Positions 1 to 64,000 of a stretch of 64,000 nt of DNA are shown here, one piece after another. The notes under the pieces were generated by a model that did not search any database, had not been told where the DNA came from, and saw only the letters and a list, made by a program, of their open reading frames with translations. The position numbers and the translations under genes were made by a program. Within the stretch, counting starts at the first letter, position 1, and every line of letters starts with the position of its first letter. The DNA is taken from NCBI RefSeq assembly GCF_026151205.1, contig NC_087072.1:3429375-3493374 (forward strand), in the 5' to 3' direction. The stretch is from Bolinopsis microptera (Eukaryota; Ctenophora; Tentaculata; Lobata; Bolinopsidae).

Positions 1-99
1 CAGACAGTGTCGTCGGAGCAAAATGGATACATTAAAGCTAGGAATTTTTTAAAATGACATTAAGTAGTAATACTCTATAAGTTATCTCATGACTTTAAG

Positions 100-153
100 G
101 GAAGAAGAGGAAAGGTTGAGATTAGAGGAGGAGGAAAGACTCAGACTCATCAG
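100..153 (+). CDS. Candidate mini-exon, duplicate 1 (Glu/Arg coiled coil)
   Basis: The segment lies between an AG at 98-99 and a GT at 154-155. It is 54 nt, a multiple of three, and reads EEEERLRLEEEERLRLIR-like. The same exon-like block recurs at 630-683 in the next tandem copy. Its sequence type matches the start of the downstream exon at 1494, so it could add 18 residues of coiled coil without changing frame. I have no transcript evidence that it is used. Confidence 0.4.
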
Positions 154-629
154 GTACAGGGACAGTCTTTTCAGATCATCTGTACAGATTCATCTTTATC
201 ATCTGTACATCTTTCTCTGTATCTTGCTGGCTCTCGTACGATACATTAATATGGCGATGTTTTTGTTCTTTGGGAAAATACATCGGTGATGTTTTTTGAT
301 TTTTGGGGAAAATAAAAGCGACATCGTTGGCGGTAAACTTGAAAGCTGACGATGATTGCCTGATTGGGGGTTGAACTTACGATTCCTAGGTTAACGACCT
401 ATTACTCTACTTACTGTGCTACCGCTGGTTCATCTTTCTTATCAGTACATTTATATCTTATTAGTACATATTTCCTCGGTTCTTCTTATTATTAGTAAAT
501 GTCTCGGTTCATGGTTATTATATTAATCACAACGTTGCAGAGATTCTACAATTATCCACAAAAAATGACTAATATATTATTGATTTTTAATGAAATGAAG
601 TACTCTATAAGTTATCTCATGACTTTAAG

Positions 630-683
630 GGAAGAAGAGGAAAGGTTGAGATTAGAGGAGGAGGAAAGATTAAAACGCATCAG
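630..683 (+). CDS. Candidate mini-exon, duplicate 2 (Glu/Arg coiled coil)
   Basis: This is the second copy of the 54-nt mini-exon, again bounded by AG and GTACAG and open throughout. It differs from copy 1 by a few bases near its end (ERLKRIR against ERLRLIR). The third copy near 1170 runs into a stop after about 14 codons and has lost the donor, so it looks dead. Confidence 0.4.
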
Positions 684-1493
684 GTACAGGGACAGTCTTA
701 TCAGATCATTTGCGGATTCGTCTTTACCAACGATTTGTCTTTATCATCACTATATCTGTTTCTGCAACCTACTGGCTCTCGTATGATACATTGGTGATGT
801 CTTTGTTCTTTGAGAAAAAAACATCGGTTTTTAAAAGTTTTAGGGGAAAATAAAAGTGACATCGTTGGCGGTAAACTTGAAAGCTGACGGTGATCGCCTG
901 ATTGGGGGTTGGACTTACGATTCCTAGGTTAACGACCTATTACTCTACTTACTGTGCCACCGCTGGTTCATATTTCTTATCAGCAAATCTTTCTCTTTTA
1001 TTTGGTTCATCTTTTTTTAGTACAATTTTTATTAGTAAATGTGTCGGTTCATAGTTATTATATTAATCACAAGGTAGCAGAGCTTCTACAATTATCCACG
1101 AAAAATGACTAATATATTGTTGATTTTTGATGGTATGAAGTACTGTATAAGTTATATCACGACTTCAAGGGAAGAAGAAGAAAGGTTGAGATTACTATTA
1201 GAGAATGAGGAATAAATAGTAGTGACAACCATTGGTCGTTAACTTGAAGATCTGACGGTGATTGGGGCCCCAGAACATCTAATTATCATCAAAACATACA
1301 CCTTTCTTATCAAATCAGAACTTCAGTGTACTTTCATTTATCTAGTATTGTTCGCAATGATCTTAACGCGACAAAACCTCCAAAACTACAAACTCAAAGC
1401 CTCCAAAACTACAAATCCCAAAACTGCCCACACATTAATGGCTGTCTTATGATTAACTTGTGATTTCTCCTTTAATCATTTCATTATTTCCAG

Positions 1494-2623
1494 GGAAGAA
1501 GAGGAAAGGTTGGCACGAGAACAGGAGGAGCGAGAAAGAATAGCAAACGAAGCAGCAGAGAAAAGGGCCGAGCTGGAGAGAAGGAGGGCGGAGGCAGAGG
1601 AGAACGCCAAAAGAGAGCGACGAGAAGACTACGAGAGGAAACTAGCTGCTGTTATGAACGCAACCTGCCAGAAAGAGAGGGTAACAAACTCGTTATTGTT
1701 GAATAATACATGATTCTGACGTTGTACTAATAAGAATTACGAGTATTTTGAATTTCCTACAAATTTTCAATTGTTAATTGCTCATAAAATTATCTTTATT
1801 CATAGGAGACTGCCTTAAAAGAAGTGGGGAAACTTACATTTTTGGACTTCAACTCTCAAGAGGAGTGGGAAACTCATCAAAGAGAAGTTGGGAAGTTGAA
1901 CATCCTGGTGAGCAACTATTTTCTGTTTTTGTAACGTGGAATGTAATTGTCTACCATAATGCCACGGCCAGGGTGTAGTCGTTGAATTCTGACATTATTC
2001 AGTCTCAAATACACTCTGCAGTTTTAAAAACCAGTTTATCGCTTCTACAATTAACAAATTGTTTTTTAAAGGAAATAGCAGGTAAATTCAAAAAGAAAGG
2101 AAAGAAGTTCAGAAAAGAAAGAAGGAAGACTCAATCTATAAACTGGTCTAACGCCAAGGCGATAATTAACAAATACGCTGATGTTCAGCCACAGGAAGAG
2201 GTATTATTTCTTCAATATTTTTAATTTTCCCCGCTTTATTTTTCATCAAACAGGATCTTTTAAAAAATTTGTATGCCATATTTGCTAAGGTTTTCGTCGA
2301 TACCCAATTTTTCTTTTGTTCAAAAATCAAAATTCTCATGCAGCTTAAGTGTTGAAGTGTTTCCTGGAACTATTAAACTTTTAAAAGGTTTCAGATTTAC
2401 ATCTCACATTTCCAGAATATTCTAGTTTTATTCCAACCCTTCCTAGGTAGTACGGTTCGTGAAGCCGACAGCAGTGGATCTAACTGATCTGGAGTGCTAC
2501 ACAGGAGACGACTACCCCTCAGCCACAACACCAACAGACAGATCCAGCGACATGGGGACCCCTGACAGTGGCATCCGCTCCACCTGCAGCCAGGACCTGG
2601 AGCAGGAGAGTGTAACTCAGTGA
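1494..2623 (+). CDS. 3' end of an unrecognised coiled-coil gene (four exons)
   Basis: Four plus-strand exons are visible at 1494-1680, 1806-1907, 2072-2200 and 2447-2623, ending in TGA at 2621-2623. Introns start GT (GTAACA, GTGAGC, GTATTA) and end CAG, TAG, AAG and TAG. The first exon encodes a strongly charged Glu/Arg coiled coil (EEEERLAREQEERERIAN). The second contains GKLTFLDFNSQEEW. The third is very lysine-rich (KFKKKGKKFRKERRK). The last is a Ser/Thr-rich acidic tail ending QESVTQ. The gene continues beyond the left edge. I do not recognise the family; cytoskeletal or scaffold coiled-coil proteins have this style, but that is only a resemblance. Confidence 0.65.
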
Positions 2624-3576
2624 GGGGTGCCGGTTCAAGGTCACGTGGTCTGTGGTTCAGTGGCCACGTGGTTTATGGCTCATCTCAAACAGTCTTCATC
2701 TGTACAGTGTTATATTATGCAGGAAAATTCAGGACGTGGCTGTAAAAGCTCAGTAAAATGCTCCAGGGATCACGTGAACAGTGGTTTGTCATGCGGTTTG
2801 TCACGTGGATTATGCGAACGTTACCAGTATGTTTATAACAGTCTCCATTTGTAATAATCTAATAATATACCGGGTTATACATAATACAGTGTGTATTAAA
2901 TGAGAATGATTCTGAGACTTGATTGCTGGGAATTCAACTTAGGGGAATTTAGATTATTTGAAGAAATATTGTGATAAGTACGGCGACATTTTGAAGGTTT
3001 TATCGAGATTACAATCCGCGACCCTAAGTTAAAGTACTGCGATAATTTTATGGTTTTGTCGAGATTTCGATCCGACCCAAAAGATCTGTATCACTCATTT
3101 CTAGATTAATTTCTAAAATTTTTAATCGTATAAAAAATTGATCATGTAACATTTTCAGACATCCAGAAAAGTTGTTGTTAAAAGTGTAAATAATGATCCA
3201 GCCAACTTTTGACTCTCAATTTGTATTTGGCTTGAACTTTCACGAAATTATAAAAAGAACAAATTAAACAATCGATTAGGGGAAATTGGCAGTTATACAA
3301 TATGTTCAGCAGCATTATTATAGATCATGTAGTTACAATCTCAATCTGTATTAAGTATTATAAGAGCTTTGCCTGCTAATGTCAAATGTTTAAAATTCCA
3401 AATTAACAATATCTTTTAAAAAGAAAAATCTCAAATAGATATCTCGAACATTATGGTCACGGAAAAAACGATTTAAAAATACTTTTGAATCATTGGTGGA
3501 GTACAAAAATTACACAATTATATAAAATGAGGGTCAACATTTTTCGATTTTCTTTTTTCTTCTTCTTATTCTTCCT
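2624..3576. other. Convergent intergenic region / 3' UTRs
   Basis: This AT-rich stretch lies between the stop of the plus-strand coiled-coil gene and the stop of the giant minus-strand gene, so the two genes converge here. ATTAAA near 2896 could serve as a poly(A) signal for the plus-strand gene. I see no further gene. Confidence 0.5.
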
Positions 3577-4116
3577 TTAATCACATTCTTGTATACCCTT
3601 AAAGAGAAGGTAAAGTCCCTCAATGTTGATGTCTCCAATGTCGTTGAATGTCATGGTCATTACCTTGCCCTGAGTGTTAGTAGCACAGTCGAATCGCACT
3701 GTAGAGGTCTTGCCGCTCATATGCACTGTGTTACAAGTACTCTTCCCGACTTTAACCTGTAAGGAAGTTAACTCTTTTAACGAGGAACTAAGTGAAATTA
3801 AAATGACCAGAGGGAAAGGAGTTGGTGGGATTTGGAGTTAAGGGAGACGGATTAACCTCTAGAGTTGAAAATAATTCAAATCGATAAAAACATTGACTAA
3901 GTCTTGCAATTCATTATATTTTGAGACAGTTCATCCCATTTGAATGACTTACCACAACGTTTCCGCCACTCTTTGAACAGCAGGACTGTTTATTGTAGAT
4001 CTCCACTGTCTTTATCTGGTAGCAATGTTTGAGGTCTATTGTCACAACCTTGCCGCTCTTCACTCCTTGACACTTACCGTCACCGCATGGTAGACGCTTG
4101 ATCGACGATATAACTC
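3577..4116 (-). CDS. Giant gene, last two exons: divergent discoidin-like C-terminal domain
   Basis: Exons 3953-4116 and 3577-3756 join in phase 0 and end with TAA. The product reads ISSIKRLPCGDGKCQGVK, then VTIDLKHCYQIKTVEIYN, then QSCCSKSGGNVVVKVG, STCNTVHMSGKTSTVRFDC, and ends FKGIQECD. The pattern V-x-I-D-L, V-x-I-Y-N, a CC pair, a V-x-V-G strand and a later C echoes the F-type-lectin/F5-8C domains at the N-terminal end of the same protein, but it lacks their AVDGN and WW-VDL motifs. I call it a diverged discoidin-like fold with moderate confidence; a new C-terminal domain is the alternative. Confidence 0.7.
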
Positions 4117-7100
4117 CTGAAAAAGTGTGAATCTTAGTTGAACTGCTTTAAACAAAGTTTATTTATTGACATTATTTCCGTTTCAATACTTTGAAAGTAG
4201 ACATTCAGGAAATACCAAGGAAATAATTACCGATAAAAACCAAGTAAGTGTGACACTACTATTTATTGGCATTGTTTCCGTTCCAGTACTTTTAAAATTA
4301 AAGTAGACAACCAATAAATACCAAGAAAATCTTTACCAAGAAATACCGAGCAAAGATTAATAATAATCAACAAATAAGATAAAACTAAAAATAAAAAGCA
4401 CAGTTAAGTAAATATTAACCCTATTGATGACACTTACTTGACTTGGTATAAGGAACCTTGCTGGTTCCCGTCATCAGCGAGTACTTGTGAGCCTTAAAGT
4501 CGTGATACACAGCAGTGCAGCCAGGTGTTACCATACAAGCGGCTGTAGCGTGGTCCGTATCTGGGAACTTGTCCGCACCCTTGATGGGTTCTCCGTATTT
4601 CACGTACTTGAGAGTCTGCCAGTGGAGGTGGTGGTGAACAATGGTCAGGTCACTCAGGTCTAGTGTAGTTTCTGGGGAATAATATAATGTTAGTTATCTT
4701 TATTATTTATACGTAAATTATTTATTATTATTGTTTATACGTAAATACTTGTCAAAAATTCAGATATGTCTCATTAAAACTCATGGAATCATTTTTTGTT
4801 GTCAATCTGCCAAGAGTCCCAATTTGCTAACTACAAACAGTCACTCAGATCATACTTACTTCCAAGTAACCAGGCTTGTTCGCCGAGAGCATCAGAAACC
4901 TTCTCTCCCGTCCTTAAGTAATACTTCTTGTGGACGAAGTGTACACTCTGGCACATCGGGTGACGGACACAAGCAGACAGAGCAGTGTTCCGGTCTGTAA
5001 ACACTGACTTCTTGGTTTTGAGCACACCTCCTGTTTTGTAGCCGTCGTAGTAGTTCCACTCGGTACCTGGGAGGGTGGAGGTTAGAATGAGGTTATAGTG
5101 AGGTTAGAATGAGGTTTTAGTTAGAGGCACAGTTTAAAGTGAACTGTGCTACTTCCGTCACGCTTAAATGGCTTGAATATATCACTTTGGGGTATTTTCT
5201 ATTATTGAAGCGTGTTGTAAAATATGTAAATTCTAGAATTTATTACTTTATTCATGCTTGGGGAATGAGGGTCGTATGTTTATTTTGGTGATGCTGAGAA
5301 GCAAAAATTGAATTTAAACTAAACTTTAGAAAATAACAGGTTAATGATTGATGATGGTTTAACAATTGATACTTACTGTCATAAGAGAATTGAGGTACAT
5401 AGCCTGCTCCACCCTTCAGCCAGCAAGAACCACCGTCCCTAGACACTAATTCAGTACTTGTAGCCACCATGAACTTTCCTTCAGGTGTCTTATCCACTCC
5501 AGTACAAGTCTTAGACTTGGAGCAAGCGAACAGAGCTGTTTTCAGGTCCTTGAAGGTGGTGGTAGGTTTAGCTAGGTTGAATCCTGTAACTTCAGTCCAG
5601 ACACGTTGTCTGAAAGTAACAGAGCTACTTCCTCTCAGATACGCAGAGTATCCGTTCCTGCGAGCGGTCCTCTCTATCTTGCCCAATCTGAACTTGTGGT
5701 TATTGATCTTAGTAACACCTGTACAGGCGGGCTTCTTGGAGCAAGCCTTGAGACCAGCAGTCAGTGTACCGTAGGTGGAGGAGTCCAGATAATCTCCATC
5801 AATCTTGTTGTTGTCCCCGGATCTGGTCCACATGTAACCGTCCCCGATAACAGCCTTGGTTCCCTTGTTGTACGTCCTGCCGTGTCCTATCTTCAGTTCA
5901 GTAGATTTGGCCAGGTAGTAGTTACCCTTCTTGGTGACGAAGGATATACCCTTGCAGCTGGGATCAGCGACACAGGCCTCCAGAGCTTGAGGTAGAGTTT
6001 TGTAGGCGTCCTTCTTCAGGTTCTTGTGGATGTAAGGTGCCTTGACTTGCCAGTAATATTCCTTCAGGTACAGAGAGTAGGTTACGAAGGCTAGCTTCAT
6101 ATCGTTCCTGACATAACTGACAGAGTTCTCATCTGAGAACACTGTCCATCCCAGAGCGATGTAGTAGGCACTTCCTCTCTTCACAAATCCAGTACAATCA
6201 GGCTTCTTGATGCAAGCAACAGCAGCAGCCGCCTCACTACCACGATTAGTCTTCTCAATCTTGTCGAGAGTGTAACTGGGGAGTACTGAGAAGAGAACCT
6301 TCTGGTGAGTGACAACAGAGGTCTTCTGTATCCAGGCGGTACGTTTAGAGTTGGGTTTGAGGGTGGTTCCGGTGTTACACCTGTAGATGTTAGGTCCTTC
6401 CTTTGTTACTCCCGTACACTTTCCACTTGCAGAGCACACCTTGAGTGCTGTGTTGCGGTTAGTGTAGACCTTTTTGTTGAAGTAGCCAGTCAGGGTTTCA
6501 CCCATCTCTTCGTCCCAGAGATATCCGTGGACAGCCTCAACTTCACCCTTGTTCAACCAAGTGATTGATCCTGCCTTCTCTGTCATCTTCTCGTGTTTGT
6601 ATAATCTGTACTTGCCGTCGGTCAAAGTGACTCCTGCAGAAGAACAATGAGTTAGTGATATAATAAAATGTGTATCATGACCTTTAGTAAAGTTTGAAAA
6701 AGAAACAGATAAACTTGAACAATCTTACCCCGAAGACAACCGCCAGTTCCTATTAAAAATATGTTAACAAATACCAATAGAGTAAGTAAATAACTGACCA
6801 CTACACTGGGAGTTAGTGACACAAGCTCTGAGAGCAGTGATCCTGGTGTTATAGATCTTGTTATCAGCCAGCGGTCCTGTTAGAGTGTACGGAGAGTTGA
6901 CATCCCATATCTTGTCAGCCAGGTAGATGGAGTAGCTGGTGTAGTCGTAGCCTCCCTTCGTGAAGGTGGCTGCTCCTTTCACCTCCTTAACATCACTTCC
7001 TCCAGCCAGTCTGTGGGGTTGGTATGTCAGAAATGCAGTCTTGTTGATAATTTTACTTGGTACAGTTCATTGCTTATACTGTAAACTAACGAAATCAAAA

Positions 7101-10100
7101 ATGTTGAAATTGTAATTCCCCATCGGGCCCAGGATTGTTCTGACAAGTAAACGTGATTTGGAATGATTGAGAAGGAATTAGGATAAATGACCAAACTTAC
7201 TGGAATTTGTGAGGTCCGAGCTTGTTGACAGCCTTGCAGTTGGGGTTCTTAGCACAAGCTCTTCCTGCATCTACTATCGTGGTGTAAATTTTCTTGTCAA
7301 CGATCGTTATATAGATGTAGTCCGTAGTGTACGAGTAGACGTAACCGTTCAAGGATTCGCATTCTCCGCTGATCTCGATGAGAGTGAATCCTGGTTTCTT
7401 GGTCGGTTCTCCTTCTCCCACTAAGTAGTACACTCCTTCGTCTGTCTTGACCACGCCCTTACACTTTTTGTTCTTCTTGCAAGTTTTCAGAGCAATGCGG
7501 CGGTCCTTAAAGTCAATCTTGTCTAGTCTGTGAGTGGAGAACTGATCAATGTTCACCTCCCATGTTGCCCCACCAACGTTTACAGATCCTGGTCCCTTGA
7601 TCCAGCACGTGGCCTTCTTGGAGGGCTCAGCGACTTTGCCGGTGTTGAGGCGGAACCTATTGGTGCGCTCTCTTGTGACACCCTGGCATCTAGTGAGGCG
7701 AATACACTCGTTCAGAGCATCGTTCCTGTTGTTGAATACTTTGCCGTTAACGTATCCGGTGAGAGCGTGGTGAGTCTTACTCTTCCAAGTGAAGCCTCCG
7801 TAGGATATTGTCATCTCAACCACTGTTGGTTTGATACCTCCTCGCACGAACGCAGGTCTCACCAACTGATGGTTCAAGAGAGTTACCGGAGTTGATCCTA
7901 TATTTCTTGGTGGTCTGGTCCAGAGTAATACCTGTGCATACAGCTGACTTCTTGCATGCTGCTGCTGCTTCCTCCTTGGATTTGTAGGTCGTCTTGCCGA
8001 TGTCTCCTGTTAGTCTGTAACCAGACTTCTCGGAGTAGAAGATATCTGAAACAGAGTCCAGTTATTGGTCAGCAAGTATCAACACATTATGAGTTTTGTC
8101 ATTCCTTATGATTTCAAACTCAAATTGCACCTGCTGACTGAAAGACAAAACTTGAGTTTTGGAAGATGAGAAGATACTTACAGTCGATAACTTCGTAACG
8201 GTCGCCACGAATGTAGGCAGCGTAGTTGCCGTTGGCACGAACAGGCCGGTCGTTGTTATTTGTTCGGAATCGGTTAAATTCCTTGGTAACACCCTGTATA
8301 AAATTACAATATTTAGTCCTGAGAACGTTATCTATTACATGAACTGAGATATTATGGTGATTTTGCTCACAATTTTAGCGAAATTTAAGGTATTCCCGGT
8401 GGATCTAATTAATTCCATTAAATCATCCACCCAAAATATTGCAAAATTTGCACCACTTCATCAGGAGACTTTCTATTGATACCATTCAACCATGAAATAA
8501 GATCTTTGTCGAGTTCCGTTAAAATCCGATTTGCTAAATTGATTCACATTTTGCATCTATTGAAGATCGATGTATTTTTATTTTGTGTAGCCTGCACGGG
8601 ATTATACTTATAGGCGAGTTTTTTCACATACCAACCTAGATAAGCCAACACGTCTCACGTACTGAAATGGTTGCAGATGTCTAAATATGTCAGAAGTGGT
8701 TAACAAGCTGTGAAACCTGACCCTCTCTCTCTCAACCCATGACTCAACCTCTCAAGAGATAGCAATCCCGCCTAACATTTCCGAAAATATCCTATCTAAT
8801 TCGTCAACCACTTTTGACTGAGTACCTACATTTTCAAGAGAACAGAAATCCTATTCTGGATTCGCTTCCGTCTTTGTTATGTTGCTGGTGATCGCATTGG
8901 TATTATTCCATTCAGCTGAATGTAAAGAAAAGCCTCACCTGGGCCGAGGTTTTTATCTTCCTGATACCCCAGTTTACAAGCTATCAGCCGAGGGGAAATC
9001 TATATTTAGGAACCTACCAGATAGCTGCTTCGTCAAACAGACGAGCACCAAAAACAGGGCCCGAATACTCAGTTTTACCAACCCAGGGGAATTCTATCGG
9101 TTCGTCGGAGAAGATCTAGGACTAAAGCAGTACCAAATAATGCCTCGCAACCTTTACAAAACCTTGTTATACGTCTCTCTGAGCATTTCCACTGATCTGG
9201 AGGTGGTTGGAGCAGGTATAGAAATCAGCCGGGAACTATCCTCTACCACTCTTCTTCCGGACTGCCTTGCTAAAGCTGAACTCAGCGAAGATCTGGTCCG
9301 AGATTTTAAAATATTGGCAGATAAGATCAAGAAACCGTCTGTTGCTGACAGCTGGATAGAATACCAAACATTCCTGAGAAAATACGGGACCCACTACATG
9401 AAGGGGATGTACAGCGGGAACAAAGTCCACAACTTCGTGTTTGCTAAGAAGTCCTCCGGATACACTGTGGATCAGCTAAGTGCAGCAGCTTGCCTCAAAC
9501 TAAAGAATGGTGGACTTACATTCTGTCAATTCTCAGACCATACGTATAAGGAGGTAGCGGCCCTAAAAACCTCTGAATATTACGAGGTATACGGAGGAAC
9601 TGCAGAAACAAGACTCAATATGACCGAGGGGGATGTGACCGCTGATGACCTTTACAAGTTTATCCGGAGTGATACAGATGAAGAGCAACATATCAGAGTG
9701 ACTTTAGAACCCCTTACTCTGCTCCTAAAGAACAGGTTCCTGGGGACGGAGTACTTCTCCAAAGCTCTCAACCTGGAGCAGTTCTACGAGGGGTTCGTGG
9801 TTAAGGGTTGTGATGAGAAGTCGGTGGGAGGGGTTCTTACTCAGCGGTTCAGACTGATCAGCAATCTCCACTCCCTCCCAGAGTACAGGTGTGAACTCGC
9901 TAAAACAGGGTGTCGGTCACATAACGACTGCCATCTTGATGTAAGCTCCTTCTGGACCCACTGCTACTGTTACGGTAAGACCTGTATCACCAGTACAAGA
10001 TGGAGCACTGCTGAGTTGGGGAGCTACTCCACCAGATCAGCTCAAGTCTCGCTTCACGGATCTACTTACGAGGGAGAGAACATGTCATGTCACTATCTAT

Positions 10101-13100
10101 TTGGCCCTTCTTGTGAGTGTGACTTTGGTGCCCATAACCAGTGGGACGAAACCTGGCCTGGACCTAAATCTGATTTCTCGCAGGATCTCCAGTTTTATAG
10201 ACAACTTTATAAGAACGGCGTCTTGTTCAAAAGCGGAGCAGGGGGACAATTTTTTGACATTTCTGCAGTGCTATTTTTAATTGTCACGATGAAGTTATTG
10301 ATGTCATGACCTTCATAAGAAATAGGAACTAGGAAATAACAGACAAAATTTGATCAGAATCATTGACGATAGTGCAAGTTACAATATTCCAAATTTCATA
10401 AATGTAGATGATTTCCACCAATATACTATTAACTGTTACATCATGATTTGTAATTTGTATAAAATGATTTTAATCTTGATATTTTTACTATTTGAAAAGA
10501 ATTAAGAAAAATACATTTAGATTGTCTTCTCACAAAAATCTTGAGATCATCCTTCGACTATAAATACAATTTCATGTCGATTTAAAGTTGACTCAGAGTG
10601 AGTGATAATATCTTACCTTGCAAGTTGGGGAGGCAACACAAGCCTTGGTGGCATCAGACAAACTGGTGTAAGTCTTGTTATCATCATACCCTGTCAGTCT
10701 GTAGTTCGTCATCTTAGCCCACAGATAATTTTCACTTGTCAGCTGCAAGGGTAGGCAATTTTAGCTTGAACCAGATGAATGCAAAATTTATTTCTTATTC
10801 GAATTAAGTAATTTCTAATCATGATATAATTTTATTTCACTTCGATAGAGGATATTTCATTTTTCTCCGTAAGAGTTAAGAAAAAAGCAATTTGTCTCTG
10901 CAACCGAGCACCCTATACTGAGTACTCAGTAAGTACTACAAACCTTAATTCCGCTGTAGACATAAGCAACATGTCCTATTTTAGGTGTGACCATCCTGTT
11001 GTAGTGGTATATCACGTAAGTCTTTCCGTTCCACTCGAACCCGTTACATCCGTGCTTCTCTTCACAGAGCTCCATTGCCTTAGCAATGTTAGCAGCTGTT
11101 CCAAGCTTGCTTCCCTCTGTGATTGTAAAACTGTTAGATACGTACAAACGCTTTACGAACAAATGTTAAGGTAAAATTTCTACGTTTACATTTAACTAAT
11201 ATACTGACACAAATCTAAAATAACAAATGCAAAATGTCTTCGCTGGGTCAACTCTATCTGTGTAAGAAGAGATACTTACGCAGTCCGGCGGGAGAGTATC
11301 CGATGTAAGCCTTATCGTCCATGTTAACAATACGTTGGGTGGTGTAGAACTCGTCCTTAGAGTAGACAACCCCTCCCTTCTGTCCCTTCAGTTCTCCGTC
11401 CTTGTTTAGTCTGGTGGGGAAAACAGTGTTGTAAATCTGACATTCATCAAATTATAATTAAAACAACAATCCCTTGTTTTGAAATAAAAATAAAAATACG
11501 ATGACCATCGATACACTCATAGTTAATTTATATCTAAATCAACTATACACCCCGAACGTGTAGATTGTGTACACACTACACTGTAGATTGTAAAGTGCTG
11601 TTTCGGAATCGTATGTCATTGATACTTCATAATTTATGCGTATCATTCATATCGCCCGATAAGACTGATGATATCCCACGTGATGGCGCGCATGGTCACG
11701 TGATTTCAGAGCGCTCACGGAAGGCCTCTAAATATTGACTTATATTCATTTGTTTACGCGTTGTTTTTGCTGCTGTTAAGAATTCTATGCTACTCAGAGG
11801 ACTGAGCTTAGAAACTCCAATTGCAGACGGATCATCTTTCTGTTTCCCGCCTGTAGCCGTAAGCGAATTGTTATTCTTTCTTTAACTAGCGAAATGGTTG
11901 CTTACTGCTTTCCATCATTCTAAGATGAGTAGTGAAATGATCTTACCTGTATTCTACCTCTTTGAGTTTACTAACTCCGACACAATGTACATTAGCAGCA
12001 CAAGCTGACTTCGCACCTTCCGCAGTTAAGTAGACCTTTTTGTCGACGAAGTTGACTCCGACGTAACCGGTGGAGATAGTAAATCTGTAGTCTGAGAAGA
12101 TTGGACGTGTGAGTAAAGTTATTGTCAATTAAATCGTTACTGTTGGATCTAGTTCTGTACGTGTTTGTTTGTTGTCGATTTCTTTATAATTGTTGTTTTG
12201 TGTTTGGTCGTTTTGTTTGTGTTTCTAGAATTGTCAATCGATGTCGTTCAGATTTTAAAATGCTGTGAGAGTGAAGATTCGTATTTTTAGCGACTTACCA
12301 TTTTGAACATCAAAGCTTCCCTCCTTGATGTAGCAGTCCATGTTATTGACCTTCCTGGGACTGTTACCAGTATTGAGTCTGTATCTCTTGGTTCCTTCCT
12401 TAGTCACACCATTACACGAAGTAGAAGCAGCACAAGCCTCCAGTGCGGTAACCAGGGCAGTGTAGCTCTGACCACTGGAGTAACCATCCAGTCTGGCTCC
12501 CTTGTGAGTGGAGTAGACACGTTGTGACACGTACATGTTCTTGTAAGGGGACTCCTTGACCCAGGACTGGGCTTTGAAGCCAGGTCGGGGGATGCCCACG
12601 TGAGACAGGTGGTACTTTTGGTGGGCGTCAGCCGTTATTCCCTTACACCGTGAGTCTCTCACACACGCTGAGAAATAGTTGGGTTTGAAATAGAATTCCT
12701 TGCTTTAACTATAACTATCACAGCACTTCATATTTAATACATCAGATGTAGTTTTAAGCAACTTAGGGTGATATTTTATCGTCTTTTTTACCTCTGAAAG
12801 CTTCAGGAAGAGTGTTGAAAGTTCTGTAAGTTCTGCCGAGTGCGAATGGAGCGGAGTAATGCCAGGTGTAACCTAGAGCAGGCCAGCTGAAACTCTGTTG
12901 GTCTTGCTCCTGGCCTCCCTTGACGTAAGTGGTAGTTCCAGTCTCATCACGCTCACCGTCCCCCTCAGCTAAGTAGTATTCGGTGGCTGACATGCGGTTA
13001 ACTGCTTTGCATGCTGGTGAAGCAGCACAAGCTTTCTCTGCTGAGTCCAGGGTGGGGTAAGGCTTGTCTTGGACCCAGTTGGTAGCGTAGTTGGTCTGGA

Positions 13101-16100
13101 TTACCCAGGGGTACGCTGGGAATAATGGGATTAGTTTTTCTATGCAAAACTGGTAGAAGTAACTCAAATTTGTATTGTGCAATGAACTTAAAAACTGTAA
13201 GCCTTGGAATAGTCTTGGAATACTTACAATGAGCCTTGACTTGTTGGTTGCCCTTGATCCAGCATTCCCTACCACCGTGTGGTCTGGGTACTCTGTGAGT
13301 GTTCAGTCTGAAATGACCTGGTCTCTCCTGAGTTACTCCCACACATGTCTTTGAGCGGATGCAAGCAGCAAACGCTTCACTAGCAGATCTGTACTGAGCG
13401 TTGGAGTCGTAGCCGTGGAGACTAAAGTGGTATCTGTAGTCCCACAAGTAACCATTGCTGGAGAGTGCCTGTCCTCCGATCAGGTAGGTAATGTAGCCCT
13501 GGTCCTGTATCAGAGTCTGGCCGTTGTGAAGGTGGTATAACCCCTGCTCGTCCCTTGTTATTCCGACACAGCCTGGGTAGGAGGAGGTTATCAATCTTGC
13601 TGAATTAGTGAATATATTCATACTAGTGGCATGGTAGTTAATTTATTATCAAGCGTTTTCTCGATAGAGGACTTATAAGTATACGTAGATATTAACTTTA
13701 ATAATATAGATATTGCTAAAGTTGGTAAGTCTGTTTTGTGGGACTTGACTAACTACACAGTGTACACACTGTTACACATTTTACCTTTAGTGGTAATACA
13801 TTTGCCCATAGCTGCATCCCTGGTCTTCTCTGTAGCAAGTTTTCGTCCATTCATCCTGAACGGAGCGACCACACTCCATGCTCGGTCTGGGAGTGGATAT
13901 AGATTAATTTTTATTAGTTTTCAGTTTCAAGAATTGATTGAAGATGATTTCTGACTCCTTTTTTGTGACCGTGAGTTTAGAAATATCCCAGGCACTTATT
14001 TCACAGAGTGATTCGAACGCAATAAGAAAAACATAATTTGGTTTGCTCACTTCCGTAAGTCATGTAGTGCACAGAGTGCTTCATGCCTCCCTTGATGTAG
14101 CAGTTCATGCCACGTTTAGTAGCAGGAGATCGACCAGTGTTGATCCTGAACTTGCCCTTAGCCTCCTTGGTCACACCATGACACTTGTCATTGATGGCAC
14201 AAGCTCTCAGGGCCTTCTTCAGGGTCTTGTAAGTCTTGTTGTCAGCGTAACCGGTCAGTCTGTAGCCAGTCATGATGGTCCAGGTGTAGTCTCGGTATAC
14301 TCTCACAGTGCTGTAATGTGAGGTATGTCACGTGTTCTGTCGCGTATCACGTGTTTTGTCGCGTGTCACGTATTTTGTCGCGTGTCACGTTGTCGCGTGT
14401 CAAGTTGGTTGCTGTTTCAGTGATTGCGCTTTTTGTAAGTAGTCTTATTTTTTAGCTATTTTGTCGTTTCGTTAAGATTTTTGTATGCGTGTCAACTTAT
14501 AAACTACTTATATAATGAAATAAAGTTCCATACCTTCCCATGGTGTAGGTGATGAAGTGTTTCTTAGGTTTCAGACTCCTCTTGGTAGCGATCACAAACT
14601 TGCCATTGTTCTTCTTCACGACACCCTTACAGTTAGAAGTGTCGATACATTTCATCAGAGCAGTGGTCTTATCCTCGAACTCGTCATTACCCAGACCGTC
14701 CAGAGAGAAGTTATCTCGTACGGCCCAAGTTCTGCCTCCTGCTAGTTCAGTTTGTCCTGACAGTATGTACACCTTCATTCCCTGGCCGGGTGTTGTGGTG
14801 GTACTGGTGTGGAGTGTGTACCAGCCGTCGTCTGTCTCTGTTACCGCCTTACAGCGGCTGTTTGCGATACATCTCTGTGGGGATTAGGATTAAAAAGGAT
14901 GAATTGGAGCTCACATTTTCTTAATAAGGAATTGTGAGTGTGTGCAAGATAAAAATGACAAAAAACCTTTGATTGAGAGTAAATGCAAGACTATACTGAC
15001 TGAGAAGTGCCGACTAACCTTGAGAGCCTGACTGTATTTCCTGTATCTTCTCCGTCAGCGAGAGAACCTTCTATCTGGAATGGCGACTCCACTGTCCACA
15101 CGTGGTTCTGGTAGGATACCTCGTAGGTAACCTCATCAGCCACGGGTCCGCCGCGCAGGTACACCGTGCTGGACGCGCTGTATTCAACGTAGTCCACCGT
15201 GTTCAGACGGTATACTCCACCGGTCAGGGTTATTCCACGACAGGTTGGTTTCTCAGAGCACACAGATTGGGCCTGTGCCAGGGTCGTGTATTGGACTTTG
15301 TCCACGTAGCCACTAAGCGTTCCGTCGTTGATCTCGCTCCAGTGTATTCCTGGTTTAATTCACATCGTTAATTTTAATCTTACTATATACAGGTTGGCCC
15401 AAAAGTGACTACCCACACGCAACCTCTTAATAACTCACGTAATTCGTCTCCAAATTGCACCAAAATTTCAAAGATTATAGAAATGGGTCAAACTTAGATT
15501 TCCTGAAAGTTTCGTAAGCCACGCCCAATTACAGTGGGCGTGGCGTGACACTCCCTCTTTTTCACTATTGTCTTCATAAAATGAGAACACTTTAAGCTAA
15601 GAACTCAAAATTGTTTGCACACATTTGGCTTGCTAATTTAAAACCTTTCCTAAAGTTTCAAGTTCATTGATCAAAATTTGGCTGAGTTATGACCATTTCA
15701 AAATCCATCAGATACGTGATCCGAGCACTCAGTCAGTGATCTCGTCACTTGGTTAATGGCAGCTGGGGGACTTATTGAATTGCTTTGTGTGGGAATTTTG
15801 ATTAGTTGATTTCATTTATTGATTTATCGTAAAACTTCGTGTTTTCCTGTCTAGCAAAGTCATTTAAATCTGTATCCAATCAATGATGATCAGGTCGTCA
15901 TCTCCTCAGTATGTTTGGTAAAGCCTAATGAACCTCATTAATACACGCTAACGCCTTACTCTTGATCAGATTGGGTAACGAGATCACTGATTGAGTACAG
16001 AGATCACTGACTGAGTGCTCGGATCACGTATCCGATGGATTTTGAAATGGTCATAACTCAGCCAAATTTTGATCAATGAACTTGAAACTTTAGGAAAGGT

Positions 16101-19100
16101 TTTAAATTAGCAAGCCAAATGTGTGCAAAAAATTTTGAGTTCTTAGCTTAAAGCGTTCTCATTTTATGAAGACAATAGTGAAAAAGAGGGAGTGTCACGC
16201 CACGCCCACTGTAATTGGGCGTGGCTTACAACACTTTCAGGAAATCTAAGTTTGACCCATATCTATAATCTCTGAAATTTTGGTGCAATTTGGAGATGAA
16301 TTACGTGAGTTATTAAGAGGTTGCGTGTGGGTAGTCACTTTTGGGCCACCCTGTATGAAGCGGAAAAGGAAAAAATGGAGGAGGAAGGAAAAGAGGGAGG
16401 AGGAGGAAGGAAAAGAGGGAGGAGGAAAAGGAAAAGAGGGAGGAGGAAAAGGAAAAGAGGGAGGAGGAGGAAGGAAAAGAGGGAGGAGGAAAAGGAAAAG
16501 AGGGAGGAGGAAAAGGAAAAGAGGGAGGAGGAGGAAGGAAAAGAGGGAGGAGGAGGAAGGAAAAGAGGGAGGAGGAAAAGGAAAAGAGGGAGGAGGAAAA
16601 GGAAAAGAGGGAGGAGGAAGGAAAAGAGGGAGGAGGAGGAAGGAAAAGAGGGAGGAGGAGGAAGGAAAAGAGGGAGGAGGAAAAGGAAAAGAGGGAGGAG
16701 GAAAAGGAAAAGAGGGAGGAGGAAGGAAAAGAGGGAGGAGGAGGAAGGAAAAGAGGGAGGAGGAAGGAAAAGATGGAGGAGGAGGAAGGAAAAGATGGAG
16801 CGGAAGAGGCGAACAGGACATAATGAGGTATTGACCAATTTGAAGCGTCTGTAGGACGGTCCTTCTGCTACCAATTATAGACCAGTCAGTACTATAAGTT
16901 CAACTTAGATCTGAGTAACGGTCACTTTTGGTCACTCTTCCTTGACATGTTGATCACGTGACTGAACTCTTGATAACTTCCATACATCTTATGTAGAAGA
17001 GTAACGCAGGACGAAAAGGAGAGATATGGAAACTGAGTAGATTGGGTTCATCAAGGAACAACAACTGTGAGGCACACGCAAGGCACCACTACACTGTTTT
17101 ATTCACATCTTTTCTTTTGTTTGTTAGAAAATGCATAGAGTAAACGCACAATAAATATACGCAGATTTGTTTGTAAAAAAAGAAATAAAGTAGATATAAT
17201 GACCGTTTATCATCATCAAATATAAAATATTTACCTGAGGCGATGGTCTGGACTTCTCCCTTGACATAGCAAGTCTTGCCGGATGCTCCTGAAGGGTTGT
17301 TTCCAGTGTACATTCCGAACCTGTTGTTACCCTCCTCCGTCACACCCTTACACCGGTTTCTTCCAATACAAGCCGTCATAGCCTCGCTTACTGTTTTGTA
17401 AACATGGTTACCAAGGCGACCGATTAGTCGGCTGTTGGAGTGTTTAGACCACATGTGACCTCCGTTACCAATATTTAGTCCCATCAGTTCCCAACCGACC
17501 TCTCCAAGACGCATTACCTTATTAGATCCTGAGTTGTGGACCGTTCATTAAACACTCCTTACGTATGTAAAATTTTGTTAAAGGTTTTTTATCAAAGTTT
17601 TCAGCTCACGTGTATATTTTCTTGTCATGTTTAAATTTGATGGAAAATTTAGAAATCAAGCTATTAAGATCGAACCTGAACGAAATGACCATAAAAAGTA
17701 GAAAATTTCTGTGAAAGTGTTAAAAAGTGTATACTTACTTTGATTGATTCTGTAAGTTCCGTCCTCTATTCTAGTGTATCCTTTGTAACGTCTCTTGTTC
17801 TTCAGTACATGGTTCCTCGCTATAATAGCTGATTTGTAGACCTTTCCTCCTTCCATGCCTCCTAGCATGTACGGGCTGGTTCCGCGCCACACGTAACCTG
17901 CAACGAAATGAGAATTTAGTTGATGTCTTACTCATTTAATGTTTCATTTAATGAATCATTATCACAGCATAAGCATAAAAGTTATAGAAACTGATTGGTA
18001 AATTGAGGCGTTATGTTTTTGCCATTTTATTTTTACGCTGTTACATCATTACCTCCATGTGTGATGTAGTAGGTTTCAGTGTGAAGGGATCCCTGTACGT
18101 ACACAGTAGAGTCGGGCTTACTGCGGAGTTCAGTTCCTTTGCCAAGAACGAACACATTAGCTGTGGCTGTGATGCCAGAACAATGTACATCCTTAGCGCA
18201 GGCTTCAGATGCAGAGTCCAGGTCCTTGAACTTCTTGTTAGACCGGTTATCCTTGTACATGAGACCGGTTACCTTGGTCCAGTAGTAGTCGCTCATGATG
18301 GACAGAGCGTTGGATTTGGTGTAGGACACGGAGGTCTTGCTAGTTTTGGTGGTTCCTGAAGAGTTGAGACGATAGTTGCTCTCCCCTTCTCTGGTTACTC
18401 CCTTACATCCAGCATTCTTAGCACAAGCCTCCAATGCAGCTGTTCTTGTCTTGTAAACCACGTTGTTAACGTAGCCTGTAAGAGTCCTGCCCTTCAGGGT
18501 AGACCATGTGTAGTCTCCTCCAGTAACCACTTGTCCACCCTGAATCCACACGGACCGTCCCTTCTGGGGGTACACGGTGGCGTGGTGGTTCAGACGGAAC
18601 CTGCGATCAGCCTCCTTGGTAACACCCACACAGCGAGCTTGAGCTCCACAAGCCTGAAGAGCAGCATTTCGTGTATGGTATTGTCTTCCGTCGGAGTATC
18701 CCTCCAAAGTGAAGGGTGATTTGAAGGTCCAGGCGTAACCAGCATAGGTGAGACTGAACTCTTGTACTTGGATAGCAGCGCCTCCCTTGATGTAGGCTGT
18801 CATGCTGTTCTCTGCCATCGGGATTTGACCCGAGTTGAGTCGGTATTTTGAGTTTGCTTCCATTGTTACACCTGCATTTAGGAGTATGAGAATAAATTCC
18901 AATTTTTCAATGAACTTTAAACATAAAACATAATTTGTGAAAATTCAGCTAGGTAGTCAGCGAGACAAAATTGACTCAAGTCAGCAGTTGGTAGATGATA
19001 AGATTCTGACCGTGACACTTGGAGTTGGTGAGACAAGCGGTCATGGCTGCATCACGTGACGTGTAGCTCTTGCTGTCAGCGTATCCGACTAGTCTAAATC

Positions 19101-22100
19101 CAGCTGCTTCACTCCAGTAGTATTTCTTATACTGCACAAACGCATCTGAAGATAACGTGGTTTATGGTGGGTTTGAGCGACTGATTCTCGGCTCTTGCTG
19201 CATTTTTCACAGCAAGTTCAGAGAATTCGAATTAAAATGAGGATCACATTGGTCTGATGCAATTTAAACATGCCAACTCTACTCAATTACTTACTTCCTT
19301 GTATAAAAGATTTCTGGCCATGTTTGTTGACACGTTTGGCATCAGAATTCAGTCTGAATTTGCCAGCAGTCTCCATGGTAACTCCCTTACAGTCAGTAGA
19401 AGCAGCACACACAGTGTACGCTTCAGAGTCAGTCTTGTAGACCACATCATTGAAGTATCCGGTCAGTGATGTATCCACCATGTAGTCCCACATGTAACCA
19501 TTAGCTTCCACAAAGTGGCCACCCTTAGCCATGCAAGCCTTGCCACTCTGCACACGAGTGTTGGGATTGCGGGCCATACGGAACCTATGGTTGTGGTAGT
19601 CGTATTCTACTGCGTGGCAGTGCTTGTTTGCTCGGGACACGCATGCATCCAGGGCGTCAGATTGAGTTTTGTACCATCTACCGAAGTGACCAGAGCATCC
19701 CTTGGGAGACTCCACATGGAACACCGTGTCTGAAATAGGAAATTTTAGTCACGCATTTATGGGATTAATTTGAGTAAAATTCTTTACGCTCAAATTTTTC
19801 ATTCAATTTCTCCTGGAATCAGAATCAAGTCTTACCCTCGTGGAAGAGAGAGAAGGTGCTGAAAGCGTATCCTCCCCGGACGTACGTGACGGCTCCCTTC
19901 TTGTAAGTCAACCCAGAACCAGTTACAATTCTCCAATCGTGTTCACTGTACCTAACGTAACCAGTACAGAGGTTCCAACGAGCACATGCTCTGGCAGCCT
20001 GCCATTTCAACTTGAAGACACGTGTTTCACGGCCAATCAGTTTCCAGTTAGATTTAGGAGTCCAGTTGTAATCCTCCAGTGTCTCAGTGTGACTGCCCTG
20101 GATCCAGATCTTACGTCCCTTGACTGTCTTGTAGGTTGTGGAACTGTTGAGTCTGTATCTTCTAGGTCCCTCCTTCGTGACACCCTTGCATCCAGCACTA
20201 CTGCCACATACTCTCAGAGCACTCTGCTTGCTGGTGTATATCTTGTTGTTGAAGTACCCTATCAGCTGTCTGTCCTTGATGAATGTCCAGGTGTATCCAC
20301 GGAAGGTGAGGGACTTGCCCGTCTTGATGTAGCAGGACTGTCTCTTCTTGGGGTGTGGAGTAGAGCCACGTGTTCTTCTGTATTGTTTTCCGTTGTAGAT
20401 GCAACCTCCGCAATTTACAGCAGCTGAAGGGTTACAATACATTACTATGAGTTCAATCTAAAATGCTTAAGTAACTTTCTCAGAAATGAACTGCACATGA
20501 AAGTTTATTGTACAGTCACCTAGACCTGTGACAAATTGTATTATGAAATTCAGTTGATAACGTCATCAGAAAAAAATAGATAGATAAGTTTCTTACGGCC
20601 ACAAATTCTCAGACAATCATCCTTATTGTTGTACCATCCGCCAAACTCTCCCGTGAGAGTGAATGGGTTCTGGTAAGTCCATGATACACCATTACTGCTG
20701 AGCGTCATGGTGGTCACTATCAGCTCATCGTCAGCCATCAGGTAGGTTGTGTGACCCTGCTCGAAGGAGAGCTTTGTGTCTCTGTACATGTAGAAGTCGT
20801 GAGCTCCTTCCTGGACTACACCCTGGCAGATCTTCAGTTTAGAAACACATTGGATCAGGGCTGAGTTCAGGTCTGTGTAGCGCTGGTTGGTCAGTCGACG
20901 GTCCAGTGTGTAGTTTGGTTTCTTCAACCAGTAGTGCCCTGGGACAAATTCCATGATAGGGACGAAAAGTAATGACATTAGAAATGCAGAACTATCAAGG
21001 GCATCAGAAACTTGATTTTGATCACTAATTAACAATGAGACAGCTTTTATATATTCTTACTTGCTGAAAGATAGATCTCATCTCCCTTCACGTAGGATAT
21101 AACTCCGCTTGATCCGGCCTTCAGGTCATCCTTCATTCCGAGTTTATAGGTGTTCTTTTTTATCAGAGAAACGCCCCTGCATGCTTCGTTGTTCTTACAG
21201 GCGTTCATAGCATCACTCTCGCTGGGGTATGCAGTTGAACCAAGGGTATGGTAGACTTTGCCCTTGAACTCTGGCCATAAGTATCCGCCGTATTGACGTA
21301 CTTATCTTCCTTCAAGTAGATCTCAGAGCCAATCCTTTCAACTAGGTTTCTCTGGAGGGGTTTAATTTTTGTAAACAGCAGTGTACAGTTGATGTGAATT
21401 AGAAAGGTTGTTGCATGAAATCAAGAATGAAATGATGCTAAATTTAATTGTAAATAACAAATCCCTTTCATCATACCAATTCCAAAGAAGGGCGACCTTA
21501 GCGAACCAATGAACTATCGGGGAATAAGCTTGTCATCCCTAGTTGCCAAGTCTCTAAACAAGATGGTTCTAAACCGGTTGAAGCCAGAAATCGAGACAAT
21601 TCTGCGTAGAAACCAGAATGGATTCAGACCAGGAAGGTCAACAACTCAACAGATATTGGTACTGAGACGTCTTATAGAGGGTGTCAAGAGTCGGAAACTG
21701 CCAGCTGTTCTGACATTTATAGACTTTAAGAAGGCTTTCGACAGTGTACATCGTGGGAAAATGCTAAAGATTCTAGAAGCTTACGGCATTCCAGTCAAAA
21801 TCGTGCAGCTTATACGGCTCATGTACGAGAAGACAATGGCCAAAGTCCTAACTCCAGACGGAGAAACTGAATTGTTCGAGATACTTGCAGGTGTGTTACA
21901 GGGTGATACCTTAGCACCTTACCTCTTTGCAATAGTCATCGACTACTGTATGAGGCAAGCCATAGGCGATGATGCGGAGCGACTTGGACTCACCCTCGAA
22001 CGTAGAAAAAGCAGAAGAGTGGGGCCCAAGATCATCACCGATGTGGACTTTGCAGATGATATAGCACTTATATCTGAGGACATGGACAAGGCTAACGAGT

Positions 22101-25100
22101 TCCTGCTCAGAGTAGAATCGGCGGCAGCAAGCGTGGGACTACACATAAACGAAGGCAAGACCAAGGTCATGACACTGAATATGGAGGATCGATCTAGCGA
22201 CCTACAAAGTCGATCCGGGGAAGCCATAGAAAATGTAGATGATTTCATCTACTTAGGCTCCTGGATTGAGAGCACAGATAGGGAGATAAGGGTTAGAAAG
22301 GGAAAAGCGTGGGGTGCCCTACATAGACTGAAGGATATCTGGAAATCCAAACTCTCAAAGAGCCTAAAGATTAGATTGTTCATAGCGGCTTGTGAATCAG
22401 TACTGCTCTACGGATCAGAAACCTGGACACTGACAAAGGCTCAAGAGAAAAGTTTGGACGGGACATACACAAAGATGTTGCGTATGGTGCTGGGTATCTC
22501 ATGGAAGGACAAGGTCAGCAATATAACTTTGTATGGTAGCCTCCCAAGGCTGTCAAACAAGTTACGAAGCAGGAGATTAAAAATGGCGGGACACTGCATC
22601 CGACATCCTGAGCTACTTGCCAGTGAATTAGTCTTATGGGAACCTACGCACGGTAGAGCACAGCAAGGCCGACCAAGACAAAGCTACTTGTCTATGTTAC
22701 TGAAGGAAGTTGGGACAAACTCTAAAGAGGAACTGCGAACCCTGATGCGGGACAGGGATATATGGAGGGGGTTTTCTGGCGTAGATCGGACTTAGCTCCG
22801 ACATAGTAGTAGTAGTAGTAGTAGTTTCAATAAAGATTATATCTAAAATTGAAGCAGCACAATACTCACATTTCTACACAGAGCGTAATGGTTGGGGTGT
22901 GTGCTGGTTACACCGTTACACTGCTTCTCTTCAGCACATCTATCAACAGCCTCGTACAGGTTGTTGAAGGATTTGTAGCAACTATCCAACGTGTAAGGTG
23001 ACTTGATGGTCCAGGCTTTGTTTGCGAACACCATGTAACTGGTTGTCTTCACCACATCACCCATCAAGAAGGTCTTGTCTTTACCAGTTTTGGTAATACC
23101 ATCTCCCTGCATGATGTAATATTTACCACCTGACTTGGTCACACCTGAACATTGGCTTCTTCTGCTAACACATTGCTTGAAAGCCTTGTTTTTGTCGGGG
23201 TAGGCGGTTCCGCTTAATTTTATATTGATCTTGTATCCAGACTTCTCGGACCAATAAAAGTCTTCCGCCTCGATCACACTGTCTCCCTCGATCCAGGAGA
23301 CAGCTCCTGGTTTGGAAGCAGATGTTGTGGTGCCTCTCAGTCGGAAGTCTCCTGAACCGTACTTGGTCACCCCCATACAGCCGGACAAACCAGCACATGC
23401 CTTCAGTGCGCTGTCTCTGGAAGTGTAGATCCTCTTCCCGTATGCTCCCTTCAGCTGTATTCCTTCTTTGCCACTCCACATTGTCCTGGACATCATGACA
23501 GAAGACCCTGACTTGATGTAGGCTATCTGTCCTGTAGCGGGTATAGGGCTGGTTCCTCCCACAAGGTAGTATTGATGGGGTCGTTCCCTCACGATACCAT
23601 TACATTTGGGGTTATTAATACAGAACTTCATCGCCTTTTTCCTGTTGGGGTATCTAGTTCCAGACACACGTCCCGTTAGTTTCATGGGCTCGATCATGTC
23701 CCAACTGTATCCACCATAGCTCACAGATGCTGTTGTGTATTTTACTTCATCTCCTCCCAGAACCCAGACAGTGGAGCTTATTTCTTCAACTGTAGCCATA
23801 CCTTTGCCCATGAAGTAGCTATTTTCGCTCTTCTTCATGACACCCACACAGTATTCCAGATGAGCTCCCGATGCCATATTCTTCTTAAAGTTCTCCAAAC
23901 AAGCACTCATAGCATCACTTCTAGTAGTGAACTTTTTGTTTCCTTGCACCTCAAACTTATATCCAGGCAGAATGGTCCAGTACTTGTCATGGGCTATTGT
24001 AACCGGGGAACCCTTGACATGGGAATCCCAATGTTTTTGGTTGCCTTGCAGCCGGCATTCTGCGTACAATTGGAAATAGATAGGACGAGCCGTCTTGAAT
24101 TCAGTGATGCCGCCGCATTTCTTGTCGGTAGAACAGGCCGTTATGGCCTCATCAAAGGTGGGGTATTTGTAATCCTTCGTTGGATACAGAGGAGTGCTAC
24201 AGATCCGCCTTTCATTTCTTGACCAGGCCACGCCGTTCTTGACGAGTGCTTCACCGTCGATCCTATGATAAGCCACTCGGTTTAATTTGGTTTTAATAAG
24301 CTCAGGTTGCTGACGCCCAGGTTGCCAGTAGTGAAGCTTGAACCAGCGGCCGTGGTTATTATACTGAACAGCACCACACCGGTTATCACTATGACATCTC
24401 TCCAGGGCTACCTGGCGTTTCCAGACCACACCACCATATTCTCTTCGTGTCCCGTATGGTGTTATCACTTGGTACATCATATCTGAAAAAAGGAGTGCTG
24501 TGACTTTTAGTTTTCTTAAATTTCTTACATTTTACCGCCCGCTTGGAAGCAGCTGTTGTTAAGAGATAATCAATTTCTGATAATATATGCAAAAAGAAAA
24601 AAACTAGATTATGGACAATGTTGGTGACTTACTTTTATGCTTAATATGATAGCTGGATCTGATGACGTCACTCTTGAGGTAGGCTGTTTTTCCAGAAGCA
24701 GCTGTTGGCTCTGATCCAAAGTGAAGCATGAAAATGGATTTGCCCTGCAAGAAATCATTTTATCGTTAAAATTGGGAATTGTGATACTGATAGCCAAACA
24801 TTTTAAGGTATTTTTTAAAGGACTTCAAGAGTGTATCAGAAGTAAAAATATTGTATAAAGAAGGTCGGGCATCTACCTGAGAAGACACTCCATTGCATTT
24901 AAAGTCCATGGTACACTGGCTGAAGGCATGGTCCAAGTTGTCAAAATTCCTGTAACTTCTGCCTATATTAAAGTCTGGGAAGACTTTCCAGTAGAAGCTT
25001 TGAGCTGCCATAAGTTGACCATCTCTCAGCATCACCTTGATAGGTTTAGAGGGTTTACCGTTACTCTTTCCACTCTTATTTGCTATTATTCTCCAAATTT

Positions 25101-28100
25101 TGAGGGTTTCAATGTGATAAACTCCGTTACACTTCGTGGTCTTCATACAAGCCACCATAGCCTCGTCTTCCGTTGTGAACTCTGTTGTGGTGTAAGTCTA
25201 TTAGTCACTGATTAGTGTTGCTACCCTTTTCTTAGCAGAACAAAATATTTAATATTAAATTTTGCCAGGACTTTTAAGTGTACCAATTACCATATGAATA
25301 CACTTCACTATAAAATAAATAATTTGTGTGAATTACAAGCGATAGTTACTAACTTATTTCGTTAATATAGGTGAGCTCCGTTGTATCAATGACATGGGTA
25401 GTCCAGGCTATTCCGCCGAACGTCCTCTCTTTTCCGGTCTTCACATAAACGTTACAACCTCTACCTGGCATCATGATCGGAAGCCTTGAGATGTAATATG
25501 TTCCTTTCGCCTAAAACCAGAGCTTGTTAATTGGGACATGATGTTGGGTTACTATAATGCATTGTGCAATGAAAATTTATGAGCCACCGAAGAAGCAAGA
25601 AATTAATCATATAAAAATGTTTACTCTGACTCACAGTTTTAGTGATTCCGAGACAAAGCTTATCATTAGAACAGTATTTGTAAGCTTGGTCCAGAGTTGG
25701 GTAGTAGCCTGCCTTCTCTTTGTACTCATAAGTAGCCTTCTGAGTCCAAGTGTAGCCGTGTTTAGGAACCTTGATTGGTCCACGACTAGACATGTCCTCT
25801 CCGCCTTTGACGTAGACGGTCTTCCCGGAGGAAGAGGCAAGTTTGTAGCCCTGGTTAGTGTAGAACTTGGAACCGTCCTCAGTCACTCCGCCACACTGCA
25901 GGATAAGTTGATGTTACACAACTGAGCAGGATCATATTTAGTACTATCGGGTTTATATTTGAGGTCAAGACTGATCACGTTTGTCTGCCTTCAATGTCTC
26001 AAATCTCAATGGATATGAGGATTAGAAAAGTAGACTCACAGCAGTATCTGCTAGACATTTCTGTTGGGCGACGTTAAGAGAAGTATAGGCTGTAGTTGAG
26101 GAGTATTCGGCTCCCTTGCTGCCAGGTGTTACAAACCAATAGTAATCGTTATAGGTTACTGCTTTTCCTGGGGTGGTTTAATGTTGTTATTATCACTGGT
26201 GGGGCTACCAATAGGTACCTCTTGGTAATCTCACAAATTTGCCATGAAACTTGTAACATTTTAACTGAACAGCTATTGACTCAATAACTTTGATAAAATT
26301 GCACGAAATTTGAGAGGAAGAAACTGTAAGAATTCATACCTCGTTTTATCCAGGAAGCAGCGTTTCGATTATTGTGATATTTGGTAGTTCTCATCATGTA
26401 GAAGTAATTTCCCATGAGAGAGATGCCCATACAAGCAGGGTTAAGCACACAGACAGCTGCGGCCTCGTCGAAGGAATTATAGTGTTTGTTGTGTAGTTTA
26501 GAGTTGAGTACCAGTTTTGGTGGTAACATCTCCCACAAAGTGTTCCTGGATATTTCAGACAAGCTTCCCTTGAGGTAAGCCTGGTGCCCTGGTGCCTGGT
26601 AGAGTGTAACTTCGCTGTTCAGTATAAACTTGCCGTCATGCTCAGTGAAACCCTTACACCGTATGTTTTCAACACATCTACTCAGAGCCTTGTCCATGGA
26701 GGTGTAGATGGTAGAGTCGGCTCTGCCCTTCAGTTTATAAGGGCTGCTGACCTCCCATATAGTGCCTGAGTCCGTGAACCTGTACTTGGTGGTGGTGATA
26801 CCTCCCTTGGGGTACAAGGTGCATCCTGTACTGGGTGTAACCTTGCTTCCTGTGTTCATTCGGAACTTCTTGTCGGCCAACTTCGTTACACCCTGTATGG
26901 AATTCAGTAAAACTCATTATCCCATTAATGAATAAACTATGACCTGATTTTTACTTATTGGTATTGTCAGCGCAGTTTATAGTAAATATCTTCATTTAAC
27001 TTACAGTACACTTAGGATTCTTTGAGCAAGAAGTGAGACCCTTCTTTTCTGTGACATATATGGTGGAGTCCAACCAGTCAGTGTATCGGTATCCGGTCAA
27101 TCCGTTGTAACTGTAATCTCCATACACAACAACGGCATCTGAATGCAGGATATTTAGTTTTTCTGCTTCACTTTTCCAAATTAACAACTAAAGAAATTAT
27201 TAATTTATTGATAAGGCTGTAAGCAGAACCGATGTGATGTTATTACTGCCTCTTTCTTACCTCCTTGAACGTAGGCGTGGGTGCCACTGCTGTGTTCTAT
27301 TTCGCTTCCCTTCATTAGGTAGAACTCGCTATCAGCCATCTTGTTCACACCGAAACATTTTCCATCGCTGCCACAAGCTGAAATACAGTAGTTTAGAAGC
27401 GGTAGAAGTATTGGTTTCGTGCGGTTAAAATATCGAAAGGGTTATACTGATACGGTGGGTGAAGCTTATCTGTTAAAATCTTAGATTACAAGAGTACTAA
27501 CCTATAAGAGCTTTGTTCAGAACAGAGTAGCGTTTGTTACTGATCTTGTCTCCCTTCAGCTTATAATTTTCATAATGGCCCCAGATCCTGCCTCCAACGG
27601 TTTCCTTTTTGCCAGACTTGAACCAGTACTTCTTGCCCTTAGCGTGCTTGGTGGTGGTTCCAGTTGTGAGGAGGTACGATTCATGATTTATCCATTGCAC
27701 ACCAGTACAAGCACGGTTCTTGACACAGGCGTGTCTAGCCTGGTCCAGAGTTTTGTATTTTGTGCTGGAGACATAGCCTCCAAGGATCTCGCTGTTGGAT
27801 CTGTACTTCCAGAGGTAGTTCTCGTAACTTGTAGTGTACGAGATCGTGGCTGAAATGTAAGTATGTTTACTAAGCTACTTCATTTACCATTATGTACCTT
27901 AAAGTTAACAAATAGTTAACATTGATTATTATCAAAAACGTTAAATCGAAAGCAATGAACTAGATGAAATATATCAAACTTACAAATCCTGGGCAGCGCG
28001 ACGTAGTTGCCTCCTCTGATGAAGACAGCACCGTGCTCGGACACCTTCATGGTGTTTCCCTTCGCCAGCTGGTATTTATGAGGAGCGACCATGTTCACAC

Positions 28101-31100
28101 CTGAACACTGACTAACATGCTGTAAGCACGCCCCCATTGCTTGGCTGTAGGTTTTATACTCCCAACCTCCGTAACGCTCTTTAATGTTCTGTCCTGGTAT
28201 CTTAGGCCAGGCCACGTTGTTGAACTGGACAGCCGCACTGCCTCTCAGATAAGCCTTCTGTCCCTTAGAGGCGATGATGTCCGTCTTCTTGTTCAGTCTG
28301 TACTTCCTCTTGGAGACCATAGTTACTCCTGTACAGGCTGGTTTGGCTGCACAAGCGTCCAGAGCTAGTGGTTCTCTTGCGTAGGTGGACCCGTCCAGAA
28401 AGTCACCACTGATCTTAGCGCCCGTGACTACCTGCCAGATGTATCCTGAGTCCACGTCGAGGCTACCCTTTCTGTTGTAAGCAACACCCTCTGCTACCAC
28501 CAGTTTGGTGGATTTGGCACGTCTCCAACGTCTCTGTTTCTCAATGTAGGAGACACCCTTACAGGTGCGGTCACGGATACACTGCTTGAACGCATCTCTT
28601 CTGTTGCTAATCCAGCCTCCGTACAGATCTTTGTGTACGTACGGTGAGCTGACGTACCAGTATTCGTTCTGTCCGACAGTGGAATAGCTGACGTAGTTCA
28701 TCTTCTCGTCGTTAAGAACGAAGGAAGTGTACTTCTCCTTGGTGTAGAGTTGCCACGTTGTTGTTGTGTAGTATTTACCTCCGTGGAGCACGAATCCAGA
28801 ACATTTCTTGTGTTTGACACACTCCCTAGCTGCAACAGACTCACTATTGTAACCCCGGCTCGTGTCAGGTTCTCCTAGTTTCATGTTCGAGAGTTTGGTG
28901 AAGTACCGTTTCTCGTGCATCACAATCTCAGCACCCTGGATGTATGAGGTCTTGTGGACGTTGGACCTGGGTTTGGTTCCAGTTCTGGTCCTGTAGACGT
29001 TGTCACTCTCTCGAGTAACATCAGTACAAGAGGATGATACGGAGCACGCTTTAAGGGCTTCCTTGCGTGTTTTGTACACTGTGTTACTGTCGAAACCAGT
29101 GAATGTGATTCCGCTCTGTTTGTCCCAAATGTAGTCGTCTGAGATGACCATCTCGCCTCTCTTGATGAAAGCGATCTGATAATAATGGCAAGTTAGTTCT
29201 ATCTTACAAAATATGATGGATCAAAACTGGGTTACCAATAAGTTGAACGTCCGTATAACCGCGATATTGCTTAAAATTATTTAACCTAAACTTACCGATC
29301 CAGCCTTTTCAATCAGTCTGGTAGATTCCCAGAACATAAACCTTCCGTTTTGGAATGTAAATGCCTTACACCTGGGCTCGAATCTACACCATCGGAGGGC
29401 CTCATTTCGGCTAGTAACAGTCTTGCCAGTGCACCTTCGTCCTGTGATACCGTACGGACTCTTCACATTCCAGATGTTATCAGCGTAGTAAATACTGGTT
29501 GAAGTATAGTCATATCCTCCCCGGATGTAAGACTTTCCTCCTTTTGATGGTTTCATCTTGTCTCCGCCAGCCAGTTTGAATTTGTCTCCAACCATGTTGA
29601 TACCTCTGCACTTAGGGTTCTTGGCACAAGCTCGTCCCGCTTCTTCGATAGTGTTGTATGGTCTATTGTCGATGATCTGAACGTAGATGTAGTCGGCGTT
29701 CCAAGTGTAGGTGTAGCCTGACAAATCTTCGTTTTGTCCTGAAAAAAAAAATGGTTAAAGTTTTCAGATGATGCTGTCAAAGTAAGACGATGATTAAAAG
29801 AAGCGGGATAAACAGTAAATCAGTTATTCTAAATGGTCTTACCTCCAATTTCAAAGAAGGAGTATCCACTCTTCTTTGTCTTGGTGCCCTTGCCTCCGAT
29901 AAGATAATACTTGTTCTTATCAGTTTGTACCACTCCCTTACACTTGCCCTTCTTCTCAGCACATGCCTTGAGAGCAATGTCTTTGGAGTCGTAGTTGGTG
30001 TTATCAAGTCGTGAGTCAATGTACCAGTCATCCCATTGACTCCAGGTATATCCTGAAAAGAAACGTTAATTCAACCCTTAATGAGTCAATTTGGATTTCA
30101 CTTACTTTATCAAATTATCGAAGAACGAATTTCAGGCTAGGAGGTGCAATAGGTGCATTATCATAACAGTGACATGTTAAGACTATTTATTATCACGTGG
30201 TGTCTACTTATCAGTTATCAATATCAAACCTTCAGTGATAAGAGAAGTGCCTCCCTTGATGTAGGCCACCTTGTCTCTAGCAGGGACAGCAGTACTGCCG
30301 ATGTTCAGCCTGAAGTCGTTCTTCTTTTCCATTGTCACACCTCCACAGGTTGGTTGACGGATACAGTCCTAAAAGATGTTCTCTTTAGTTTGGAGGGAAA
30401 AGTTTTAATGGAGTTAAGTGATAATTTCTGTTACTATTTCTGATTTGCATCTAAGTAGATTTGGTTGATTGTTTACCTTGAGAGCTTGATGTAGATTGTT
30501 GTATCGTTTCCTGCTGACAGGGCCGTCAATTCTGAAAGGTGACATTCTGGTCCAGGAGTACTTGCCGAAACTCATCGTGGACGTGATCTCAATCGGTTTT
30601 ACTCCACCTCTTATGTAGACCGTCTGAGATAGGAATCTTAGTTGTTTAAAGTGTTTTTATAAGAATCAACTTGCAAGTACTCAAGAAAGTTATAATGGCT
30701 AAAAGGACGAAAGGAAGGTAGTTTTTTAAGGTAATTAAGAAAACTTACATCGGTGATGGATGGTTCAAGTTCCTGTTTGACAGAGATGCGGTACTTCTGT
30801 GTGATTTTACTGTAGATTACTCCAGAGCAACCCTTGTTCTTCTTGCACTCAGCTGTTGCTACTGTTAGCTTGTCTGTTACGAACTTTCCGAACGGAACCA
30901 TTGTGTAGTCTTCCTTCTTGGAGTAGTATACCACTGCGGACACAGACTATTAGTCCCTAATTTCTTTTATTTACTATATTTTGGTATATTTACTTCAACA
31001 ATGATCTGTACTGATGGGGCTGATATAAACTTTTGAAGAAGAACAGACAAACTGACAGACAAACGAACTTACTCTGGTGGAGTTCGTATTCGTCTCCTAG

Positions 31101-34100
31101 AATGTAGGCGACTCTGCCCTTCCTTTGAGATGCCATGTTGTGGTTATTTGTCCTGTAGGAATGTTCCTCCTTGGTTACACCCTTACAACTGTCAGAAGCA
31201 ACACAAGCCTTGGTGGCGTCCTTCAACGTCTTATACGCAGTGTCATCATCGTAGCCTGTCAGGGTCCAGTCCTTCTTCATAGCCCAGAGATAACCGTCAG
31301 ATTTGAGTGTGGTTCCGCTGAGAACATACGAGATGGTGCCTGGATGGGGGGAGGTTATTCTGCGTGCTTTAAAGATAGTAAATCCGCTGCCACTCTTCAT
31401 TATGGCGTTACAGCCTCGTTTCTCTTTTTCGCACATGACCATCGCTTCGTATAAAGTTGCAGCACCTCCGTAATTAGCTCCGTCTGAAGCGGTGAAGAGT
31501 TTAGCAATTTTATTATTGTGGATCTAACATTGCAATTTAAACAAACTGTCAGTTTCTTTTGGCAGTTCTGTGGAATTATAAAACGCTAAATAAGCTATAA
31601 GTTAGATATTGCTTGCGTTTGTACCTATATATGTTGGTGAGTAGCCGATGTAAGCTCTTGTTCCTTCTGTAATAAGCCTGACAGTCTGGTAAGTCTCTCC
31701 CTTAGTGTACAGGACTCCCTTAGCACTCCTCTTGACGTCTCCAGCCCTGGTTCGTCTCCAGGTCTTGTTGGGGTTCTCAGAAACTCCGGTACATTGTTTG
31801 TCTTTTCCACACGATATCAGTGCCTCTTTTAGGTTCTTGTAGTTGCTGTGGTATTGGTTCTGGCCAACGTAGCCCTTGGTGATCGTGAATCTGTAATCTG
31901 CGGAAGAAGTTAGAATCAGTAATGCTTGTGTTTCCAATGTCGAATTTGTCGTAAATCCGAGTAACCAGTAACCAACAATGAGTAACAATTAACCAAGTAA
32001 CCAAGTAACCAAGTAACTAAGTAACAAAGTAACAAGTAACCAAGTAAGCCAGTAACTAAGTAACCACTAACCGTAAGCGTAGGTAGTGAAGCCAGATTGT
32101 ACCCAAGCCTTCATGCCGTTCTGTTTGAAGGGAGTGCTGCCAGTGTTCAGTCTGTAGTTCCTCTTACCCTCCTGAGTCACACCCAAACAGGTATCAGCCT
32201 GAGCGCAAGCTGCTAGAGCCTTCTTCTTGCTGATGTAGACCTTGTTGTTGAAGTAGCCAGTCAGTTTGAAGTTATCGTAGGTAGTCCAGACAGTGTTGTG
32301 GGAGTACTCGTTACCTCCTCCCTGTTTAATCCACACTTGGGACTTGTAGGCTGGTAGCTGGGTGCTACCTGTACAGAGCGTGTACCTGTTCTCTTTGTGA
32401 CGTTTAGTCACTCCCTTACATTTGGACTGAGCACTACAGATCTTCAGAGCTGTTGCCTGGTTGGCGTTGTAACCATAACAACCGGTCAGTGTGTACGGTT
32501 TGCTGTACTCCCATGTGTATCCAGCTGAACTGAAGCTGAAGGATTCTGTCTTTACATCTGCTCCTCCCTTAACATAGGCATTGTAGTCAGAGTCCATGTG
32601 GACCTTGGTTTCCCTAGCCAAGTAATAGGTTTGTTTGCCCTGTTCCTCGTTGACTCCGGTACAGTGTGCGTCCTTAGCACAATGCTCCAGAGCGGCAGCT
32701 AAAGTGCTGTACTTCTTGTCGATCTGTCCGTAGAGCTGGTATCCCGTGCTCTTAGAGTAGGTGTAGGTGTCTATAGAGTTTCCAGCGGGGATGTTGACCT
32801 TGCTGAAGGAGTTACCCTTCAACCAGGCGGTGCGCCCTGGTGCATGGTACGGTTTACTTCCTGTATTGGTACGGTAGGTTCTCTTACTCTCGTATGTTAC
32901 TCCTGGTGGGGTCTTTTGTTAGTTAATGTCTTCATTCAGGGAAAAGTTTATGTTTATAAATTATAATTATAAATGTTACTATCATTTAAAAACTTACGTT
33001 TAAAGAAAGATTTAGAGGATTTCATGATGCTCGATTAGAAACCACTTACCCTTGCAAGTTCTTGAAGCAGTACAAGCGGTGAAAGCAGCAGCCGAGGTGG
33101 TGTATTTAGAATCACTGTCATACCCTCTGAACTCCCATCCGTACATGTATCCCCAGAGATAGCCAGCTCCTGTCACCTGACTTCCTCGTTTTATGTAGGT
33201 CTGAGCTCCTTGCTCTTCCTTCCATGCGTAGTTGTTGTGCAGAGTGAAGTAGTTCTTAGTTTGCTGGGTGACTCCAACACATCGCTTGTCAGCCAAGCAT
33301 TTCTCCAATGCAAGATGTTCTTTGTTAGCTGATCCTATTCTGCCTTGAGTCAGCTTGAACGGAGTCGAGACCTCCCAAACGGATCCTGAAACGAGGTTTT
33401 TTGTTAAATAGTTTAAGTCTTTTAAGTTTTATGGGTCTACAGTATGTGACTTAAAAGCGAGGAACAGTGAGCTTGTACAAATCAGTTCCACTGAATAAGA
33501 GAAAACAATATTAACCTCCGTAAGTGACGGTTCGATATACGTCCTTGATTCCTCCCTTGATGAAAGCTTTACGTCCCTTGTGTGCCTTGGGTTCGTCATC
33601 ATTGTTCATCATGAATCTATTGCTACTCTCTTGAGTAACTCCCTTACATCGGTCTATCTTAGCACAAGCCATCAGAGCAGCGTCCATGGTAGGTAAGACT
33701 TGGTGAGAGTAGTATCCAGTGAGAGTGGAGCCCTCCATTACACTCCAGGTGTAATCTCCGAAATTCTCGGTTATACTGCCCACCTCGAAGGTGGTGTAGC
33801 CGGTGCGTTTTGTTACTCCGGTACCGATTGCGAGCTTGAATTTATGGTCCGGTGTTATGACAACCATTCTACAGGTACTCTTGGCAGCACAGGCTTCCAA
33901 AGCTTCCTGTCTGTTGGTATACTCATGATCGTCAAGTCTGCCTGGGCACACTGAAGGTTTAGTTGTCCAGGAGACTCCCTTGGTAACGAAGGACTCTCCG
34001 GCTTTGGTGTAAGCAACTGAGTTCTTCCAAGGTAAAGGAGAACTTCCAGTGTTCAAGATAAATCTGTCGTTAGGTTGCTTTGTTATTCCGTTACATTTGC

Positions 34101-37100
34101 TGTTCTTTATACAGGCCTGTGGGTGTGCGTTATAAACGTTAAATAATCATTTATAAACTAGAAAGAGAAGCACAATCATCTGAAGATACCTTATAATTTG
34201 TAACTGATAAAAGAAATGGTAGTGAATCTTACCTTCATAGCCTTCTTGCGGTTGGGATATTCCCTACCATCAGCTCTACCCTCCAGTTTGGCGGGTCCCT
34301 CAACTGTCCAGCCGAATCCACCGAAGCTGGTCTCGTAATGGAACTTGTTGAGAGCCGGACCTCCTCGGAAGTACACCCTCCGGGTGGAGCTGAAGATGGG
34401 CTTGTCATCCCGGTACAATCTGTACTTGTTGTGTTGTATCTGCGTGATGCCCTTGCAGTCTTTACGACGCTTACAGACAGACTGTGCTTGTTTGAGGTTG
34501 TTGTAGTCTCCAATCCTGTATTGGTCCCTCAGTGTAGAGTAGTCTAGCTCCGACCAGAACACTCCTGAATTAGTTTATGTTATTTAACAGAATTTGCTGC
34601 AGTGATAAATTATTTACAGCGTAGATTTTGTAACTGTAAATATTCAATGCTGCCAAGATTTTTAAGTTGATAAAATCTTCTTACCATCCGTCAAGGTGTA
34701 AGATGATCCCTTGAGATAAGCCGTCTTGCCGGCTGCTGAGGATGGTTCACGTCCAGTATTGATCCTGAAGTTTCCTGATCCCTCCTTGGTGACTCCATTA
34801 CAAGAGTGGGAACCGGCACAAGCTGACATAGCGGTCTCCAGAGTACTGTAACGCTTGGTGTCAGCGTACCCAGTAAGCTTCTCGTTAACATGTGTGGACC
34901 ACATGTAGTTACTGTAGCTTCTGTAGCGACCTAGTCGTTCTACAGCGATGTGACCTACTGCTAGCTCCTTCTCATCTCCAGTGTTCAGGTAGTAGTTACC
35001 GTTCTCCAGTTTGGAGTAACCCTTGTAGCGTCCTCCTGACTGCATCACAGCGTCGTTAGCTTCTGTTTTGGTTTTCTTGTATTTTTTGGTGAGTCCGGAT
35101 AGTGTGTACGGGCTGGATGCTCTCCACATCTCATCTGTGAATAAGGTCATTTATATCAAATTGTTGTTATATTTCAACTGTTATTCAATTGTTTCTAAAA
35201 GTGATTACAGAATGGATATATTTGTGCAAGACATTTTGAAACATATGCATGATAATTACCTCCGTAAACGAAGAACCATTCCTTATCGTACGAGGAGCCC
35301 ATGATGTAGATTTCTCCCTTAGATACTGTCTCCAAGTCAGTACCTTGCGCGATGTGTTTTACTCCATTGGGCGCTGTGTAGGTTCCAACACAAGTAGGTC
35401 GTCTCTTAGCGCACTCCTTCAGAGCCTCTTTTACATAACCCCACCCGTTTCTACCCAATTGGTGTTTGAAGTTGTAACCCTTGACTCTGGTCCAGTAGAA
35501 GTCGCTTGAAATGAACAGCTGACTGGACTTGACGTAGGTGGTGGAAGCGGAGTTAGGTTTGAGTGTTGTTCCACTCATCAGCCTGAATACAAGTTCTCCT
35601 TCTCTTGTGACTCCCTTGCAGCTGCTGCTCTTTGCACACGCTCCCAGAGCCTTTTCCCGGGTCCTGTAGATCTTACCATCACTGTAGCCAGTGAGGGTGA
35701 GATGGGGGTGCTGACTCCAGTTGAAACCACTATCTCGGATAACAGCTCCACTCTGGACCCAGACACTCTTGTTCTTGCTGTATCTGAAGGTTCCAGTGGT
35801 GTAAAGCCTGAAGTTGTTCTTACCCTCTTTAGTGACTCCCTTACACGCATCAGCAGCCGCACAAGCACTGAGAGCTGCGTCTCTGGTCTTGTAGACAGTG
35901 TTGTCTTGGTAGTCTCCGGTCAGGGTGAAGGGACTCTTGTATTCCCAGGAGTAGCCCACGTACACCATGTTGTATTCCGTGTAGGTAACCAGTTCTCCTC
36001 CCGGAATAAACGCATTCATTGCGGGCTCAACTGTTAGCACACTGTCGGAACACATGTAGTAGTAGTTTCTACTGTACTCAGTTACTCCTTTACACCTAGC
36101 TGTGGCCATACAAGCGTTCAGAGCTTGGTCGCGGTTCGGGTATCGTCTAGAGAACTTTCCTGTTAGTTTGTATCCTTCAGTGATAGACCAGTACCGCTTC
36201 TTGTACAACACGTATGGACCTGAGGTATTGCTTTGATAAGTAATTCATTTACAAATCTTAACATTTTTAAATGTCTCAAAGAATTTCCTCAAATATTGAC
36301 TTAGGAGCTAAAGTTTGTACGTAAATACTTACTTCCTTGGATGTAACATTTCGAACCAGCTTTTTTCTTGATCTGGTATCCAGCCATCAATCTGAACCTA
36401 TTAGTTCCTTCCTCGTTGATACCGTTACAATCAGAAGTTCCTGCACATTTGTTCATAGCATCAGAAACTGTCCTGTAAGTGACACTGTCGAAGTACTGAG
36501 AGTCTATCACATACCCAGTCCTAAAGTCCCAGGTGTACCCTCTGTTAACCACCAATCTGCCTCCCTTTCTAAAGGATGTGAACCCAACAGCGACTGATGT
36601 CGTGGTGCCCTTGCACATTTGGTAGTGCACCCCGTCATGGTTAACTCCAGTACATCCCTTAGTCATGACGCAAGTTTCTAGAGTCTCTTCTAGGGTTTTG
36701 TAATGTTTTCCGAAAGGCTTGTCTAACTTTCGAGGACTGACAGCATTCCACACGATGTCTGAGGAAGGTCACGTTAAAATCTTAATCTGACTAAAATTAT
36801 AAAATATTACTACATTATAAAATGGTATCCGGACATCAACACATTTTGTTCAGCTATCTTCCCAAGCTGAGTAAGTTATAAAAGTATAAAAAGTAACATA
36901 CTGGCTTGTGTGACAGTGTATCTGAGAGTAGTGTATCCGCCCCTGACGAATGTAGCGGTTTTCTTGTTGGGTTTGATGTTGGAGCCAGAGTTAATGTACC
37001 ATTTCCCATCCTCGTAACGAGTGTAACCAGTGCAGTCTGCATGCTTGGAGCACGCCTGGGCTGCTTCTTTTGGTTTGTTGTATGGGTGTTTCTTGTCGGG

Positions 37101-40100
37101 GAGTCCCAGAGCGTAACCCTTTCTGTCGGTCCAGAAGAAACTGTACTCGCTCTGCATCTTACCTGACATTTGTTAGGTTAATTAACGGCTGCTTTGAAGG
37201 GAAAATGGTGTTATTCGATATTCAGAGCATGGTTAGAGGGACTGTAGCAAGAAGTTAGAAAGGTGTTCAGATGTAAAAACTACATACTTCCTTTGAGCCA
37301 TGTCTTGTGGTTGTTGACGGTGATGTAGGTAGTGGTGGAGTGAAGTCTGTATCTGTTAGCATTCTCTTTAGTGACACCCTTACATGAAGTCTTGTGCAGA
37401 CACGCTTTCAGGGCATTCCTCTTGCTGCGATTAAAACACATTATCAAAATGAGAGGAAAGTAAATAAATCAAGAGATACAATGTTACGAGAATGATAGGA
37501 ATGGTCTTAGTAATTGTAAACAAGTGATAGGGTTAATAACACAGATATGGTAGAGAAAAAGAACACTTACTTGGTATAAACAGAGCCGTCCAAATATCTT
37601 GTAAGTTTCCTGTTCTTCAAGACGGTCCACTGAGAACCTCCGAAGGAAGAAGCACCACCAGATTTAATGTAGACAGTAGCTGTCTTGCTGAAGTGAGGAC
37701 TTCCACCGGTGTTCAGCACGTAACCCTTTCCATCATACGTTACTCCAGCACACTTAGCATTTGCACCACAAGCTGCTAGAGCAGTGTCCTTGTTGTGGTA
37801 TACCTTGCCATCAACTCGCCCCTCCAAAGTGTAGGGGTTCATGTAGGTCCAAGTGTAACCTCCGCTGCTCAAAGTCATGGTGGTGAATGTCATGACCTCT
37901 CCTCCTCTCAGCCACACTCGGAACCCGTCCCTCTCGGTGAGCTTGGTGTCCCTGTAGAGGTAGTAGTCTTTAGGTCCTTCCTGCACCACTCCTTGGCAGG
38001 TGGCGGTGTGGGAACACACTGACAGCGCTGAGTTCAGGTCTCCGTATTTCTTGTTGTGGACTCGCGTAGTCAGAGTGTAGCCTGGCTTCATCGACCATGT
38101 GATCTCTGAAAACAATCCATATTGAGTTAAATTTAGTGAAATATATGTTTACTTTTGTAGGAGGTTCCACAACTTAGATTGCAACTCACCTGATATAATA
38201 ACATTACTCACGTGAAGAAGTGTAGACCTCATCTCCCTGCAAGAAGACCTTCTTGCCAGGTGCCTTGACCAGGGTAGTTCCCTGTCCCAGCTGGTACTTG
38301 TTCTTGCCGACCATGTTGACTCCAGTACAAGTTGTGCTGCCCTTGCACACGTTCATGGCGCTGCTGTCACTTCCCCATTGTCTGCCAGTGTACCTGGATG
38401 AGATCTGGACGCCTGGGATGATGGACCACAGGTAACCTCCGTGTTCTACGTAGCCTCCTACTAACAGGTAGGCGATGTGTCCGATCTTGTGAGTCATCTT
38501 GTCCTGAGGAGGTTTTAGCTTTGATAATAATGCTTTTTAGCAGAATAATTTTAAACGCTAAAACTGAGATTCGTTTCTAGATTTGTTAAAATGTTCGCAA
38601 TAGATGGTTTACCGATTTATTAAGGACAAAGACATTCTTTCCAGTGCGAGTAAAGCCAACACAACCCTTCCTGGTCATGCAGCCCTCTGCAGCTTCACGT
38701 GCTGTGGTGTAAGTCTTGCCGCCCATAGGTCCTGCCAGTGTGTAAGGGGCAGCCACCTTCCACGACTTGTCTGTAAAGTATTCAAATTTAGTTATCAGAT
38801 TTGCGAATCTTGATAAATAACGGGTCGGTTATCAGGTTTGTACATTTTGATTTGTATCATCTAGTTGGTTATCATATTGATTTATTCTTAACATAGTTTG
38901 ATCGAGGAAGTTGTTGCAGTAGAACTTGCTATTACCAGAATTTGAACTGAATGGTTTATTGAGAGGTTTACTCACTAGCAAAGATCTGGAAGCTGGTAAT
39001 GGTGATCCAGTCTCCGATGAGCCAGGATTTGGATCCCTTAGAGGTGGTGATACCACTGCCAGACATGACGTAATACTTTCCACCGATGTAGGAGATACCA
39101 GAGCACTGGTCAGGTTTTAGAGAACAAGCCGTCAGAGCTGACTTCTTGTCGGTGTAAGCTTTAGCGTCCAGTTTGTGGTCGAGCTTATATCCATCCTTCT
39201 CTGTCCAGTAGAAGTCATAGATCTGTTCCACCAGAGACTCTTGTATCCAAGATTTCGCTCTTGCTCTGGGTACTGCTACTTTCGTAGTCCTGAGTCTGAA
39301 GTTACCAGCACTGTATTTGGTGACTCCCTTACATCTGTCGTGTGCCGCACATGCTCTTAGGGCCTGAGGTAGAGTGTTGAAGAAGTCGTGGAAGTTTCCT
39401 CGCAGCTCAAAGTTCTTCTTCACTGTCCAGATTGCTCCTGATTTGTTGAGGGAAGTTCCTCTCTTTAAGAAGACGATGTGAGTCTGATGAGGATAAGAAC
39501 TAGATCCGGTACACATGAAGAACACGCCCACCTTCTCTCGAATCACTCCGTTACATCTGTTGTTTTTACCGCAAGCCACCAAAGCTTCATTCCTGGTCTT
39601 ATAAGCTGGGTTGAACTTTCCGTCCAGTGTAGCTGGTTTCTGAAGTGTCCAACTGTACCCATCAATGGAGAGGGAGACCTCGGTCACCTCGACAACTTCA
39701 CTGCCTAGGATATAGAGATCTGTTCCCTTGCTGGGGGTGACGGTACTGTCAGTAGCGAGATAGTACTCCTTGTCACCCTTCATCTCAACCCCCCTACACC
39801 AGGTGGCAGCAGCACAAGCAGACAGAGCGCCGCTCTTATCAGTGTACTTCCTGCTGTTCACAGAGTTGTACTTGTAGTCGTCCACCTGGGTCCAGACCTT
39901 CTTGTTAGAGGTGAACACGCTGCTTCCCTTGATGAAGACAACTCGTCCTTTTTGGTTGTGAGGCACTGAGTCCATGTAGAGTTTGAAGTCGTCATGGTTC
40001 TCCATGGTAACGCCAGCACACTTTTTGTGTGAGTTGCAAGCAGCGATCGCCTCAGCGTCACTCGTGTACTTCTTGGCATCCAAACGCTTGCGGAGGGAGG

Positions 40101-43100
40101 TGTCCTTTGCCATAGCGTAGAGGATACTGTTCTGCTCGACACCTCTTCCTACCATAATGTAAGCTATCTTGTCAGTTCCCTGAAAGAAGGCAAAGACTTG
40201 AAGGAGATTTATATCATTGCATACAATTTATCATATATATGTATATTATCATTATACAATTTATCATGTTGGTAACCTTAACTATTTTCTACATTTATAC
40301 TCCTATTATAATTTTGATCCTTCACTATATATTGTGAACTCTCAAAGTTCAATCCATCACTCACCACTTTGTGAAGCTTCCTGTTTTTGTTCAGTTTGTA
40401 ACTGTCCTTATGTTCACGAGTGAAGCCAACACAATGACGGTCATCCGAACACTTCTGCCAAGCCATCTCCAAGCTGTTGATGTTAGCTCCGTACGGTTGA
40501 CTCAGAGCGTAAGGTTGGTGAACCTCGAACATGTACTCTGAGGTGGTTTGCATTGTTTATATTTGAGGAAATTCGTGGCTTTAGTTCTGTAGTGAAAGAA
40601 ATAAAAATTCAACGTAAAATTGTCCAATACTACATGAAAAATGACTTCTTATGAATGTGGCTGATCATGCTTAACTAACGTCCAAGTTTGAGAGCGTAGG
40701 AGCTGGTGAAGCCAGATCCCTTAACGTAAGCTGTCTTTCCGGAAGCTCCGACAGGGGAGGTTCCGCTGACTAGGATATATCTGGTAGTTGTAACGGTTAC
40801 AACTCCGTGACAGTGCTTGTTGTTGACACAAGCCAACATGGCACTGTCCAGTGTACTGTGAGCACCGGATCCCAGTGGTTTCCTCAGAGTACTGTCGGAG
40901 TATTGGGTCCAGTAGTGATCGTGCTTCGTCTTTATCTGGCCTGTAAGTGTAGGGTTTAGCTGTGGATTGGGGATAGTTTCGAGATGATTATCTTATGGAT
41001 CCAATTAATACATAAATAATGTTTCATTGCGAGTTATATCACTTACTTGTCCTCTGGATCATCTTAGCCTTCTTGTTGATGACCTTGTTGTCTCCACCAG
41101 TAATCCTGTAGAACCCGTCAATGAAGACAACACCCTTGCAGTTGTTGTTAGAGTTGCACTTGTCCAGTGCATCTTCTTGGTCCTTGTACTTGGTGTTATC
41201 TATGATCTCCCAGTACCAGCCGTAATACTCAGTCCAGGTGAAGCCGTGATACACAGTGAACTCTCCTTTCTTTTGGTAACTGTGAGTGTTGGCCCGAGGG
41301 ATCATGTCGTGACCGGATCCTAGGAAGAACCTTGTTGGTCCCTCTTGGTGGAATCCTGTACATTTTTCAAATCCAGAGCAAGCCTGGAAGGCTTGTGCTT
41401 CAGAGATGTAAGGACGGTTAGAGTATCTGTGTTTGTAACGCCAGTTGTCTAATCTCTCCCATGAGAAATCCCTGAAAAGTTTAGATTATTTATTGATCAA
41501 AAACATCCATTTAATAGTATTAACCGGGGTATGATATCACTTCAATGCTTAACCAACAGTTTATAAAACTGTACATACCCATAAGCCACTGTGACTTCCT
41601 TCTCCACAATCACTGCTCCATTCTTCGTGTAGAGCTTAGTTCCTTCTGCACCGGTTGTAACTCCGTATCCATTGTTTGTGTAGAACTTGCCGTCAATCTC
41701 CGATACTCCGCCACAAGTTGTACTCGCAAGACACTTGATCTTGCAACGTTTAGGGACGTGTATGCAATGTTGTCGTATTGCTGTCCTACAACGTATAACA
41801 CAGATATCCAGTAATATCCTCCGTAACTAGTTGATTCCCCGATCTTGGGGTAAGCTATTTCGTGGTTGCCAGTGCGACCCAATTTGGATTCCTTACTAGC
41901 CAGGAAGTACTGTCCGGTGGGGTTATTGTGGTATCGGTATACGACTCCATTGCAATAGCTGCGGCCTGCACAGGCGCTCATAGCTTCCTCCTTGTCAGCG
42001 AACGCGGTGGCTGGTCCATGATAGTTAAGCGGACTTACGAAGGTTTGTTGATTTCCTTTTTGGACACCAACGACCACCATTCCTCCGACACTGATCTGCG
42101 TGAACCTCCTAGTCGACACTGTCCACTTGACTCCTGTGGGGTTGTAGGCGGACACACCGCTTCTATAGAAGATGCGCCCATCTCCGTTATGAGCACCAAC
42201 CACAAAGTTGCGTCCAGATGAAATCGACATCATAGTTCCGTCGACACGTTTCCACTGATAATATGCAAAATTTAGTCGGAGATATTTTGGTGCCTATTTA
42301 CTGTAAGAAAATAGTCATATATGATGTCCCAACGGCGGAATCTAATCCTCACCCTAAATCTCAAAGACATAAAAATGTAAAGGTGACCCACTGTTCTTGC
42401 TTACCTTGGATCCCTTAGAGTTGAGGTCGTTGTAGGTTCCTACTCTGTAGTAGACTAGACGTTTTTTGTTGATACACCACACTCCCGAGTAACCCACTGT
42501 GATCTGGTAAGCTCCTTGAGGAACATCATCTACCCTCTCCCAGGTACTACCGAGCCATCTGAACACTTGGCTTTGTCTATTTACTCCCCAAACATGGCCC
42601 TCTTCGCTCACATCAACCTGCGCGTTAACAAATAAAAATCTGGGCTGCAGAATTCAAACTGTGCTAAGATTGACATGGTCATAAATATTATATCCACCAG
42701 ATCTTATCAACGAGAGAAATTGCTGTAGTTGTCTTCCGCGAGACGCATACCTATAATTAATACTTTTAACTTAAGAATTTGACTCACGTTCACAAGTTTG
42801 CCCGGAACGTGGGTCCACTTGTTGTTTCCGCGGTATCTGAAGATGTCATCATTCTTATTGACTCCCCAGACAGATTTACCACTGCTAATGTGAGTCAGTG
42901 AGCCACTGACCACCTTCCAGCCGTTGTTCCAGTTGTAAATCTTACCAGCCTTATTGACAGCCCAAGTTCCTCTGGAACCCGTGTCAATCTGAACCATCTT
43001 ATCGGTGTTGAGGTTCTTCCATTGACCAGTAATTTTCATCTGTGCACCAAGAATATCTGAAATGTTAATATGTTAATGTAGATCGGCTCAATAACTATAG

Positions 43101-46100
43101 TGATGAATAATTAGGATATATTATGTGACACTCATCGTTGAAACATTTTACTGGTGAAATTAGGAGAGAGATAAACATAAAGTAAAAGTGGTACAAGTTA
43201 AACCCTTACCAGTTAGGATGTGGTCGAAGTGCTCTTCATAAATGTAACCTCCGATCTCCTTGCCCTGGGTACCCTTCAGGTATGCTATTTTGCCTCCAGA
43301 TGGTTTCTTAGTAGGACTGAGGAGTTTTTAGTTGATCAGAAATGTTGTTTTGCAAAGATTTAACTCAAAGATATGAATCTAAAGAAAGAGCTGTGATAGT
43401 ATGACGTATAAACAAGTACGCACCATGGATGGTGAACAACCTTGCTACTGTATTAATACTGGGCAGTGGTGTAAGTACATAGAAACACTTACTTTCCACT
43501 GAGGAAGTATTTGGTGATGGAGTATTGAGTGAAACCAACACATTTGGGGTTCTGAATACAAGCATCAAATGCAGTATCTCTGGAGCTGTACACCGTGTTG
43601 TCAAGTCTTCCGGGCAACTCGTACGGACTGTACGCCTTCCAGCCGTAACCTCCGTAGAACAAGCTGTACTCCGTGGGCATCAGACCTTCTCGTTTGTAAA
43701 GAGTGTAACTAGGCTGTCTTATGAGCTGCTTGCCACCGTTGAGGCGGTATTTGTTGGTTCCTATCTTAGTGACCCCAGTGCAGCTGCTATCTCCTGAGCA
43801 GACCCTGAAGGCCTGGTAGTAGTCAGGGTAGATTGTAGTGCTGAGCCATCCGTAGGTAAACCCTGCCAGTGGTTGGTAGTAGTAACCGTCGTAGGTTGTC
43901 AGTTTGTAGCTCTTCTGCCACACTTCTCCTTTGTTGTTCGGTTTTGTGTCTATTCCTGATCTCAGGGACCAGAAGAACCCGTCAAAGCTCACCGCCTTGC
44001 AGCTTTCGTGTTTCACGCAATCTGGAAAATTTTGTTTTCGAAATACAGTCACATCTATGAATTCCGATTCGGGGAGAATTGATATTATTAGAGAAAGCGC
44101 ACGAAATTCCGACTGCCTTTATTAAAGTCTCCTCTGGTTGGCATTGACAAGTTTATTTTAAACTAACCAGCAAGAGCGGTATCCCTGGTAGGGAAGGTAT
44201 CGGAGTTGACTGCTGGAGAGGTGCTGACTGTTTTGGTGAAGGTTGACCAAGTGTAACCCACACTAATCTTGCTCTTTCCTCTCTTCATCCAGAGTCTCAT
44301 GCCAGGATGGGTCTTTGTGTGGATTGAGCGAGCCAGTATGTACTCCTTTTTATCTGTAAAGAACATTGGTTAACCCGTGTGTTTTAGGTCTAAAGGTTTT
44401 ATTATTCGTACAATACAAAGCTCAAAACAGTGAGTCACTGTTCTTTACACAATTATCAAGCTCTCGTTAAATTAAGTTTACTCACTTATTTGGGAGACCC
44501 CCTTACAAGCCGCGGTACGAGTACAAGTCAAGATGGCCTTCTCCCTGTTGTCATAGACAGTGTTTGTTAATGGGCTTCCTGTCAGTCTGGCGTTGGTCTT
44601 GTACTGCCATTCGAATCCTCCTATTTGCTCGTAATACATCGTGTCGGCTGAAATTTTTGTTGGTTGTCAGGAAAATATTGTACCTGATTAGTCGAACATT
44701 ATGCACATGTAACTTGTTCGCAAAGTTATTTTCTTAAACAAGCAATGAACACTTGTCCCACATCTACTGATTTCAAAGTATTTAGTTAAGATAAAAAGCT
44801 GCTCACCGAAAGACATTCCAGTAGATCTTCGAACAGGTTTGCCTGAACCGTAAACTTGTACCTCTGCAACTTCCAAATATTCTCGGTTATTCACCAATTT
44901 TATAACTCTAGCCTTGCTTCCCTGGCAGTTAACTGGATAGGTATCTTGGTTTTTAACGAAGTTGACGTGTCCACAGAGTTTCTTTCCTGCGTACACCTTC
45001 ATACCCTGAGACCTACCACTGCAACATCTGTCCTGCCGGATGTTGACGAGAACAAGGTAGATGCTCTGGATCTGACTGATGTCCACTGTGAGCTCCTGAG
45101 GTTTGGATGGTGTGCCTCGTACACGAGACACGAATATGCGACGTCTTCCCCAGTATCCCATCACATCCCCGTCCACTACCCATTTAGACTTGCTACCAGG
45201 ATAGTTTGAGGTTCCCTTGGTGTTCTGACCTAGAGACAGCAGAGAAATGTTCTTCATAGGCTTCATCCCTCCGAACACTTGGACCTCTGCCAGCTGCAGG
45301 TGTTTCGTTGCCGGGTGTTTTACCCATACGTAGCGTGCTTTAGCACCGTTACAACCCGTTGGGTACAGGGCGCGTTTGTGCACGTATTTAATGGTTCCAC
45401 ACTTGGTCTTATCAGCCCACACCTGGGAAGGTTACACTATTGTTAGATCCAGTAGTTACAACATCAGCTATTACCCCTTAAACTATGTACTGTGAGATTG
45501 TGCACTCAACCGTTACAAAGTCTTTACAGAATTATAATATAATGTCACGAACCTCAGCCTTGTCAATCCACTTAGCGCAGCATTCGTCCGTCCTACTGTA
45601 CACAACCACCAAGTTTATGTAGTGCTCCGTTCCCAGATCAACCTTCCACCACTTGTTCTTAGCGTTGGGTTTGCCATCCGAGCTGGTTGTTCTAAAGATT
45701 GTTAATCTTAGATTACTGTACATCGTGAAACTTTGAAAAGTATTTCATAAAAAATAAAATAAGATTATATATCCCGGGTTAGAGTAATGTCTTACCCGGC
45801 GCTCCACATTCCATTGGGGTTGCCGTCCACGGCCTTGGCGGGAGTTCTGCCCCATCCAGTGCTGGATTGCTGAGTAGGCATTCGTTGAGAGAGCAAAATA
45901 AACTGTCCTCCTCCCGAACTTTGTACCGAGAGACCACCTGAAGGTGAGGGTGGTTTAAACTCTTTAATATTCCCAGAGCTGACCACGTTCTACATTTCTA
46001 GAATTAAACCTAGACGCAATAGTATGTGTACACAATACACATTACGCATGTCGAAAATCCGGGATGGTACGTTAGAAAACTTACCCTTTCCGAACACTTC

Positions 46101-49100
46101 GACCTCTGCAAGCTGCAGGTAATCATGATCGTTGACGATGAACACCTTCTGTCCGGTATGACCGTCACAGTTAACAGGGAACACTTGGAATCCAGGCTGG
46201 AAGTTGATAGTGCCACAGAGGTGTTTTCCTCTCTTGGTTTTGGGATCGTAGTCCAAGTACACCTTGGCTCCATTGATTCGTTTCTCGCAGCATCTGTTTA
46301 GTGTGATTCATGTTAGAAGTGTCTATTATGAAAGACAATATTCAAATAAAAAGAACATATTAACGGCACTTATGATTACACACTATCGCTATCTAGATAT
46401 GAACTATAGTGTAGACTAACTTGTTCCGATAGTGTGTAATCACTTATGATAACACACTATCACTATCTAGATATGAACTATAGTGTAGAAGTGTAGACTA
46501 ACTTGTCCCATCTATTATGGACCAGGATCATGTAGACAGGGTATTTGTCTCCGAGATCAACGGACCACCAATTGTTCTTGTTGTGTTGGGAGTGGTATGA
46601 TGTGCTGCAAAAGATGTCAAGTAATATAAATTAATTCAAAAGAGGTTTCAAGTAGTGCTTAATTGGAGAGTTTTTATGTACGTACAGACCAACATATCTT
46701 CGATTCTAATTTTTAAACCCAAAATCACAAATTGGCAAAAGAAAAGAAACTTACCCAGTGCTCCACCAGCCGTTAGTGTTACCATCGACTGCTCGATCTG
46801 ACTGTCCACCCCATCCCACAGAACTTCGTGCAGTTGGCATCCTGTAAGACAGGAGACCCATGCCGATCACTGGTTTAGGACCTCCCCAAACTTCCACCTC
46901 AGCTATGGCTAGGAAGTTGTTGGGTTGTACAATCTTCACGAACTTTGCTGATGCCCCTTGACAGGGTACCACGTAGGTGTATTGTGCGTGTTTGTAGTAA
47001 ATTGTTCCGCAGTAGGTGGTTCCAGCGTAGATCTAAGTGCAAGACGACTGTTAAGGAGATTTAACTTTATTCTTATTAATACAATTAGAATAGACTATTC
47101 GAATATTGTTTAAATTAAAAAAGATAAAATTATCCATTTACCTGAGCTCCATTGATGCGTTCAGGGCTCTGAATGTTGCCGTAGACAATGATCAAGTTAA
47201 TGTTGTAAGTTGTACCGAGTTTCACCTTCCACCAGTTGTTTTTGTTGGTTTGAGTGCTGGTTACAGAGCTGAGAGGAGTAGTGAAATGGTTATTGGTTAT
47301 CCAAATTCATAGTCAACATTTAATTGTGGTATGTATAACGTTATTGTACAAAGAAAATGAAGACGTTTCTGAAAAATTTAAACAAGTCACTCGATTGATA
47401 TGATATTCACTCTAGAATATGATAGTATCTATAAACTTACTGCCTATTGTTATTTCCGTCAGTGTTACCGTCTACAGCCCTTGAAGCACGACGACCCCAC
47501 CCTGTAGTGGACTGAGAGGTCTGCATTCTGTTTGAGAGCAGTCTGAAGTTACCTGCTCCAAATCTGGGCGCGGGACCTCCTGCAGTAGTCATCATGTTAA
47601 TTGTTAATTAATTACAATATTTAATTACAATATTTAATCGCATAATTTTATTAGCTGTGTCAATACTGGAGAGAGTTTTACGAGAACTGACCTCCAATGT
47701 AGCACTGTTTGACTCCTGTCATGAGACCATTGCTGTAGCTGGCTTCTCGGTGACCTGTGTGCTTTATGTAGCATCTTCCATTGTTCTTGTTCATGGTGAA
47801 TGCCACACAGTTCTTGTTGGCCATACACGCTTTTTTGCATTCGTCAATGTCTTTGTTCTTGGTGACAAATGAACGAAGGTCGCCTCCATTGAAATCGACA
47901 TTGTCTCGGATACAACCTGTGAGAAAACGTCATTAAAAGTTTAAAGGCTGAAAATTATTCATTTTTTCAGCTAATTTCAGCACAATCCTGACACGGTTAA
48001 CTCTGGAGACGTTGTCAGACGAAGTTATTTATAAAACTGATTAAGATTAAAGATGTCTTTCAAACGCACCTCTTGAGAAGGAGGTCCAAGTTCCAGAGGG
48101 TCCGTGGAAGTTGACGGTGTTGACCTTTTCGTAGGGTATTCTGTAAGGGAACTTGTATTCTCCTCTTATTGTTTCGCCAGGCCCAGGAATCTGCGGAACA
48201 TATAACTTTACTAAAATGAATAGTGTTTAGTTTTTCAACATTGTTGCATCATTGTAATCATTCAAAGATGTGATTTCTGTTGAATTAAAGGTTGAGACGA
48301 TGTTTTACCTGAATCTCATATCCGCTCTTGGCGACGTATACCACCACTACAAGTGTCTGCCCGACATAAATCTCAGGCCAGGGGAACCTCTTCTCAACTC
48401 CCCATTTACCGCTTATCTGAGCGTTTATAACTATGATTTTCTGTGCTGGTCGTCCATTAAAGTGTAGTACGATGTTTTTACCCTGAAAAGATAAGGTGGT
48501 TAGTTTAAGATTGCACTAAGCTTCAGAAGCGTTTAATGATAAAACATAGTAGGATGTTAACATAGTAGGATGTTAAGCTTGTTAAAAGTATTACAGCAAA
48601 GTGGACCGATAGTGTAGATATCTTACAGTGTTGTCCCAGAAGTTGATAGCCCACTGTTTGGTGTTGCTAGTGTGCGTTCCACGGATGATGATCCGGTCTC
48701 CCAGTTTCAGTTCTTCTCCAGGTAGAGTGTATATCTGGTTCAGTTTTACTGAACTCTGCTTTAAGACTGTGGGACGTGGGTATGGTATTAGTATGACAAT
48801 TTAATTTAATTTAATTTAATTTAATTTAATTTAATTTAATTTAATTTAATTTAATTTAATTTAATTTAATTTAATTTAATTTAATTTAATTTAATTTAAT
48901 TTAATTTAATTTAATTTAATTTTAGGATGGCCTGTTCGAGTGATTTCGGCAGATGCTCTGGCGGCAACGTACAGAGTAGATTATCTACATCAGAACGCAA
49001 AAGAAGAAGCACAGCACTAATCTTCACTCTAGCTACTTTTAATGTCCTGGGTATTACTTCTCCAGTTAAACGGGATGAACTTTTGAGAGATTGCTATTAT

Positions 49101-52100
49101 CGTAAAATAGACATTCTCGCTGTGCAAGAAACAAAATGTCGTCACTTTGAGGATTCAGTTTTGTATTTTACAGATGATGATGGGAAATCACACAAATATC
49201 GCTTCATAAACTTTCAGCAATTTGACAATAAGTGGCAAGCAGGTATTGGTTTCCTTGTAAATTCAGTCTATACCAACTACATCAAGTGTTACAACAGTAT
49301 CAGTGACAGGGTTGCTTATCTAGATCTTGAGATACCAAGTAAATCAGGTAAACCAAGACTTTGCCGTGTTATCAATGCCTATGGACACACTCAAGTAAAT
49401 TGTGATAAGTATCCGCAGAGACGTGATTATTTCTACAAGTTTCTTGGCAAAGCTGTTGATATCCCATCAAGTTGGGACTTATATATTCTTGGAGATTTCA
49501 ACTCTCGACTCGGTAAATTGTCTCATTCAGATATTGTTTTCGGGTATAATGACTTTATGGGTATGTTTGGGTCTGGAAAGAGGAATTCAAATGGAGAGCA
49601 TCTTCTTAATTTTCTTGTTGATAAAAAACTTTTTGCTTGCAACACTAGCTTCCAGCACCCTGTCCGTCATATAACAACAAGAATTGGTTTTATGAAAGAC
49701 TACTCAGCTCCTAAAAACTCACATCGCACTTTGCCCTACTACTCTCAAATTGACTATGTCCTATGTAGCAGTCGATGATCTTAAAATTTATTCCGCTTTT
49801 AGTTTTATTCCCACTCTCGATTCCTTGCTAGCAGTCCGGTTAATTTAGTACCTTTAGTGGGTCTCATTTAATCATTAGCTCTAATTAAAGAACCTCTCAC
49901 CCTCTCAGAAAACTCCGTTTGGAGATATTCCTTATTACGCTCTAAGTTATCAATTTTCCTTGTGTTTGAATCCTTTCACTTTTTAACTGTTTTTAGTCTT
50001 TGTTATTTTCGGCCGATTTCTGCACTTTTACACTGGGTCATCATTCATAATTTCTGGGATTGAGACGACTTATATGAGCATTTAAGGAAGAGTTTGCTTG
50101 TCTGACTTACTTCATTAGACACTTCTGGTCAAGAACTGAACAAGAACCACATTCGAAGACTGGAACATCTGAATGACTCTGCAACCCAGGAATCAACTAC
50201 TCAGTTATTATCGCTCAATAATCGGTTTGGTATCGACGTTACATACTTTATTATTATTTTTTTTAAAAGCTGATTTTAGAAACCAGGGAATTAAAGTTAC
50301 TGTCCCAAGGCTAACATTAAATCGCTGATTTTATTTATATATATCACTTTTTTTGTTCTTTCTTTTCCTTCAAAACATTCCAGTACATTGTGCAGAAAGT
50401 TGGAGATGAAGCCGTAGTACGTACATGTAGCATTGCACTGGATTGAACTTGCAGAGTGTGGTTTTTTCCAGTCTGCGCCGTGTGCTTATACAAATATACG
50501 CGGCGCAGATAGACTGGAGGAGATTGCACTGTGTAGGCTCTGGTGTAATGTGATATGTATGTACTACGGCTTTACAAATTTTGGAAGCATGTAGGGATAT
50601 ATTTCTGATACCAATCGTATATACTAAAAATACTCTAGCACAATTGTAACTGCAGTTTTACAGAACTCTAAATGCTTAATGAACACTCTTGCAGGTACCA
50701 CCCGTATTCACACTCAGACCTGAGTTTAGTCATTTTCCAATACGAGATTGGGGACGGGTTCTATAAACAAACAAACAAACAAACATGTAGCAGTCGATTG
50801 AAGAAACTTTTAGTGAATTCTCGAAGTTATGGGGGTACTCTTGTTAAATCTGATCACAAAATTGTTATTACACGTTTCAACTTCAGTGACGCTCACCTTG
50901 TCTTCCCCAAACAGAAACCTAAAATGCATTTTGATATCACAACCCTTGCCAGTAATCCTGCTGCTAAAATGCATTACAACAACACATTGAATGATATTCT
51001 AACAGACAGCCCTGTTAATCCTAACCCTGAGGAAGAAATGAATAGTTTGTTTCACAATGTACATAAAGCTGCTGAGGTTAGTATTGGATACCTTCCTAGG
51101 AAACGCCCTAAAAACTTTTGTAATGACCTTGAAATTCGAGAGATGTCTGATGAAAAGAAAGTTCTACAAGCTCTACTCAATCAGAACAACACCTCTGAAG
51201 ATAGATCAGTTATACGTACCAAAATCAATCGTATTCAAAATGACACTCGTAAGAGAATCAAGCTCCTTCAAGAAGAGCATGCAGACACTCTTGCTGAAGA
51301 GATAAACGAAACTGATAGTTCTAGAGCATACTTTGCAGCCACTCGCCAACTAGCAGGTATCAAACGTGCTCCAACCATAAGTGTGCATGATGAAAACTCT
51401 AACTTCATAGGTACAGACACTGGAAAAGCTGCTACACTAAAGAACCACTTTGAAGAGAAGTTCACTGCAAAACATACAGTTGAGCCTATTGACACTTTCT
51501 TTGATCAACCTAGTCCTCTCGCTGACCCTATTACTGCTATTGAAGTTGAGATAGCTGCTAAAGCTTTGAAGAATGGTAGAGCCACTGGGCCTGATGATAT
51601 CCCAAGTGAATTGATTAAGTATGCAAACAGAAGTGTATTTCAGAAATATGCAGACTGTATAAATACCGCATTTGAAACAAACACCACCATAACATCTATT
51701 GGAAAAGGCAACATTACTCCACTCCAAAAGCCTAAGAAACCACTTGGTCCAGCAGCAAACATCAGACCTCTCACCCTCTCAAACTGCTCCAGAAAATTAC
51801 TGTCAATGATTACCCTAAAACGTATCCAAGGCAAGCTAGATCAGTACACCGGTCCTACACAAAGTGCTTACAAGAGAGGTAGAAGTTGTGGCGATATAAT
51901 TTGGTCTCAACGTATGCTAACCTCAGTGGTACTTAGAAAGCATTGGAGCTACCACAGAATGAGTATAGACATGTCAAGTGCCTTTGACACCATCAGCAGA
52001 GAAACAGTACTCAATGTTCTTGAAGATGCTGGCTGTACTAGTGATGAAATTAGGATGGTACGGCTCCTACTATCAAACACAGTGTTGAAAGTAAAAGTCA

Positions 52101-55100
52101 ATAATACTGTATCAATTGAGTTCCAAAGCACAACTGGAGCATTTCAAGGAGATGCACTATCAGGTAATCTATTTACTGTTGTTGAAGCCGCTGCACTTAT
52201 TCACCTCAGATCTTTACTCTCCCAAGTATCATCAACACCTTACCCAGTGAATCATCCAATCCCTAATCCTCCTATCTCAGAAGAATTCATGCCACTCGAA
52301 ACAGGATACTCTGATGATATTGACTTTAATAACATTGAACTTGCTCCACTCAAAGAAATGCTTCCTATCGCTAAAGATATATTCCAGCAGTGGGACCTTC
52401 ATATCAATTCTTCCAAGACTGAATTTGTCCATTTTTATTTAGCAGATCCTAAACCCACTGTTAAACGCAAGGTGATTGTTGGAAAAGTGTATAGAGGTGA
52501 TGAAGAGTGGCGCTCTAACAAAACTTTAGGATCGTTGATGTGCACTGTTAAGGATATCAAGAATCGAATATTCCTTGGTAATGTTGCCTTTAGTAAATTT
52601 CAGAAAGTTTGGATGAAGAGCAAGATTTCAGTCCAAAGGAAGATCAAAATCTACGAGGCACAAGTAGTCTCTATTCTACTCTACAACTGCAACTCCTGGG
52701 CTGCACCACTAGCTTCGTTGAATGAACTTGATATTGCTCATCGCAAACACCTCCGAAGAATCCTCAACATCAGATGGCCTACTGGGGTTATTTCTAATGA
52801 GGCACTCTATGCTCGTTGTTATGTCACTCCCTTGTCTGTGAGAGTCTCTAAGTTTCGATGGAGAATGTTAGGACATATCTTAAGAGGACAGGAAGACTCA
52901 CCAGCATACACCTCTATGTTATTTGCTATAAATTCTGATATTTTTATGGAAGGGAGACGGGGTAGACCATGTTTAAACTTATTAGATGTTATTAGAAAAG
53001 ACTTGACTAGTAGAAACCTTGATATTAGACTTAAGAATTTGACTGATTTCGAAGACCTTAGATTTTTAGCTTTAGATAGGGAGGAGTGGAAGAAGTTAGA
53101 AGATGGTTGATGTTTTTGTTTTCTTTTTTATGCGTTTTGATATCTATAAGGTGCCTAGGATGCTCTTTTAACGAGATATTTCGTACTTTGAAAGATTTAC
53201 TACTACTACTTAATTTAATTTAATTTAATTTAATTTAATTTAATTTAATTTAATTTAATTTAATTTAATTTAATTTAATTTAATTTAATTTAATTTAATT
53301 TAATTTAATTTAATTTAATTTAATTTAATTTAATTTAATTTAATTTAATTTAATTTAATTTAATTTAATTTAATTTAATATGACAATTTAATTGGGCTCT
53401 TTAACATCACACAATATGGTAAAGAAAGACACTTCATCAAAAACACTTAAAATCTAGAACAACATAAAAACTTGAAGTTTAAAAACCAACCTCCAGTTTG
53501 TTGAGCCCAGACTCCACCGTTACCACCGAACGGCTGTCCAACACCATAAACCATAACCTCAGCTAGATGAAGTGGCTGCTTGCTCACCACAATCTTCACC
53601 ACCCTACCGGTCACACCGCCACAGTTAACGGGGTAAACCACTACGTTGGGGATGTAGATAATAGTTCCACACAGATGTGTGTCCAGATACACCTTGGCAC
53701 GGTTGATACGTTTGCTATAGCTCACACTGTCCCGTCTGTGGTGCACCAGGATAAGATGTACCGGGTATTTCTTACCCAGATCAACCTTCCACCAGTTCAT
53801 GTCCTTGGTCTGAGTGTGGGTCATGCTTCCTGCTCCCCATCTAGGGTCTGCGTTACCGTCCACGGCACGTTTAGAGACACCCCCGTGAGCCGTGCTGCTC
53901 TGTTTTGTCATCTGGTTCAGTGACAGCCAGTTCAGTCCGCTGACGGAAGTTGCTCCTCCTGGAGACAATTTCTGTTATTGTTTTGAAATGTGTGTTGGAA
54001 TGTTTGGATGGAAAAAGGTAACAAAACATTCAGATATATACAAAGATTCAGATACTGTAACTTTAACTTGTACTTACCAAATACTTGAACTTCTGAGAGC
54101 TGGAGATAACCCTTAGCGTTAGTAATCCTAACGTAGGTTCCAGATGTTCCCTCACAAGAGATAGGGTACACAGACTTCTTGTCTCTGTAGAATATTGTTC
54201 CGCACAGGTGCCAATGTTTGGGATTACCGTCTCCGACCCAAACCTTGGCTCCGTTAATGTATCTAGTTGTAGCTCCGCCGCCGTCTTGACGGCTGTAAAC
54301 CAGCACTAAGTTAACGTGACTTTCTTTCTCCAGTTCTACTTCCCACCAGCTGTCCGTGGCTCTTCCTGTGCTGCTTGTTGTTCTGGAAAGTTTGTTTTTA
54401 ATAAATTATCTCCTTACGGTTTGATTTTTTTTTCTGAAAATATTACTCAGATTTTTTGCTCAGCTGATTCAATGATAAAAATTAGAAACTGAAGTTTTAT
54501 AGAGAGATAAGCTGACTTACCCTCTGTTCCAGTGACCGTCGACGAAACCGTCAACAGCTCTGGCTGACACTCCACTCCAGCCAGTGTTCGACTGTTTAGT
54601 GGGTCGTCTCAATGAGAGTAGCTTCACGTTTCCAGATCCGAGCATAGGACCGAACTGAGTTGGGCCTCCAGTTCCCAGAACCTCGACTTCAGCGATGTTC
54701 AGGATCTTAGTGTGGCTTATCTTAACGATCTTTCCTTTGCGTCCCCCACAATTGATAGGGTAGCTCCTCACATCCTTCAACCACTTAACAGTACCACACA
54801 GCTGGTCATCCACGTAAACCTTAGCTCCGTTAATACGGTCCACGCAGCAGAGATCCCATCTGTTGTGTATAATGACAGTGTAGACAGGGAACATTCCCTC
54901 TAAATCCACCCACCAGTCGTTCTTCTTACCGTCAGTGTGGATGCTGGTACTTCTACTCCACCACCCGTTAGAATTACCGTCCACAGCTCTCTCAGGTTTC
55001 CCACCGTGAGCAACGGAAGACATGTAAGCAGGCTTCTGGTAGGATAGTAGACCTATACCCTTGATGCTTCCAGCACCTCCAAACACTTGGACCTCAGCCA

Positions 55101-58100
55101 TGTGAAGGTAGTTGTTGGCCAGGGTGATCTTAACCGTTCTGCCGGTAGCTCCGTTACAGGGGATATAGTAGATGTTTCTGCCGGGAATGTAGAAGACTCG
55201 TCCACAGCGGTAGTTGGCTACGAACACTTCAGCTCCGTCTATTCTGTTCTGACAACAGTCCATCCTGTTGTGGATCACGACGAAGTTGATGTTGTAGTTG
55301 TCTTCTAGGTCCACCTGCCACCACACGTTTTTGTGTGATTTCGTGTGCTGAACAGAACTGAAATATTGTTTGGGTTAGATCAGCTTTTCGATACATCTAG
55401 AGTTTAAATACATAGAATAGTGTATATATCTTTATAAATATTTTCGATTTGCACCTCTTCTGACATAAGATAACAAAAGTAGTAATAGTAAGAGAACGCA
55501 CTGTTGGTTCCAGTATCCATCGGTGTTGCCATCCACAGCAGCACCAGCCTGCGAGCCCTTATTGTAGTCGTCGATCTGGGTTGCTCCCTTGTTGTAAGAG
55601 AGTAGGATCATGTTTCCTCCTCCCATCAGGGGTGTCTTACCGTCTGTGAGGGGAGTTTTACTTTGAGGAATAGAATAATAAACTAAAATAAGGGGTATTT
55701 TTAGTAGACAAACTGCTCACAGATTCAGGAGTCTGGTAACGTGATTACAAACATTTCTGCTGCCTACTTGACAAAAAAAAAACAATTGAATTGATGAAAA
55801 CGAGGAGATAATGTTATATATGGGTTTGTTGTCAAATGTAAAACTGAGATGATGAACAAATAAAGTGATTTTATAGTGTGTACCAGTGATGTAGCAGAAC
55901 TTGGTTCCAGATATGAGATTGTTGTCGCGGGTAGCGTGTCTGTAACCGCCGTTCTTGAGCCAGCAGTGTCCGTTACTCTTGTGGTAGGTAAATGCAACAC
56001 AGGCTGGGTGCTTCTTACAGCGGGTAACACACTCATCCAAGTTCTTGTTCTTGGTGCGGAAACTGGTGATGTCGCCTCCACTGAAGTTAACGTTTTGTCG
56101 CAGACAACCTGGTAAAAGAGGATGTGTTATTTCAATAGACAAACACTGATCAGGCTTCCTGCTTTTAAACATTTGAATTTCTTGTAGTTCAGATTCTTAC
56201 AAAAGAAATAAATATCTGACAACATACTTCTAGTGATAGAAGTCCAAGTTCCAGCAGGCCCACCAAAGGCGATCCTCATGACATTCTTGTACTGGATACG
56301 ATGTGGGAAGATGAGTTTAGGTTCGACCTTGTTGATGGTGAACTTGTAGCCGTTGTAAAGGACTGTGATAACGATAACGAAGCTCTGTCCCTCTTTAAGA
56401 CCAGGCCAGTCAAGGAACATCTCCTTCTCCCACTTTCCTCCCTGAAGGAGTTCAGTACGATTTTCTTCTGTTTAGGTCGCCCGTTGAAGTGTAGAGCAAT
56501 CTGAAAGAGTTTAAGTAGTGTCACATTTGGTAATCGTTAATACTTTGATAGTTGATATGTATCGTTGCTTTGTGGTGAAAAGGGTGAAATTGTAATTTAC
56601 TGTTTGGTAAAATCAAATATTTACTGAATTCTGGGAATGACTAAAACTGAACACAACAAGAAATTGCTAATCATGCTCATTTTTGTGCACTTACGTCTTT
56701 TCCAGAGCCCATGAGGTTAAACACCCATTGTTTGCTATCAGTTGTGTGTTTTCCACGGATGATGAACACATTTCCGAGTTTGATTTTGCCTCCAGGTATC
56801 TTTTCTACCTTCGCGTTGGTTATTGACGATCTCTTCCAACCTGAAAACATGGCAAGTTTGATTAAAGAACTTGAGAAATTGCTGTTGGATGTGAAAATCA
56901 TAAAAAGAAACTAGTCGTTTTTTTCTATTTGTATGCCTAGGGTAAAAATGAGAATGATTACACTAATTTAAATACACTATACCTCCAATGTTGGTTGCCC
57001 AGACACCACCGTTTCCACCGAATGGATATCCAACTCCGTACACCATAACCTCTGCCAGAGACAAAGTGTTGTGTGCTTGCACCACCTTAACAATTCTTCC
57101 CTTCTTACCATCACAGTTAATTGGGTAAGTCATGCGGTATGGAATGTATGAGATACTTCCACAAAGCTGGTTATCAAGATAAACCTTCGCTCCGTTAATT
57201 CTATCTGGAACCTCCTTTCTGTTGTGGACCAGGACCAGGTATACTGGGTAGGTAGCTCCAAGATCCACCTGCCACCAGTTGTCTTTGTTGAACTGAGTGT
57301 GTGTCACACTGTTGTGACTCCATACTCCTGCTGCGTTACCGTCCACTGCCCTGCTGGCAACGCCGTTAATTTTAGTAGAAGATTGGGTTGCTTTCTGGTG
57401 CCAAGAGAGGAGATTCAGGTTGCTGACAGCTTGTTTTCCTCCAAATACTTGTACCTCGGCGAGGGACACGCATCCTTTTTTGTGAGACACTCGCACTGTG
57501 CTAGCTAGTACTCCTTGACAGCTGATAGCGTAGCTGTTTACGTTTTTCCTATAGTTGATTGTTCCACACTTCTTCTTCCCGGCCCAAACCTCAGCTCCGT
57601 TGATGCGGTCCTGGACTGTATCAACCCTGTTGTACACCACCACAAGATTGATGTGATGCTCGTCTCCAAGGTTTACTTCCCAGTGGTTCTTTTTGTGGTT
57701 TGTGTGACTTATCGAGCTGAAGATGGTTGAGATAAATTAACTCGTAATCATTCTTTATTTTGGCGTATACTGTAATGTAGTACTCTAACATGAAAAAAAC
57801 TTCAGTAGTAAAGCTGTATTTTAGAAAGCTCTTTATCAAAATCTTACTGTTCATTCCAGTAACCGCTTGGGTTTCCATCGTTAGCTCGTGAAGGAACTCC
57901 GCCATTAGTAGTAGTTGACTGGGTGGCTGGTCGGTTTTCAGAGAGCAGCATTACATTTCCTGAACCAGACACGAAGATGTCAGGGCCTCCGGTACCAAGC
58001 ACTTGGACCTCCGCCAGTGCCAAGTAACCGTGACGCTGGATTATCTTCACTTCACTTCCTTGCATTCCCCTACAATTGATGGGGTACACTTGGATTTTAG

Positions 58101-61100
58101 GCATCCATTTTACTCTGCCACACAGTCTCTTACCTACGTAAACCTGTAAATGGCGGATTACAATTTTGCGGAGGGAACAACGTTTTATAATCGTGTTCAT
58201 GCAATGGACAAGTGTCATTTAAAACAATATCTCATTATTAAAGCAAGGAGGCTGACTATTCATTTAACAGTTTAACCCACCTCAGCCTTATCAATCCGGT
58301 CGCGACAACAAGCGTCAATCCTGTTGTGAATGATGACCATATATACGGGATACACTCCCAGTAGGTCCACCTTCCACCAGTTAACCTTGCCCTTCTGGGT
58401 ACCAGAAGCGGAGTGAGTTACACTTCCTCGGCCCCACACACCGTCAAAGTTACCGTCCACAGCTCTGGAGGAGTGTCCGCTCCACCCGGTAGAGGACTGG
58501 GAGGTTGGTTTGAAGTATGACAGGAGGTTAAGTCCGGAGACCGCGTTGGGACCACCGAACACTTCTACCTCTGCGATCTGGAGGAAGTCTTTCCTCGGTT
58601 GGAGAAGCTCCACTACGTTGCCAGTTGCGCCGTTACATGAAATGTAGTAGGCCAAGTGGTATTTGTTGTAGCTAATGGTACCGCATTTAGTTTTTGTCTT
58701 TCCGTTGATGACACTAATGACAAGTCCGTTGATTCGTTCAGCGTGCTCAGCTCTGTTGTAAACCACTACCAGATTGATATGGGTCGAAGCCCCGACATCA
58801 ATCTTCAACCAGTTGTTTGGAACATTTTTTGTGTGCATCACAGATCTGAAAGTGTTTAAAATTAGGTCATGTAGATTGTAGCAGAGCTGTCTGTAAGTTT
58901 AGTTTACAGATTAATAATCCATGCCTTTAAACATATTATACTTTGAAACTAAGAAATTTTAATTCCTTACTTGTCGCTCCATCTTCTATTGGGTCGACCG
59001 TCAATGGCTCTAGCAGGAAGACCTCCATAAGCTACTGAAGACGATGTAGCCGTAGCTCCGAAGGATAGCAACTGTACGTCACCTCCTCCCATGTAACCTG
59101 CACCAGCTTTAGGTCCTCCTGAATAGGCAGATAATTTAGCATTTTCGGTTTTGTAATAACTTCTTCTTAATTTAGTATCAGTGAATATTAACATATACGT
59201 TAAACATGAACTATGCCTTCAGTTGTACACTTGAGCTGGACGAACCTGTTCCGAAGACCTGCACTTCAGCCAAAGTGAGGAAGTTGTTGTTCTGAACGAC
59301 CTTGATAACCCTTCCAGATGTGCCGTCACAGTTGACAGGATACACTTGCCGGTCTGGGTACCAGTGGATCGTTCCACACAGTTTAGTGTCTAGGTATACC
59401 TGTCAGGTTTAGGAGGGTTTAGAGACATAATTTTCAAATATCAATCTCGTTTACATGCAACATTTTAAAGTTAGTACTGTCAAGCGTCCACTGCAATGTA
59501 TAATTAAGGATTATATCTTGCTCTCAGCAACATTACCAATATGGTATTGTGCTCTTAGTTCTCCAGACTAATTAATTAGTCAAGCCAGGTAAAAAGCATG
59601 CCCCGCAATTACACAAAGCAGAAAAATGAATTCCAGCGTACCTGAGCACCGTTTATATGTCGTTTGACACCCTTCTTCGGGTCTACTCTATTGTGGACCA
59701 GGATCGTGTAAACAGGGTAGCTCTTCTGAAGATCCACCTGCCACCAGTTGTTCTTAGGTCCCTTGCTGCCGTAGCAGCTTCCGTGGGCGGGGGCACCGTC
59801 AACATTACCGTCTACAGCTCTCTCAGGTATTTGCTTCTTATTCCTATCTATCCCAACTGAGCTGGCTTTAGTTGGCATGCCCTCGGACAAGATTCCTAAT
59901 CCGGAGACACTCTTGCTACCACCATACACCTGCACTTCAGCCATGTGAAGCCAGCTGTATCTCTGAACTATCTTCACGTATTTACCTATCTTGCCGTCGC
60001 AATGCACTACATAATAGAGCTCCTTTGGGTTGAACCTTATTGTACCACATCTCTGGTTTCCGACATATACCTGGAATCAATTTATGAATGGAGAGTAATG
60101 TGAAGTTTATCTATAATATTCAATATTGAAAAGCTGAGGGCCCTATTATGCAAAATACCCTACATTGAGCATTATCAATTGTTATATTGTGTCTAAACTC
60201 TAATCTGCATTAGCCATTATATATATCCTGTTACTGATCTATAATACTTCGCAAACACTAAATCCCCTATAATAGCGAATACTAGGCAAGAAATAAGACC
60301 GCACCTCAGCGTTGTTGATTCGTTCTGGAGACTCCCTACGGTTGTAGATGACGACCATGTTGACATGATAATCCTTGTAGAGGTTTACTCTCCACCAGTT
60401 ATCTTTGGGTTTACCACTGTGGGAAACGGACTTGTGTCCCCATTGAGGATCAGTGTTTCCGTCAACAGCTCGCATAGCCAGACCACCGTGGCCCATACTG
60501 GACTGAGTGGATTGTTTGTTCTGGGACAGGAGCATTCCGTAGTCGCTGCTTCCTATGTTGGAGCCGATAGGTCCTGGACCCCCGGTACCAAACACTTGTA
60601 CTTCAGCCAGCATCAGATAGTGCTGAGGTTTTTCAATTCGGACATGTTTTCCTTTAAGGCCCTTGCAGTTGATAGGGAAAATACTCATACCAGGTAGGAA
60701 ATGTATGGTTCCACAGACTTGTTTCTCGACCTTGATAACGGCCCCATCAATCTTCTGCAGTGCAGTATCCGAGCGGATGTGTACAACTACCAAGTATACT
60801 GGATAGACTTCACCTAGATCTACCTCCCACCATTGGTTCTTGTTACCAGCGGTGTGAGTAGTTTTGTACTTGTTCCAGTTTCCGTTTGTGTTACCGTCCA
60901 CAGCTAAGGAAGATTTTCCTCCACAGCATGTAGTGCTCTGTTTGGTCGGACGTCCGTGTGAGAGTAGCCCAAGTCCAGGCACGCTTCCGGGTCCACCTGG
61001 GAGAAGAGGGGTGGTTATTATTGTAATGTCGGGCACATCTGGTTATTGCCAATATCGTACATTCGTTTTTAGAAAGTCGTGCATGTTTGCTTTTCATTTT

Positions 61101-63949: not shown

Positions 63950-64000
63950 CTGAAATGGAGTTTTGGTGTGAGCTTATCCGTGGTATCGGTTGCTGATATC

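What the first reader, a model, noticed from the sequence alone, without database searches (positions are those of the whole stretch)
3577..63949. A giant multi-lectin gene: over 11,500 residues with three sugar-binding folds plus a large unknown array
One minus-strand gene combines 3 galectins, 3 PAN domains, 18 F-type-lectin/F5-8C domains, a six-repeat tectonin propeller, about 104 copies of an unassigned module and a discoidin-like end. Each fold is known, but I know of no described protein with this combination and size. The high valency suggests an adhesive, mucus, egg-coat or matrix glycoprotein binder.
Basis: partly seen in the sequence, partly recalled or inferred. Interest (0 to 1): 0.92.

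Follow-up and report, generated by a model that had tools for sequence, protein, structure and literature searches.

The report
Giant comb-jelly lectin with PAN rod
A comb-jelly chromosome carries one enormous gene for what looks like a secreted protein of about 17,000 residues, a cluster of sugar-binding domains joined to a regular array of 104 small modules, which appears built to stick sugars together and almost lacks sites for sugar chains of its own.

Summary
The minus strand of 63,949-3,577 carries a multi-exon animal gene: 104 exons and 11,455 residues in my model. It has two galectins plus the end of a third, 3 PAN domains, 18 F-type lectin domains, a six-blade tectonin propeller, 104 array modules and a degenerate F-type end. 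It is not the whole gene: the model stays open about 34 kb further upstream (17,137 aa, 174 exons).

The 'unassigned' module is predicted to be a PAN/apple fold with one conserved disulfide (AlphaFold pLDDT 95). The array is strictly ordered: triads, hexads and an old 51-module duplication. N-glycosylation sequons are depleted six-fold (23 against 149 expected), also in relatives; other genes of the genome show only mild depletion. Assembly statistics fit the ctenophore Bolinopsis microptera.

Best reading: a secreted, basic, N-glycan-poor lectin cross-linker (adhesive, mucus or matrix); the tissue is unknown. Caveats: no transcripts were available, the start is unresolved, and in four places the domain sequence changes frame. 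A relative reads straight through the only one of these that could be tested.

The parts
3577..63949 (-). Part of the giant gene that lies in the window: 104 exons, 11,455 aa, stop TAA 3577-3579; 5' part continues beyond the window
63841..63949 (-). Last exon of a galectin whose other exons lie upstream of the window
   Evidence: not tested with Pfam
63247..63465 (-). PAN domain 1
   Evidence: Pfam PAN_4 1.3e-09 on 63244-63486; alignment A4
57028..63080 (-). Ten F-type lectin domains (numbers 25-34 of the extended model), exons and introns
   Evidence: Pfam on two pieces
56228..56840 (-). Galectin 2; its domain sequence changes frame near 56.45 kb
   Evidence: Pfam Gal-bind_lectin above cut-off; frame change
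55885..56106 (-). PAN domain 2
   Evidence: alignment A4
53533..55617 (-). Four F-type lectin domains (35-38)
   Evidence: PDB match to FBP32 fucolectin 2.7e-28 on 54520-55374
48070..48766 (-). Galectin 3, with the HFNxR...W..E signature
   Evidence: Pfam 2.1e-19
47693..47914 (-). PAN domain 3
   Evidence: alignment A4
44834..47553 (-). Four F-type lectin domains (39-42)
43265..44636 (-). Array modules 1-4
42062..43264 (-). Tectonin propeller, six blades, between array modules 4 and 5
   Evidence: Pfam PF19193; PDB Tectonin 2 4.2e-22, fish-egg lectin 1.6e-9
28000..42059 (-). Array modules 5-51 (with modules 1-4 the first 51-module half)
5405..27841 (-). Array modules 52-102, the second 51-module half
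4438..5389 (-). Array modules 103-104
3580..4116 (-). Degenerate F-type/F5-8C C-terminal domain
   Evidence: Pfam F5_F8_type_C_2 28.3 bits, cut-off 27.8

Best explanation
One ctenophore gene encodes a secreted, multivalent, glycan-cross-linking giant of about 17,000 residues. The N-terminal half is a head of F-type (fucose) and galectin (beta-galactoside) domains with PAN and kringle domains. The C-terminal half is a long basic arm of 104 two-cysteine PAN/apple-fold modules in a fixed three/six-module order, so that it probably acts as a semi-rigid rod, with a tectonin propeller near its base. The head binds sugars on prey, mucus or matrix glycoproteins at many points, and the arm spans and cross-links. 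The protein is kept almost free of N-glycan sites, probably so that it does not bind itself in the secretory pathway. Place of action, as my guess: adhesive or mucous secretion about 0.5, mesoglea or egg coat about 0.3, humoral agglutinin about 0.2. Shown by sequence: domains, their order, periodicity, sequon depletion, conservation in relatives; the module fold is a prediction. Inferred: single transcript, secretion, rigidity, sugar specificities, tissue.
Against: No expression, localisation or binding data. The start and any signal peptide are unresolved. Four frame changes in this assembly. Only a minority of F-type domains keep the full fucose motif. Rigidity rests on linker regularity and a three-module prediction; known tandem apple pairs fit that model badly (rmsd about 10-13). 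Other ORFs of the genome are also mildly poor in sequons (38 against 56.9 and 17 against 26.0), so part of the depletion may be general.
Confidence: 0.6

Rival explanations
1. Two or more adjacent genes, for example a lectin gene and a separate PAN-array gene, or a split at the 4.7-kb intron with LINE-type sequence, read together only by my model.
For: No transcripts; the multi-gene version of the model gave unstable ends; ten of 103 window introns exceed 250 bp.
Against: Introns are short and phase-consistent; 29 of 70 array introns cut through modules; at the five comparable lectin-to-galectin borders in the model the intron is only 116-218 bp; the tectonin-array junction is conserved at 89%.
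Confidence: 0.15
2. A structural matrix protein of the mesoglea or egg envelope rather than a secreted glue: lectin domains anchor it to matrix glycoproteins and the array gives mechanical length.
For: Regular array, no membrane segment; kringle and PAN domains also occur in other extracellular proteins (own knowledge).
Against: Nothing decisive; no matrix-specific feature such as collagen or EGF repeats was seen in the pieces tested with Pfam, which were not the whole protein.
Confidence: 0.3
3. A humoral or mucosal agglutinin of innate immunity that binds microbial sugars; the tectonin and F-type domains do the recognition.
For: F-type lectins are described in immune recognition (PMC5712786, passages); a tectonin propeller is present.
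Against: A conserved 104-module arm is more than a recognition molecule seems to need (inference).
Confidence: 0.2
4. The array modules are themselves lectins (as some apple-domain proteins bind galactose), not a spacer.
Against: Modules share only about 22-25% identity at most offsets and no binding-site conservation was tested.
Confidence: 0.2
5. A decaying gene or an assembly artefact.
For: Four frame changes and LINE-type ORFs in introns.
Against: Orthologous exons are open in other assemblies at 53-97%; P0019 reads straight through the one frame change that could be checked; sequon depletion persists in relatives.
Confidence: 0.05

Closest known systems
Macrostomum lignano adhesive proteins Mlig-ap1 (5,407 aa) and Mlig-ap2 (14,794 aa) (PMC6410801, passages)
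   Same: Giant size, large repeat region (46 repeats of 255 or 221 aa in ap2), carbohydrate-binding and basic parts
   Different: The domains listed there are C-type lectin, VWD, EGF, TIL, LDL receptor and TSP-1; none of F-type, galectin, tectonin or PAN is named. Homology was not tested
F-type lectins (eel lectin, FBP32)
   Same: Sequence match (FBP32 2.7e-28, 1k12 4.2e-9), fucose motif in some domains, tandem domains
   Different: 42 full F-type domains in the extended model, mixed with galectins, PAN, tectonin and the array
PAN/apple proteins (plasminogen, HGF, kallikrein, factor XI, TgMIC4)
   Same: Predicted module fold; canonical PAN and kringle domains also present
   Different: Modules keep one Cys pair instead of four to six core cysteines, are not detected by Pfam and occur 104 times in order
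Ctenophore colloblast candidate genes (PMC6278862, passages and section 9)
   Same: Lectin and MACPF categories overrepresented among colloblast candidates; TECPR (PF06462) shared by ToxProt and colloblast candidates only
   Different: No gene identity links that TECPR gene to this one; the study saw no BLAST support for homology with known adhesive proteins

Membership tests
PAN/apple domain (array modules) | PAN/apple fold | tested here: met
PAN/apple domain (array modules) | Four to six conserved core cysteines (PMC9249922, passages) | tested here: not met
   80 of 104 modules have exactly two Cys; 99 of 104 keep the C..C core
PAN/apple domain (array modules) | Match to Pfam PAN models over cut-off | tested here: not met
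   1 of 42 modules matches PAN_1, E 0.042; profile comparison with the gene's own PANs: 23 columns, P 0.00094, probability 22%
F-type lectin | Sequence similarity to known F-type lectins | tested here: met
   FBP32 2.7e-28 and eel lectin 4.2e-9 for 54520-55374; other domains by the HMM
F-type lectin | Fucose motif, His then RXDX4(R/K) (PMC5712786, passages: HX24) | tested here: met
   Met in 6 of 18 window domains and 10 of 24 upstream with His 24-27 residues before Arg; not met in the rest
Galectin | Pfam Gal-bind_lectin over cut-off | tested here: met
   28.7 and 69.7 bits in the window, 72.5 upstream, cut-off 22.1; signature HFNxR..W..E found in three galectins of the extended model
Tectonin | Pfam Tectonin over cut-off and six blades | tested here: met
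   79.5, 46.2 and 31.2 bits, cut-off 30; six blades by eye
Secreted animal bioadhesive | Presence in the adhesive secretion and loss of adhesion on knockdown | not testable with these tools
   No expression or proteomic data

The most novel reading that the evidence does not exclude
The 104 two-cysteine PAN modules fold into one continuous superhelical rod with a three/six-module repeat, a kind of protein fibre I know of no description of, and it forms the backbone of a ctenophore glue or matrix whose lectins are protected from self-binding by evolutionary removal of N-glycosylation sites from the whole 17,000-residue chain.
Probability: 0.3. Interest if true: 0.9.

Novelty: new variant of a known kind. 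Interest (0 to 1): 0.74.

Why it matters
Ctenophores are a deep animal branch with a unique adhesive cell, the colloblast; a 2018 study found no BLAST support for homology between its colloblast candidates and known adhesive proteins (PMC6278862, passages). A giant lectin protein with an ordered arm is a concrete candidate for such a secretion or for the mesoglea. The regular PAN array would be a testable fibre design. Sequon depletion over a whole giant lectin offers a sequence signature to look for in other proteins that must not bind their own glycans.

Tried and rejected
Tried without result. (1) Multi-gene model to find the start: ends moved with the penalties, so the start is left open. 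(2) Sequence search of the modules in the PDB: nothing credible. (3) Relatives in prokaryote genomes: 15 pattern matches, none confirmed. (4) Paper searches for this architecture, or for ctenophore galectins, PAN, tectonin or F-type lectins: no paper describing such a protein was seen in the listings; only open-licence papers are held and the listings are partial, so this is no proof of absence in print. (5) Papers on sequon avoidance in lectins: nothing on point among the ten listed. (6) An automatic search for frame changes inside modules returned 0; the four reported were found by reading the frames by eye, so the number may be too low. A fifth suspected place near 15.0 kb was not confirmed.

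Considered and rejected: model exons inside LINE-type sequence and simple repeats were masked; one short low-score exon left there (21302-21351) is probably spurious. 'Unknown fold' for the module is replaced by PAN/apple. Rows in the structural lists that I do not count as support are copper oxidases, mimivirus R655, thyroglobulin, plant receptors and PrimPol; that plasminogen, HGF, leech proteins and SML-2 are of the PAN class is partly recalled. HERC2 also matched the tectonin piece (4.9e-8).

Species: 13 contigs of 15.2-26.2 Mb, then 198 kb, together 258.07 of 264.65 Mb (97.5%). Published for Bolinopsis microptera: 265 Mb, 13 chromosome-scale scaffolds with 97.23% of bases, 346 scaffolds; G000 has 232 contigs. 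This is an inference from assembly statistics, not a sequence test.

Full report
What was checked. The window is eukaryotic: minus-strand open fragments separated by short introns, with reverse-transcriptase ORFs on the plus strand inside introns. I wrote a splice-aware dynamic-programming gene finder trained on the long minus-strand fragments. With nine hand-chosen masks over mobile, simple-repeat and low-score stretches it gives 104 exons, 34,365 coding bases and 11,455 residues in the window; introns have a median of 144 bp, 93 of 103 are under 250 bp and 59 of 103 are phase 1. Any path of such a model is free of in-frame stops by construction, so its weight lies in the score and the domains: unmasked, the method scores 7,449 on the minus strand against 524, 221 and 642 on plus, reversed and complemented sequence.

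The gene is larger than the window. The one answered genome search placed the window at G000:C1:3429375-3493374 and showed F5/8C hits continuing upstream on the same strand. With eight neighbouring 10-kb stretches the model stays open to window coordinate 98,460: 17,137 residues in 174 exons, 5,682 of them upstream. The added part holds 24 more F-type lectin domains, five more PANs, further galectins (one tested, Pfam 2.8e-20), two kringle-like regions (one tested, Pfam 3.1e-24), a bulb-lectin-like stretch (3.8e-05, below cut-off) and cysteine-rich repeats without a Pfam match. Its first 900 or so residues come from a repetitive region and are the least certain. A possible signal-peptide exon lies near window coordinate 100.7 kb but is not proven.

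Domains. A two-domain F-type piece matches solved fucolectins (FBP32 2.7e-28, eel lectin 4.2e-9). With His 24-27 residues before RXDX4(R/K), the fucose motif is present in 6 of 18 window domains and 10 of 24 upstream ones; the cation motif in 14 of 18 and 15 of 24 (motifs from PMC5712786, passages). Both window galectins are above the Pfam cut-off. The tectonin region matches Tectonin 2 (4.2e-22), fish-egg lectin (1.6e-9) and, less well, HERC2 (4.9e-8). It sits between array modules 4 and 5, a junction that a protein from another assembly keeps at 89% identity.

Order of the array. With all modules compared, the highest mean similarity is at an offset of 51 modules (36% identity, 53 pairs), and the 20 best of 69 offsets are all multiples of three. 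The contrast between offsets divisible by three and the rest is 0.194 against a null sd of 0.009 and maximum of 0.043 in 2,000 permutations (0.169 without offset 51); period 3 stands at z 10.3 and 10.1 in the two halves, period 6 at 9.7 and 8.2. The linker before the first module of a triad is longer and alternates between two lengths in 30 of 34 cases; of the four exceptions one sits at the half boundary and one at a frame change. Of 28 introns in modules 1-51, 10 have a same-phase partner within 3 residues in the module 51 further on, against 0-4 of 28-35 at eight other offsets. So the array is made of triads in hexads and was duplicated as a 51-module block with its introns.

Conservation. 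Protein searches gave 4 relatives for a long array exon, 14 for a ten-triad profile and 1 for the tectonin exon; none bears a telling name. Of P0001-P0018, 17 match one array place at 53-97% and P0018 is distant (35%). The next-best place, usually the 51-module duplicate, is at 32-42% for 16 of the 17 and at 47% for P0017. The block duplication is thus older than the split of most of these species, and the order has been kept.

Sequon depletion. N-x-S/T occurs 23 times against 149.2 expected from composition (z -11.0), N-x-T 6 against 74.3. Control patterns: N-x-[GA], N-x-[DE], N-x-[VIL] and Q-x-[ST] at expectation; D-x-[ST], H-x-[ST] and [ST]-x-N mildly low (z -2.3 to -2.9); N-x-[KR] high (z 3.6). 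The lectin half has 8 against 75.5, the array 15 against 67.2; shuffling only within array columns still gives 14 against 53.9. Relatives: 18 against 46.1 in 18 overlapping sequences, 4 against 25.7 in the ten less alike. Other ORFs of the genome are mildly poor too: 38 against 56.9 in 25 ORFs of other F5/8C loci and 17 against 26.0 in 13 others, with N-x-T at 19 against 25.5 and 9 against 8.6. One PAN plus F5/8C ORF, L017, has 1 sequon in 1,057 aa, so related genes may share the trait. Such depletion suggests passage through the ER; avoidance of self-binding is my preferred reason and steric packing the alternative.

Results against an intact gene. In four places the domain sequence continues in another frame with no room for an intron. 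At one of them P0019 from another assembly reads straight through, so an intact copy exists and an assembly indel is likely there; the other three could not be tested. No expression data were available, and array paralogs in this genome were not searched because the tool did not complete.

Organism. Thirteen contigs of 15.2-26.2 Mb, together 97.5% of 264.65 Mb, fit the published Bolinopsis microptera assembly (265 Mb, 13 chromosome-scale scaffolds with 97.23%). This is an inference from assembly statistics.

How it most likely works. A secreted head with dozens of lectin domains binds fucosylated and galactosylated glycans, and a long basic arm of packed PAN-fold modules spaces and cross-links. 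In logic this resembles the flatworm adhesive giants (PMC6410801, passages), with different domains. The tissue is unknown; an adhesive or mucous secretion is my first guess, helped only loosely by lectin, MACPF and TECPR entries among Mnemiopsis colloblast candidates.

Noticed in passing
window 8879-10309 (+): Intronless 476-aa ORF with a MACPF domain (Pfam 1.4e-06), a signal-peptide-like start and a hydrophobic C-terminal tail, nested in a 2.3-kb intron of the giant gene on the opposite strand; no PDB match at E 0.01.
   Followed up: partly
window 21509-22795 (+) and 48927-53110 (+): Reverse-transcriptase and endonuclease ORFs (RVT_1, DUF6451 below cut-off, Exo_endo_phos) in two large introns of the gene.
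   Followed up: no
window 16362-16800: Long GGAGGAGGAAGGAAAAGAGGGA-type tandem repeat in a 1.9-kb intron.
   Followed up: no
L013-L014 (window coordinates about 87.6-98.5 kb, outside the window): Repeated units of kringle, PAN, CPPSHPH..CCAG and TWNDNYLC-type cysteine-rich segments; the last two have no Pfam match, and a similar TWTDNFFC segment occurs in L025 on C6.
   Followed up: partly
L017:1697-4867 (+), G000:C9: Single 1,057-aa ORF with PAN and four F5/8C stretches and only one sequon; a possible small relative of the giant gene.
   Followed up: partly
L009:1532-6850 (+), downstream of the gene: Neighbouring plus-strand ORFs with weak WD40-type matches and with Clathrin_H_link/TSNAXIP1_N matches; nothing suggests a link to the lectin gene.
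   Followed up: no
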